Shown: piece by piece, positions 1 through 64,000 of the stretch
How positions within the stretch are numbered: the first letter of the stretch is position 1
Layout of the letters: every line of letters starts with the position of its first letter
Assembly: GCA_964017065.1 (NCBI GenBank)
Contig: OZ024792.1
Location: 1,062,092 to 1,126,091, forward strand
DNA from: Haliclona indistincta
Lineage: Eukaryota; Porifera; Demospongiae; Haplosclerida; Chalinidae
DNA: 64,000 bases
Reading direction: 5' to 3'
The notes under the pieces: model-generated
Database searches by the model: none
What the model saw: the letters and a program-made list of their open reading frames with translations, nothing else
What the model was told of the DNA's origin: nothing
Translations under genes and position numbers: made by a program

Positions 1-919
1 GTCTCTCTCTTGATAGGGTCCACTATAGAGTACATCTTGCCCTCCACCTCCACTGAAGGTGGTCCTCTCCTCCCAGTGGGTGTGGTGCACACACTGGTGT
101 AGTCAGTGGTAACAGTGGTCAGTCCAGTAGTCCAGTCCAGTGGTTGGTAGAGTGCAGCTGGAGAGTCACTGCTGGTATACTGAGCAGCATCATTTGGAGC
201 CGATATTGGTTTGACAAAATTATAGTACACTACTTCAGCTGTTTCATTGTTAGTGTGTTGTCCTAACATGAGTATATAATTCAACCACACACTTCATGCA
301 CTGTAGCATTACAGTTACCTTGTTCAGAACCCTCTGTTGTTATTATTATTATCTCATTGTTTTGTTCACTCTCTGTATCATCTGCCGTAATGTGTTGATC
401 AGTTACATCACTCTGAGAAGGTTCTCCTGTTGCGTTAAGAACTGTTTCCTCTGGCTTGCAGTCATCTGTCATTGATCTGTTTCTGTCAGTCAACATGTTT
501 GTTGTTGTAGTGCTCATGTTTGCAGCCTCTTGTCTGCCCATTCTGCTATACACACTAAATATAACTAACCATATACTAACATGGGTATTACCTGTCTTGT
601 GCATATGGTTCTACCAATTCTATTTCTTCTGCAGCAAACAGTAAATTGACAGATGCATTATGCTATAGTATCAAATACCATTTTCAGGTTTTTTCGTGAG
701 ATTGTATCTTTGTAATCGTCTTCTCTCACAGCAGAGACGGCATCCATATACGATAAGAGTTATAGACTCAACCACTATCACTGCAAACATTAATCCAATG
801 ACCACCAGAGCCACTATTCCCCACTGTGCCTCAATCACCAGATTACACTGACCAGGCAGCCTGAGAAACTCAAGAATGCTACTGGTCTGCTGACACATAG
901 GTCCACAAGAGCAGCTCAT
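1..919 (-). CDS. Short-ectodomain single-pass receptor with ITIM/ITSM tail (partial, runs off left edge)
   Basis: Exons on the minus strand are about 919-679, 628-592, 542-319 and 238-1. The start MSCSCGPMCQQ gives a Cys-rich outside segment of about 33 residues with no signal peptide. One membrane span follows (about residues 34-58), then CCERRR, so the C terminus should be cytoplasmic. The acidic mini-exon (reads EEIELVEPYAQ) is phase 1 to 2, and the tail exons follow. Exon 4 has VYYNFV (ITIM form), TDYTSV (matches the ITSM consensus TxYxxV) and KMYSIV. The tail is open at the window edge, so the gene is incomplete. Its first exon is nearly identical to the one at 4644 and related to 5900, so it is a tandem paralogue. 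Binding of SH2 proteins to the tail is inference. Confidence 0.75.
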
Positions 920-1430
920 TTTGTTGTAGCAGTATTATTTGCAAAGCTATGGAACAGAATAGCAGCTTAATTGTAATACACTCACACGCAGTTACTCGGT
1001 GCAAAATGATGTACTATACTGCTTTAAGAGCACATAAAATTCATGAGTGTAGAAGACCATGTAGAAAACTTCCTTGAGTATCAAATATGTTGTTTGCAAA
1101 TCAAAATGAGAAATCAAAAGGATGTAGAGATAGTATAATTAGTATTGAGGAAATTGGTGTCTGGTCTACAATGTAAATCAACAAGGAGGTAACACAATCA
1201 CAACAACTGTTATAATTTAGTTTCAAACTGGTCAGGATCAGCAGTTGTAACATCAATACTAGACTCCATTGAGCATAGTTTGTTTATGTCAAAATAATCA
1301 ATATTGTGTTGTTAGGAGACAAAGCAAAGTACACTCAGTTTTAATATACATGTAACATGCAACAATAGCATCTACAGTGGTTCTTATCATGTGTTTTCTG
1401 TGCTGTGCCTATACATGATTCACTAGAGTG
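920..1430. other. Intergenic, with one arm of a dispersed inverted-repeat element
   Basis: No gene is seen. Positions about 1213-1285 match one arm of the inverted repeat at 2629-2815. From about 1305 onward the sequence is a duplicate of the region starting near 5040. Confidence 0.5.
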
Positions 1431-1550
1431 CTGTTCCCTCGTCTGTGATAGTGACCTTTAGCACCTCATATGCATCACTGCTAGCTTTGTCCTTCTCTGT
1501 CTTTGGGGATTCTGGCTTTTTGTCAGTTGTCAATTAAGTAGGACAATGCA
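1431..1550 (-). pseudogene. Orphan copy of a receptor last exon
   Basis: Read on the minus strand this repeats the last exon of the receptor at 5900-5149. It contains DAYEVLKV followed by a tail ending in GTAL and the same stop. The acceptor AG of the functional copy (ttattag) reads ttaattg here, so the exon could not be spliced the same way, and no matching upstream exons lie next to it. The duplicated block spans about 1305-1550 versus 5040-5270. It is a relic of segmental duplication. Confidence 0.7.
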
Positions 1551-1913
1551 TCTAATAGTTATGGCTTTTTCATTCTAGAGCCAGAAGTGACAGCAACAAC
1601 ATCGGCACAACCAGCACAGCTAACTGAAAGACCAGCAGGTGGGATATTGAGGTTCTATACAAACAGACAATGTTTATTATGTAACCATCATTGAGAAACT
1701 CTGTACACATCCGGCAGAGTTGTTGATATGCTATAGTATGTAAGAATATACTGTGCATAGTGAAAACCACTGAACCAGATATGTGCTTGTACAGGAAGTT
1801 AGGGTTTAGACTACTGTTTCGCTCTCAGCTAATGAGTACTATCTGTTGCTAAGTCATACTCCTCAGCCTGATTTGTTGAAAGTTCAATATTGTCACAACA
1901 AACCGAAACCACG
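1551..1913. other. Intergenic, duplicated flank of receptor pseudogene
   Basis: Positions 1650-1795 match 8440-8590 closely. This is the upstream flank of the functional plus-strand receptor at 8797. The block seems to have been copied together with the pseudogene at 1914. Confidence 0.55.
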
Positions 1914-2200
1914 ATGGAAGTAAGTAAAATTAATTGCTTCTCTATAATAATTTTATAGGGTTCAGGCTTGTGTGTTACAGATAGCTTGGAAGATTTTTTA
2001 ATGCAAAATGGAAACTGTACAGTACAGCTTCAGTTTTATTATGTAGCCATTACACTTAGTGGATTAGGGTTTCTGCTCCTTTTAGATATTCTTCAAGGAA
2101 TCGTTATCAATGATATTTATCCACTATGCTTGCAAGTACGGTAGAATCAAGAAGAGCTATGATCTTATCACCAATGGGACCCAAGAAGGTCTGTATTGGC
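1914..2200 (+). pseudogene. Frameshifted copy of the polyproline receptor's first exons
   Basis: A two-exon start (ATG GAA then gtaagt, acceptor near 1958) is followed by a segment homologous to exon 2 of the gene at 8797. The shared part covers the FYYVAI membrane-span start and the KKSYDL region. Near 2109 one extra A shifts the frame (atcaatgat against atcatgat), so the hydrophobic span is broken and translation stops at a TAG soon after. The original frame resumes as KKSYDLITNG after the shift, so the lesion is recent or simple. No tail exons follow. It is probably a dead partial duplicate; a single-base assembly error is the alternative. Confidence 0.7.
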
Positions 2201-3273
2201 AGATTCCCTCATTGCTAATCTACCATCTCTAGTGAATGCACATCACAACCCAGCATTATACCGATTCTTTGATTTTGATTGTAAGGATTACAGTCTTGTA
2301 GTGTAGCTAGCTGAGGTAGACTGAGCTCTGAATTCTATAGGCTGCACTGTTGACCTGTTAGTAGTAGTTTATAAATAGTACACGCTATAGGGACATAATT
2401 TTATTATTTTGGCTTTTGAAGTATATCAGGATTTGTCAACCTGAACTTACTCTAATTGTAGAATGTTAATTAAAGCCTTTATTGTTTTTCTACAAACTGG
2501 GTTTAAATTTAAAAAGATCATTTGCAACCGTAGCACCTTATAAGGAAGGTGTTCTAACACTCCAAAGGGAGCTTCTATAGCACTTCATTTTAACAGTAGA
2601 GATAAGCATATGCATAATATAATACTACTAATCTCAATGGAGTCTATAATATTACTGATATTAAAACTGCTGATCCTGACCAACCTCTGATGAGGTGTTC
2701 ACACTACTGGCTCATGCAGACTATCAGTTTGCTCTTCAGAAGAACTAAAATTATAGTTTCAAACTGGTCAGGATCAGCAGTTGTAACATCAATATACTAG
2801 ATTCCATTGAGCATAGCATGTTTATGACATTTTTTAGCCATTATTCTGATGTTTTATCTTATCTCCAGGAGTATCAACTACCCACATGATGGATGGGACC
2901 ACTTTTTAATTCCTATTAGCCTCGTCTCCATGGAGGACATGGACCTGAGGCTAGAATTCCTATATGAATCAGCTAGTGTATTGACAAACACCTTAATTGG
3001 GCACTTAAATTACTAAGGCATAAATTGTGAATATTAATATGCAAACTGTCCACTGTCGCCTGTTTAGTAAACTACCCAAATAGTGATTTAACTTTACAAA
3101 GATATACTGTTGTCATTATTATTAATAATTTTTATTGAAATGGTATAGAAAGTTATTGTGTTTTTATGTGACAATGCCTGCAGCTTTAGTCATTCTGAGA
3201 TTGTTTTGGAATCACCTGATTCATAAACCTGTAGTCTGTAACTGAAAGACATTAGTTAGTTACTTTTGAAAGC
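2201..3273. other. Intergenic
   Basis: No coding signal is seen apart from the inverted-repeat element annotated separately at 2629-2815. Positions 3110-3135 are T/A-rich. Confidence 0.4.
2629..2815. mobile_element. Small inverted-repeat (MITE-like) element
   Basis: The left arm (about 2629-2685) is the imperfect reverse complement of the right arm (about 2762-2815). The shared core reads ctgatcctgacca on the left and tggtcaggatcag on the right. A third, solo arm lies at about 1213-1285. There is no coding capacity. I could not fix the target-site duplication by eye. Confidence 0.6.
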
Positions 3274-3642
3274 TCACTCTTCATCAATATCATATTCTTC
3301 AATTTTGAGCGTACCTTGTAAAAATTAAATGCTTTAAAGTTAGGATTAATATTATGCACTAACTGATTTTTACTTGAGCTTGTGACTTCACTTTTAAACT
3401 GTACAGACACCAGACACAGAGTACAGTGCTTTCTGCTATGAATACCAGTAATAGCAATAGTATAATACAGATCACTATGGCTGACACTCCAATAGGCACG
3501 GGTACCACACAGTCACTGGTGTGGTTCAGGAAGGACCCTTCTAGACAATTTATCAACTTGGATTCCTACAGTGACCACAAATAAAACAAGTCGCTGACAG
3601 TAACACAATAAATTAAAAGGTAGTCAACACGTAATTTACCAT
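3274..3642 (-). CDS. Short single-pass membrane protein, start codon alone in exon 1
   Basis: The ATG at 3642-3640 sits directly before a donor (gtaaat). Exon 2 (3565-3364) adds ESKLINCLEG and a span of about 24 residues (VSAIVICIILLLLLVF), then a Cys-rich stop-transfer. Exon 3 (3314-3274) ends in KIEEYDIDEE and a TGA. The predicted protein is about 80 residues with a single tail tyrosine in an acidic setting. The same start-codon-only exon occurs at 7722, and the outside segment resembles that of 13520, which supports the model. The acceptor choice for exon 3 was set by frame and is the weakest part. The short tail suggests a truncated or minimal member of the cluster. Confidence 0.55.
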
Positions 3643-4383
3643 AGAATGTTGATCAGTAGCATCAGTAAAATGAATAATTTGCTTCTACAGTACTGTAGTT
3701 GTCACTGTGAGCGTTCTTGTATTATGGAATATTACTATCTCTGGCTCTTACCTATAATAAACTTTGCTGTGTACTTTACTAATGGAATGAGTTTAGTTTG
3801 TGGATACTGGAAACACAAGTATACAATTTCAGTTCTCAAACTTAAATGTCCATGTAGCTTACAATCGAATGTATAGACATAATTATCTATTGCTGATGTT
3901 ACTTGTTTTTGTTTTATGATTGTGTATCTAAGCTTGCACCGATATGTTTTTCAATAGACTAATTGATCATGTGACTTATCTTGCTCTGATGAGTAATAAA
4001 CATCATAAAATTATTAAACATGAAAAAATTAACTAACAACTTCAATTCAGTTTAGGGACTGCTACCATAAGCACGCTTGCTGAGAATATGCACAGCACTT
4101 TTCAAAATTTTTAATGATCTTGATTACATAATTATTACGCTTCTGATCAAGATAGGTATTTGGTTTGTCAAGGAATGTGCTGGATCTTAGCATCTCTTAA
4201 AATGCATGCATAAATCACATTTTTATATCATTTTTTGTAGCAGGAAATAAGTTAAACTGTTCATACAATTTAGACAAAATGCACAAGTAATGTTCGTGTT
4301 CTGTAAAAATTGTACATGTAACAAAATGTAGCACATTATGATAAACTGAATAAGATCCTGCTCATAGCACCTTTGTTGTTCAG
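3643..4383. other. Intergenic
   Basis: A short plus-strand ORF here (3646-3876) shows no recognisable domain or splice support. Otherwise nothing is seen. Confidence 0.4.
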
Positions 4384-4644
4384 TCAGAGTGGAGTAATCT
4401 GTCTTATATTCACTGGGTGAAATTCTAGCTCATCTTTAGATTTTTTTCTGTCACAACAGAGGCGGCATCCATGTACAATAAGAGTTATAGACTCAACCAC
4501 TATCACTGCAAACATTAATCCAATGATCACCAGAGCCACTATTCCCCACTGTGCCTCAATCACCAGATTGCACTGACCAGGCTGCCTGAGAAACTCAAGA
4601 ATGCTACTGGTCTGCTGACACATAGGTCCACAAGAGCAGTTCAT
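4384..4644 (-). CDS. Short-ectodomain receptor paralogue, tail lost or unresolved
   Basis: The start MNCSCGPMCQQ and the span are almost identical to the exon at 919-679, including the IEAQWGIVALV stretch. After the membrane span it diverges (CCDRKKSKDELEF) and reaches a stop with no tyrosine motif. No downstream mini-exon or tail exon in the right phase was found before the next gene. It may be a truncated decoy-like copy, or the tail exons may have been lost by duplication breakage. The orphan last exon at 1431-1550 could be a remnant of such a tail, but its acceptor is destroyed. Confidence 0.55.
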   Translation of the reverse strand: MNCSCGPMCQQTSSILEFLRQPGQCNLVIEAQWGIVALVIIGLMFAVIVVESITLIVHGCRLCCDRKKSKDELEFHPVNIRQITPL

Positions 4645-5148
4645 CTTGAGAGAGTATCCACTGCTAGTTGCTGAGAGATCGAACAGACTCGTATACGTGA
4701 CCCACTGGGTTGTGTTTTGTGTTGGGTTGGTATGTGTGTGTTGATGTATAAATTGATGTGAGTTGTGATTCTTTCACTATGAGTGAGTCAACCATTAACG
4801 CATTCCTAGGTTCACTACTTCAAACATCACCGTAGCACAAGCATGCAGACATGTTTACTGCAAGCCTATAGAGTAGTCAAGGGAGTCAGATGCAAGTAAC
4901 ACTTCATGAATATTTTATTACTACTGTTCTTCAAAATAATTATTATGGTCAACTTTTCAATTCTGACCCCTTCTTTTTAAAGTTAGCTATGTGCCTACAC
5001 TCTATACTACTAAAATGTACAACTGTTTTATGTAAAAATAATCTTGTTAGGAGACAAAGCAAAACGCACTTAGTTTTAATATACACGTAACATGCAACAA
5101 TAGCCTCTACAGTGGTTCAAATCATGTGTTTTCTGTGCTGTGCTTTCA
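4645..5148. other. Intergenic
   Basis: This holds the 5' flank of the 4644 copy and the 3' flank of the 5900 gene. From about 5040 it is the partner of the duplicated block at 1305. Confidence 0.4.
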
Positions 5149-5900
5149 CTAGAGTGCTGTTCCCTCGTCTGTGATAGTGACCTTTAGCACCTCATATGCA
5201 TCACTGCTAGCTTTGTCCTCCTCTTTCTTTGGGGATTCTGGCTTCTTGTCAGCTGTCATACTAATAAAACAAGCAGCACAAAACATGAGTGATATGTTGT
5301 AAACTAATCTTACAGCTCATATGATCCATTTGTGTCATCTGCAGTGGTTTTAGGTTCGGCTGATACAGTTTTTGTTTCTTGAGAATCAGATGCAGGTTTT
5401 GCTTGAGAAGAGCCTGCTGCTGCTTCCATTAGCTCATACTCTCTCTCCTCTGTTTTTGATGTGGGTTTTCCAGCTGCTTCTGTTTGTTGCTTAACATTAT
5501 CCATCCTGTAATACAGCTGAATATAAAGGCTTTACTGTTGCATAAGTCTTACTTCTCATATGCATATGGTTCTGTTAACTCCATTTCTTCTACAGCTCCT
5601 ACAGCAACAATAAAACACAAGATTCTAATAATTATTGTTCACTTTTAATAGCCTACCCTTTGGTGATTTTTTCACAAGCTCATATTTATTAGTACGCCGT
5701 CTTCGCAAATAGCAAAGGTAACATCCATAACCAATAATTGCTATTGTCTCAATGATTACTACAACAAACAAGAAGACAAGCAGCACCAGAGTCACCATTC
5801 CCCATTGTGCCTCAACCACCAGTTTGCATCTTCCAGGCAGTTGTACAAACTCAGCAAGGCTGTTGGTTTGTGAGCAATTAGGTCCACAAGAGCAGCTCAT
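5149..5900 (-). CDS. Short-ectodomain single-pass receptor with four YxxL/V-type tail motifs
   Basis: It has four exons. Exon 1 (5900-5657) encodes MSCSCGPNCSQ, a short outside region, one span and YLRRRR. A phase 1 to 2 mini-exon reads AVEEMELTEPYAYE. Exon 3 carries REYELM and GSYELM, with a donor inside the GAGCT after the last one. Exon 4 adds DAYEVLKV and ends near 5149. The full tail therefore has KYELV, EYELM, SYELM and AYEVL, a regular series of Y-E-(L/V) units with acidic/Lys spacers. Exon order and phases match the 919 and 7085 genes. The spacing is wider than a classic ITAM, so each unit is better read as a separate SH2 docking site; that is inference. Confidence 0.8.
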
Positions 5901-6293
5901 CTTGACCTCATACAGTGATACAGAATTGTAGCAAATTCTCAGAAGCTAGCCGTACAAAGAAGTAGCTTCAGGTATACCCACTCGTGCACTGTTAACTGAA
6001 GGTAATGTATTGTGCATTTAGTCTTCATATGTGTTGACACATGAATCGCATGTGTACATATGAGTGTTGATAATTCCATGCGATTGTGTGTCTACATTTC
6101 CATGACTTTCTTGAGTCAACTTTCAAAGATTTTCTTTAGATAGTTGTCCACACACTGTCTCACTAATTGTATTTATGTATTGATAGTTTGTGGTCTCTAA
6201 ATATAGCCAACTTTGAATTGAAGCTTTAACAAAATGAGTACAATAGCAACAACTGAGTGTTAGTAAATACTTATACCGCATATGATTAGTTAT
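5901..6293. other. Intergenic
   Basis: A promoter-side spacer of about 390 bp, with no gene or clear repeat. Confidence 0.4.
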
Positions 6294-7085
6294 CTAGACA
6301 TGTATTACATCGTAATCGCCTTCTATAGTATTTTGAATGCTAAAAGTAGGAGTAGTGGTAGCTAATTTTGACGCTTGATTCTGTGTGATGGACGGTTCTT
6401 TTAGTGCAGTTCCAGCATGTAATGTTGTCCTTCCTGATGCTGCGGCATGATGTGACATGTGTTCCACTGTCACTGGAGCATCAGCCAGTCTGTTAAAAAA
6501 TAACAAATCAACTGAGTGTGGAGTATAGCTGGTCTACCTGTCATACAGTGCCTCTGATTGATTCAGGGCTGGTGTAAAGCACGGAGTGGGTGTCTCATAA
6601 TCTGTGGGATCAGCCATCACTCCGACTACAGTATATTCTCCTTGTTGTTGTTGTGCTCTGTAATGATCTATCACATCCTCCTCTGTACATTTACTATAAA
6701 ATCGAAAGCAGACAGTTTACTATTTCACTCATGCATCAATCAATAACTCACACCTTTGACCAATTGTTTCATTTAACTCTAGTACCTGTACACCTGTTCT
6801 TCCTGAGATTATCCGTATGTAATAATTATAGTCATATAATGCTAGTTTTATCTCACTTGGTCTTGAGTGTCGTGCTGATCGATTCTTTAGGTAGTTCTGG
6901 CAGAGTTGCCGTCCATAGTAAAATGCAACCACACACTCAATGATAGCAAATCCAACTAAGAAACCAGCCACACAAAGCACTGCTACAATCCACTGTGCTT
7001 CAATAGATAGGCACTTTTCAATTTCAAAATCAGTGAAAACTTCAGCAAAGTTCTTCGTAACACAGCCCTCACAAGAACAGTTCAT
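6294..7085 (-). CDS. Short-ectodomain single-pass receptor with tyrosine tail
   Basis: The ATG at 7085 gives MNCSCEGC, an outside segment of about 34 residues with IEAQW before the membrane span (as in the 919, 4644 and 5900 paralogues), then a basic stop-transfer. A 54 bp stretch after SARHSRP has a good donor (gtgaga) and acceptor (ctcag) and is a multiple of three without stops, so either splicing or retention is readable; paralogue structure favours splicing. The tail exons give GEYTVVGV, TDYETP, EALYDRL and GDYDVIHV. The last two exons join in phase 2. An in-frame start further upstream at 7112 is not an ATG. Confidence 0.75.
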
Positions 7086-7721
7086 GATTGATTGTCCTAC
7101 AGTCAAACACACACTAATTACTCACTTTACCAAACCGACATTTTGTTCCAAGCAGACTTTTCTCACCGACTTTCAGATGTATAGACAGACACGTTATTTG
7201 CAGCTGATGGATTCTGTTCTATTGAGTGGTAGCAATGTTTATTAGAGCTAGCTAAAGATGTTATCTTTATGCATGAGTTGTTGACATTACCAGACCATTG
7301 AAGTGCATATCATTATCTAACTTGCGATGTGAGACTTTATGTAGTACGAACAAACGAAACAAGATTGGATGTAATAAGTGCAAAGTTTTGCTTATTAATG
7401 TATAAACAGTGAAACCAATTAAGAAATTATTCTAGACAATGACAGTTACAGGTCAACATAAAGCCTCATACCTGTACTGTAAGGTTGGGTACGAGGCTAA
7501 ACTACAAACACTCTGATCTTTCCATGAACCAGTTTATTAGCAAACAAAGTCGGATAATCATGTCAATATTGTTTGATAGCCATTTTGAGTATTAACATGA
7601 GAAAATATTGTAGACACAACAAGTGATACTGTGTTAAAGATGTCTTCATAAATGAACCAGTAAACACATGTGGAGGGTGGGTTTTTAGGAGCGTAAACTA
7701 TAGTCACTCGGCACTATACGC
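7086..7721. other. Divergent intergenic region
   Basis: It separates the minus-strand gene starting at 7085 from the plus-strand gene starting at 7722, so it should hold both promoters. No clear core-promoter motif could be assigned. Confidence 0.4.
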
Positions 7722-8280
7722 ATGGTAAGACACTTTAGTATAGTGTGTAGCTGCTGTGGATGTTTTGCAAGTTATGCTTTGCAAATTAGGATACATCAGG
7801 ATACTCCTTCTGTAACACCAGCTCAGCTGCAAGTCTGTTCAGTGAAACTGGTAGCTGTATCCTAGCAATACCATTTGGATGGGCTATTGGCGTGGTGACT
7901 GTGGCTGTGTATCTGATGGTCTTTCAGTCAGTTGTGCTGGTTGTGTGTTGTTGCTGTCACATCTCTAGATTGAAAAAGAGAAAGAAAAAGCCATCAATAG
8001 TTGATCAGTCTCAAAATGGTTTGTTTCGTCTTACTCTCAGTAAGTTATTTCTGTGTTTTTATGATATAGTACAGAGCAATCCAGAAGAGGAGAATTATGT
8101 GGCGCTCAATGAGCTGTAGGTTACCAGACCATTCTGATTAATGCACTAAGTGTGTTTTCTGGTTATTGTAGACAATCTGGTTCAGTGAAACTTCACTTGG
8201 ACCATGAGCAAGATGTGATGACAGTTGAGAAATGTGAAAATACCTATGCAGTTGTGCAAGACCACCACGAAACTGTATAG
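7722..8280 (+). CDS. Short-ectodomain single-pass receptor, start-codon-only first exon
   Basis: The ATG at 7722-7724 is followed at once by gtaaga. Exon 2 (7790-8018) adds DTSGYSFCNTSSAA, then a span of about 25 residues (VVTVAVYLMVFQSVV) and CCCCHISRLKKRKKK. Exon 3 (8070-8115) gives EENYVALNEL. Exon 4 (8172-8280) gives NTYAVVQD and a TAG. Two tail motifs fit YxxL/V. The donor after exon 2 was chosen because family members end this exon in AATG before gt; a stronger-looking donor 22 bp on is also in frame but would leave a 30 bp intron. The outside segment resembles that of 13520. The model has about 130 residues. Confidence 0.65.
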
Positions 8281-8796
8281 AGCTTGATTGCATTTAGTGT
8301 ACTCGTGATGATGTACATGTGCATGTTGTGTGACATTGTGTACAGATGTTTAAGCAAATTACAAAGTATGTTTTGCATTTGCCCACAAATGAAAGTTTCC
8401 CATACTCAAAACAAGTTTGCCGGTGGGATCGAAGTTTCTGCACAAACAGTCAATGTTTACGCAATGAGCTATATATATAACCATCATTGGGACACTCTGT
8501 ACACAACCCGCAGTGTTGTTGATATGCTATACTTGGCAAGAATATACTGTGCATAGTGAAAACCAGTGAACCAGGTATGTGCTTGTACAGGAAATTAGAG
8601 TTTAGATGAGGCACTAAACCGACAATACCTTGTATATCTGTGTACAGTGTGCTTGGATGCTGCATATAGCTTTGAGTATTTCAGCTAGCTGTAAACTGTC
8701 ATAATTATTGTAGTTTCTCTACCCCCTCTCTCTCAGCTCATGATTGTGAGATAGCTATATATACTGTTGCTGTCAATATTGTGATCATCAGCCCAA
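8281..8796. other. Intergenic, 5' flank of the 8797 gene
   Basis: Positions 8440-8590 are duplicated at 1650-1795 ahead of the pseudogene. An ORF at 8284-8556 spans this repeat and is not supported. Confidence 0.4.
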
Positions 8797-10016
8797 ATGG
8801 ATGATACAGTAAGTACAAAACTATAATTGTGTGTCATGTATAATGATATGAATATGTGCAGCAACCACGCATTTGCAATAATAGTGATTGGGGAGTATTC
8901 TTAACAGAACCTGGAGAGTGCAGAGTTGAACTTGAGTTTTATTATGTAGCCATTGCACTTACAGGATTAGGGCTTCTGCTCCTTTTTGTCATTGTTCAAG
9001 GAATCATTATCATGATATTTATTCACTATGCTTGCAAGCACGGTAGACTCAAGAAGAGCTATGATCTCACAACCAATGGGACCCAAGAAGGTCTGTATAT
9101 ACAATATTACTAGTATCTGACAATTCATTCTTCTCTAAAGACGACGAAACTTTAGAACTTCAGCTGAGAAGAGGGTAAGCTGAATAAGCTAGCTTGAAAT
9201 ATAGTTAAAAATTGTTTTAATTTTTCTCTAGGCTTGTTGTAAATTCTCAAGAAGATATAACTGATGCACACGGTACTAAACAATCTCTTCGGAATGTGTA
9301 AGTATCATCATTCACAGCAAACTGTATTACACATCAATGTTGCTTTTAGCTCAGAAGATATGAGATGCAGCTACGACAGACTGCATGGGTCTCAACCAGT
9401 ACTGAACCAGAAGAATGAGACTGCTGCTGCACCTATTCAAGACGGAACATATGACGCTATCAGTGACTTGCCGAACCTTGCTAGAAAGAGTAATGCTATG
9501 ATTAATAATCCGCAATATGCAAGCATAGATCAAAACCAAGCAATTGTTCCACCCCCTCCTCCTCCTCCACCCCCTCTGAACCTACCAGGCACCACATCTA
9601 CTGGTAACAAGAGAGGAGAGCCTGCAGAGGTGTTTAACATTGGGGAAATCGGAGCTGTTTCTGTTGGCAGCTACCAATATGCAAGTGTTGACAAGTCTAG
9701 CAAAGAGCAAGGTCCGCCTATTCCTCCTCCACCTCCAATGCAAGTGGATCTGACCGCTGTTGGCACCAATGAATGGGCCCCAGTACAAGATGCTCAATAC
9801 GCTGTTGTTGATAAGACTCGTAGCTATGACACTCCTCTTTCTCCCACTCCTCCTCCTCCTCCCCCTCCCCCTCCTCCCCCTCCTGCACCCACCACTGAAG
9901 ACTACACAAGTACTTCAGTCAATAGTAATCCAAGCCGAGGAGCTACAGCGCAGACCGTTGATCCGACATTTCAGCTGCAGGCAGCAATTGAAGCATTGTA
10001 TGACAGTGTACAGTAA
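8797..10016 (+). CDS. Single-pass receptor with polyproline and tyrosine-motif tail
   Basis: Exon 1 encodes MDDT. Exon 2 gives QPRICNNSDWG, a short outside region and a hydrophobic span (LGLLLLFVIVQGIIIMIFI), then KHGRLKKSYDL. Two short exons follow, the second with a strong donor (gtaagtat) near 9299, and a long last exon starts near 9351. The tail has GTYDAI, PQYASI, YQYASV, AQYAVV and ALYDSV. Between them lie proline runs of 9, 5-6 and 12 residues, which could bind SH3, WW, EVH1 or profilin-type partners. A repeating unit (a YA(S/V)(I/V) site, Asp plus Gln or Lys, then a proline run) is visible three times. Alternating phosphotyrosine and proline sites suggest a membrane-linked scaffold, perhaps toward actin; that is inference. 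Confidence 0.8.
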
Positions 10017-10174
10017 AACACTATGATGATTATTTGTTATTACAGATAAAACTTTAGTGCATAGCTTCAGTCACTTATTCACAGCTTATTCATTGTATTA
10101 TATACAGGAATTTGAAACCAGTTTGTGGTTGTGTGTGTATGTGATGAGTTTGTTTTGTGTTTGTTTTGTGTTTT

Positions 10175-12224
10175 TCATTTCATTATAGTAGAGTATGTAT
10201 TTTCAGCCAGCTGGGTGCTGTCGAGAGACATATATGGGTTGTGACGTTGACCACTTCCTGTTCCTTGAACCTCTTTCTCAACAGCATCACCATCTTCATC
10301 AACCACTCGTGCTGGTGGTAACTGGTAGTGACCTTCATTCACCATTTGCCGTCTTTTCTCTGTTTGAACAACGAAGGCTAACTGAGGATCTACCTCATAC
10401 ATTCCATTCTCAACTAGCTGTAGAACCTCCTCACAGGGGTTATCAATGGTATCTTCCTCTTTGGTTTCTTGTGAAGATTCCTTGGTACCAGGTATCTGAA
10501 CATAAGTATAGGCGTAGTCATCTTCTTGCTGTGTTGGTGTGTCATAGATGTTAGTGGCAGGGACTGGAGGACCTTTGGGAACGCTGTAACCAAAATCACT
10601 AGGGTTTGTCACTGTGTAGTAGTGAGGTAGTTCTTGTTTTGGTGGAGGAGGGTGAGAATAACCACAGGCTTCATATTGGGCAACTTGGTCATCAGACAGA
10701 CAGAGACGCCCTTCGGTAGCTCCATCTGTATCAGCTGTCGTGTTGAAAATGTTTCCTATTTTCGATAGAGTAGGATGAGCAGAAGTGGATTGACCACTTT
10801 GTACTTGTTTTACAAGATAGGATCCTTGAGTGAGAGTACCGGGATTGTGACACTCATAATAGTCATCACTCATCAATGCTTGTGGTCTGAAAATAACAAA
10901 GACGTGTGTCTGGACACTTCATACATCACATAATGTACTAGACTACACTGCATGCTACTCCCATACTCACCTACAGGCTTCAATGTGGGTGAAATCTTTC
11001 CCATTAAAGTCACCTGCGATGAAAAGAAAACACAAAGCTAATGTTTCAACATGTGTATGCACCCACGTCTATACACAAATCAGTCTAAATATACTTAGCA
11101 ATTCTATTGACATTTTAACACTGACACTCTAACACTGAAACGCCCAATCATGCACAGCAATTTACCTTGACTGGAGATAACAGTAGTGCGATATTTGGTG
11201 GCTCTGTGTTTAAAACAACGATGCGCCGTGAGGCTGGTTAAGACACATGTGCTCATAGCTAAAATAAGACACACTCCTAGAGTAATGAACAGCCAATATA
11301 TCGGCACACTCTCATTATGCTCCATAACTGTTGTTGGTGACATCGATAGAACTGAAGAGATAGAAGCAATGATAGCTTGTCCTTTAGAAAGAGGGAGATT
11401 TGATGGATTGAGAGATGAATGAGAAGAAAGGTAAAGTTTGGAGGAAGTTGACAAAGATATTAATTTTTTAGTGATGAAAAAACCAGCAATATTGTCATTG
11501 CCATTTGGTAATGACAGATCACGATTTAAGATGAATGATGAAGTAGGGGAAGGAGTCCATTCATCAGGAGCTATATGAGTAGTGGTAGAGTAGATACCTT
11601 GCATTGTGGTAGCTGGAGAGATCATTGAAGTAGAAGTGGATTGACTATCAGCCATAGTTGAACGTGAATCGATCAAAGTCGTGTTAAATGTTTGCTTGTA
11701 GTGAGCCTCAGCCTTGAGACAAAATGGTGTACTCAGATTCCCTAGTGGTTCGTGGTGGGTGCAGGATGTGTCACATTTGAAGCTGCGACACCAGTAGCAG
11801 CCAATAGCTGTACTGGATATATTCCTCAATAGAAGTGGTTTGCTGAAGTGTGAAGCAGCCACCGCTGGATCACGATGAGGTGCAGAGAAAGGGCTGATTC
11901 CGCAGTGTGACACTATGTTGATCTGACATCTTTCATCTGTGCTTGGCTGACTTCTATACCACAGAATGTTCAGATCTCGTATGCTTAGACCTTCTGGAAC
12001 TTTTATAGTGCAATTCAGCTTGAGACTTTTTCCATAAGGATTCATAGAAATGGTAGTGGACGAAGGCTCGTTTTCATAAGGGAAGCTTGCACTGACTTTG
12101 ATATAGACATGAAAGACATAGTCATCTTATGTAAACAAAGATGTTTAACAAAGAGAATACCTTGTTTTTGTGCTATTATGAAGACCATGACCAGAGCACT
12201 CAGAAATGTCCTACAATAATCCAT
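10175..12224 (-). CDS. Ig-like domain receptor with long tyrosine tail
   Basis: Exon 1 encodes a signal peptide (MDYCRTFLSALVMVFIIA), phase 1. The large exon holds an Ig-like fold: Cys in LKLNC, Trp in ILWYR and YWC near the end of the domain, with extra cysteines nearby. A Ser/Thr-rich stalk and a span (WLFITLGVCLILAMSTCVL) follow. After a phase 1 to 2 mini-exon (GDFNGKDFTHIEA) comes the tail exon ending at 10175. Tail sites include GSYLVKQV, YTYVQI, GMYEV, NPYMSL and NTYSTI. The Trp-to-YWC layout fits a V-type Ig domain, but the usual D-x-G before YxC reads TAIGC. The 3' end converges with the 8797 gene at 158 bp. Confidence 0.8.
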
Positions 12225-12509
12225 CCTTACTATCACGCTAGCTGCCTTGAAATTTAATCGTATTGCCTCTATAAATAGTTAAGTTAGCGTTTGTTTTGAC
12301 TAAGGATATGTTGAAGAGAAAAAAGACAATGCTTTTAGCCAAAACTGCACAGGCATACATTAGTGTGCATTAAAAACATTTATGTTGATGTACAGAAATA
12401 ACATAGCACAGGATAGACACATTATCATATGAAATTCAGAGCTGTTTCAGTGGGAAGCTATCACACACTTGGTTATTACAGGGCATACTGTCTAAATAAA
12501 TTTTGTTCA

Positions 12510-13520
12510 TCAGACATTAGATATGCTAGCAGTTGGAGCATGGATCATAGAGCCAGCAGACTGGTTTCCAACAGGTGGTATGTCGATGTGGTCATAGTCA
12601 TCATCATCATTTGATTCGTGATGAACTGGTTGTGGTGCAGGCAATGGCCTAGTGGAGTAGGCAGAGCTGTCTCTCTTCAGTTGCACTGGAGGAGAAGCTT
12701 TCTTGTACTTAGTGAGACTTGATTGTAAGGACCGCCTGTCTTTGAAATTGAAGGAGGGAGTTGCAGGATTGTGACGTAGTACAGGAGAGTAATGAGCATG
12801 ATCTGGTGATTGACGACTGAGTTGGGCCGTATTATGTCTTGTGGCTTCACAGTTGACGTAATCATGACCGTACTCCAAGGACTTGTATGATTGGAGATGA
12901 GGAAGGGCGGAGTTACTGCGAACTGGAGAGACATTGTCATAATCAGGTGTGTGGGTGGGGCGAGAGTGTCTTGTCAACAAAGCAGGTTTAGGTATACATT
13001 GTTGTGACTCGGGAATGTCCTCTAAGTTGTCTTTGGCGACAGCATAGTCGTTATCTTGCCAACTGCTTATGGTTTGCTCACTCGGTTGCTCCAGCACTGC
13101 ATAGATATGAGTCGGGTTGTTGGCAGTCACAGCTGCAGTTGATTCTTTTGGTCTATGGCAGTAGTGACAATATTATTATTATCATTATCATGAATGGAGT
13201 ATACTTACTCTTCCTTCGGCAGTTGATCTTTAATTTCAATTTCCTCTACTACCACTAGAATTATACGACAATTAAGGGCAATAAATTTTGATATGGCAGA
13301 AGAAGGCACTCTAACCTTTGTGTGATGTCTTCCTCTCAGGAGCTGAGGACTGTCTAGACTCTCTTGTACAGACACAATAGCAGCAGACCATCAAAAAAAT
13401 TGTTTCAACAATCACCATCAGCAACAGGTAGCCGGCAACAGCCACCACTGCTGCAGCCAATCCAAACGGAACATGAAACACACAATTGGTGTCTTGGGTA
13501 AAGAAACCCCCTGGATCCAT
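12510..13520 (-). CDS. Short-ectodomain single-pass receptor with eight-site tyrosine tail
   Basis: Exon 1 starts MDPGGFFTQDTNCV, then a span (VVAVAGYLLLMVIVETIF) and CCYCVCTRES. The phase 1 to 2 mini-exon reads VVVEEIEIKDQLP. The long tail exon begins EPKESTAAV and ends at 12510. Sites include HIYAVL, DYAVAK, PDYDNV (also Grb2-type YxN), LEYGHDYVNC, AHYSPVL and DDYDHI. The mini-exon (EEIEI) matches the EEIEL and EEMEL mini-exons of the 919 and 5900 genes, so exon homology is clear although the outside segment differs. The tail is rich in Ser, Pro and His. Confidence 0.8.
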
Positions 13521-13910
13521 TGTTGTACAATTTTTAATCTACAATGAAAACAGTTAAATCTAACCGTAATCATGCTAGACCACAGCTTACCATTTGAAGA
13601 CCCACAGCCAGATAATTATTGCACGCCACAACTCAGCTGGGAATGAGAATGAATGAACTGAAAGAGACGCTAAATAAATAACTTTCGAACCATATGCTGT
13701 GTACTTTATTGATTATACTTTGTGTGTGCATAGAACCAGCATTAATTAAGTGCGTTATTCTTCTGAAGTTTTCTTAGTTTTCTTAGACAGAGAAACATCT
13801 GCGAGCAGCTAAAACATCACTACATGACACACAAGATAATACACAGACCACAATACATAGAACTATATACACATGCACAATTTGCTGTAGCACTAAAACT
13901 GCATAAGTCT
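13521..13910. other. Intergenic
   Basis: About 390 bp between two minus-strand receptor genes. No feature is seen. Confidence 0.4.
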
Positions 13911-14836
13911 TCATGGTCTTGGTCGAATGTCTACATAGCTTTCTTCTTCAACCACTGCTCCTCTGTATGGGAGAGTACGAGTTATTCTTGTTTGTTGACT
14001 TGTTGTACGAGGAGGAGGAGGTAAAGTAGATCCTTTATTCCTCTTTAATCGAGGTTGGTCATGTTGGATCACCTCATAATCTTCTTCGTCTTCTACCTGA
14101 TGTATTAACGGTTTCTTATGAGAATTACCAACTTTCTTATTACGTGATAAGTCAGATTGTTTCTGAAGTTGACTGTGAATACTCAAACTACATGTATAGA
14201 ACAAAATGTAGACATTAAATACAATTCGTCTAAAAGGCTCACTTTTCATAAAGAGCACTAGTGTTGTGTACTTCGATATACTCTGCACTGGTGTCTGAAA
14301 GAGAGAAGCCTTGCTTAGTTGGTAATGGCAGAGCTGGTTTCTTTGCTGTTTTATGTTGATTGCCAGCAAGTGCAGCCTCTAATTCTTCATACTCATCCTT
14401 TAGTTCACCATGGACAGGTGGGTGTGACAATGCTATCACATGCGACCTGTCTGAATTGTCTCCAACCATGTTTATGCTGAACAAACAGAACTTGATAACT
14501 ATTCACTGCTACAGTAATATTGCACTTTTGGTTACTTTTCGGTGATGTCATTTTGATCCCGGAAAGTATTATTACTTACAATGTCTATGGAGGAATCACA
14601 AATTTTTTGCAATTTCAATATAATTTTATTTATTTACCTCTGTTTAACTCTTTACAGACTTGGTTCTTCAGTCTCTTATTCTGACACGAGCAATAGCTCA
14701 ACACAACTGAGCAACCAATAAGAGTGAGAAGCTGAAGAACCACACATGAGGACAGGAGTCCCACTGTCCATCTAGCTTCAACAGCCAGACTACAAGAACT
14801 ATTGAAGTCTCCGCTTGTTAAGAGTTGAAAAAACAT
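13911..14836 (-). CDS. Short-ectodomain receptor with ITIM-like tail; one junction unresolved
   Basis: Exon 1 starts MFFQLLTSGDFNSSC, with AVEARW before the span as in the IEAQW paralogues, then CSCQNKRLKN. The next clear exons give DEYEELEAAL, AEYIEV and ALYEK, then EEDYEVIQ, a run of four prolines and ESYVDIRPRP, ending at 13911. The last junction (phase 2, acceptor near 14192) is well supported. The join between exon 1 and the DEYEEL exon is not: it needs either a 5-nt mini-exon (ACATT, with a good gtaagt donor) or an exon I did not find. The first tyrosine block is strongly acidic. Confidence 0.65.
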
Positions 14837-15700
14837 TCTTGTTTCATTACACCAGTTGGAAAGATGACAATCCTAAATATTTGACAATGATCTACTTAAA
14901 AGAATATTTTTGACTTACCATCAGTCTTAAAACAGTAACAGCTCTCTTTAAAGTCTATAAGTTCGCCGTTCTTTGTAGCTTCTTGTTTACTTGTTATTTG
15001 TGATATATTTTACTTATATAATTCATTGTTTACTCAGTCACGTGAAAGTAGTTTATTGAGCACATTGAACACAAGAGTCAATAAGTGCAAGTGTTTTCTG
15101 AAACTTCGCACTACCGTGTTTGATTGTGATAACTAATTGGACTCAGTATAGTGTACTGAAAGAGTGAGTCTGAACAGCATTGTTGATGTATAACCATTTT
15201 ATGTTTTCACAGTTGCAATCGAATGTTGTCCGTCTCAAATGTGTAGGTTTAGTGTATGTATGCATGTGTGTAGGTGGTGTGCATAAGATACATCACAGAA
15301 GCTCACATATCGATGCATCTTAAGTTAAAACATCGATAAGCTAAGGCTCTTGTGGTTGCCGCTGATTGTCACTGAAGACAATAATTATGATACACTACTC
15401 AATTTTGTTGCATCGTTCTATTTTTACGCAAAAAGTTGCTTTGTATGGCAGGATTTTGTTGTTGATTGTTAGCGAATATTACCATAGCGTAGATTAAAAA
15501 TTTAAAAAGCGCGCCAACAATTCATTGACGTCATTTAATTTGCAACGTCTTTTTTAATTGTGTGGGCGGAAAAGAGAGTCTGGGGACGAGGCTATGGAGC
15601 AACGTGGTGCATGCCATGGGGATTGGTCATGGTGTCGAACTTGAGAGGCAAGTCTGGGCTGGCTAGGGGTAGTAATCGCGCGATGCATTCGAAAGAAAGT
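14837..15700. other. Intergenic, includes one copy of a dispersed repeat
   Basis: Positions about 15,490-15,730 resemble 18,360-18,560 (shared pieces: aaaaagcg, gacgtcat, cgatgca, gcatgat). The rest shows no feature. Confidence 0.4.
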
Positions 15701-16060
15701 GAGTCTATAAATTTGACCATGCATGATCATAATTTCTAACGTTGGGCCTCCTGTACGTCTGCTTCGATCGGATCCTGCTTTTTCTTGGGTTGGGTTTCTC
15801 CAGTGTGTTGTTTGCAGAGAAACTAGATAGATTAATGTTAGCATAGTCAGAACTAGGATCACATTGGGCAGCTGGCACTTTCTTTAGCTGTGTTGTTTTG
15901 CTCACCAAGTCCTCTCTCACCATATCATACATGCTGTCATTGTCTTTCTTCTTTTTCTGTGTGTGCTGTTGGTTGTGTGGTAGTAGACTGCTGATCATCA
16001 CTAGCTTTATTATCAGGTCTATGTATCGTAGTAACATGAGGCAAAGCAAGAAAGCTGCAC
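15701..16060 (-). pseudogene. Degenerate copy of a receptor tail exon
   Basis: On the minus strand this repeats the first part of the tail exon of the 19908 gene: RPDNKASDDQQ, SMYDMVREDL and SSDYANI are all present. One inserted base in the Lys/Glu run (gaaagaca against gaagata) breaks the frame between the first two blocks, and the copy loses homology after LEKP. The flanking plus-strand sequence (for example gaggcaaagcaagaaagctgca) is shared with 19,620, so the duplication included the intron. No membrane exon lies upstream. Confidence 0.75.
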
Positions 16061-16774
16061 TTACTTATAGCATGTTGAGCTGGAAACAATTAGACACATC
16101 TTAGCTCACTGCATGTATGGAGCTGAAGAGCTGGACTAAAGCCACACTTGTCACTATGGAAACATATTGCTAGGTTCAGTACAATGCTACATTGCTAAGT
16201 ATATTCAAGCATCATGTGGTTTTAGTAAACACCATCCTTCACGAGCTCATAGTAGACTGTGTGAAATACGATTTGAAGGTCAACTGTGCTCTCGTGTCTG
16301 ATCCACATACCGCATGTATCATCCACGCGGCATGGTGGTTTTCAGCTTACTGCCGGTAGTATCCACCGTGTGGCTATAACGATAAGTTAATCAGCTCTGG
16401 TTCTTACTGTAGCATCAGACAGTGCCTGCTGACATTGAGCGATGACGTGAATGGTCAGTAAATAGGCGTCCATTTGTGATGTTATGAAAGAACATCAAGT
16501 AGTTATAAAAGAAGGTGCAGCCCCATGGTCTTGCTGCCCTCGCATACAATACTAAGTATGTCTCTTGCTGTTTAGCTCAAAATGTGACATATACATACAA
16601 ACATACAAATTCTAAAGTGTAATGTACGATCAAATTCCTCACGCTAAGGCGCTCGGCAATCACAAAAACACACAATGTGTATTAGGCTAGAAGGTATTAT
16701 TGACAATCGTAATACATGACAAAATAATTGTTTATGGCTAGACTCTAAAACCTTATTAATCTTTTAGACTTCCA
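16061..16774. other. Intergenic
   Basis: No gene, RNA or repeat could be recognised. Confidence 0.4.
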
Positions 16775-17520
16775 CTAACATAAATTATGGTCATCGCTGG
16801 CTTTTATCCATAGTCTGTTTTTCTGTGTCTTATCGTTGAAACCACTATAGCTTTCTTTATTGTCTACAACAGATGGTGGGGACCTTTTCTTTATTCCATC
16901 TGTTCTTTTGTTGATAATAGCATAATCCTCAGTAGAATAGTTGCGCACAGCAGGTGGTTGTGAATTTATCTCTATACTAGAGGTTTCTGATTTTGCAGCA
17001 GCCATGGTTGCTATTTCGTCTTCAGCAGCTTCTTTCCTCTATGACCAGCCTTTTTGACAACTGTGTAATCTTCGGGAGAAGAGTTGAGCACTCCTTGAGT
17101 TGCTCTATGGGGGTCTTGAAGACTCTGTATTTCTGTCATCCTCGTCTTTATCTATAGTAGCATATTCAGACGTTTCTAGTTTTGTGTCAGTTCCAGTTTT
17201 GTCACCAGCAATGACATCATAAAGACACACGACTGCGGTCTCGTTAGTAACACCATGACACTCTTGAACAGTGTATGAGTTGTGACTGCAGGCAGAGTTT
17301 ATTGAACAATGCTTCGATGAAGTGGGGCAACAATAGGTAGAAAAACACAAGATAGTGAAGTTTGATCAATATTCTACTTACGTTTCTTGCTGTGTGTATA
17401 TGTTTGGAGCTGATTTCTTGTATTTGAATTTGCACAAACAAGTGCACAGCAGGACACACTGTACAAGCACAATCGCTGCCAGTAATCCAGTAATCAGAAA
17501 CAATCCTAAAACCGGCAAAC
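16775..17520 (-). pseudogene. Receptor with ITIM-type tail split by two apparent frameshifts
   Basis: A spliced exon (about 17516-17381) encodes a span (LFLITGLLAAIVLVQCVLL) and CKFKYKKSAPNIY. The next exon gives LYDVIAG and SEYATIDK (strict ITIM) and stops at 17105, just after a run of five C in the + complement sense. Skipping one base there opens a second block with EDYTVVKK, and another shift opens a third block with EDYAIINK ending at 16775. All three blocks keep family-like motifs, so either the gene is recently broken or the assembly has two small errors. The first coding exon was not found. If the early stop is real, the product still has a span and two docking sites. Confidence 0.6.
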
Positions 17521-18858
17521 TGCAGTCATGAGACAAATTTTACAACATACACCAAAACAGTTCGATCACCGTCATAGTTAAAGCAAGGTTGATTCTGACC
17601 ACAATTGTACTGCACAGGTTGAAATCATTATATTTAATGTTCTGTACATGACTCGCCATTAGTGCTTGCACTGCTACAAGTACATGCAGTACCCTTCTCA
17701 GCATGAGGCCTGACTAGAACTTCTGCAATGCTTTATGTGTACGTTGTGATAACAGATTTGTCTATAGTAACATGTTTAGATAGTGGAGTACTCTGCTATT
17801 TAAACAACAACAACAATGGTTCATTAGCATGCACAGTATAATATCCCCATGGTACAGTGCACGGCAACGTCATAGATTCTACTGTGATTGAGTCATTTTG
17901 TTGTGCATGGGGGTTTAGGTCTGAGTACGAGTCCAGTATTGTGATCAGTACTTGCACGAGCAATGGTCGCTGAACACAGCAGGGCACACTGTATGAGCAC
18001 ATGCAGTCTACAGCTAATCTTTATAAGATATATAAAAACACTAGTAGCTATCTTATGACAGGACCATCATGAAACAACTTGTTAAATTATCCTATAATAG
18101 ATAATTAATTTTAATGTTATTCAATATTCTGCCTTAACATAGTTGCACTGCTAGAAATAACCTTTCTCAGAGCCAGCTCGGAGCTAATGATTTTCTCGAG
18201 GCTACAGTAGAATATCTGTAGCAATGTTTTACATGCTTTGTCTAACATTGTTTTGAATGGTTCAACATGTTTAGACAGTCTGCTAAAGTAGCATCTGGAG
18301 CAACAACAGTGTTGATTTACCATGCATGGTGTATTCCCGTTGTAGCTGTTCAGATATTCAAAAAGCGTGCCTACAATTTAGTGACGTCATCTGTTAGACA
18401 ACTTGCTGTCACTGGTGCGCCATCGCCGCCATAGACCGTAGATGGTGTGATCATAGATACTGGTGTGATGTCAAACTTAGTCTCGGGAGGCTAATCTGAG
18501 GCTAGGATCGCGATGCAATCGGGTGTGTCAATAAATGTGATTATGCATGATAGCACGTGGTACTAAGCCAGCTAAGACAAGCCTCACTAGTTCAAAAGGG
18601 CCGGCCATGCAGTATCTAAGTCTGAACGCATGTAGATCATAATAGCCTCTTGTACCCAGGCTTGATTATTTATTAATATTGAAAGCTTGATAACCACACA
18701 CACATCCTGTTGGACATGCAGCACATTATGTAAATGCTTTGAAAGGTGCCAAAAATGACATAATGATGTACGATACAAGTTAAAATGATGCATTTCAAAG
18801 TGATACTGAAAATAGACAAACTGTTAGTCTATGCGAAATATTTGGTTTACCCGCTAAA
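17521..18858. other. Intergenic with degenerate receptor relic and a dispersed repeat
   Basis: Positions about 17,940-18,002 (minus) match the membrane exon of the previous gene (gtgct..tacagtgtg.cctgctgtg). Positions 17,750-17,790 match its SEYATIDK exon. So 17,640-18,002 is a decayed duplicate. About 18,360-18,560 is the second copy of the repeat at 15,490. Nothing else is seen. Confidence 0.5.
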
Positions 18859-19908
18859 CTACATTTGGACAACATCGTACTCGGGCTCTTCATTGGCTGT
18901 TGTGCTGCTGTCATTTGGCATATATGGAAGTGCTGGTTGGTTAGTGAGAGCTGAAGGGCATGAGCTAGCTAGACACTCCTGACTACGAGAAACAGCTGAC
19001 ATTGGTTTGGCTGGCAGTGTCCTTAGTTTCTTTGTGCTGTTCTGCTCAACGATGGTATCGTATGTGCTGTCCTGGTCATCTCCTAGAGTAGAGAAATCCA
19101 CTGTTCTTCTTCGAGTGTCATTGTGGTTTAGTTTATTATAGTCAGCAGCTGTATCATTGCTGTCAGCTGCTGCTGAGCTGTCATGATGAACTATCTCATC
19201 ATAGTTGGAAAGCACAGGAGGCAGTGGGGGCGGAGCCTCCTCAACCTTGTCTCTCTTCTTAGTCTTCTTTGCCATAATTATCGATCTTGGCATATTGTAC
19301 ATTTTCTACCACCGCACCTCCTGTCTCTGGGTTATACACATTGGCAGGAGGTAGAACAGCTGCTTCCGGCTTCTTTGGTTTCTCTAGTGTGTTGTTTGCA
19401 GAAGTACTAATATTAGCATAGTCAGAACTAGGGTCACATTTGGCAGCAGCTGGCACTTTCTTTAGCTGTGTTGTTTTGTTCACCAAGTCCTCTCTCACCA
19501 TATCATACATGCTGTCATTATCTTCTTCTTTTTCTGTGTGTGCTGTTGGTTGTGTGGTCTGCTTGGTAGTACTCTGCTGATCATCACTAGCTTTATTATC
19601 AGGTCTATGTATTGTAGTAACATGAGGCAAAGCAAGAAAGCTGCACTTACCGTGGTTTCAGCTCATGTCCATTGCTTGCTTCAATAGCTATTAGATGAAC
19701 AAAGTTTATATTTTTTGTTAGTTGCAAACTCTAGATTACCTTTCTCTTGTGTTCTTTGTCTCTTTCTCTTCAAGAAACAGCCACACGCAATCAGAGCAAT
19801 GCACTGTACAATCACAATCAATAAAAGAGCTCCAGCTAGTGAAAATAGTAAATAGCTGTCTACAGCTATACAGCCACTATCTGGCTCTGTAAAATTTGAA
19901 CAGTCCAT
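18859..19908 (-). CDS. Short-ectodomain receptor with at least five strict ITIMs, split across two frames
   Basis: Exon 1 (MDCSNFTEPDSGC) has a span (LAGALLLIVIVQCIALIA) and KRKRQRTQEKG. A mini-exon (AIEASNGHELKP, phase 1 to 2) and the tail exon follow. Frame 1 gives SMYDMV, SDYANI and VQYAKI and stops at 19259. The +1 frame, overlapping from 19,302, continues with a proline-rich stretch, SNYDEI, STYDTI and EYDVV to 18859. All but the last fit (S/I/V/L)xYxx(I/V/L). No splice signals explain the frame change, so it is a frameshift mutation, an assembly indel or (less likely) recoding. A partial copy of this tail lies at 15,701-16,060. Confidence 0.7.
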
Positions 19909-20237
19909 AGCTCCAGCTCAGTCTTGAGAAGACAGCCTCGTTAGTCTAGCCTACAGTACTGGTCACTTGGCTTGTAGTTATTGCTCGATATCTGTTCACA
20001 AACAACTGCTGGCTTTGATTGCGTTCAACATAATATATACTGAATCTAATAGAAAACATTTGTTGGATTTCATAAACATTTCCTTGACCATATCACAACA
20101 CGACACAGTTCAATAACAAGCATTCTTTATACAATAATAATGAACAGTTTCAGTTGACAACGACAGTAGGCAACAACAAAGTTTAATCAAAATATACTCT
20201 TCTAGTAGCAAGCACTATGCACTGTTTGTTACTGGTG
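19909..20237. other. Intergenic
   Basis: A spacer of about 330 bp between minus-strand genes. No feature is seen. Confidence 0.4.
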
Positions 20238-21895
20238 TTACACCATTTGGTGGTTTGGTGGAGGGACAACTCGAGGGCCGTATGCGTCATCTGTATCTTG
20301 ACTCGCAAGGGCGGGGTCAGTAGGCAGTTTGGTGTCTATTATATCCATCATGTTTTGAAGACTCATGTACATCTTACGCTGCTTCCTATCGAATGCAGTG
20401 ATGTCAGCAGCAGACTGTGACTTGGATAGCGTGACAGCTTCGATATCTTCTTGTGAAGCTTCTGATGGCTTAGTGGAGTGCTCTGTCATATGAGAAGCAG
20501 AGACTGGATATTCTGGTATAGAGCCCATTCTGTGTCTATCCCTGTTAGCTAGTATGCTGGAGTATGTTGGATCATCAAATATGTTGTCTGCTGACTGAGA
20601 ATGTTGCATTCCCTCTTTCTTCAGACGTTCCTTCTTTTGCGATATGGCTTCTATATCAACCAAGCGATACCCAAACTTGTCCAGCATTCGTGCTCTTTTA
20701 TCCTCTTTTGTCTCCAAAGCAGTAACAGCAGGTACTTCCTCTTCCTCTTCAACTGTCTCCTCGTCATCTTCAGGCACGACCACTTCAGGCGTCATCTCCT
20801 TCTCTCCTGCCTCCTGTTTTAGACTATCTATCAGCTGCTCCAGTACCTCGCAATCGGGTGACCCCGACGATAAGTAGCTGACGGTTGTCTTGCTCGAGAT
20901 TTCTAAATCACAAGAGTCGTATCTCTTGATGCGAGCGACATGTTTAGTAGAATCATAATTTTCCAATACCTTGCACAGCAGAGGAAAGTCTGTCATAGAC
21001 CTGTTGACAATAGTAGAACAATCATTATCATTGGATTAACAAAGACAACACACCAATATTTATTTTTAAACTTCAGTCCATGTTTGGAGTCATTATAGTG
21101 ACCTTAGCATAATATTCTTACCCTGTGTCTTCGGGCTTGACTGTTTTGTGTTTAGGGCTACTCTCCTTCTTTTCTGCATAATAGACCAAATACCACATAT
21201 GAGGACACTAAACAAACCTCAGATATGCTATGTCAACACAGTCAATATCCGTGACTATGGTGCATTTTTGTTCAAATTATGAGACTACGGATCTAGTTAA
21301 TGGAAGCTGTGAAAGCATACACACACACAATGGGTTCACTTGGGCGTGGAGAGTAAGCACAATATGACTCACCAACTTCTTTTTTCTGAGATTCAAGAGC
21401 TATCTTTTGCCTCTTTCTTCGTTCTTTCTTGTTGCGTATGTGACGTTCACACAGAATGCACATGACGGCTAGTAGAGCTACTATCACCAATATTAGAGCC
21501 AATATGACACCCACGACTATGTACGTGAACAGCAAACGTCTGAAATGGGAGGGGTCGGCATCTGGTGTCTCTGTGAGATTGCTCGACGTGGGTGAGGGCT
21601 GAGGTGTGCTGGACAGGACCAAACCCACTGTTCTGGTTGTTGAAGCAAGCAGGGGAGTGGTTGATGAAGTTGACAGGTCTCCAGGGGATTGGGTTGCATC
21701 GCCTGACCCGACAACAGCTGAATACAAAACAAAGATCTGTGTTATCAAAGCTGTTTCATTGATGCAAGACTACATCCAAGCAAGCATGCAATACAGAACA
21801 ACTATAGCTCAATACTATTGATAATACTCACCTTGTGCAATGGAACTGGAGAACAGTGACAGCAACAAAACAACTTGTACACACAGTGTCTTCAT
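20238..21895 (-). CDS. Single-pass receptor with Ser/Thr-rich ectodomain and acidic tyrosine tail
   Basis: Exon 1 (from 21895) is a signal peptide (MKTLCVQVVLLLSLFSSS). Exon 2 has a Ser/Thr/Pro-rich outside segment of about 60 residues with likely O-glycosylation, a span (YIVVGVILALILVIVALLAV) and CERHIRNKKERRKR. The phase 1 to 2 mini-exon reads EKKESSPKHKTVKPED. The tail exon (to 20238) has ENYDST, an acidic run, FGYRLVDI, PTYSSIL and KMYMSLQNMM. It keeps the signal-peptide architecture of the Ig receptors but has no Ig domain. The tail has coiled-coil-like charged stretches. No ligand can be inferred. Confidence 0.8.
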
Positions 21896-22519
21896 CCTCA
21901 CTGGATATGCACGATATGTAACAATGCTGTTCAGTGCTGTGCAGTTGTTTATATATCAGATGCACTAGGCTGGATGCCTGCACATGCTGTTTATTAGTTG
22001 TTAGTGGGTTGGGTTTAGTCTTCTTCTTGGCTTGTGTTGGTAAACAGGTCGGTTGTAGCCTACACACCTCAGCAGATTAAACTGATTTGTCTCCACTTGT
22101 TGGTTGTCTGTTGTGTCAGTGCAAGACCAAAATTTGTTCGAGGCAGCCCCTGCTAATAATCTAGCTCATGAGACAGCCCCTCTCCTTAGTACTGTTTAAG
22201 AGGAAGCCCCTGCTTTTAGCAGTCGTGATGCAACCCCTGCTTTTAGAATTTTAAACTATAAGGGAATCTTCTACTTGTCCCAATTTTGTTTAAGAATCCC
22301 TATCAGTGTTTGTGGTTACTTTTTGGTAACCATACAAGTACATAACAAACCAGACCTATGATGATGAGCTCTGGCCCACACTAGGCATATTGATGAGTAT
22401 AGCCTGGTTTAGTAAACACTGTTAGTTCTCCAAACCAGAGTTTGAATGTATGTGATGACAAAGTGATATATCACAGAACTATACAGTATTAACAACATGC
22501 AGCTTGGCTATGCTAATCT
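21896..22519. other. Intergenic with a short degenerate tandem repeat
   Basis: Positions about 22,140-22,250 contain four imperfect copies (about 28 bp spacing) of a unit with the core gcagcccctgct. There is no gene. Confidence 0.5.
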
Positions 22520-23950
22520 TTAATCTTCTTCAACTATTTTCTTATCGTCCTGAGTTAAGGCAGTATGGGTGTGTCTGATGCGATGAGCTGAGGGATTCCG
22601 TACAGCTGCTTTCGGTTTGATGGTTACTCGAGCGTTGTGTTCAGGTTTTTTGACCGGGAAGCCGCGTTTTCTTCTTTCCATGCTCCCGGTGTGTGTTCTA
22701 GGCAGCGATTCTCCTTCGGCTATTCGTTCTCTCTCTCCCAGCATCGTGTATACTGACAGATAGTCACGAGTATTTGTTCTCAGCGCTTGATATGCTCCAC
22801 TTTTGCTGTTCTCATTCTCTTCATCCTTCTTCTCGATTTTCTTCACTGTATTGGAAGCCATAGACTCTATCTCAGAATAGCTTATGTAGGTGATGGAATT
22901 TGAGTTGTTAGACTCCTCCATATTATTATCTGTGAATAATAGTAACACAATATTTAAGTGCACACATGCACAATAATGATTGTCATACCAAGTGTAGTCT
23001 CTTTATCAATGGAACCGGTGTCTTCCAGCAGTGACTGCTTTTTGTGCATGTACATGCACCCGAAAGTTAATACAGACACAAGGACGACTCCGCCCACTAT
23101 CACCATCACTACCACCATCACTACTCCAGCTATCGCTCCACCAGAAATTGTCTTATCGTGTCCACCGTCTCCACTACTGTTATTCTTAGCTGTGTCTCTA
23201 GTATCCAGATGGCGTTGTTGACTGCTGTCAAGATGCTGGCATGCTGGCTTGTGTGTGTAGTGAGCAGATGATTGCAATGAGAAGAAGCTACTCTGTAAGA
23301 TACTGGTTCTGTTTGTGCTTGAAAGAACACACCAATGTTGTCCAACATTACTGACTAGAGGCATAGCTAGTTGAAGAGTACTTGACATGAAATAACAGCC
23401 GTTACTCTGTCTGTGTGTTTGAACCTCTGTACTGGTGTCCTTGTGTTGGGCATTGGTGTACCAGGCTAGTTTGTGTGTGCTTGAGGCAATGCCTGACACA
23501 CTACACACCAGCTTTGGTACATGTTGATGCCGGTAAGGATCACAGGAGAAGGTAGGGAGGGGTTTTTGGATAAAGATAGGTTGGCAGAGATTGCCTAAAA
23601 TAAGAATAAACATAATGGGGCATGGCACTTTATGGACTGTGTTATATAACTTTCTTGTTATGTTGGACACTCATGCCTTTGTGGGTGAGGCCCAATAGGT
23701 GACATGGGTGAAGCAATTTTATACCCACGCATGCTGGGCTTTCCTTTCTTAACCTCAAAGCTAACTTGGATGCTAACCCTGATTTGATTATACCAAAAAT
23801 GGTTTATTCATCAATGGTTTCAGGAAACAACACATGGTCTATTTTGCTACTTATTAGAGGCCTGTTGGAGCTAAAGCTTTATTTCTTACCATTGCTGTTG
23901 CAGACCAGAACAGCTAGCAAGCAAACAAGAGTAGCTGTGTAGACAAGCAT
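22520..23950 (-). CDS. Ig-like domain receptor with short ITIM tail
   Basis: Exon 1 (ATG at 23950) is a signal peptide (MLVYTATLVCLLAVLVCNS), phase 1. Exon 2 has an Ig-like domain: KLVC, LAWYTN and QHWC near its end. A linker follows, then a Gly/Val-rich span (AIAGVVMVVVMVIVGGVVLV) and MHKK. The tail exon starts in phase 1 (DNNMEES), so it lacks the usual phase 1 to 2 mini-exon. Sites are ISYSEI (strict ITIM), GAYQAL and the closely spaced pair DYLSVYTML. It ends in a basic stretch at 22520. Its start codon faces that of the next gene at only 18 bp. Confidence 0.8.
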
Positions 23951-23968
23951 TACCACAAACTCTGCAAG
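23951..23968. promoter_or_regulatory. 18 bp gap between divergent receptor start codons
   Basis: The minus-strand ATG (23950) and plus-strand ATG (23969) are separated by 18 bases. The two 5' UTRs must overlap on opposite strands or be almost absent, and each promoter must lie inside or beyond the other gene's first exon. Both first exons encode signal peptides, so neither start looks spurious. Confidence 0.7.
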
Positions 23969-25495
23969 ATGGCTGCTGGATACTGGACTGGAATCTGTTC
24001 TCTGTTGGTGCTGCTTACAATGGCTGCTGCTCAAGATAACAACGAAGGTTAGCTAGCTATCCAGGGTCACAATGCACTAGAGACATGTATGGCGTAGGCA
24101 CTACTCAGCTATTGAGCTGCATGTTATGATAGACTTACTCACATATCACTATCGGTGTTTGCTACTATAGTACATTACTACCATTGTAACATGTTTGCAA
24201 TATCTTCTATAGATCTCTGCACTATTCAATTTCTGACTCAACCTCCAGTGAATTTGCCCTGCAATCCATACGACGAGACTCGCAACTTTCTTCAGCTGCA
24301 GTGTGACATATCCGTTCCACGAAACAGACGTAACTTCATCAACGTTGTTTGGTACAGAATTCAAGCTGGTGAGACAGAACCGGAGAGTGTCCTTAGCAGA
24401 GGACCCTTCAAGAGCACGTTTGTAGTGCGGAGAAGGTTGATTGTTGATGACCTAACATTGGTCCAGAGCACGCTACAGCTGCGGAACATCACTGAAGAGG
24501 ACATGGGCATCTACTGGTGCCAGATCGAGGATGAGCAAGGAGAAGAGCCTGTGATTCATCGATCGTGCACTACGACTAATCTGAGTTCCTCGGACACCTA
24601 CGACCATCTCACTCTCTGTCCTGATCGTACTTATTTCTTCTCATTGGGTCCGGTGTGTGTAGAACCTGAAAATGAGTGTAGCATGGATAACAATACTAGC
24701 AGTACGTCAATGCCCAGCTCAACACCAGTGCCTTCTTCTCCCACTACTCCTGTCATTAATGACGCTCCAAACAGCAACAATACTGAACAACAACTATCTG
24801 AGTGGTTTATTTCCATCACTGTCTCTGTGGTATTGCTACTTGTTCTGCTTGTCCTTGGAGTGTTGACAACTCTGATTATAGTTTTACTTAAAGCAAAGCA
24901 GAAAATGAACAAAGGAGTTGCCAAGACCAGCAGTACGTCAGCTTGGTGTCTAAAAACTCACAACCACAAAAATCAGTGTTCGGGTATTCCTTTGCCAGTG
25001 ACGCCAGTAGTACATGTTCATGTAACTAAACTGGCATCAACGTCAACTGATATGCCTCCATTGCCTCGACATTTGAATGTTGGAAGACAAGTGTCAAACG
25101 ATAGTGTCTACGCTGAACCGAATTGTCCTGTTCGTTTTGTCAGTGACATGGAAACGAACTTGTCCGAAACAGGCTCTCTCTACAGCAACCCTCACTTTGA
25201 CCAAGAATCCAGTGAAGAGCCTTCCAGAGTCGAAAGAGATGGAAACTTTTACCAGATCATTGCAAAGTCTCCCATCACAAATGAGAGTGACAATAAACTA
25301 GTTACTTACACAATTCCAAACATAGTCAAACAAAGATCAAACACAGCTGGGAATAGCAGTGTTGTTGTCACTATTAATGATGGCGATGGAGAACAAGAAG
25401 AACCAGCCTATGAAAATCCCCCTCAATATGCTCGCCTACGTGCTGACACACAAGACGTTCCCGGAATATACAGCCTTCCTTCAAATACTAACTAA
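23969..25495 (+). CDS. Ig V-type domain receptor with SH2-motif tail
   Basis: Exon 1 is a signal peptide (MAAGYWTGICSLLVLLTMAA), phase 1, spliced near 24212 to one long exon. The Ig domain shows LQCD, VVWYR, LQLRNITEEDMGIYWC (canonical D-x-G-x-Y-x-C) and further cysteines. A Ser/Thr/Pro stalk and a span (ITVSVVLLLVLLVLGVLTTL) follow. The tail of about 200 residues has VYAEP, LYSNP, FYQII, TYTIPN, the pair AYENPPQYARL, and IYSLPS. YxEP and YxNP sites suit Src-type and Grb2-type SH2 domains. This is the best-formed Ig domain of the cluster. Confidence 0.85.
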
Positions 25496-26592
25496 CTCAC
25501 TTAACCTAAAATTAAAATAAAAGCACATGTACATTCAATTGACATTTACAATTTAAATTAGAGTAGTTGTACTGATTTTAAACTACGTTTTATTATTTTT
25601 GTAAGAAAAAGCAAGACTTGACGAATTTGACACAGCTGCATATTGCAGCCAATAATTATTGGTTTTGTAATACACTCAGTTTAGTACTATTTTCGTTGTA
25701 ATTTTTGGTAAACTATTTCAATGTGAGAAATTTTGAATAGCACCTGCAATGAGATACCCATAAGATGGCAAACAATGCCCATACATGTGTTCCAAGCATG
25801 ACAGGAAGAGTGTGTGTGGTTAGTTGTGGATGAGTTTCACACAGACAACAAGGCTATAAGACGATTAGCCTGAGTCAAGTTTGTGTGTACCAAGGTTTGT
25901 TGACACAAAATGTGTAGTATCCTCATACAGATCATATACATTCTGAAGATACATTATATCATTATCATAGATCATTTGGATTATAGTACAGTGATTGTGC
26001 TGTTATAATATCATTTTAAATAATGCGAAATGAATACTTGAAAAAACTAATAGTTAGCAATAATACTATGTTCGTAACACAGAACTATATTAATAACTAA
26101 AAAGATACATCTAATTACAACAGACAGTCTTTGAATAAGATAGGACAATGATTTGGCTTCAACTCGGTGAAATAGTTGCTATGTGATGTAGGTAGTGTTC
26201 CACTAATTATTTATTTGGCAAGTACGGTTGAGAACAGCACACACTGTCTATTTTGTGTTGCGGTAATGTTACATAACTTGTGTGCACCCCATTTGGTGCT
26301 TCGCAACTCAGTAAGGTGCAGACAACAATCATTCCTATTGTTTGTGAACAAGGTGCAGTTGTTCTCTAAAGCCTTTTTGATTGAGGGAGAGAAAGCGTTA
26401 ACAATTCATCAAAGTCCCAAATAAGTCGCCTACAACCTGCCTTTGGGCACACAGTGCTAGTCAGTACAGCTCCTACCCACAATAGCTATAAGTATTATGG
26501 TGTTGTAACAGAAAAAGTATTGTAAATAATACAGAACAATGCAGTACACGACTAAGCATAGTATATTACAATGACTGTTGTATGCATGACAG
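25496..26592. other. Convergent 3' intergenic region
   Basis: 1.1 kb between convergent genes. An ORF at 26176-26424 has no domain or splice support. Nothing else is seen. Confidence 0.45.
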
Positions 26593-28943
26593 TTATCCTT
26601 TAATTTTTCTCTTTGGCTGAGTTTCTGGTACAGCGTACTTCTGATCTGGATCAATAGTAGCCATGTCCAGGCACGTGTAGGTGTGGCTGTCAGTTTGATC
26701 AACAGACTGACTCATACTATCTCCAAACTTGAGCATGTGAGGCAGAAAGAACGGCCCAGTGAAATCTCCACTGTTAGTTGAATCAACAGACATTTGCTCT
26801 GCTAGAGGGTCCTTGGCGAGGTAGGATCCCAGTGCTCTCTTGACTGGGGTAGTGGGCTCAACTGCCGGTGTCAGATTGTCGTAGGCCTTGTTCTCATCCT
26901 CCGAGCCTACTGTCGGCAGATACTCATAGTCCTGAACCTCCAGGTCTATTCCTTGTAGAGTTAACATGTCTTTATCAGCAGTAATGTCCTCCAGCATGTG
27001 ATAACTGTCTGAATTGCCTAGGGCTGATGCTGCTTGCTCCTCGATAACCTGAAAATTCAGGTAGCCTCTGCTTCGTGGGCTGTTGCTGAGAGGTGACATA
27101 GGAAGAGGATTGACAGACTCAATTTTTCCCTTTAGTTTCAAATCATCACCGGAAATGGAAGAGGATCGTATGTGAGAAGGATATATGTTGGCGTAGGGAC
27201 CATCTAGTGAATGAGGTAGAGTCGATGAAGTGCTGCTCTGTGTGAAACCACGAGATACATGCTCTAGTTTCCTGTATCCAGAGAGAAGTGGTGAGTGAGT
27301 GTTAGGATTATAGTTTTGTCTCGGTTTAGTGTGGTCTAGTTTGCCATATCCTGTCAACTGCTCTATGATGTCGGGATCTGGACTACGATGCATTTGCCTG
27401 TTGGCTGGATCGCTAGCCAGAGCTGAGTAATGGGGGACCATCGGTAGGTCAGGTTTGGTGAGCTCTCCTCCATAATGGTGCTGCTTATGAGAAGGCGGAG
27501 TAGCTACTTCTGTGTCTGGTTCGTCATTGTCGTCAAGGTCTTCATAGTCTCGCTCTAGAGTGCTGTAGATGGCAGTGTCTGGCAGGCAGTTGATCATGAG
27601 GTCTGTTTGCTGGGTCATAGAGGTTGAAGGTCGTCTCTGATGATGTGGTGAGCTATAATCAATAACACAAGTGTAAACAAATTAACCATTAGTCAACCAT
27701 TGTGAATTATAATCATGTTAATCATGTTACTTACCCTCGTTGTGAAATCGGTTTTTCCTCCTTAGCTGTATAAGAGTGAAAGAAGATATTCAATGCAAGT
27801 ATTGTATTGTGTACAAGCTGTGGTAGTTCTAATGTAAGATCTATGGTACAACTATCAATTTCCTCTTTATGTTCATGAACAACTAAACACTATTGTGCTA
27901 GTAATGAGATACAATGCATTTATGTTTTACCTTTTTTTGATTTCAGCACACACAGTCCAACACAGATGATGCTGAGAGCAACGATTAGTACAGCAAAGAG
28001 TACCGTCAGTCCAACCACAATAAACAGCCATACTTCGTAATTGTCTGGAACTCCCATGAGTTCTCCTCGGTCTAAAGATGATTGAGTAGGACGTGGTAGG
28101 TTAGAGGAGGTTGGCCTCTGTGTTTCGGTGTTTGTTGGTCGCTGTGTGTTAGTGCTTGTCGTTGGTCGCTGTGAGCTGGTTGGCTGTAGCTGGATGTTAG
28201 TGGTTGATGTCACCGTGGGATTATTTATCTTATTTGTTGCAGGTGTGATGGTGGTTAGCCATGAAGATGATGATGTTGAAGGAGCTTTAATTTGTGGTTG
28301 TGTAGTAGTAGTGCTAGATGATGATGATGATGATGCATTGCTTGGTTCCACGTGTACATAGTGACACTTGGCTGCTTTAACTGATTGTGCAACTGTTCCA
28401 CAAGACTGGTATCTACTGTATGAATCTTCATTCGATAGGTCCATCTTTTGGCTCACTGGCCAGAGAACCTCTCCGTCTTGATATGCTCGGCACCAATAAT
28501 GACCTGGACTAACAATTTTTACCCTGAGACGACACGCAGTGGCAACCTTGTCTGGTGTAAATGTCTTCACTGTTTGAATTAGATACTTGGTTGAGTTCTG
28601 AAGAGGAGCTGATGTGTTTTCAGTGTTAGACTGTAAGTTTTCTGAGTAGAACCACCTGATATCCAAATTTTTTGGTGCTTCCACTTTACATATCAAGTAC
28701 AAATCTGTTTGCGTTTCTCCATAAGGATTGCAGTCCATTGGTGCTGTTGCTGGCCATCTTGTGAAACAGAACTTGAATGAATCTGTAGCAAATAACACCA
28801 GGAGCTAACACATGTGTTGCCAGTCATGCAAGAATCCACAAGCTGCAAATAAAAATAATTACACTGCACTACTCACCAGCAGCTGCTCTTGCTGCAATAG
28901 CCAGTGTAATGAATCCAATGATTTGAAGTCCAGTACCCGCCAT
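26593..28943 (-). CDS. Ig-like receptor with about a dozen YxxL-type tail sites
   Basis: Exon 1 (ATG 28943) is a signal peptide (MAGTGLQIIGFITLAIAARA), phase 1. Exon 2 has an Ig-like domain (LYLICKV, IRWFY, HYWC), a long Ser/Thr/Pro stalk and a span (WLFIVVGLTVLFAVLIVALS). Mini-exon AKEEKPISQR (phase 1 to 2) and a 340-residue tail exon follow. Tail tyrosines include IYSTLERDYEDL (two YxxL three residues apart), HYSAL, GYGKL, SGYRKL (strict ITIM), PYANI, SYHML, DYEYL and AYDNL. This is the richest tail in the window. The ATRRP-like stalk repeats (QRPT units) suggest O-glycosylation. Confidence 0.85.
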
Positions 28944-29492
28944 GGTGTGTAGACTAGCTAGTACTGTACAGCAGCTTCAATGCACCTCTGCACCACGTCA
29001 GCACACTCGTCTTGTGAGTTAGCTTCACTGCCGGGATCCACAATTTATCTAATGCAGTGGAATTTGATCGATGCAAGTATCAAAGCGTTTGCTTGACCGC
29101 ATTCAAGAGCGCTGTGTTTGCAGACAAGACACACCTCGTGTGCAGGAACCCGGTATCCTAGCAATAGACATGAAACAACCAATCAGATTGCAGTATGCCT
29201 ATTGCCTAACTTGCCATAACTTTTGAATAACCTAATGTGTTCCAACAATAGATAGTGAATAACGATAATGCAAAGTGTATAGGTACTACAGGTTATACAC
29301 CTGGTAAACTTATGCTGTAGTGACTTTGTAGTCGAGCAGAACAGCCAGGTGTGTGAACTTTCATCATAATCTCTTTTCGCTTTTACGTAACGAAAACGTT
29401 ACTCGTCAGTCTTTACCGTTTTACTTTAATTATACGACTCCAGAAAATTTCAACATCGAGTTACGATCTCAGCTCATCTCCAAGATTAAGAC
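28944..29492. other. Divergent intergenic region, Ig receptor and UBE2F
   Basis: About 550 bp that should hold both promoters. No core motif is identified with confidence. Confidence 0.45.
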
Positions 29493-30406
29493 ATGCTCAC
29501 CATCAGAAAGAAACTCGCCGAACAGGCTGCTGTAAAAGGCGAGAGAGAAACAGTCGGAGGAGGTGGCAGTGGACTTAGGAGGCGGCAATCTATCCGCTCG
29601 CAGCTGTTAACATCAGGTAGGGTTATGAAAGGGTTAATGTTTGTGTGGTAATCTGCTCCGTTCAGAAACAAGAGAACTAGGCGAAGCATTACCAAGTGAG
29701 TCTACTGAACTTATGATAAACCTGACTAGTATTACAGTGCTTTGGTAGAAACCTGTAAACTAGAATACACTAGCCCTGACAACTTGAAACAGTTCCGAGT
29801 GATCATTCGACCTGACGAAGGCTACTGGAAGTCAGGTTCCTTCTCATTTCAGATCACAGTGCCGCCAGAGTACAACAATAAGGTGTAGCACCACTAGTAG
29901 GTGATAGAGTTCCATCATCTTCCTACTGTAGCCTCCTGAAGTCAAGTGCCTCACATGTCTATGGCATCCTAACATTACTGAACATGGAGAAGTCTGTCTC
30001 AGGTAATCAACACGTCTTATTATAATTACAGTGCTAATGAGAGTTTTTGTCCTGATGGAATGAGCCGGCAATAATTTGTTTGGTCCAGGGCTAAAGTTCT
30101 GTCTGCTTTTCCCATTGTATGCAAGAATCGGCACTTTAATTCTTAGACTCCATTTCTTCTACAAAGTACTAGCTAGTAACTAATGCTGGCAGAGTTAACA
30201 GTAGTGCTGGCAGCCAGATTCTGATATAGGAAGGCACTGTTTAGAGATTAGTTTTGAACAGTTTACTTGTTTTGTCAAGAGCTTCAGTGATACGATAATG
30301 CGATAGTACATTAGGCTCACATGTGGTGAATCTGGTGTGTTAGATAGTAAGATAATGCACAAACAGTCTTGTTCAAGAATTAAAGAGCAAATCTCTAAGT
30401 AGGAAC

Positions 30407-30494
<88 letters not shown>

Positions 30495-31599
30495 CGTCCT
30501 GTATATTTGTGATGGTACACAGACACTAGTTTATCCTCCTGTCATCACAGTATTCTTAGAGAAACTTCCATAGATGGTACAGGATGGTCTCCAGCTAGAA
30601 CACTGAAGGTTAGTGACCCCCCTTGAACTGACTAAAGGCTACTTTCCTCTCATCCTGTAGGATGTGGTCCTTGGACTTAATTCATTATTTACTGTGAGTT
30701 ACCACAGACACAGGTGTGTTCAATAATCACTCTTTGCTATCAGGATTTGCTTAATTTTGATGACCCATTGAACCTAGAAGCAGCTGAACACTATCAGAGA
30801 GATAAGGTAAATGCACAACATGATGATTACACAGCTACTGAGATTGTAGTGATACATTCTGCAATGGAGATTGTAGATTTTGATTTATGAGCAGTGTTGT
30901 AAGAGCCGAGCTATCAGCTGATGCTGTTGCTGTTTGCTCAAACTCTAGTTTGGTTGATGCGGCAAATCATTCACAATACGTCGCAACACATAATGTGGTG
31001 AAACGCATGTTTTTTCACTGCTGCGTGATGCATCGCGTGGTTAGAAACGAGTTCTATTTCTTGCAACGCAACGCGGCACAGTCATTGCGACCAATTGTGA
31101 ACTAGGCTTAATAATTAATGTATATCATTAAATTTTATACCCATATTGGCAGAGTTGACAATCCAATATAATTGCTGGCTAATTACAATAATTTGACAAA
31201 CCAACTGCAAATTAACCGCTTTCCTGTTGCAATTCAGTAGGAAAAGTATACAGTTGTTTGAAATGTATACATGTATACAGTTGTTTACGAAGATACTGAA
31301 GCAAAAGTGGAAGTATGACATTGGTCAATCAAACACGCGTAAGCGTGACTAACTGAAGCTGTACACATGACGAAAAGTGAATTTGATTGGCTAGCGTCAC
31401 ACTTCTGCTTCCATTATGCACGATCTTTGCAAACAAATGTATGGGCTCTTGGGCTTCTAAGCCTGACCCTATTATTCTATTTTGATAAAATAATTATTTT
31501 GAATTTGACAAAAATTCAATAATGTTTCATTACTTATTTCTTGTGCAGACATCGTTTGCAAGAAAGGTTCTGCACATGGTTAGACTACACGCCATGTAA
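29493..31599 (+). CDS. UBE2F: UBE2F-like NEDD8-conjugating E2 enzyme
   Basis: Eight exons join to about 192 aa. The N terminus MLTIRKKLAEQ matches the UBE2F-type docking tail. The UBC fold follows: PPEVKCLTCLWHPNIT, then the catalytic Cys in GEVCLSILRE, then DGTGWSPARTLKDVV and LLNFDDPLNLEAAEHY. The last exon ends ARKVLHMVRLHAM. The family takes NEDD8 from the E1 and, with RBX2, neddylates CUL5. All exon phases agree if the second exon uses a weak gtctac donor near 29,700. A GT microsatellite sits in intron 4. Neighbouring genes are unrelated, so this marks the edge of the receptor cluster. Confidence 0.9.
30405..30492 (+). repeat. GT dinucleotide microsatellite in UBE2F intron 4
   Basis: An almost pure run of GT of about 85 bp. 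It is likely length-polymorphic. Confidence 0.95.
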
Positions 31600-32627
31600 G
31601 GACTCATTTCAAACTATTATTTCTTCTTCGTACTCATTCCTCCTACTCACTGATGATCCATACTGCCTTATATCATTATAGAGTGTTTCCGCACTGCATT
31701 GTGCTATTGTGTTTGTCGGCAATTTTTAGTCATTTATCACCAAATTATTTATGTCTTTTAAATTTTTTCAATCATGACGGAAAAATTAATGAACAATCAG
31801 CAATGACTAACACAGAAGGTATGTAACAAACTATTGTGACGATTCAGAAAGTTGAGACATGCTTTAAGCTACTCTCAAGGTTCCAGCTATTGCAAATAAA
31901 AATATTAATACTCAAATGCTATTCGTAATGAGCTATGATTATGCCCTCAGAGATATGAGTGTGTGGTATTACAATAAAGTGTTTGACTATTCATCTTGTC
32001 TAACTTTGACTATTCGTAATAACAATAATTATAGTGTTTGTTTCAGTCGTACTGCAATTTTTATAATGCTCAAGTTAAAGCTTGTCACTAATCTCTACTA
32101 TTGTCTAAAACAGATAATGATCAGAGATTGAGTGTTTCAAGAACTCTTACTTGTACTTTTCACTTCAACATTGCAAAAGGCTGGAGGAGCTCATGGTAGC
32201 AATCCTCTATAGGATCATCAAGATAGCTGTTTACATCACTGGCTGTAAACATGGTGTTCCATCAAGCTGCTTGTGTGTCCATGTTGCTCTGCTTGTGTGT
32301 CCATGTTGCTCTGGTTGTTCCCTGTGGATAATCCCAGTCTGGTATGCATGGAATGCAACTGGTATCCTGTTCAAGCGAGGCAACACACCGTCCACAAGTG
32401 GATTCGTTATCCCGCCAAATGATTTCATAGCACACCACAATAACAAGCTCCACCCAGCATGCCCATATGCTTGTTATAAGCTTGAAATTCACAACTCTCT
32501 TTAGCAATCAGGTTTTTTGTTTACACATTCCAGCTAAGCCTCCAAGGAATAGGATCTGAGCTATTTAACAAGAGGATATACTTAGTGTAGCTTATTATTT
32601 TTGGAGCAGATTTGGGTATTTGAGACA
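31600..32627. other. Intergenic between UBE2F and PDE1-like gene
   Basis: It contains a 20 bp tandem duplication (gtgtccatgttgctct twice, about 32,274-32,312). ORFs around 32,150-32,510 are unsupported. The PDE promoter should lie in the last few hundred bases. Confidence 0.45.
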
Positions 32628-34403
32628 ATGGGGAGCTCTGGATCCAAAGGTGCTGGTAAAGCACTTCGCGTCAGAGTTGCTCCTTTGCCGCGAGACGAAG
32701 GGGACGGACAAGAGAGTCAGGACAGCAGTGGAGCCCACGTGACGGTCAAGGTGCCGGGTAGTGCAAGTGTCGACACTTTACAGTCTTCAGGTACGCTAGT
32801 AGTGTACACAAGCCTCGAGGCTCGTTTGCATACAGTGACCTTAGATTGGATTGTGTGCAGGAGGGGAAAACGAAGCTCCAAGGAGAAAGCCCACATTAGA
32901 TCTCCAACTATCGGACGTTCTTGTAGGAAGAAGATCGCGCAGCAACACCACTGGCAGTGTGGATATGGGAGACCCCATGGACTACAACTACAGACCTCAG
33001 CCGATGTCGCCCTGTGAGATCGCTGGTAGAAGATCCAGGAGCGGCACCCAGGGTAGTGCTTCTCTGTCCCCAGTTTCGAAGACACCGATGTCGCCGAGAT
33101 CTCGTAGCCACACAGTCGACAGCACGCGAGGCTTGGAGTCAGTCATCTGTGCAGACGCATCAGCCAAAGCTGTTACCAAGTAACTATACTACCTGGTGTC
33201 TATTGGATATATTTACACGTCTCTCTGTAGATTGAGAGACATCCTGTCTAAGCTGGACAAGGGAGAAGCACCTGACAAGACCTCACTGAAGAGCACACTG
33301 CGTTATGCTGCTAACATTCTATCCACCATATCAGAACAGAACTCTCCTCTAGATGGGTAAGGCACCTGTCCTCCCATCTTGGTGTTTACCATGCTGGTCA
33401 GTCCCTCAGATGCATCGCTGCAGTTGGTAGACGATGCAGAGGTTAGGGCGTGGCTGACCTCCACCTTTACTCGAAAAGACTCATGCTTCGAACGACCTAG
33501 CCAGGGAAACAAACGCACTTTCAAGGCTGTAGCTGATGCTGTAATAATTGGACAATACTTCAGGTATGTGAAAGAATGCATAAAGCACCCATAATCTGTT
33601 AAATCTAATCTTCATTATATTTCCTCGTCCATGCAGTAAAATGGCTGATAGCTATCAAGTCACATATCCATTAGCAGTTGATGAATTCTTTGAAGTAAGG
33701 ATAATACATGTACCTCACATATAGTTGTTGCTGGTATTTTGTCATGTTGCTGTTTCCTTATGTAATTCACACCTGTACCTCTCCAAAGGATCAGGTACAT
33801 GGATGGAACTGTGACATGTTCCAATTAGAGACGCTGACAGATATGCAACCATTACGATACACGGGCTACCATCTCTTCAAGCACCATCAACTCCTGGAGG
33901 AATACAAGGTGAGCTCAGCGAATGTCTGCAAACCCAGGTACCACACAATCACAATCTTCTTTGCAGATATCCAAGAGCAGCCTGGATGCATTTCTCTGTC
34001 GAGTTGAAGAGGCATATCAGACTCACAGTAACCCATATCATAACTCCACTCATGCAGCTGATGTGCTTCAGACGGTTCATTGCGTCATTGTCACAACAAA
34101 TCTATCAGTGAGTACTATTGTGTCAATAATAATTACTGTGTTGCTGTGTGCAGGAATGGTTGAGCAGATTGGAACTACTAGCCTTGCTGTTTGCTGCCGT
34201 GATCCACGACGTTGAGCACACTGGAACTACCAATGCTTTCCATGTCCAGAGCTAGTGAGTAGCACAGTAATCACACTTGTTATTTACAGCTCTGGTTATA
34301 ACTAGACCTATTAACACCTCTCTCTCTCTCCCTTCCTCCCCCTCTCTCTCTCTCTCCCATCCTCCCTTCCTCCCCCCTCTCTCTCTCTCTCCCTTCCTCC
34401 CCC

Positions 34404-34439
<36 letters not shown>

Positions 34440-36057
34440 CTCCCTCCCTCCCTCTCTCTCTCAGTTCAAATTTAGCACTATGCTACAATGATCGATCAGT
34501 TCTTGAGAACCATCACCTCAAGACAGCATTTACTTTATTACAAGATGTAAGTCGATATTCATGACAATATCTGCTCTTGTGAATATCAACAACAGTTTAT
34601 TCATCTTCCCTCCCCCCTCCTTTTCATCCCACTTCTTCCTGTCCTCACAGGATGATCTTAACATATTCAGAGGACTCAGCGAAGAACAATTTCGAATGCT
34701 CAGAACACTGGTGATTGATATGGTACTGGCTACTGACATGTCGACTCATTTCAATCACTTGAAACACATGAAGAGAGTGTTGGCTAGCCCTGATGCGTGA
34801 GTAGCATGCTCTAGTTGATCAAGTTGTGAATTTGGGTCCTGCAGGATGAGTCAGCTTGAAGACACAGAGAGATCTAAGCTGCTGTGTCAGTTGGTTCACA
34901 TGGCTGATATTTCTCACCCCGGCAAGGACTGGAGACTGCATCATCAGTGGACCAATAGACTCATGGACGAATTCTTCAAACAGGTAAACAGACCGCCCTC
35001 ATGTTTTGAAACAAGTATTTTACTACTGGCGCCATCATCATCATGTCTCATACAACAGTCATATCCTTTTTGATATTGTCTGTACTGTTTGATCAGCTGA
35101 AGTCACTACATAGTTCACGATCTGAGCAGTGCTTTCACAATGTTTTGTGAACCAACCATGTGTTGCTTTCCTCATAGGGTGATTTGCAGCGAGAGAACGG
35201 TTATCCATGTTCTCCTCTTTGTGACAGAAACACCACCGCCATACCAGAGTCACAAATAGGTGAGTGACGATAACTATTGTGCTAGCACAGTCTCATCTTG
35301 TTGTCTTTATCAGGTTTTATTGAAGTCATTGTTGGACCTTCATTCGACGTGTTTGGTGAAATGCTTGAACTGGTTGAATCAAGTAGGCAGAAGAACGGAG
35401 AGACAAAGGCAACTAAGATCAAACCAAACTTAAGATTATGGGCTGACTATCTGTCAGAGAACAAGAAGAAATGGACTGACATTAGCAAACCAAAATGTTA
35501 GTTGTGTGCAATCAGGAGCACATGAACAGAAGGAGGGTGCAACTTCAGTGCCGTCAGAATAACAGTTGATGACGTATTACGAATAAATATTTTGCGTCAC
35601 CACAGTGAGCCATCATGAGTTGCACACTGTTCTCAACGCTTTCAAGGTTTTTTTAGCGCATACAAACAATGCGTTTGAGGCATTATGCTCACACAATTCA
35701 GCTACCAGCTAAACGAGCTTGGAACTTGCTGATCACGTGCATAGAAACATACGCCACATAAAAATGAAGTACAATAACTTCCAAATATGGAAATTCTAAG
35801 CTCACTGCTGTGAATTTTATTATACTCCGTTGGTACTCACAAACGTTTGCTGACAGTTGCACACTCGTTCTGTTCATGCGCTCCTGGTGCAATGCTAGTT
35901 ACCATGATACTGGTTTATTGTTGCAGGTTTGAAGGATAGCAGTACCATTGCATCACCAAACCACAGTAATGACTTGAGTTCACCTCCCTCTCTAAAGCAT
36001 TGTAATGGTGACGTGACTCGCAATGGAACAGCTCACACCACTGCACTTAAAACCTAA
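32628..36057 (+). CDS. PDE1: PDE1-like 3',5'-cyclic nucleotide phosphodiesterase
   Basis: Fourteen exons join in phase to about 650 aa. The start MGSSGSKGAGK is a good N-myristoylation signal. Residues about 60-150 are Ser/Arg-rich with GRRSRSNT and GRRSRSGT, possible basophilic-kinase sites. The catalytic domain (about 270-600) has YHNSTHAADV, HDVEHTGTT, HMADISHP and SPLCDRNT, i.e. the metal-binding His/Asp set, and YNDRSVLENHH as in PDE1. SQIGFIE near the end also fits PDE1. I do not see a clear calmodulin-binding helix in the N region, so Ca2+ control is uncertain. The last exon (35,927-36,057) is read by splicing out a stop just after exon 13; retention would give a shorter form ending KPKC. 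It hydrolyses cAMP and/or cGMP. Confidence 0.88.
34318..34464 (+). repeat. CT-rich low-complexity tract in PDE intron
   Basis: Runs of (CT)n broken by ccttcctccc units, ending at the acceptor of exon 9. It serves as, or extends, a very long polypyrimidine tract. Confidence 0.9.
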
Positions 36058-36182
36058 GTAACGATACTATTATGACGTCATTATCAGAATTAATAATAAA
36101 CCTGTTATATAATTTTGCAGAATAAATCTCAATTTAATTGTCTACAATGTTATATTACTATGATAGAGCTGCTGAAGTGATA

Positions 36183-36810
36183 GGTTAGTCATCGAGCTGA
36201 CAGAGGAGCGCCACTCCTCACTGGATCCAGTGCTCCTCTGGTTTGTCTGTTGGTATTTTCATGGCGACCACAAAGTTAGTTGAGTGCCCGGTGGTAGACA
36301 ATGTCCCACGACGATCACTGGTCTTGTAGACTGGGGAAGTGTATGTCTGCTTGACAGGAATATCATCCTTCTTGCATGGCTTTAACCAGATCTGTGAATT
36401 CAGTGGAATTATTAGTCATTACTAGATAGGATGACGAGGTCAATCGCTATCACATTATTGTTGTCATGATGATACAATCACATGAAAGAGGTTAATGACT
36501 TAATGCAACATTGATTAGACATCAACTGAAGCCATATACCCATCATGTGTGGAGCTTACCACTGGCATCGGGTCAGTGAGGAACTTGGGTATAGACTCGG
36601 CTATCAGGTTGTTCTCTCGACTCCATCGAGCACAATCCAGAGACCCAATGAACACACACACCGACTATTTCAGTAGAATCCTTACCATCTTCAGGAGGTG
36701 TAGGATAGTCTTTGTTGCCCAACATATCATAATTGAAGCTGAGTAGATCAATGGGGGTGTGATACTTATGCTGAGCTCGACAACCAGTAAGTATTCCAAG
36801 CTCATTGATG
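36183..36810 (-). pseudogene. Axonemal dynein heavy chain, C-terminal fragment
   Basis: Minus-strand exons read KYHTPIDLLSFNYDM and PTPPEDG, then DCARWSRENNLIAESIPKF, then [37 protein letters not shown] and KPEEHWIQ. This is the conserved C terminus of dynein heavy chains. The frame then hits TGA, but continues beyond it as GVALLCQLDD with a second stop, exactly the family ending, so the TGA replaces an Arg codon. The join before DCARW is also out of phase across a GT run. Only the last hundred or so codons exist here; the motor is absent. A dead 3' fragment is most likely. Confidence 0.8.
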
Positions 36811-37321
36811 AGAACCAGCCATAAGGGGGTTTTGTTTCATCAACATTGTAATATTATAGGAGCATGTATAGCAGAGTGTGATTTCATTATCGTACATCCC
36901 ATTAAGACCTGATATTATAGTACTCATGCATTTCAATGGAGCACAGTATAATAAAGCCATTATGACATCTTTGTTTCGCAAAATTACTTATTGAGAACAT
37001 GTATAAACAGGATGTGATGTCACAGCTCATGAAAGAGACTAAAATGACCAGAGAGTGTGTAAACATGGATCACTACATTCCCTATGTGACTACATGTTTT
37101 TCACCTGTCAAGAATGCTTGTGTGAACCAAGACACCCAAAACACAGTGGGTGGGGCCACATTATACCAGTCCTGAGGAATACAGCAGACCTGATGAAGTC
37201 CTGATATAGTTACTCATTGCAATGGAGTACAGTTTGATAAGAGCCATGCATTCACAACATTGCAATTTGAGAACATGTAGAAACAAGATGTGACGTCACA
37301 GCTCATGAAAGTGACTAAATG

Positions 37322-37371
<50 letters not shown>

Positions 37372-37742
37372 ACATAGATCATTACATTCACCGCTATGTG
37401 ACTACATGGATCTTGCTGATACTGTTCCTGCTGTCAACCCCAAATCTCGTTCATTTTTGTTAATCATTTTTACAAATAATATGAACAGAGATAAGATCAG
37501 ACTCTAGCTGCTAGAGAGAGGACTGGATACTGCTGGTGTGGAGAAGCGAAAAAGAGTTTGAGAACTAGTTTTTAAGCAAGCAAGTGACAAGTGACTCTTA
37601 AGTTCTTAGTACAGCACCACAATGTTACTAAAACAACCAACGTGACAATCATTATTGTATTAACCATTTAGTGTATTCACTACAGCAAACATAAGATCTA
37701 TGAAACTAGTCTAAGGCAAAGAAATTATATTTCACACAAAAT
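36811..37742. other. Intergenic, duplicated at 45,120-45,700
   Basis: Blocks at 36,470-36,540, 37,070-37,260 and 37,440-37,620 recur at 45,125-45,195, 45,195-45,390 and 45,400-45,600 in the same order. It includes a GT microsatellite at 37,324-37,368. Confidence 0.6.
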
Positions 37743-39257
37743 TTATGTCAAAATAGTCTTGCTGCTCTCTCATGTACTCCTCCTTCTGGTCCATGTACTT
37801 CTCATAGTGTTCCTCCACTATGGCCTGTATGTTGATCTCTCTGTTCCTCTCACGTAATGTGTAGCACTTCGAAAAAATGATATAGATGGCAAGCAATACA
37901 ATTGTTTAAACAGTAATTGAAATATCATGACACAAAGTGGACACTATTCGATACATTTGCTTAACAAAATATTCGCTTACTCCATTAAATGAAATGGATA
38001 TGCCAAAGACAAGACCTTTCATTTTGTCTGGTGATTGAGCTATTATGAACACGTTTGGGAGAACAGTGACTAAGGTTCTTCCAAATCCATAAATGAGATA
38101 GGGCCCTAATGACCAGTACCAATTGAAGTAGTCATCTAAATAAACTACTGAAGTGTTTCTGCAAGATAAGTATTTTTGTGTGTCATCAGAAACTACTGCC
38201 TTGATCCTAAAACCATCTAACAAGAATTTGCCAAGAAGACAAACAAAAAAGCTTATTCCTAAGCTTTTTAAAATGCTTGGAGTATAGCGGTGAATAAAGC
38301 GATGCAGTATCAATCGATACAGTGGAATCAGAATGACAGGAAATAACCAAGCAATCATTTCAATTTGCAACACAATGTCTTTGTGCAATCTGAAAACATG
38401 CACTGACTTGCCCATAACTACAAGTACAGATATGCAAATAACTAGTGGAATTAATCGCAAAACAGTCTTGACATCCTCTACTTCTTCCTCAGTGAAAGGC
38501 CCTCCAAATTTCTCCTTGCCATAGTCCATTCGTGAAGGCTGTTCCTCATCAATATAGGTGAAGGCACTGCGTCTCTCAGGGTATCTGTGCTTCCTAGTGT
38601 AGTTGAGTACCTGTATGATGAGCTTGATGGGGTTAGTGACCTTATGAGCCCTGTCCAACCACTGCTGACACAAGCAGTCACAGATGATGATCACAGCAAG
38701 AGGAACGGCAATGTAATATCAATGTCTCCGAAGTAAGGAACGACAAAAAAGATTAAGATCACTCGTGATAAAAGTTTACCAAATGTGACCGACCATGTGT
38801 GCCATTGCACAACTGCACTAAGCTCATCTGAAGTGGCACCAACAAACTGATCAGTTAAGAAGGGAACAATAGCCAATGAGAAACATGTGGTACCAATAAT
38901 TGATACAACATAAGCCAAAGATTAGAACACAAGTCTTAGCAGACCTTCACCAACAAGAAGAGCTAAATAAAACACTACACTGGAGCCAAATACCATCAAA
39001 GAAGCTAACAAAACAAGTCTATATCTTCCAAACTTGGCATCCGCAAGCCATATAAGGAAAGGAGACAAGATAAATAAAAAAAGAAAAGTTTTTGGATTAA
39101 AATGGCTTGTGAATGCACCTTCTGTAAACATCTTCAGTATATAACTTGAGAAACTAACCAATGCCTGCCACAACAGCAGCAACAGTAACTTCTTACTATT
39201 TGTTCTCCTCCACCATTGCATCCAGCGACTGTGACAAGAAGACTGCATAGTAGCCAT
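37743..39257 (-). pseudogene. POT/PTR-like transporter copy, dead
   Basis: It matches the intact 510-residue paralogues along its whole length but has at least three lesions. A TAT to TAA change ends the first part at 38,922. A deletion of about 16 bp near 38,694 (acattg-ccgtt against the intact form) shifts the frame. A TTA to TAA change stops it at 37,906, after which the C-terminal AIVEEHYEKYMDQ motif is still readable to 37,743. The family-typical RYPERRSAFTYIDEEQP segment is preserved. Confidence 0.85.
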
Positions 39258-40156
39258 GTATTCATAAGCAAGTGAGCAGCAGGAGAGCGTGGAAGTTGAA
39301 ATTGAACCCAGATTGTCTTAACCAGTTTAGGATGACCATAGATCAATAGATAGGTATAGCCAAGCTACTCACTGAGGGGCTTGCTGCTTGGCTTGGGAGT
39401 ATGACAGTCCTTTCATCTGTGAGTAGAACATGAGATGCTCTGATACTGTCAGTCTATAAAACAAGATTAGTTAGCACGGCCGGCCGTGAGGACTAATTAC
39501 CATAATTACCCACTATACAATCGGTGTGTGCTAGTCTTAAATACATTCATTGTGGGTTAATTTTTAATTCAATTCTTGATACTGTTAAAATAAGGCATAA
39601 ATATTATAAAATCGCCCAATAAACATTGTGATAAGTCAACACACTTAGCAAGGTGTATGTTTTGTTTTGAAACATGCAGTTCTAAATATTTGTGAGTGGC
39701 GTACAAGCCAACAATATAATGCACTTGATTGCATTTCTCAGGAAATACAGTTATACTTTATCAACAATTCAGCCAAAAGCATACAGGTGTCAACTGTCAA
39801 CAGCATTAAAATCACACCTGCGCATACACAACTGTCAAATAAGGTTGCTTGGAAAACAAAAAATGTGGAAATACTCACCCACTGAACATCCAAAACTCTC
39901 ATACGTTCCTGATCGTGTGTGATGGTATGCAGTATAAAAAATTTCAACCAGCTATCAATTGTGGCTAATTGTGTGTATACATTTTGACAAATCATTCTTA
40001 AGCGGAAAAGTTCTGGTTTGTAGTCTAGACTCTGAGTCTATGACATGGCTGATGTTTACACTAGCAAATTTGAAACCTGGTCCAAATCAGATCATTTGCT
40101 TGTGCAATCACATGCATTTATGATTCTTCAATTATGGCTTTCAAATCCTTGCCTCT
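39258..40156. other. 5' flank of the dead transporter, with leader block
   Basis: It contains one copy of the conserved leader block (about 39,767-39,850) and a piece at 39,360-39,520 not seen beside other copies, including a ggccggcc site. The ORFs here are not supported. Confidence 0.5.
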
Positions 40157-40560
40157 TCACTTCCAGATGCGCATGATTTCACAAAGAAACTCTAATAGAT
40201 TCAACTTTAGCATGCTAACTTGCCTTGGAATGGATGTGCTGCTGTTATTGTTCAAGTAAGCAAGAGAGTAGCTATAGTGTATAGTGTATCCATTGAATCC
40301 AACGACTGTGACAAGAAGACTGCATAGTAGCCATGTATTCACAAGCAAGTGAATTGCATCAGGAGAGTGTAATTTGAAATTGAACCAAGATTGTCTTATC
40401 CAGTTTAAAATATAACGCATTTGATTGCATTTTCTTAGTAAAATACCATTTACATTATCGAGAATTCAGCCAAAAGCATACAACTGTCAACAGCAATAAA
40501 CATGTGTCGCATACACAACTAAACATGTGTCAAATAAGTTAAGGTTGCTTGGAAAACAAA
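40157..40560 (-). pseudogene. N-terminal transporter relic with leader block
   Basis: On the minus strand (about 40,350-40,280) the paralogue start MATMQSSCHSRWIQW is readable, then homology ends and a stop follows. A copy of the leader block lies at 40,465-40,560. It is a truncated duplicate. Confidence 0.7.
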
Positions 40561-40599
40561 AAAATTAACGTGGAAATACCCCAAAATGTGTTGTGTACT

Positions 40600-40735
40600 A
40601 GCATGATCCCGGCCTCTTGATGCTAGTTACATGTAGAAGGACAAAGACGGCAGTACCATCACATTACTAGCACAGTAATGGAGTGAGTTCTCCAAAACAT
40701 TGTAATGGTGTAAAACATAACTACTAAAGAAAATT
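40600..40735 (+). pseudogene. Degenerate copy of the PDE last exon and its intron end
   Basis: The order of pieces (gatgctagtta, cagtaccat, acacagtaatg, ccaaa.cattgtaatggtg) follows 35,890-36,020, which is the 3' end of the phosphodiesterase gene. It has many changes and no frame. It shows that the duplicated unit started inside the PDE gene. Confidence 0.6.
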
Positions 40736-41504
40736 AAAAAGATTTCATAAAGGCTGAGTTGGTAGCCAGGAGACTGAAGATAAAGCAAGACAGAAGAGTG
40801 CTGAAACTCATGAAGGAAGGTGTGTGGTGGATCAGTACTGCACTAAGTGTATATCAAAAATTTTGCAGATGTTACAAAAAAATTTCTACCATTCAAAAAT
40901 ATTTTCAATTTTGATATACATGCAAATGATGCAATTTCTTTTTCTTTAGAACGCAAGCATATTCCCTGTACCAACTGCAAGGTCAATGCTAAAGTAAGCT
41001 TTGCTTTGCAAGTAGCTCTACTATATTTATTCCTTTTGTCTGAACAATAGCTATTTTAGAAGTAAAATGTATAAAATTGGTGTTGATCTGCACTCAAATG
41101 GGCATAAATAACGAGCTCATGAATATTAAGTAGTTAAACTTTTGCTGCACTTTGCGCGCCACCTTTTAAACCTTAAAAGGTTATTGTCGAACAAAGACTT
41201 TCGGTGCATTGAAAGGAATCTTCCAGAAGATTCCTTTATAAAGATGGTAAATACTAACTATAGTCACACTTGTTCAGTGTTTGGTGTTTGTTTCAGAATG
41301 TAAATACAACTATTATGACGTCATTATCAGAATTAATAACAAGAAAATTTATAAGATTTCTTTCGAAATCAAAAGGATGTAGGGTTGTGAAATCTGCCAC
41401 TGGTCCACTATGTAAACCAACAAGGAACAAGCATGGAATGGTAACACGATTGACTTGCTAACAGACCATAGATCCCTACATCAGTGGCTGCTGCAGTTGA
41501 CTAT
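40736..41504. other. Decayed duplicated PDE 3' flank
   Basis: Positions 41,300-41,350 match the PDE 3' flank at 36,060-36,110 (ctattatgacgtcattatc). The rest shows no gene. Confidence 0.45.
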
Positions 41505-42015
41505 GGCTGCGTTTACACGGTGACGCGATGACCAAAACGAGGGGAAGTATGCGGATTCACCACAGCGTTTTCACTGTGTTTACACGACTCCGTTTTCAAC
41601 GTTTGTGCCAGTGAAATTAACCGAAAGTTAATTAAGCTGTTGGAATGTGGGTGTGGCCACAATGGTGCGAAGCAAACTGTGCTCAGTGTGCTGCCTTGTA
41701 CGCACGAAGCTGTTGAAACAACGAAGAAAACGCTTGTTATTCTTTGTCTAAGGACTATTGCTAGTATTCTCTGCGAGTATGAAGGGTGAGGTATGCCCAT
41801 AACAAAATCGCGTTATCGTTTTTGGCGTTTACACCTGAAAAGTTGTCGTTTTCAAGTTATCGTTTACAAAAGTTTCCACTTTGAGAAGCGTTTTCAAGTT
41901 GTCGTTTTCAAGTTATCGTTTTCATCATTGTCGTGTGAACAAAAGGCGCATCCGCAAAGAAAATTTTGCGTTTTTGAGCGTTTTCAGCTGAAAGCGTCAC
42001 CGTGTAAACGCAGCC
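41505..42015. mobile_element. TIR DNA element, about 510 bp, non-coding
   Basis: It begins GGCTGCGTTTACACGG and ends with the exact reverse complement CCGTGTAAACGCAGCC. TAT lies on both sides, so a TA-containing target duplication is likely. The inside holds repeated cgttttcaagttgtcg-type words on the right half. It has no transposase and is a MITE-like element. Confidence 0.8.
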
Positions 42016-42199
42016 TATAGCTCAGTAGTCACGATCGAGAAATCGCGAAATTTATATCGCCGTTTCGCTAAAAACAAAGTTCAAAAGGCACCTCCCAGGA
42101 GAATTTCACGACTGCTCGTGAGTGTTTTAGTATCGGCACCGCTCGGGTAAAGGCGCGCTGAAGAAAGAAAAAAGAAAGAAAAAACGAAGATGACGAAAC

Positions 42200-43095
42200 T
42201 TGATTTTCACCGTTTCCAGGTTCGTCAATTTAGCAACAATTTAAGCAATCTCCTTGCACTGTAAGATGTGGCAACGCCAGAGATCAGATCTAAGTGTCTT
42301 TCGACGTATAAAATTCGTCACCACGCGAAATATCAGCATTTGAACGCTAATACATTGTATGTAGCCGCCATCTTTTTTTCCGTTCAACCCACCGTGCCTA
42401 GTCTAGCGCGCTATGACCCTCTCCCGCAAAAGAAAAAAAGGGGGTGGGTCAGATGCGGGAGAGGGTCTAGCCAAACTCGCAAGATAATTAGTTCATTACC
42501 CGAATGTCGGTTAACTATATTCACGGTAATTATTACGTCAACAGACGTAAATGCAATTATCACGTGAGCGCGCTACGACAAATGATGGCAGCGATCTGCA
42601 GGTACGGCGCTTCTACGACGATTTGCAAAAGCGGTTTGCAGCAGGCTCGTATCCTACAGCCTCCAAAGTGAACTAGGCACCCCGTGGTAATATCATAAAG
42701 ACTAGAGACTTGCCGCCATACCACGCCTGAGTCGAAGAAAGTCTCTCTTCCACCGAGAACTGCACTAACAATGTCTTTCCGAAGAGGCGCAAGATTTGAT
42801 AGCCCAGAGAGAGCGTGCAATAGCGTTATTGCACTGTATTAGCTCGTCACAGCGTGTCGATTGCATTTCTACACTATGCAAGAACGGCCGCCATGTTTAT
42901 TCTGTGACAGAGGACGTATGTTGACGTAATAATACCGTGAATAACATTACCCGAAATTCGGGTAATGAAACTAATCATCTTGCGAGTTTGGCTAGACCCT
43001 CTTAGTCCCTCTACCGCGCTTGGCCCCTCCCCTTTTTCTTTCGCGGGGCGGTAGAGGGTCATAGCGCTAGACTATACCGTGCCTCCCTAATATTA
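42200..43095. mobile_element. Complex inverted-repeat element
   Basis: Arms of about 190 bp (about 42,400-42,560 and 42,885-43,085) are inverted copies sharing gtctagcg.gctatgaccct and gtctagccaaactcgcaaga. The left flank 42,200-42,380 is found inverted at 54,300-54,480 next to another TIR element. There are no intact ORFs. It is a non-autonomous element, perhaps nested. Confidence 0.65.
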
Positions 43096-43159
43096 TTTTG
43101 CAGAATAAATCTCAAATTTGCAATGCCCCCAATGACAGTCTGCAATGTTACATTAATAT

Positions 43160-43265
43160 GATACAGCTGCTGCAGTGATAGTTTAGTCATCGAGCTGACA
43201 GAGGAGCGCCACTCCTCGCTGGATCCAGTGCTCCACTCCTCGCTGGATCCAGATCTGTGAATTCT
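43160..43265 (-). pseudogene. Second copy of the dynein 3' end
   Basis: It repeats 36,180-36,245 (gagctgacagaggagcgccactcctc) with the dynein C-terminal codons and the same premature stop position. A short internal duplication of ctggatccag follows, and most of the remaining exon is deleted before homology returns at the gatctgtgaattc intron. Confidence 0.7.
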
Positions 43266-44605
43266 GTGGAATTACTAGATAGGATGATGAGGTCAATCGC
43301 TATTATTATCATTGCCGATAGGCAATGATATGTAGGGATGACCTCGAATTAAGATGGCGGCTACTCATGTGTGAAAATGAGTTTTTGCATATATCTCTAC
43401 TATTATACATCTATACTGCATTTTAACTATCTCTAAGTGACTCTGAAGTGTAAGCGCTAGTAGGACGTCTATGAAAGTCGCCGGGACTGCTTTTTTGACG
43501 ACGAAAATCAAGACAGAGAGAATTTGCAGATCTTCGCTGTTATAGCGTTTCTCGAGATTCTAGACATCTAGGATTGATCAGGCGATTGTTCTGAGCATGG
43601 AAATACCTTTGGCTAAGCTGGCAGACGTTTCTAAAGTGGTAAACTGAAATCGCCGCCCACGCGAATTGTTCATCTTCTTTCTTCTTCTTCTTCTTCTTCT
43701 TCTTCTTTGACAAGCATAGCGCTGTCCTGAGTGAACGAATCACTACCAAACCTGCACCATCGTATGTGTATATATCTTGGTTAGTGCACTTACTTCTTAG
43801 ATAGGCATCAAACACTACCAGAAGCGAGTAATCCTTGAAAAACATGGTTTTTGGACCGTTTTGGACTAGCTACTTCATTAATTAACCCTCTTGTCGCTTC
43901 TTATCATTAACTCCGCCCACATCAGTTTTGCAGCTATCTCTCTACTGCGTTTTGTCTCTGCTCTGGATGCTTCAGCGCGTAAGCCAGAGGTATGAAAATG
44001 TGTCTAGACCAGTACTATACCCTAAATAACACTGATCTGTTCGTTAAAGCTTCAGATGGCGGGTTAAAGCTAACTTACACCGACGTGAACAACTTGAGTA
44101 TGTCTAGCCTGCTTACCGGCGGCAAGATTCTACGCACAGTAAGGTTCCTACACCACGCAGCGTAAGTTGTAAAGGACTAGAAGCCTCTGTGAGTGTGATA
44201 TTGACATCAACAAGATTCTACTAGGCGTGCTCCTACTATTTAGGCTCCGCGCGCAGCACGAGTCACAGTGAATTGTCAGTGCTAGTCTGTGCTAGCCTCT
44301 TCTTCATCCATTACAATACTAACAAGTATCATGTTGTCAAATCATACCTGGACTTGACATTATGCTGTCTGCGTCCTCAACCTCTTTAACTATTTTAAAC
44401 CTTTCATTGAATGATTATTATTGTGATTGGTAATATTAAACATTTAAACCACACTCCTTACTCTCAAGAGGGTGTGCACGTTCACATCTCTGCTAGACTA
44501 GTATCTATATACTGCTCACAGAGTTGTAAAAATGAAATAACATCTAACATAGAATACAACTAATAAGTTCAAACTGATAGTGATTAAAAAAGTAACAGGA
44601 ACAAG
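43266..44605. mobile_element. Inserted sequence that splits a duplicated block
   Basis: At 43,305 homology with 36,450 stops (tcaatcgctatt) and resumes only at 45,117 (gtcatgatgatac), so about 1.8 kb was inserted here, including the fold-back element that follows. It contains a CTT microsatellite (43,671-43,709) and a small hairpin at 43,310-43,330. No ORF could be supported. Confidence 0.55.
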
Positions 44606-45116
44606 TAAAGTAAAAAATCTTTAATAAAAAAATGAAAAGTGTAGGGATGACTCTTAAAAAAGGAAAGGAACAAGATGGGATGATGCTTGCAAAAGTAAAG
44701 GAACAAGATGGAATAATGCTTGCAAATGTAAAAGTCCCAAGTATCCCTACATCAGCGGCTTGAAGGAGGACGCAGTCCGATGGAGTAATTGACGGTTGTG
44801 AATAACTAGAGGTATCTGTGTTTGGAGGATGCAGTCCGATGAAAGTTGTAAATAACTAGAGGTATCTGTGTTTTGGAGGACACGGTCTGAAAAGTAATTG
44901 ACGGTTGTAAAAGGTATAAGAAGAGGATTCCGCATTTGTCAATTGCACGTCGTCGCAGCAAGCCGCTGATGTAGGGATACTTGGGACTTTTACATTTGCA
45001 AGCATTATTCCATCTTGTTCCTTTACTTTTGCAAGCATCATCCCATCTTGTTCCTTTCCTTTTTTAAGAGTCATCCCTACACTTTTCATTTTTTTATTAA
45101 AGATTTTTTACTTTTA
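44606..45116. mobile_element. Fold-back element with 155 bp near-perfect arms
   Basis: The left arm 44,606-44,762 and right arm 44,959-45,116 are reverse complements almost without mismatch. The loop of about 195 bp has two to three copies of a unit of about 60 bp (gcagtccgatg ... aactagaggtatctgtgttt). It is non-coding and probably young, given the arm identity. Confidence 0.85.
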
Positions 45117-45706
45117 TTAATGTGGTCATGATGATACAATCACATGAAAGAGGTCAATGACTTAATGCAACATTGATTAGGCATCAACTGAAGCCATGGA
45201 TCACTACATTGCTCACTATGTGACTACATGTTTTTCATCTTTCAAGAATGCCTGTGTGAACCAAGACACCCAAAACACAGTACAGTGGATGGGGCCACAT
45301 CATACCCATCCTGAGGAATGCACCATTCCTGATCAAGTCCTGATAATTATAGTTACTCGTTGCAATGGAGTACAGTTTGATAACACTGTATCTCTTTCAT
45401 TTTGTTAATCATTTATTACAAATTATAACAAAGATAAGACCAGATATTACCTGCTAGAGAGAGGACTGGATACTGCTGGTGTGGAGAAGCGAAAAAGAGT
45501 TTGAGAATGAGTTTTTAAGCAAGAGAAACCCAAGTGACTAGTGACTCTTAAGTTCTTAGTAATGTTACAGTACTACAATGGGCCTTACAGCGATAATCAT
45601 TATTGTGTTAACCTTTAGTGTGTTGACCACAGCAAACATAAGATATTGCACACAAGATATGAAACTAGCCTAAGAATAAGCAGTTATAATTCACACAAAA
45701 TTAATA
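45117..45706. other. Intergenic, paralogue of 36,450-37,740
   Basis: Duplicated 3' flank of a transporter gene. No independent feature is seen. Confidence 0.5.
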
Positions 45707-47239
45707 TTAATACACATGTGTACTTAATTCTTGCTGCTCTCTGATGTACTCCTCCTCCTGGTCCATGTACCTCTCATAGTGTTCCTCCACTATGGCCTGT
45801 ATGTTGATCTCTCTATTCCTCTCACGTAATGTGTAGCACTTCGAAAAAATGACATAGATGGCAAACAATACAACTACTAAAACAGTAATTAAAATATCAT
45901 GACACAAAGTGGACACTATTCGATACAATTGCTCAAAAAAATAGTTGCTTATTACATCAAATGAAAAGGATATTCCAAAGACAAGACCTTTCATTTTGTC
46001 AGGTGATTGAGCTATTATGATCACGTTTGGGAGAACAGTGACTATGGTTCTTCCAAATCCATAAATGAGATAGGGGCCTAATGACAAGTACCAAGCGAAG
46101 TAGTCATCTAAATAAACTACTGTATAGTTTCTGCAAGATAAGTATTTTTGTGAGTCATCAGAAACTATTGCCTTGATCCTAAAACCATCTAACAAGAATT
46201 TTCCAAGGAGATAAACAAAAAAGCCTATTCCTAAGCTTTTTAACATGCTTGGAGTATAGCGGTAAATAAACCGACGCAGTATCAATCGATACAGTGGAAT
46301 CAGAATGACAGGAAATAACCAAGCAATCATTTCAATATCCAGTTCTTTGCGCAATATAAAAAAATGCACTGTCCTGCCCATAACTTTAAATACAGATATG
46401 CAAATAACTAGTGGAATTAATCGCAAGACAGTCTTGACATCCTCTACTTCTTCCTCAGTGAAAGGCCCTCCAAATTTCTCCTTGCCATAGTCCATTCGTG
46501 TGGGCTGTTCCTCATCAATATAGGTGAAGGCACTGCGTCTCTCAGGGTATCTGTGCTTCCTAGTGTAGTTGAGTACCTGTATGATGAGCTTGATGGGGTT
46601 AGTGACCTTATGAGCCCTGTCCAACCACTGCTGACACAAGCAGTCACTGATGATGATCACAGCAAGAGGAACGGCAAAAATAATAGCAACTAATGTAATA
46701 CTATTGTCTCCATAGAAAGGAATAGCATAAAAAATTAAGAACACTCGTGATAAAAGTTTACCAAATGAGACCGACCATTTGTGCCACTGCACAACTGCAC
46801 TAAGCTCATCTGAAGTGGCACCAACAAACTGATCAGTTAAGAAGGGAACAATAGCCAATGAAAAACATGTGTTACCAATAATTGATACAGCATAAGCCAA
46901 AGAATAGAACACAAGTCTTAGCAGATCTTTGCTAACAAGAAGAGCTAAATAAAACACTGCACTGGAGACAAATACCATCAAAGAACCAAACATAACAAGT
47001 CCATATCTTCCGAACTTGGCATCCGCAAGCCAAATAAGGAAAGGAGATAAGATAAATAAGAAAAGGAAAGTTATTGAATTAAAATGGTTTTTGTATTCAT
47101 GTATTGCAAACATGTTCAGTATATAACTTGAGAAACTAACCAATGCCTGCCACAACAGCAGCAACAGTAACTTCTTACTATTTGTTCTCCTCCACCATTG
47201 CATCCAGCGACTGTGACAAGAAGACTGCATGGTAGCCAT
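45707..47239 (-). CDS. POT/PTR-like multi-pass transporter, intact copy 1
   Basis: A single uninterrupted exon of 510 aa starts MATMQSSCHSRWMQW. It has about 11-12 hydrophobic spans. The ADAKFGRY loop and TDQFVGATSDEL after span 5 resemble POT/PTR (SLC15-type) loops, as does QSPDKMKGLVFG near the C-terminal half. A large cytoplasmic loop holds RYPERRSAFTYIDEEQP and FTEEEVEDVKTVLRLIP, a POT-like feature. The usual E-x-x-E-R motif of span 1 is not seen, so transport of peptides cannot be assumed. The C terminus is charged and helical (EEHYERYMDQEEEY). Two other intact copies follow downstream in the same orientation. Confidence 0.75.
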   Translation of the reverse strand: MATMQSSCHSRWMQWWRRTNSKKLLLLLLWQALVSFSSYILNMFAIHEYKNHFNSITFLFLFILSPFLIWLADAKFGRYGLVMFGSLMVFVSSAVFYLALLVSKDLLRLVFYSLAYAVSIIGNTCFSLAIVPFLTDQFVGATSDELSAVVQWHKWSVSFGKLLSRVFLIFYAIPFYGDNSITLVAIIFAVPLAVIIISDCLCQQWLDRAHKVTNPIKLIIQVLNYTRKHRYPERRSAFTYIDEEQPTRMDYGKEKFGGPFTEEEVEDVKTVLRLIPLVICISVFKVMGRTVHFFILRKELDIEMIAWLFPVILIPLYRLILRRFIYRYTPSMLKSLGIGFFVYLLGKFLLDGFRIKAIVSDDSQKYLSCRNYTVVYLDDYFAWYLSLGPYLIYGFGRTIVTVLPNVIIIAQSPDKMKGLVFGISFSFDVISNYFFEQLYRIVSTLCHDILITVLVVVLFAIYVIFSKCYTLRERNREINIQAIVEEHYERYMDQEEEYIREQQELSTHVY

Positions 47240-47780
47240 GTATTCATAAGCAAGTGACCAACTGTTGAGTTTTAAAGGAGCTAGAAGCCTAGAATTGCAT
47301 CAGAAGAACGTAGAAGTTGAAATTGAACCCAGGCTGTCCCTACCAGTTTACTTGCCGTACAAGCCAAACAATAATAACACACTTGATTAAATTTTCTCAG
47401 AAAACTACCATATATTTTATGAAGAATTCAGTCAAAAAGCTTACTGCTGTCAACTGTCAACAGCATTAAAATCACACCTGCGCATACACAACAGTCAAAT
47501 ACCGTTGCTTGGAAAGCAAAAAACTTTTGATTATTGCATACATTCTTGATGGTGCGTGATGGCATGCACGATAAGAAATTTCAATCAGTTATAAATGGTG
47601 ACTAATTTTTGTGTTTACATTTTGAAGAATCATTCTTAACAACAGTTCTGGCTTGTAGTCTAGAATCTGAGTCTATGACATGGCTGAAGTTTACACTAGC
47701 AAATTTGAAGCCTATAGCTGGTCTAAATCATTTGCTTGTACAGTGCAACCTCTGTTATCCGGACCTCGTTTATCCGGACC
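47240..47780. other. 5' flank of transporter copy 1 with leader block
   Basis: The conserved leader block is at about 47,425-47,530 (cattaaaatcacacctgcgc). No other feature is seen. Confidence 0.55.
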
Positions 47781-48110
47781 CGGATTAGTACAAAAATCGA
47801 TGATTATTATAAAACACTACACTGAAACTAAATTCCATCAAAGAACCAAACGGAACAAGTCTATATCTTCCGAACTTGGCATCAGCAAGCCAGATATAAG
47901 CCTAAGAAATTAAAGGGAGATAAGATAAATAATAAGGAAAAGTTTTTGATAAAAATGGCTTTTGTATGCATGCATTGCAAACATCTTCAGTATAATATCT
48001 TGAGAACTAACCAATGCCTGACACAACAGCAGCAACAGAAACTTCTTACTATTCGTTCTCCTCCACCATTGCATCCAGCGACTGTGACAAGAAGACTGCA
48101 TAGTAGCCAT
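47781..48110 (-). pseudogene. N-terminal transporter relic
   Basis: The start MATMQSSCHSRWMQW is readable at 48,110, then the frame breaks after KSHFYQK. Homology to the FGRY loop continues down to about 47,800, in scrambled frames, and ends abruptly. The remainder of the gene is missing. Confidence 0.75.
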
Positions 48111-49414
48111 TTATTCAGAAGTAAGTGACCAACTGTTGAGTTTTAAAGAAGCTAGAAGCATAGAAGAGAGTGCAGAAAATAAAATTGAAGCCAAATTGTC
48201 TCAACCATGCAGTTTACTTGTCATACAAGTCAAACATTATAACACATTTCTCACGAACAATACCATTATACTTCATCAAGGATTCAGCCAAAACCATACA
48301 GCTGTCAACTGTCAACAGCATTAAAATCACACCTGTGCATACACAACTAAACATGTGTCAAATAAGGTTGCTCAATTTGTAAACAGAAATGTGGAAATAC
48401 TGAATTCATTTCACCCACTAAACAAGCAGCACTTCTAGAGAAAAATCTCTTGGTCAACTCTTTACTACATTCTTGATGCTGATTTGTCGTGATGGCAGGA
48501 TAAGAAATTTCAACCAGTTATGAATGAAGAATATGTATTCTAAACAGTTCTGGCTGAAGTTTATACTTAGTCTAGCTTAAAGTTTGAAAACTAGTCTAAA
48601 TCATTTACTTGTACAACCACATGCATTTGTCATCCTTCAACTATGGTCATGTCAAAGCTCTTCTAGATATTTCAATCTTTGCCTCATCTCTTCCAGATAC
48701 ACACACAAAATTTAATTCTAGCACACATGATTTCACAAAGAAAATTCAGTTTTAGGATGTTAACTTACTTTAGTACAAAGAAATCAGTTGAAAACTGGCA
48801 TGTCCTTATAATGAGACCACGACCCGAGTACAATAACTTGTGTTATGTTATTGGTAAGTAAACAAGATTAGAAAAGGGTGTAGCTATAGTGTATTAACTT
48901 TTCTTTTTCACTGCTTTTATGAATCAACATTAATTTTATTTTATCGGTTGATGTTTTCACAGTTGCATCGATAATGTTTTACTCATGCTCTCCTCAAAGC
49001 ACCACTGCCAGAGAGAGCACTGGTGACTGGATACTGCTGGGGTGGCGAAAAAGAGTTTGAGAACAAGTATTTAAGCAAACCCAAGTGACATGTGACTCTC
49101 AAGTGTCCTATGTCTCAACACAAGCTCCATCTAATAGCACCACAATGTAAATTACTGTTTCAGCAGTGCAGCATAGCTTCATCCATCTCAGTCTAGTAAA
49201 ACAATGGTGCTTTACACTAACCCAGGAACAATGGTGTTTACAGCAACCGATGTGAAAGTCATACACAACTATTGCGATATGAGTTATTCACTCCAGCTTA
49301 TGAACCAAACAAACAATTGAGTATTAACCTTTACTTGTATTATTCATTACAGCCGATCTTGGGTACACCACCCAAGGTATGTGACACAAATAATTATAAT
49401 TTACACAAAATTTA
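48111..49414. other. Leader block and repeated long flank
   Basis: The leader block is at about 48,275-48,370. The stretch 48,400-49,260 is nearly duplicated at 55,380-56,230 and partly at 56,520-57,360. The ORFs are not supported. Confidence 0.6.
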
Positions 49415-50938
49415 TCAATACACATGTAAGTTTTGCTGCTCTCTCATGTACTCCTCCTCCTGGTCCATGTACCTCTCATAGTGTTCCTCTACTATGGCCT
49501 GTATGTTGATCTCTCTGTTCCTCTCACGTAATGTGTAGCACTTGGAAAGAATGATATAGATGGCAATTGCTAAAACAGTAATTGAAATATCATGACACAA
49601 TGTGGACACTATTTGATACATTTGCTTAAAAAATATTCGCTTACTCCATCAAATGAAGTGGATATTCCAAAGACAAGACCTTTCATTTTGTCTGGTGATT
49701 GAGCAATTATGATCACATTTGGGAGAACAGTAACTATGGTTCCTCCAAATCCATAAATGAGATAGGGGCCTAATGACCAGAACCAATCGAAGTAGTCATC
49801 TAAAGAAACTACTGTATAGTTTCTGCAAGATAAGTATTTTTGTGAGTCATCAGAAACTACTGCCTTGATCCTAAGACCATCTATAACAAGCTTATTAAAA
49901 TGCTTGGAGTATAGCGGTGAATAAACAGACGCAGAATCAATCGATACATTGGAATCAAAATGACAGGAAATAACCAAGCAATCATTTCACAAAGTCTTTG
50001 TGCAATCTGAAAACATGCATGCAATGACTTGCCCATAACTCCAAGTACAGATATGCAAAAAGCTAGTGGAATTAATCGCAAAACAGTCTTGACATCCTCT
50101 ACTTCTTCCTCAGTGAAAGGTCCTCCAAATTTCTCCTTGCCCTAGTCAATTCGTGTGGGCTGTTCCTCGTCAATATAGGTGAAGGCACTGCATCTCTCAG
50201 GATATCTGTGCTTCCTAGTGTAGTTGAGTACCTGTATGATGAGCCTGATGGGGTTAGTGACCTTATGAGCCTTGTCTAACTACAGCTGACATAAGCAGTC
50301 ACTGATGATAACCACAGCAAGAGGAACGGCAAAAATAATAGCAACTAATGTAATATCAATGTCTCTGAAGTAAGGAACAACAACAAAAATTAAGATCACT
50401 CGTGATAAAACTTCACCAACTTTGACCGACCATGTGTGCCACTGCACAACTGCACTAAGCTCATCTGAAGTGGCACCAACAAACTCATCAGTTAAGAAAG
50501 GAACAATAGCCAATGAGAAACATGTGGTACCAATGCTTGATACAGCATAAGCCAAAGAATAGAACACAAGACTTAGCAGATCTTTGCTAACAAGAAGAGC
50601 TAAATAAAGTCTACACTGGAGCCAAATACCATCAAAGAACCAAGCATAACAATTAGTCTATATCTTCCAAACTTGGCATCAGCAAGCCATACAAGGAAAG
50701 GAGATAAAATAAATATAAAAGGGAAAGTCATTGAATTAAAATGGCTTTTGTATGCATGTATTGCAAACATCTCCAGTACATAATTTGAGAAACTAAACAA
50801 TGCCTGCCACAACAGCAGCAACAGTAACTTCTTACTATTTGTTCTCCTCCACCATTGCATCCAGCGACTGTGACAAGAAGACTGCATAGTAGCCTTGTAT
50901 TCAGAAGCAAGTGACCAACTGTCGAGTATAATATTGAC
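49415..50938 (-). pseudogene. POT/PTR-like transporter copy, dead
   Basis: It is full-length by homology, but the start ATG reads AAG (the line becomes YKATMQSS). Further lesions include frameshifts near 50,600, 50,280, 50,080 and 49,880-49,970, where a central piece is deleted, and near 49,615. The C terminus MDQEEEYMREQQNLHVY is intact. The many scattered lesions show it is older than the dead copy at 37,743. Confidence 0.85.
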
Positions 50939-50959
50939 CTTTCTAATATAACATAACAT

Positions 50960-51761
50960 TGACCTTTCTAAAGTACAGTTTACAATATAACATTGACATT
51001 TTCTCCAGAAAATACCATATACTTTATTGGGAATTCAGCCAAAATCATACAGTAGAGCTGTCAACTCTCAACAGCATTAAAATCACACCTGCGCATACAT
51101 AACTGGTCTTCATTTAGCCCTGGTGCACGGATGCAAAACCTAGTGGTGTCCAGGTGAACAAACAGCATAGTTTATACCATACTCTATGCCAAAGTATACA
51201 TTCTGAGAATCTTGAAGCACCAAAAGGCCAAAGTGGGGACACCCTCCTTTAAGATTCCCCCGTGCTGTACGTTTTAGTGGGGAAGGCGTGCCGAAAAACA
51301 GTGGGTTTTTGAGGTAAAGCAATTAAACTTAATTTGACCTTTCTAAAGTACTTTTTCACACTATTTATGACGTCTAGAGTTGGCGGAGTCAACACCTAAA
51401 GGCGTCATTAGGGCTGAAAGAGTTAAGCAAGAGTGTAGCTATAATGAATTTTTCTTTTCCAATCTTGTTTACTTTCGCAATGCAACTGTATATCAACCTC
51501 TGTTAGAGAGAGGACTGGATACTACCGGTATGGGGAAGTGAAAAAGAGTTTGAAAACTAGTTTTAAGCAAGAGAAATCCAGGTGACTAGTGACTCTTAAG
51601 TTCTTAGTACAGCACCACAATGTTACAGTACTACAATGGCGCTTACAACAACCAACGTGACAATCATTATTGTATTAACCATTCACTACTGCATACATAA
51701 GATCTTGCAAACAAGATATGAAATTTGTCTAAGGGTAAGCAATTATAATTCACACAAAACA
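50960..51761. other. Leader block and 3' flank
   Basis: The leader block is at about 51,025-51,100. The 3' flank of the next transporter (51,480-51,760) is shared with the other copies. An ORF at 51,140-51,322 is unsupported. Confidence 0.5.
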
Positions 51762-53291
51762 TTAATACACATGTAAGTCTTGCTGCTCTCTCATGTACTC
51801 CTCCTCCTGGTCCATGTACCTCTCATAGTGTTCCTCTACTATGGCCTGTATGTTGATCTCTCTGTTCCTCTCACGTAATGTGTAGCACTTGGAAAAAATG
51901 ATATAGATGACAAACAATACAATTGCTAAAACAGTAATTGAAATATCATGACACAAAGTGGACACTATTTGATACATTTGCTTAACAAAATATTCACTTG
52001 CTCCATCAAATGAAGTGGATAATCCAAAAACAAGCCCTTTCATTTTGTCTGGTGATTGAGCAATTATGAACACGTTTGGGAGAACAGTAACTATGGTTCT
52101 TCCGAATCCATAAATGAGATAGGGGCCTAATGACCAGTACCAATCGAAGTAGTCATCTAAAGAAACTCTTGTAAAGTTTCTGCAAGATAAGTATTTTTGT
52201 GAGTCATCAGAAACTACTGCCTTGATCATAAGACCTTCTAACAAGAATTTTCCAAGAAGATAAACAAAAAAGCCTATTCCTAAGCTTTTTAACATGCTTG
52301 GAGTATAGCGGTGAATAAACCGACGCAGTATCAATCGATACAGTGGAATCAGAATGACAGGAAATAACCAAGCAATCATTTCAATTTGCAACACAATGTC
52401 TTTGTGCAATGTGAAAAAATGCACTGACCTGCCCATAACTCCAAGTACAGATATGCAAATAACCAGTGGAATTAATCTCAAAACAGTCTTGACATCCTCT
52501 ACTTCTTCCTCAGTGAAAGGTCCTCCAAATTTCTCCTTGCCATAGTCCATTCGTGTAGGCTGTTCCTCATCAATATAGGTGAAGGCACTGCGTCTCTCAG
52601 GGTATCTGTGCTTCCTAGTGTAGTTGAGTACCTGTATGATGAGCTTGATGGGGTTAGTGACCTTATGAGCCCTGTCCAACCACTGCTGACACAAGCAGTC
52701 ACTGATGATGACCACAGCAAGAGGAACGGCAAAAATAATAACAATTAATGTAATACCAATGGATCCGAAGTAATGAACAACAACAAAAATTAAGATCATT
52801 CGTGATAAAAGTTTACCAAATGTGACCGACCATGTGTGCCACTGCACAACTGCACTAAGCTCATCTGAAGTGGCACCAACAAACTGATCAGTTAAGAAGG
52901 GAACAATAGCCAATGAGAAACATGTGGTACCAATGATTGATACAACATAAGCCAAAGAATAGAACACTAGACTTAGCAGATCTTTGGTAACAAGAAGAGC
53001 TAAATAAAACACTACACTGGAGCCAAATACCATCAAAGAACCAAACATAACAAGTCTATATCTTCCAAACTTGGCATCAGCAAGCCATATAAGGAAAGGA
53101 GATAAGATTAATAAAAAAAGGAAAGTTATTGAATTAATCCTTTTGGTTGCATCTATTGCAAGCATGTTCTGTATATAACTTGAGAAACTAACCAATGCCT
53201 GCCACAACAGCAGCAACAGTAACTTCTTGCTATTTGTTCTCCTCCACCATTGCATCCAGCGACTGTGACAAGAAGACTGCATAGTAGCCAT
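51762..53291 (-). CDS. POT/PTR-like multi-pass transporter, intact copy 2
   Basis: A single exon of 509 aa, from MATMQSS at 53,291. An in-frame extension upstream to 53,342 (MLLASLQLNSW) is possible but does not match the shared start of the other copies. It has the same layout as copy 1, with DAKFGRYRL, DQFVGATSDEL and RYPERRSAFTYIDEEQP. It differs mainly in short stretches after span 1 and in the loop around MGRSVHFFTLHKD. The ending is MREQQDLHVY. Confidence 0.75.
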   Translation of the reverse strand: MATMQSSCHSRWMQWWRRTNSKKLLLLLLWQALVSFSSYIQNMLAIDATKRINSITFLFLLILSPFLIWLADAKFGRYRLVMFGSLMVFGSSVVFYLALLVTKDLLSLVFYSLAYVVSIIGTTCFSLAIVPFLTDQFVGATSDELSAVVQWHTWSVTFGKLLSRMILIFVVVHYFGSIGITLIVIIFAVPLAVVIISDCLCQQWLDRAHKVTNPIKLIIQVLNYTRKHRYPERRSAFTYIDEEQPTRMDYGKEKFGGPFTEEEVEDVKTVLRLIPLVICISVLGVMGRSVHFFTLHKDIVLQIEMIAWLFPVILIPLYRLILRRFIHRYTPSMLKSLGIGFFVYLLGKFLLEGLMIKAVVSDDSQKYLSCRNFTRVSLDDYFDWYWSLGPYLIYGFGRTIVTVLPNVFIIAQSPDKMKGLVFGLSTSFDGASEYFVKQMYQIVSTLCHDISITVLAIVLFVIYIIFSKCYTLRERNREINIQAIVEEHYERYMDQEEEYMREQQDLHVY

Positions 53292-53681
53292 GTATTGAGA
53301 AGCAGGTGACCAACTGTTGAGTTGTAAAGAAGCTAGAAGCATAGAATTGCATCAGAAGAGCGTAGAAGTTGAAATTGAACCTAGATTGTCTCAACCAGTT
53401 TACTTGCCGTACAAGCCAAACAATAATAACGCACTTGATTACATTTTCTCAAAAAATACCATAAATTTATCAAGAATTCAGCCAAAATCATACAGGTGTC
53501 AACTGTCAACAGCATTAAAATCACACCTGCGCATACACAACTGTCAAATATAAGATTGCTTAGAAACAAAAATGTGGAAATACTCATTCACTGAACATAC
53601 AAAACTCTTGATTGTTGTATACGTTCTTGCTTGATGGTGCGTGATGGCATGCAGGATAAGAAATTTTAACCAGTTATTATT
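53292..53681. other. 5' flank of transporter copy 2 with leader block
   Basis: The leader block is at about 53,470-53,560. No other feature is seen. Confidence 0.55.
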
Positions 53682-54270
53682 AGGGAGGCACGGTAGTAGT
53701 CTCGTCCCCAGACCACACCCCTCGCTTATTGCTCGTGAGAGGGTCTGGTGACTTTAGTCGATTTTCTTGGGCCAGGAAGTAATATCTTCCCTGGAATGTC
53801 TGGGAAAGAATCTGATTGGTCAGAAGGCCAACTCTTACGTAATACAAACCACATCGATAGAATGAAGGCGTTGAAGATACCTAGATACGACTATAGTCTT
53901 TGCCTGACGTTCTCGACAGAGTGCATTTGTCAGAATCGTTATGAAAGTGCGACAGACAATCAGCGTGCGTCTTGCTATTACTGAGTTTGTCAAGGGGAAA
54001 GAAGTTTTCGTCTGCCTCCCGACTGGAGAAGGCAAGAGTCTATGCTTTGCTACTCTGCCTGCTGTCTAGACGTCTTCGCCTTCGTAGATTGCCTCCCTCG
54101 TCTAACGCGCAGCTACATACCAGACACTTGCATTGCAGGTGCAAAGTCCAACATTTATACGGATTCATTAGTGTTACGTAACTTTCTTACACGACTAAAG
54201 TCACCAGACCCTCTCACGAGCAATAAGCGAGGGGTGTAGTCTGGGGACGAGACTAGCACGGTAGTGCCTC
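53682..54270. mobile_element. TIR element carrying a RecQ-type helicase fragment
   Basis: Arms of about 75 bp (53,690-53,765 and 54,190-54,265) are inverted copies sharing gtctcgtccccagac and gagggtctggtgacttta. On the plus strand, about 53,940-54,070, lies VRLAITEFVKGKEVFVCLP followed by TGEGKSLCF, a RecQ helicase Q-motif side plus Walker A, ending in a stop. No other helicase motif is present. Most likely a deleted derivative of a larger element, or a captured gene piece. Confidence 0.75.
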
Positions 54271-54700
54271 TCAGCCCTCCCTATGGCTATGTAGGAATGA
54301 CAAGAAAACAAAATGGCGGCTACATACAATGTATTAGCGTTCAAACGCTGATATTTCGCCTCGTGATGAATTTTATACGTCCAAGACACTTAGATCTGCT
54401 CTTTGGCGTTGCTCCATCTTACAGTAGCAAGGAGATTGCTCGAAATGGTCGAGTTTCGTCATATTCGTTTTCTTCTTTCTTCAACACGCCTAGCGCCAAG
54501 GCCGTATAGCTAGGATTTCGAGAGGGGGTTCTTCTTTGCGGCCCGAAGCACCGCCGAAGGTATCCAGTGACCAAAGGTGTCCAGATAATCAACTTGGCCT
54601 CAGTGACCTTATCCGGCCTCAGTGACCGGCCAAAGGTGTCCAGATAATCGAGGTTTCACTGTACGACCAAATGCATTCTTTTGTCATCCTTCAACTATGA
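54271..54700. other. Repeat-derived spacer
   Basis: 54,300-54,480 is an inverted copy of 42,200-42,380. 54,540-54,650 has two copies of ccaaaggtgtccagataatc. No gene is seen. Confidence 0.55.
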
Positions 54701-55080
54701 GTTAGAATAGCCAATGAAAAACATTTGGAACCAATGATTATCCAAAGAATAGAACACAAGACTTAGCAGATCTTTGCTAACAAGAAGAGCTAAATAAAAT
54801 ACTACACTGGAACTAAATACCATCAAAGAACCAAACGAAACAAGTCTATATCTTCCAAACTTGGCATCAGCAAGCCATAATTATAATGAAAGGAGATATT
54901 AGATAAAAAATTATTCTTTATAAATGCTTTTGTATGCAAACATCTTCAGTATAAATTATAACTTGAGAAACTAACCAATGCCTGCCACAACAGCAGCAAC
55001 AGTAACTTCTTACTATTTGTTCTCCTCCGCCATTGCGTCCAATGACTGTGACAAGAAGACTGCATAGTTGCCATGTACTC
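54701..55080 (-). pseudogene. N-terminal transporter relic
   Basis: The start is weakened (the Met of MATMQSS is kept, then SHWTQWRRRTNSKK). Homology to the first spans continues in broken frames down to about 54,710, then stops. Confidence 0.7.
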
Positions 55081-55158
55081 ATAAGTAAGTAACCAACTGT
55101 TGAGTTTTAAAGAAGCTAGAAGCATAGAAGAGAGTGTAGAAGATGAAATTGAAGCCAA

Positions 55159-57544
55159 ATTGTCTCAACCAGTTTACTTGTCATATACAAGTCAAACATT
55201 ATAACACATTTCTCAGGAACAATACCATATACTTTCCATCAAGAATTCAGCCAACAATACAGCTGTCCAGCAGCTGTCAACTGTCAACAGCATTAAAATC
55301 ACACCTGTGCATACACAACTAAACATGTGTCAAATAAGGTTGCTCAGTTTGTAAACAGAAATGTGGAAATATACTAATTCATTTCACCCACTAAACAAGC
55401 AGCACTTCTAGAGAAAAATCTCTTGGTTTTTGCAACTCTTTACTACATTCTTGATGCTGATTTGTCGTGATGGCAGGATAAGAAATTTCAACCAGTTATG
55501 AATCAAGAACATGTATTCTAAACAGTTCTGGCTGAAGTTTATACTTAGTCTAGCTTAAAGTTTGAAAACTAGTCTAAATCATTTACTTGTACAACCACAT
55601 GCATTTGCCTTCAACTATGGCCATGTCAAAGCTCTTCTAGATATTTCAATCTTTGCCTCATCTCTTCCAGATACACACACAAAATTTAATTCTAGCACAC
55701 ATGATTTCACAAAGAAACTTTAGCTTTAGCATGTTAACTTACTTTAGTACAAAGAAATCAGTTGAAAACTGGCGTGTCCTTATAATGAGACCATGACCCG
55801 AGTGCAATAACTTGTGTTATGTTATTGGTAAGTAAACAAGATTAGAAAAGGGTGTAGCTATAGTGTATTAACTCTTCTTTTTCACAGCTTTCATGAATCA
55901 ACATTATTTTATTTTATCCGTTGATGTTTTCACAGTTGCATCGATAAAATGTTTTACCCATGCTCTCCTCGAAGCACCACTGCCAGAGAGAGCACTATAC
56001 TGCTGAGGTAGCGAAAAAGAGTTAGAGAACAAGTTTTTAAGCAAACCCAAGTGACATGTGACTCTCAAGTGTCCTATGTCTCAACACAAGCTCCATCTAA
56101 TAGCACCACAATGTAAATTACTGTTTCAGCAGTGCAGCATAGCTTCATCCATCTCAGTCTAGTAAAACAATGGAGCGCAGCAAAACACCAACCCAGGAAA
56201 AATGGTGTTTACAGCAACCAATTATGTGAAAGTCATACACAACCGCTGTTGTGTATGACAACCGCTGTTGGAGCTGATCAACCGCTGTTGGAGCTAGAAG
56301 CATAGAAGACAGTGTAGAAGATGAAATTGAAGCCAAATTGTTTCAACCAGTTTACTTTTCGCACATTTCAAACATTATAACGCATTTTCTCAGGAAAATT
56401 ATATCAAGAATTCAGCCAAAACCATAATGTACAGCACACCTGCGCATACGGCAAAAATAAATATGTGTCAAATAAGGTTGGAAACCAAAATATTGAAATA
56501 CTGAATTCATTTCACCCACTAAACAAGCAGCACTTCCAGAGAAAATCTCTTGGTTATGTAACTCTTTACTGCATTCTTGATGCTGACTAGTCGTGAAGAA
56601 ATTCAACCAGTTACGAATGGCGTGTTTTAAATAAATATTATAAACAGTTCTGGCTGAAGTTTGTACTAGCTTAAAGTTTGAAAACTCGTCTCTTGTACAA
56701 CCACATGCATTTGTCATCCTTCAATTGTGGTCCTGTCATGGCTCTTCTATTTCAAATCCTTGCCCCATCACTTCCAGATGCACACACAAGCTTTCATTAC
56801 ATGATTTCACAAAGAAACTTCAGCTTTAGCATGTTAACTTGCCTTGGGATGATCGTATAGGACAATACAAAGAAATCATTCGACAAGAGGCATGTCATTA
56901 TAATGAGACCATTACCCGAGTGCAATAACTCATGTTATGTTGTGAATTATTGTTATGAAACAAGATTAGAAAAAAGTGTAGCTATAGTGTATTAACTTTT
57001 TCCAATTGCTTTTCACTGCTTTTATGAATCAACATTTATTTTATCTGTTGCTGTCTTCACAGTTGCATAGATAAAATGGTTTAATCATGCTCTCTTCGAA
57101 ACAACACTGCCAGAGAGAGGACTGGACACTGCTGTGGGGAAGCAAAAAAGAGTCAAGTTTTTAAGCAGGAGAAAATCAGTGACATGTGACTCTCAAGAGT
57201 CCTGTGTCTGAACACAAGCTCTATCACAATGTAAATTACCTTTTCAGTAGAGCTGCACTCTAGCTCCATCTATCTCAGTCTAGTAAAACAATGGCGGTTC
57301 GCAGCAACATCCGCCAACCCAGGCACAATGGCGCTTACAGCAACCAATGTGACAGTCATACACAACTAGTGCAGTATGAGTTCTCACATACATTCACTCC
57401 AGCTAATGAACCAAACAGTATTAACCTTCACTTGTATTATTCACTACAGCCGATCTTGCGTACACCATCCAAAGAATGTAAAACCACTCAAGGTATATAA
57501 CATAAATATATAACAATTAATAAATATAATTCACACAAAATATA
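55159..57544. other. Repeated transporter flanks, no gene
   Basis: Two leader blocks (about 55,245-55,340 and 56,405-56,475) and two runs of the same long flank (55,380-56,230; 56,490-57,360). So at least two further units lost their coding part here. Confidence 0.6.
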
Positions 57545-59077
57545 TTATCTATTGATAGTCAAACTATAGTCATGCTGCTCTCTCATGTACTCCTCCTCCT
57601 GGTCCATGTACCTCTCATAGTGTTCCTCCACTATGGCCTGTATGTTGATCTCTCTGTTCCTCTCACGTAATGTGTAGCACTTGGAAAGAATGATATAGAT
57701 GGCAAACAATACAATTCCTAAAACAGTAAATGAAATATCATGACACAAAGTGTACTCTATTTGATACATTTGCTTAACAAAATATTCGCTTACTCCACCA
57801 AATGAAGTGGATATTCCAAAGACAAGACCTTTCATTTTGTCTGGTGATTGAGCTATTATGAACACGTTTGGGAGAACAGTGACTATGGTTCTTCCAAATC
57901 CATAGATGATATAAGGCCCCAATGACCAGTACCAAGCGAAGTAGTCATCTAAATAAACTACTGTAGTGTTTCTGCAAGATAAATAATTTTGTGAGTCATC
58001 AGAAACTATTGCCTTGATCATAAAACCTTCTAACAAGAATTTGCTAAGAAGATAAAGAAAAAAGCCTATTCCTAGGCTTTTTAACATGCTTGGAGTATAG
58101 CGGTGAATAAAACGACTCAGTATCAATCGATACAGTGGAATCAGAATGACAGGAAAGAACCAAGCAGTCACTTCAATTTCAAACACGAAGTGATCTTTGT
58201 GCAATTTAAAAGAATGCACTGAACTGCCCATAACTCCAAGTACAGATATGCAAATAACCAGTGGAATTAATCGCAAGACAGTCTTGACATCCTCTACTTC
58301 TTCCTCTGTGAAAGGTCCTCCAAATTTATCTTTGCCATAGTCCATTCGTGAGGGCTGTTCCTCATCAATATAGGTGAAGGCACTGCGTCTCTCAGGGTAT
58401 CTGTGCTTCCTAGTGTAGTTGAGTACCTGTATGATGAGCTTGATGGGGTTAGTGACCTTGTGAGCCCTGTCCAACCACTGCTGACACAAGCAGTCACTAA
58501 TGATGATCATAGCAAGAGGAACGGCAAAAATAATAGCAATACCGTCTCTGAAGTAAGGAACAACAAAAAAAAATAAGATCACTCGTGATAAAACTTCACC
58601 AACTTTGACCGACCATGTGTGCCACTGCACAACTGCACTAAGCTCATCTGAAGTGGCACCAACAAACTGATCGGTTAAGAAGGGAACAATAGCCAATGAG
58701 AAACATGTGGTACCAATGATTGATACAACATAAGCCAAAGAATAGAACACAAGACTTAGCAGATCTTTGCTAACAAGAAGAGCTAAATAAAACACTACAC
58801 TGGAGCCAAATACCATCAAAGAACCAAACATAACAAGTCTATATCTTCCAAACTTGGCATCAGCAAGCCATATAAGGAAAGGAGATGAGACAAATAAGAA
58901 CAGAAAAATTGTTGAATTAAAATGGTGCATGTATGCACCTTCTGTAAACATCTTCTGTATATATCTTGAGAAACTAATCAATGCCTGCCACAACAGCAGC
59001 AACAGTAACTTCTTACTATTTGTTCTCCTCCACCATTGCGTCCAACGACTGTGACAAGAAGACTGCATAGTAGCCAT
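57545..59077 (-). CDS. POT/PTR-like multi-pass transporter, intact copy 3
   Basis: A single exon of 510 aa starting MATMQSSCHSRWTQW. It has the same architecture as copies 1 and 2. A deletion of six codons relative to copy 1 after the FRDGIAIIFAV region is in frame. The RYPERRSAFTYIDEEQP block is identical to the other copies. The C terminus differs (MREQHDYSLTINR) because homology ends near the stop. The open frame over 1.5 kb next to dead copies argues for function. Confidence 0.75.
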   Translation of the reverse strand: MATMQSSCHSRWTQWWRRTNSKKLLLLLLWQALISFSRYIQKMFTEGAYMHHFNSTIFLFLFVSSPFLIWLADAKFGRYRLVMFGSLMVFGSSVVFYLALLVSKDLLSLVFYSLAYVVSIIGTTCFSLAIVPFLTDQFVGATSDELSAVVQWHTWSVKVGEVLSRVILFFFVVPYFRDGIAIIFAVPLAMIIISDCLCQQWLDRAHKVTNPIKLIIQVLNYTRKHRYPERRSAFTYIDEEQPSRMDYGKDKFGGPFTEEEVEDVKTVLRLIPLVICISVLGVMGSSVHSFKLHKDHFVFEIEVTAWFFPVILIPLYRLILSRFIHRYTPSMLKSLGIGFFLYLLSKFLLEGFMIKAIVSDDSQNYLSCRNTTVVYLDDYFAWYWSLGPYIIYGFGRTIVTVLPNVFIIAQSPDKMKGLVFGISTSFGGVSEYFVKQMYQIEYTLCHDISFTVLGIVLFAIYIILSKCYTLRERNREINIQAIVEEHYERYMDQEEEYMREQHDYSLTINR

Positions 59078-59651
59078 GTATTCACAAGCAAGTGACCAGC
59101 AGGAGAGCGAAGAAGTTGAAATTGAACCCAGATCGTCTCAACCAGTTTACTTGGCGTACAAGCCAAACAATATAATGCACTTGATTACATTTTCTCAGAA
59201 AATACCATTATACTTTATCAAGAATTCAGCCAAAAGCATACAGGTGTCTACTGTCAACAGCATTAAAATCACACCTGCGCATACACAACTGTCAACTGTC
59301 AAATAAGGAAAACAAAAATGTGGAAATACTCACCCAGTGAACATACAAAACTCTTGATTGTTGCATACGTTCTTGATGGTGCGTGATGGCATGCTGGATA
59401 AGAAATTTCAACCAGCTATGAATGGTGGCTAATTGTGTGTTTACATTTTGAAGAATCATTCTTAAGAACAGTTCTGGCTTGTAGTCTATGACATTGCTGA
59501 AGTTTACACTAGCAAAATTAATTTGAAACTTGCTCCAAATCATTTGCTTGTACAACCACATGTACAACCACATTGTCATCCTTTAACTATGGCTTTCTAT
59601 TCCTTGCCTCTTCACTTGCAGATGCACTAAGAAATTCAACGTTAGCTTATG
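59078..59651. other. 5' flank of transporter copy 3 with leader block
   Basis: The leader block is at about 59,220-59,310. The homologous flank runs to about 59,630, where the next element begins. Confidence 0.55.
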
Positions 59652-61520
59652 TTAAGGTGGCGCTTACCCTTTCGCCCACGCAACACTATACATTGTGAAT
59701 ATTGTTATTTTATGTAAACTTGTGGTGATAATAATTAAAGTAATAAAAACATTTTAACCAAAATGCAAGAGATTTAGGGTTGGTACATTTATCGAAAAAG
59801 TATGGAAACAAGATTTTGGATTGTAACAATAGCACTTGCAATGCTACCTCCCTATTAAATTAACCACAACTATCGAAAGCAGTTAATTTAGGGAGGTAGC
59901 ATTGCAAGTGCTATTGTTACAATCCAAAATCTTGTTTCCATACTTTTTCGATAAATGTACCAACCCTAAATCTCTTGCATTTTGGTTAAAATGTTTTTAT
60001 TACTTGTTTCTTTTCTTTTTTTATTAATGATTTTTAGTTGGCTAAGTAATACAGTGTAAAGAGCTAGAACTATGAGTAGCAGGCTGCACTCGATCGACTC
60101 TGCACTGGATGCAACATGCACCATGCAACATTAGCTTACAAGCCTGAACAGACAAATCTAGTGTAACAGTGAATATTTGCTCGTACAGACTGCTGTGAAC
60201 ACTGCTAGTGGCAGCAGCACTCGCGCGTTCTAAGCAATTTGTACTAAGGTGCGCTTGTATTAGAATAATTTCATACACGGGCGTGCGCGAGTAGGCGTAA
60301 CCTAGTAACGGAGTTCAAACAGAATGATGGAATGGAGTCTGTTATGGACCAAAAATCGCTGTTTTCCTGGAAATACTCGCTTCTGCTAGTGTTTTAGGCT
60401 TAAATAGATATCAGGTGCACTACTCACAACGACTAGTGTAGTTTCTGTGTAGTTTTGTCTTGAATAGCTCACTAGCCACGGCGCTAGACTCGCTGAAGAA
60501 TAAGAAAGAAAGAAGGAAAGAAGAAGATGAACAAACGGGTGACCACGTGAACTCTGGTTTACCACCTTAGACCTGGTTTCTTTTGCTTCTGAAGGTCTTT
60601 TTATAATCGCATAAATCGTGCAAAGAGCTTCAGAACGTTAGATTAGCTTGAAACGCCCGTACAGCGAAGCTATGGCAGTGCCGTACGGTGCCTCCAGTAC
60701 GAGACGCCATCTTGTCATGCCCATAGCAACTAGCCTTATAGTCTTTCTTAGTAGACTCATTGTAAGCGCTTACCTCATAGGATAGCCCCTAGGTAGTTAA
60801 AATACCCCTGATGTCGTCAACAGCCAAGATATACGTGAATTATTGCGTTTAGCCTAACTGTAGCCGCCATCTTGTTTTCCGCCCAACCCTAAATATGCCA
60901 CGTCTACCGCGTGGCATAATAATCATAGCACAAAACATGCACGTGAGCTTGTACAATAATACAACTGTAGTTGACTCGTGGTTCGCTACTGGTGAACTGT
61001 TTCTGCGTCAACTTTAGCGAACAGCTCAGTTCAGCGGACCGTATGACCAGGTTTTCTCAGTTGTATGAAGTCGTGGGCAGGGCCAGAGGGTGAAATTTTT
61101 GTCAAGAAAGTAGCCGTTGAAGAGTTATGGCTCGAAGAAGGCGCGAAACCGTCGTGGGTTGTTAACTTTCTAGCTATTTTCTCTACGCTGGAATACCAGC
61201 AGGCCCAAAAGACTACCTCTGGCCCTGCTCTGGATATAGAAGCGTGGATTGGCGGTATCTGTTCATGTTTCTCTGCCAAGGCTTGGACAAAAGTTGACGC
61301 AGAAACTCGAAAAACTTCGTGATGTGCTTTTTGATCACTGCCGCCTACGTACTTTATATTTAAGTTTTGTTTTAAAACAAATGCAAAAGAACAGTCTTTG
61401 GCGTCTCTATTAGTTGCCTTTATGCCGTTCTAGCGTGTTTTATATTGACACAGTAATTGCTTATATTTTTGGTGAAAAACGTATGAATAATTAATGAGCA
61501 AAGGGTAAGCGCCACCTTAA
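59652..61520. mobile_element. TTAA-flanked TIR element, about 1.87 kb
   Basis: It begins TTAAGGTGGCGCTTACCC and ends GGGTAAGCGCCACCTTAA. The outer TTAA on both sides fits the target duplication of piggyBac or Kolobok elements. No transposase frame could be read inside. A short ORF at 61,065-61,322 has no recognised domain. It interrupts the transporter flank: cttatg before and cttacctt after are continuous in related copies. Confidence 0.8.
59738..60005. repeat. Large palindrome nested in the TTAA element
   Basis: Arms 59,738-59,863 and 59,882-60,005 are reverse complements with one 3-base difference; the loop is about 18 bp. It is non-coding, likely a separate fold-back insertion, and would form a long hairpin RNA if transcribed. 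Confidence 0.9.
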
Positions 61521-61883
61521 CTTACCTTGGAATGGATGTGCTGTATGGTTGTCTATACTACCAGTTGACAACTTGAGTATACTCCATGTCCTTATAATGT
61601 GACCACTGCCCAAGTGCCATAATTAAAACCTATGTTACATGTTATTATGATGCAAGTTATTGTGTATTTTTAAGGTGAGCATGCGTTTTTGCGTAAAGTG
61701 TTCAGTCTGTCAGTCACAAGGCCGCGAATATTTAATTAGTTTCGTGGTTTGCACAAGAATTGAGCTACAGAGGTCAGCTACAGTTGATTGCGAAGATCTT
61801 GCATATCGAGTTGAAAAGCGGAAGTGGCGCGCACGTGAGTTTTCACGTGACACTGTGTATATTCATCCACGTGTGACTTCAGA

Positions 61884-62864
61884 GATGGACTCGTCAGCGA
61901 TAGCAGCATCAGCACAGGCCTTATCTAACATTTTGATTCAACGAGGCATATCGATCGGCCAGCAAGTTCAACATCAACGCGCCTCAGAACCATCGACTAT
62001 TCGTCTAGTAAGCAGTGGCGTTCCTCCTCGCGTTCCTCAAGCCCAGCCACAGCCCGTATATTCTTATAAGGTTAAAGTAATAAATCCTGAGAAGAAGAGG
62101 GAAGTCATTGTAAGACAGCTGAACAAGTTTACTTTCAAATTTGAGTCAGTACTAGACGTCAGATTAAAGATAATCGGTGAGTGTGGTGAGCATGTGCCGA
62201 ACACTGTGGACTATAATGTTGGTTTTTACGATGGAAGTAAGCAAGCTAAAGTTTGGATTGTTAATGATGCTGATTTACAGACTATGTATAATAAACATCC
62301 AAATGGTGGCAACATCACTTTATGGAGTGACGGTCTACAAGTCCATCTACTTCATCATCAACTAGCAAGAGAAAACGAGATTCTGAAACTCCAACTATCC
62401 GTGAAGAAAAGGAAAGTGAAGTAGAATCAATTTTTAAGGAGCTAGAAGAGAACCATGGTGGAAGTTATGATACACCAAGGCTTCGTCTGTGGTCAAGGAT
62501 GATCGCTGCAGGGATACATCATGACTATGACGATCCTCCCAATATTCCAGCATTCACAGGAAGTTTATCAAAACGACCTCGGCGAACTGACAGTTTAACA
62601 AATGTACTCAGTGATGCTGCAATTGCTTTTGTTGACGCAATGAAGGAAAATCGGAGCCCAAACAGTAATACTACCAGCAAAGAAACTGCTGCTAAACCTA
62701 TATCTCCTGGCAAAGCTATTGATTTACGAATGAAAAACCTCCAACAGCTACGTTATTTACAATCATTGTATGATGATGGGATAATTAACGACTCTGAGCT
62801 TGCTGAACAGAAATCTGCTATTCTCTCTTCTCTACACGATCTGAAGCCTACTCCAGTGCAATGA
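61884..62864 (+). pseudogene. Transposon accessory ORF, one frameshift
   Basis: The start MDSSAIAASAQALSN lies just inside the left TIR; the longer ORF upstream to 61,660 would cross the TIR and is rejected. The first block includes YSYKVKVINPEKKREVIV and a compact domain of about 90 residues ending WIVNDADLQTMY. Near 62,329 the frame must shift (one base missing) to reach a Ser/Thr run and KRKRDSETP, a likely nuclear signal. The second block then holds RLRLWSRMIAAGIHHDYDD and a helical end (LRYLQSLYDDGIINDSEL). I do not recognise the family. It may help DNA binding or transposase assembly; that is inference. Confidence 0.65.
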
Positions 62865-62949
62865 ATCAGCTCCTTTTAGTTTCTTTCTATCATCATGAAC
62901 GAATAACTATTTACAAAAAGTGATTATTATTATTATTATATCACACAAC

Positions 62950-63947
62950 TCAGTATTGATTATAAATTCCAGTATGATTGACCCATCCACAGCAATCTTC
63001 TACAGTAATAGTCGTAAAACAGCGAAGTAAAAGTGTTTCTATGTCACTGGTGTCGTCATTCTGTGCTCTAAGTTGATATTTAACCTTTGAGAATGCTTCT
63101 TCTATTGGGTTAAAATCAGGTGAATAAGGAGGCAGATAGTGAACCAGGACGCCTACTTCCTCAAGCATACGCTTCACCTCGACAACATGGTGTATAGAGC
63201 AATTATCTAGTACCACTACTGAATGAGGATTGGTACCATTGAAGGGCATTAAGTGAGGCATTAGGTGCGTGTGAATGAAATCATAAAACGTGTCTCCGTC
63301 ACAAGTTCCTCTCACAGTCTTCACATCCAGCAACCCATTCACAGACATGCATGCAATAGCAGATACTCGTTCACCTCTTACTAAAAGAGAGTGATTGATT
63401 GCAGGCCTTCCACGCAAGCTGTAACCATATTTGCGCAGACAGTTGCGACGATCAGCCCCAGTTTCGTCTACAAATACGAACATATATTCTCATTATACAC
63501 TGACACATCCATGACATACTGCTCTCTTAAAAATGCATCCTGCTGGAGTGCAACATGTCTAAGTTTCTGTCTACTGAATCCAGCATGACACAAGAAACGA
63601 CAAATAGTGGCAATGTTGACATCAACTAACATGAGGTCCAATAACTCGCGCTGTATTTCAAGTAGGTAGATGCCAGGGCGCTCAAGAACTAAATGATATA
63701 TAAACAACTGACAGGGCGTTGTTAGTTTACGAAAAGCTCTCTCTTTCGGATATCGCTTTTTACATACAGACCCCGTAGTGAAGAAGAGTCGAAGAGTTCT
63801 GCTTACAGTTGACTGGTCGACCCCAAGGTTCTGTGCAATCGTCTGTTGCGAGTATCCAAGAAGCTCACTTTGCCACACCATTCGCCATCTTAAGTCTTCG
63901 CTGTAAGCACTAGTCCGTGCTGGCTCACAAGAGGTACTGGTAGACAT
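62950..63947 (-). pseudogene. IS630/Tc1-mariner DDE transposase, broken by a 2-bp insertion
   Basis: The start MSTSTSCEPARTSAYSEDLR is followed by a helix-turn-helix (YSQQTIAQNLGVDQSTVSRT) and a second DNA-binding part. The catalytic core has VDETG, then LDNCSIHH and PPYSPDFNPIEEAFSKVK. The last two acidic residues are 34 apart, a DD34E pattern. Between YNENI and MFVFVDETG an extra AT in an AT-AT run shifts the frame, so the DNA-binding and catalytic halves are in different frames. Removing it would restore the family order. Confidence 0.8.
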
Positions 63948-64000
63948 AATCGCATGAACACGTGAATTGATTTTTATAATTATCACGTGAAAAGCTCACG

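Follow-up and report, generated by a model that had tools for sequence, protein, structure and literature searches.

Organization of the receptor cluster

The window, the whole stretch of 64,000 nucleotides analysed here from the sponge Haliclona indistincta, encodes a group of membrane proteins in its first 29 kb. Between positions 1 and 28943, we modelled 14 single-pass genes exon by exon (R1-R5, S1 and S3-S10). Three are on the plus strand (S5, S6 and R2) and 11 on the minus strand. Tail tyrosines are present in 13 of the 14 genes; the exception is S9, which has none. The initial annotation described a dense cluster of single-pass, tyrosine-tailed genes on both strands, with membrane spans followed by basic residues. 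The gene models bear out both points.

R1-R5 start with a signal-peptide-like segment and have a larger predicted ectodomain than the S genes. In S1 and S3-S10, the predicted span is preceded by 19-37 residues. All the predicted introns of these sequence-based models are GT...AG, with sizes of 35-295 bp. The membrane exons were positioned by hand, and the start of R1 exon 4 was set from homologues.

Decayed copies are scattered among the intact genes. At 15705-16064 (minus strand), the open reading frame and the sequence reveal a shortened S1 tail copy that lacks a membrane exon. S2 (16775-17518, minus strand) is a short-type gene with a broken frame, likely decayed, with Q in the span by eye. 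Both were kept outside the statistics. Reading by eye also located an isolated duplicate of the final exon of S8 at 1431-1530 (minus strand), and tblastn picked up the membrane exon of S5 a second time, decayed and in two pieces, at 1968-2190 (plus strand).

The cluster runs on leftward past the window edge, where an array of Ig receptors is encoded. The window is one end of this much larger receptor complex, a point that the initial annotation did not notice. The array receptors have 115 matches genome-wide, and the tandem array is found at six or more sites across the genome. The last exon of S10 is the same tail exon as that of the array, and the region is also represented by a variant contig. 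Neighbouring genes encode caspase and IgGFc-binding domains.

Selection on the array was estimated from open, near full-length exons: for the Ig part, 22 of 42 tblastn pieces in C10 and 27 of 39 in C2; for the tails, 15 of 15 and 10 of 16, respectively. The dN/dS ratio was about 1 in the closest pairs only (dS<0.1; 0.95 in C10 and 1.10 in C2), and 0.38-0.67 beyond them. Some 15-codon windows reach 1.2-1.4. The contrast between Ig and tail was not significant. We did not retain positive selection for the Ig domain of the array, because the bootstrap intervals of both parts lie below 1 or span it and there is no clear signal.

Receptors with a larger ectodomain

R1 (669 aa, 26593-28943, minus strand) has exons at 28877-28943, 27931-28782, 27735-27765 and 26593-27652. 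Its signal-peptide-like start is followed by an Ig-like region, an S/T-rich stalk, one span and a 372-residue tail with 17 tyrosines, 10 of them in Yxx[ILV] sites. R2 (453 aa, 23969-25495, plus strand) presents a signal-peptide-like start, a V-set-like Ig domain, a stalk, a span and a tail with seven tyrosines (SVYAEP, SLYSNP, NFYQII, VTYTIP, PAYENP, PQYARL and GIYSLP). In Pfam, the V-set match of R2 (4.6e-05, 24.0 bits) is under the cut-off of 26, and the ig match (21.9 bits) is just over its cut-off of 21.8. A profile search with R2 against the PDB matched Ig proteins (best 1.1e-05), and its relatives in the protein database are P0002-P0004.

R3 (358 aa, 22520-23950, minus strand) also has a signal-peptide-like start, an Ig-like region, a span and a tail, with the sites ISYSEI, GAYQAL, RDYLSV and SVYTML. 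It passes the Pfam C1-set model (2.6e-05, 24.9 bits against a cut-off of 21). R4 (407 aa, 20238-21895, minus strand) has the signal-peptide-like start, but an S/T-rich stalk instead of a recognised Ig domain in its ectodomain, then a span and a 299-residue tail with eight tyrosines. R5 (592 aa, 10175-12224, minus strand) presents a signal-peptide-like start, a divergent Ig-like region, a long S/T-rich stalk, a span and a 17-tyrosine tail. Its first intron, of 35 bp, is the weakest join among the models.

R5 has no Pfam match at all. R1 and R5 pass none of the curated Ig models, and the array domain stays below the cut-off (ig, 20.0 against 21.8 bits). An ectodomain alignment that includes R5 shows C30, W46 and C102 common to all seven rows. 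K and R are absent from the span core in R1-R5 (5/5). Charge pairing between the S proteins and R1-R5 was discarded, as these cores carry no basic residue.

Short-ectodomain genes

The nine S genes form one short-ectodomain, adaptor-like family, which the initial annotation overlooked. S1 (183 aa, 19259-19908, minus strand) has Q in the span and SMYDMV, SDYANI and VQYAKI in its tail. A frame at 18859-19302 overlaps S1 and carries further tyrosine motifs beyond a frame break. An ATG-only first exon opens S3 (265 aa, 13911-14921, minus strand; Q in the span; tail sites DEYEEL, AEYIEV, ALYENL, EDYEVI and ESYVDI), S4 (304 aa, 12510-13593, minus strand; E in the span; 11 tail tyrosines) and S6 (128 aa, 7722-8280, plus strand; Q in the span; ENYVAL and NTYAVV). 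S5 (335 aa, 8797-10016, plus strand) has Q in the span and a proline-rich tail with 11 tyrosines, six of them Yxx[ILV]. E is found in the span of S7 (227 aa, 6294-7085, minus strand; 12-tyrosine tail), S8 (197 aa, 5149-5900, minus strand; CxxC; 9-tyrosine tail) and S10 (263 aa, 1-919, minus strand; CxxC). The last exon of S10, at -27 to 262, crosses the left edge of the window. S9 (86 aa, 4384-4644, minus strand) is a close copy of the ectodomain and span of S10, and the two differ by the presence of the tail. The database protein P0005, encoded on a contig of 244,329 bases, is near-identical to S9 and ends identically. By sequence, probable orthologues are P0012 for S4, P0010 and P0015 for S5, and P0011 and P0014 for S7.

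The short outside parts are mostly cysteine-bearing. All nine S genes have E or Q in the span core (E in five, Q in four), compared with none of the five R genes, and the same holds for the five database relatives of S proteins examined. In the segment from four residues before the end of the span to 15 after it, at least one cysteine is present in 9/9, and a strict CxxC in 5/9. The tails contain 2-12 tyrosines in 8/9.

Searched against Pfam, the eight proteins S1, S3-S8 and S10 gave nothing above the cut-off, and a zeta- or DAP12-type match was absent. The values for S1 with SCIMP (0.09) and RHEX (0.018) are sub-threshold. Profile searches of the ectodomain-span exons against the PDB reached a best E of 0.14. 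Likewise, searches with two of the S genes gave no convincing further relative in the rest of the same genome.

Tyrosine motifs in the tails

We compared the 14 modelled tails, with the corrected R1 model, against 5000 shuffles. Y..[ILV] occurs 55 times against 19.0±3.9 in shuffled tails, about threefold more, and none of the 5000 shuffles reaches 55. At position +3, I, L or V follows 55 of 112 tyrosines (18.1 expected, p=6e-16). This hydrophobic residue is by far the strongest preference around the tail tyrosines. Acidic residues are also in excess at +1 (31 vs 16.4) and -3 (30 vs 16.4).

On the other hand, the strict ITIM is not above chance (7 vs 4.7; reached by 926 of 5000 shuffles), and neither is the ITSM (2 vs 1.6; 2462 of 5000), with membership defined as [SIVL]xYxx[ILV] or TxYxx[ILV]. 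S, I, V, L or T at -2 is even rarer than expected (9 of the 55 Y..[ILV] sites vs 18.2). The canonical ITAM (Yxx[IL]-x6-8-Yxx[IL]) is absent from the 14 tails. Relaxed Yxx[ILV] pairs 6-12 apart number 5 vs 0.8, a value reached by 12 of 5000 shuffles.

The control sets and the single-tail tests were computed with an earlier R1 model, with a different start of exon 4. With that model, Y..[ILV] shows no excess in the five R ectodomains (3 vs 5.9), in three POT transporters (15 vs 17.4) or in two SHP2-like proteins (12 vs 9.3, reached by 198 of 1000 shuffles). Tail by tail, 5 of 13 have no significant excess (R2, R4, R5, S7 and S8), and S6 (p 0.048) and S10 (p 0.046) are marginal.

All seven motifs quoted in the initial annotation (SMYDMV, SDYANI, VQYAKI, TDYTSV, ISYSEI, SEYATI and SGYRKL) are found. 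SMYDMV and SDYANI occur twice, in S1 and in the membrane-less remnant at 15705-16064, and SEYATI sits in the frame-broken gene at 16.8-17.5 kb. The proposal that the tails exceed shuffled sequence in motif content stands for Yxx[ILV] and fails for the strict ITIM and ITSM. These cannot be taken as the common motif, and "ITIM cluster" was dropped as a class label because their counts are at chance. The tails do carry a real motif signal, that of generic Yxx(hydrophobic) sites rather than of ITIMs.

Conservation of tail tyrosines and SH2 readers

Tyrosine conservation could be followed in two of the 13 tails, R1 and R2. R1 gives a single match in the genome, and the protein database contains 21 further relatives of its tail open reading frame. 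The alignment has 21 rows, the window's own and 20 more, after the fragment P0020 was dropped. Eleven of the 17 tyrosine columns are identical across all the rows. Mean identity is 0.776 in the 17 tyrosine columns against 0.376 in the 324 others, a difference reached by none of 20000 permutations. For the hydrophobic residue at Y+3, it is 0.82 (11 columns) vs 0.33 (63).

S[GD]YRKL is kept in 21/21 rows. In the 20 rows measured, a YxxL lies upstream of it at a spacing of 24 (18 rows) or 25 (2 rows); no more than 13 of the 21 rows have T or S at -2 of this upstream site. By sequence, R1 appears as the exception to the result that ITIMs are at chance, S[GD]YRKL being conserved. In R2, the tail tyrosines are identical at 7/7 positions in P0002 and 4/4 in P0003; the residues adjacent to them show no significant gain in conservation over the other positions (p=0.23).

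The same genome encodes two SH2-SH2-PTP genes. One of the proteins matches SHP-2 (PTPN11) chains over residues 1-528 of 564 (E 1.9e-181). A Syk-like SH2 pair is also present, with an SH2 best matching SYK. The idea that the tails are SH2-type sites in an SH2 signalling context gains support from the conserved tyrosines in both comparable receptors and from these SHP-2-like and Syk-like readers.

Comparison with known systems

The S family seems laid out as LAT/PAG adaptors, with no detectable homology to them. In the passages cited, transmembrane adaptors (TRAPs) have a short outside part, one span and a long tail with several tyrosine sites (PMC2803307). The S genes share a short outside part, one span, juxtamembrane cysteine and a multi-tyrosine tail with LAT, PAG, LIME, NTAL, SIT, TRIM and LAX, among which the juxtamembrane CxxC palmitoylation motif belongs to LAT, LIME, NTAL and PAG only. 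Unlike vertebrate TRAPs, they have E or Q in every span core and are clustered with Ig receptors, whose tail exon S10 uses. CD3zeta, FcRgamma and DAP12 have D in the span. The S genes resemble them in the very short, mostly cysteine-bearing outside part and the polar span residue, and differ in the lack of a canonical ITAM, in E/Q and in longer tails.

R1 resembles PD-1 and BTLA (ITIM plus ITSM, SHP-2) in its Ig-like ectodomain, single span and SxYxxL with a second YxxL 24-25 away, and SHP-2-like genes are in the same genome. The tail tyrosines of PD-1 are given as Y223 and Y248, 25 apart, in the cited section of PMC7078208. However, in R1 the upstream site is T/S-x-Y in part of the rows only, it is the distal site that forms the strict ITIM, the tyrosines are 17 instead of two, and the ectodomain passes no Ig model.

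By description rather than by sequence, the cluster is similar to Hydractinia Alr and Botryllus FcoR, with clustered Ig-type single-pass receptors and tyrosine-motif tails. Here the motifs are mostly generic, and a short adaptor-like family is added. As in KIR, LILR and SIRP, tandem Ig receptors adjoin possible signalling partners. Nevertheless, the paired-receptor-like pool suggested in the initial annotation finds no support as a classical paired-receptor design: there is no canonical ITAM, no charged pairing in R1-R5 and no evident activating/inhibitory twins. Different ectodomains (short in S10, Ig in the array) on one tail exon are the reverse of the paired-receptor arrangement.

Proposed model and alternatives

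We consider it probable that the window forms one end of a receptor complex built from two classes of membrane protein, whose tails would serve as SH2 docking strips. The sequence itself gives the gene structures as predictions, the excess of Yxx[ILV], the tyrosine conservation in R1 and R2 and the SHP-2-like and Syk-like genes; phosphorylation, SH2 binding, the sign of the signal, the adaptor role and the ligands are inferred. Among the latter, SH2 docking of the tails is a well supported prediction. Ligand would be bound on the outside by the Ig-type receptors R1-R3 and R5, by the array receptors and by R4, which has a stalk only. The Yxx(hydrophobic) sites of the tails would be phosphorylated by Src-family or Syk-like kinases, and SH2 proteins could then assemble there. 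R1 would most likely recruit SHP-2 through its conserved YxxL pair and act as an inhibitory or tuning receptor. S1-S10, with hardly any outside part, would be membrane-anchored, transmembrane-adaptor-like proteins (LAT, PAG, LIME). They may oligomerise via the span E/Q, and their tails would gather effectors for nearby receptors.

The clathrin-adaptor signal is likewise Y-x-x-bulky hydrophobic. The tail sites could then be AP-2/AP-1 sorting signals of trafficking receptors, a reading that fits how common such sites are in single-pass proteins and the dominance of hydrophobic +3. It is improbable in view of the surplus of acidic residues at -3 and +1, the number of tyrosines (as many as 17 in a single tail, distributed along 372 residues in R1), the conserved R1 pair with 11 invariant tyrosine columns, and the SH2 readers in the genome. 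We also regard as improbable that the S proteins are ITAM-type chains (CD3zeta/DAP12-like) that associate with the Ig receptors by means of polar or charged residues in the membrane. The short cysteine-bearing outside parts, the E/Q of the S genes and their relatives, the shared cluster and the relaxed Yxx[ILV] pairs argue for it; the missing canonical ITAM, the R span cores without K/R and the absent zeta/DAP12-type match argue against it.

As for function, the cluster may have an immune or self-recognition role. A self/non-self or immune complex comparable to Hydractinia Alr or Botryllus FcoR is a tentative possibility. The repeated tandem array, the decayed copies, the tail sharing, the variant contig and the caspase and IgGFc-binding domain neighbours are consistent with it. 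In the parts cited of PMC12065747, Ig domains with ITIM/hemITAM tails are reported at the ascidian locus and such motifs for Hydractinia candidates; discrimination in ascidians and cnidarians is concluded to rely on ITAM and ITIM pathways, and the candidate allorecognition proteins are described as not conserved among sponges, cnidarians and ascidians. Against this, the array has no clear positive selection, and R1 and probably S4, S5 and S7 look conserved, not rapidly evolving, because they have relatives elsewhere. The cluster could instead encode ordinary adhesion or developmental receptors with tyrosine-kinase signalling and no self-recognition role, which we hold to be rather unlikely. 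R1, with its single-copy tail and 21 other database relatives, resembles a housekeeping receptor, and the passages cited of PMC11999971 treat sponge IgSF proteins as adhesion and cell-recognition molecules. However, adhesion alone leaves the array, the tail sharing and the adjoining adaptor-like family unexplained.

Among the open-licence literature matches listed, no title or abstract opening describes such a sponge cluster. More speculatively, and somewhat doubtfully, it would be a clustered recognition system of expanding Ig receptors and LAT-like adaptors, with common tyrosine tails read by SHP-2/Syk. Inhibitory signalling of the checkpoint type, through paired sites 24-25 residues apart, would then be older than the split between sponges and other animals. 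If the SH2-docking model is true, a sponge Ig complex together with SHP-2-like and Syk-like genes would extend the ITAM/ITIM signalling logic to sponges. The S genes would represent an adaptor design of LAT type that shows no detectable kinship with its vertebrate counterpart, and the locus would be directly testable for sponge recognition.

Predicted genes of the window

The window lies at G000:C10:1062092-1126091, in a genome of 144.0 Mb and 46 contigs. We built the gene models with a small splice-aware gene finder; membrane exons were then placed by hand and the joins were checked. This gave 14 predicted single-pass genes in 1-28943. Their predicted introns are all GT...AG and measure 35-295 bp. 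Tyrosines are present in the tails of 13 of these models, so the dense cluster proposed by the initial annotation (at least 13 single-pass genes with tyrosine tails in 29 kb) is upheld at the level of gene prediction.

The models are of two kinds. R1-R5 have a signal-peptide-like start and a predicted 87-296 residues ahead of the span, signal counted. In the nine short-ectodomain models (S1 and S3-S10) the predicted span is preceded by 19-37 residues. The first coding exon is modelled as ATG alone in S3, S4 and S6; these exons and the first intron of R5, at only 35 bp, are the least secure parts of the models. Decayed pieces lie amid the cluster. S2 has broken frames, the S1 tail recurs in truncated form at 15705-16064, the last exon of S8 has a stray copy at 1431-1530, and a degraded version of S5 occupies 1968-2190.

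Just right of the receptors are exons of a cyclic-nucleotide phosphodiesterase (PDEase_I; 34507-35070, + strand). A tandem array of related multi-pass proteins follows at 37906-59137 (- strand). One copy (45710-47299) exceeds the Pfam cut-off for PTR2 peptide transporters, and by eye the array has at least two further copies close to full length, plus partial ones. Transposase pieces occupy 62950-63995 (- strand); one matches DDE_3, and they look Tc1/mariner-like by eye.

Motif content of the tails

We compared the 14 tails (2815 residues, 122 tyrosines) with 5000 shuffles. The pattern Y..[ILV] occurs 55 times against 19.0±3.9 in shuffled sequence, a count reached in 0 of 5000 shuffles, which rules out tails of random motif content. 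Position-wise tests considered the 112 tyrosines located at least 8 residues past the predicted span. Isoleucine, leucine or valine follows at +3 in 55 of them (expected 18.1, p=6e-16). Acidic residues are over-represented at +1 (31 vs 16.4 expected) and at -3 (30 vs 16.4), and not significantly at -1 (23, p=0.057). The five R ectodomains, three window transporters and two SHP2-like proteins, used as controls, have no significant Yxx[ILV] excess. Tested singly, 8 of the 13 tyrosine-bearing tails reach p<0.05 (R1, R3, S1, S3, S4, S5, S6, S10) and R2, R4, R5, S7 and S8 do not, with p values uncorrected for multiple tests and an earlier R1 model.

The initial annotation also listed ITIM and ITSM among the tail motifs. 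As the motif common to the set they are not supported: across the 14 tails strict ITIM counts 7 vs 4.7 in shuffles, ITSM 2 vs 1.6, and canonical ITAM is absent. Only 9 of the 55 Yxx[ILV] sites carry S/I/V/L/T at -2 (expected 18.2). What exceeds chance is a generic Yxx(hydrophobic) pattern rather than ITIM.

Conservation of the R1 and R2 tails

The R1 tail ORF retrieved 22 database proteins. Apart from the window's own, they show 31-81% identity and probably come from other sponge-like species. The alignment as scored holds the window's R1 and 20 others, with fragment P0020 dropped. Mean identity is 0.776 in the 17 tyrosine columns and 0.376 in the remaining 324, a difference reached in 0 of 20000 permutations, and 11 of the 17 tyrosine columns are invariant across the 21 rows. 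Hydrophobic residues at Y+3 are likewise better kept (0.82, 11 columns) than other hydrophobics (0.33, 63 columns).

The site S[GD]YRKL is kept in 21 of 21 rows. Upstream of it stands GYG[KR]L, spaced by 24 residues in 18 rows and by 25 in 2; the pattern misses P0018 (GYNKL). In 13 of the 21 rows, T or S stands two residues before the tyrosine of this upstream site. We liken the pair to the tyrosines of PD-1, ITIM Y223 and ITSM Y248. According to PMC7078208, one binding mode has SHP-2 engage the two tyrosine sites through its pair of SH2 domains, and in cells the bridging of two PD-1 molecules via Y248 is favoured.

In R2, tail tyrosines are identical in 7 of 7 positions with database relative P0002 (other residues 145/194) and in 4 of 4 with P0003 (89/138). 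Residues adjacent to R2 tyrosines are not significantly better conserved (p=0.23). The R2 sites YAEP, YSNP and YENP seem closer to other SH2 classes than to ITIM.

The short-ectodomain family

The nine ectodomain-plus-span exons (S1, S3-S10) align as one divergent family. All nine have E/Q in the 21-residue span core and none of the five R genes does (Fisher p=0.0005, which overstates the independence of the S genes because S8-S10 are related copies). The residue recurs in five database relatives (P0010, P0011, P0012, P0014, P0015) among 12 family proteins, where P0016 duplicates the P0015 span and six others are the window's own or near-identical. Each S gene has at least one juxtamembrane cysteine, and five of nine have CxxC.

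Genome searches with the S4 and S8 exons found relatives in this cluster and one weak match each on contig C3 (E 0.0039 for S4; 0.0015 for S8, with three stops). For the other seven exons the search covered 214 kb on C10 plus 86 kb on C2, and all matches fell inside the window. Eight S proteins gave no Pfam family over cut-off, and the best PDB profile match had an E of only 0.14. Relatives of S5 and S7 are listed together on a 10,434-base contig and again on a 515,746-base contig. This suggests a conserved S5-S7 linkage among database relatives, with contig identity judged from matching sizes. In another assembly, a contig of 244,329 bases carries near-identical versions of the S9 and S10 exons (P0005 and P0007), which suggest allelic variation at the locus of the window.

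The S family shares the layout of vertebrate TRAPs, as set out in PMC2803307. It may work like them; the Pfam and PDB searches detected no homology to a known TRAP.

An Ig-receptor array beyond the window

In the 50 kb left of the window, exons for Ig-type receptors, their spans and their tails form a tandem array. Their Ig domain has 115 matches genome-wide, query and fragments counted in. On C10 these lie at 0.92-1.06 Mb, continuous with the window, and at 0.27-0.31, 0.69-0.71 and 4.89 Mb, with short fragments near 0.53 Mb; elsewhere they lie at C2 1.90-1.98 Mb and C8 6.50 Mb. Many matches contain stops, so the array is partly decayed. Its sequences give no firm sign of positive selection. 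The last exon of S10 is the tail exon of the array receptors (88.9% identity to the query tail). Outside and inside modules have therefore been exchanged or copied.

Other domains occur in or beside the array. In one model an IgGFc_binding domain (PF17517, 8.9e-46) is predicted to be joined to the array Ig domain as well as to a span and a tail (C10 ~1049860-1053300; window -12231 to -8797). A Caspase-like domain (PF00656, 9.9e-18) adjoins an array Ig exon, and the gene finder chains both (C10 ~1029700-1032160; window -32388 to -29927). Plexin-like extracellular repeats, seen by eye, have a predicted span and a tail with repeated YYVNDDLFP nearby (C10 ~1042640-1047200; window -19450 to -14886). 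A reverse-transcriptase-like ORF inside the array was also noted by eye (C10 ~1017180-1020370, + strand). Further dense groups of Ig exons are on C9, C3, C8 and C2 (e.g. C9:6.81-6.87, C3:8.94-8.96 and C8:12.73-12.76 Mb).

SH2 readers in the genome

SH2 matches number 90 at E<=0.001, counted by exon, with 150 of 151 candidates scored. Two adjoining genes, each predicted as single-exon, encode SH2-SH2-PTP proteins. For one of them, residues 1-528 of 564 match SHP-2 (PTPN11) chains (E 1.9e-181). In another stretch (L015), tandem SH2 domains occur in a third gene, where inspection by eye also suggests PTP-like sequence. At C8:9.49 Mb a pair of SH2 exons precedes one in which visual inspection suggests the glycine loop of a kinase. 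Pfam assigns the first of the pair to SH2; the best match of the second is SYK.

Interpretation

The predicted structures, the Yxx[ILV] excess, the conserved R1 and R2 tyrosines and the SH2 readers come directly from the sequence. Receptors of this kind are already known, since PMC12065747 reports Ig receptors bearing ITIM/hemITAM tails at a Botryllus locus and ITIM/hemITAM motifs in Hydractinia candidates. Within the open-licence literature searched, four aspects appear new: the probable sponge setting, the mostly generic Yxx(hydrophobic) sites, the conserved R1 pair as candidate docking sites, and the clustered adaptor-like family.

Yxx(hydrophobic) sites can also be read as sorting signals, and we consider it unlikely that this is their main reading. 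A role in immunity or self-recognition is compatible with SH2 docking; we put it forward tentatively, as a possibility short of probable. The cluster is probably one of SH2-docking receptors plus adaptors. Src/Syk-type kinases would phosphorylate the tails, and SHP-2 would dock at R1. The S proteins may serve as adaptors, with E/Q helping oligomerisation, and the shared tails would give mixed output.
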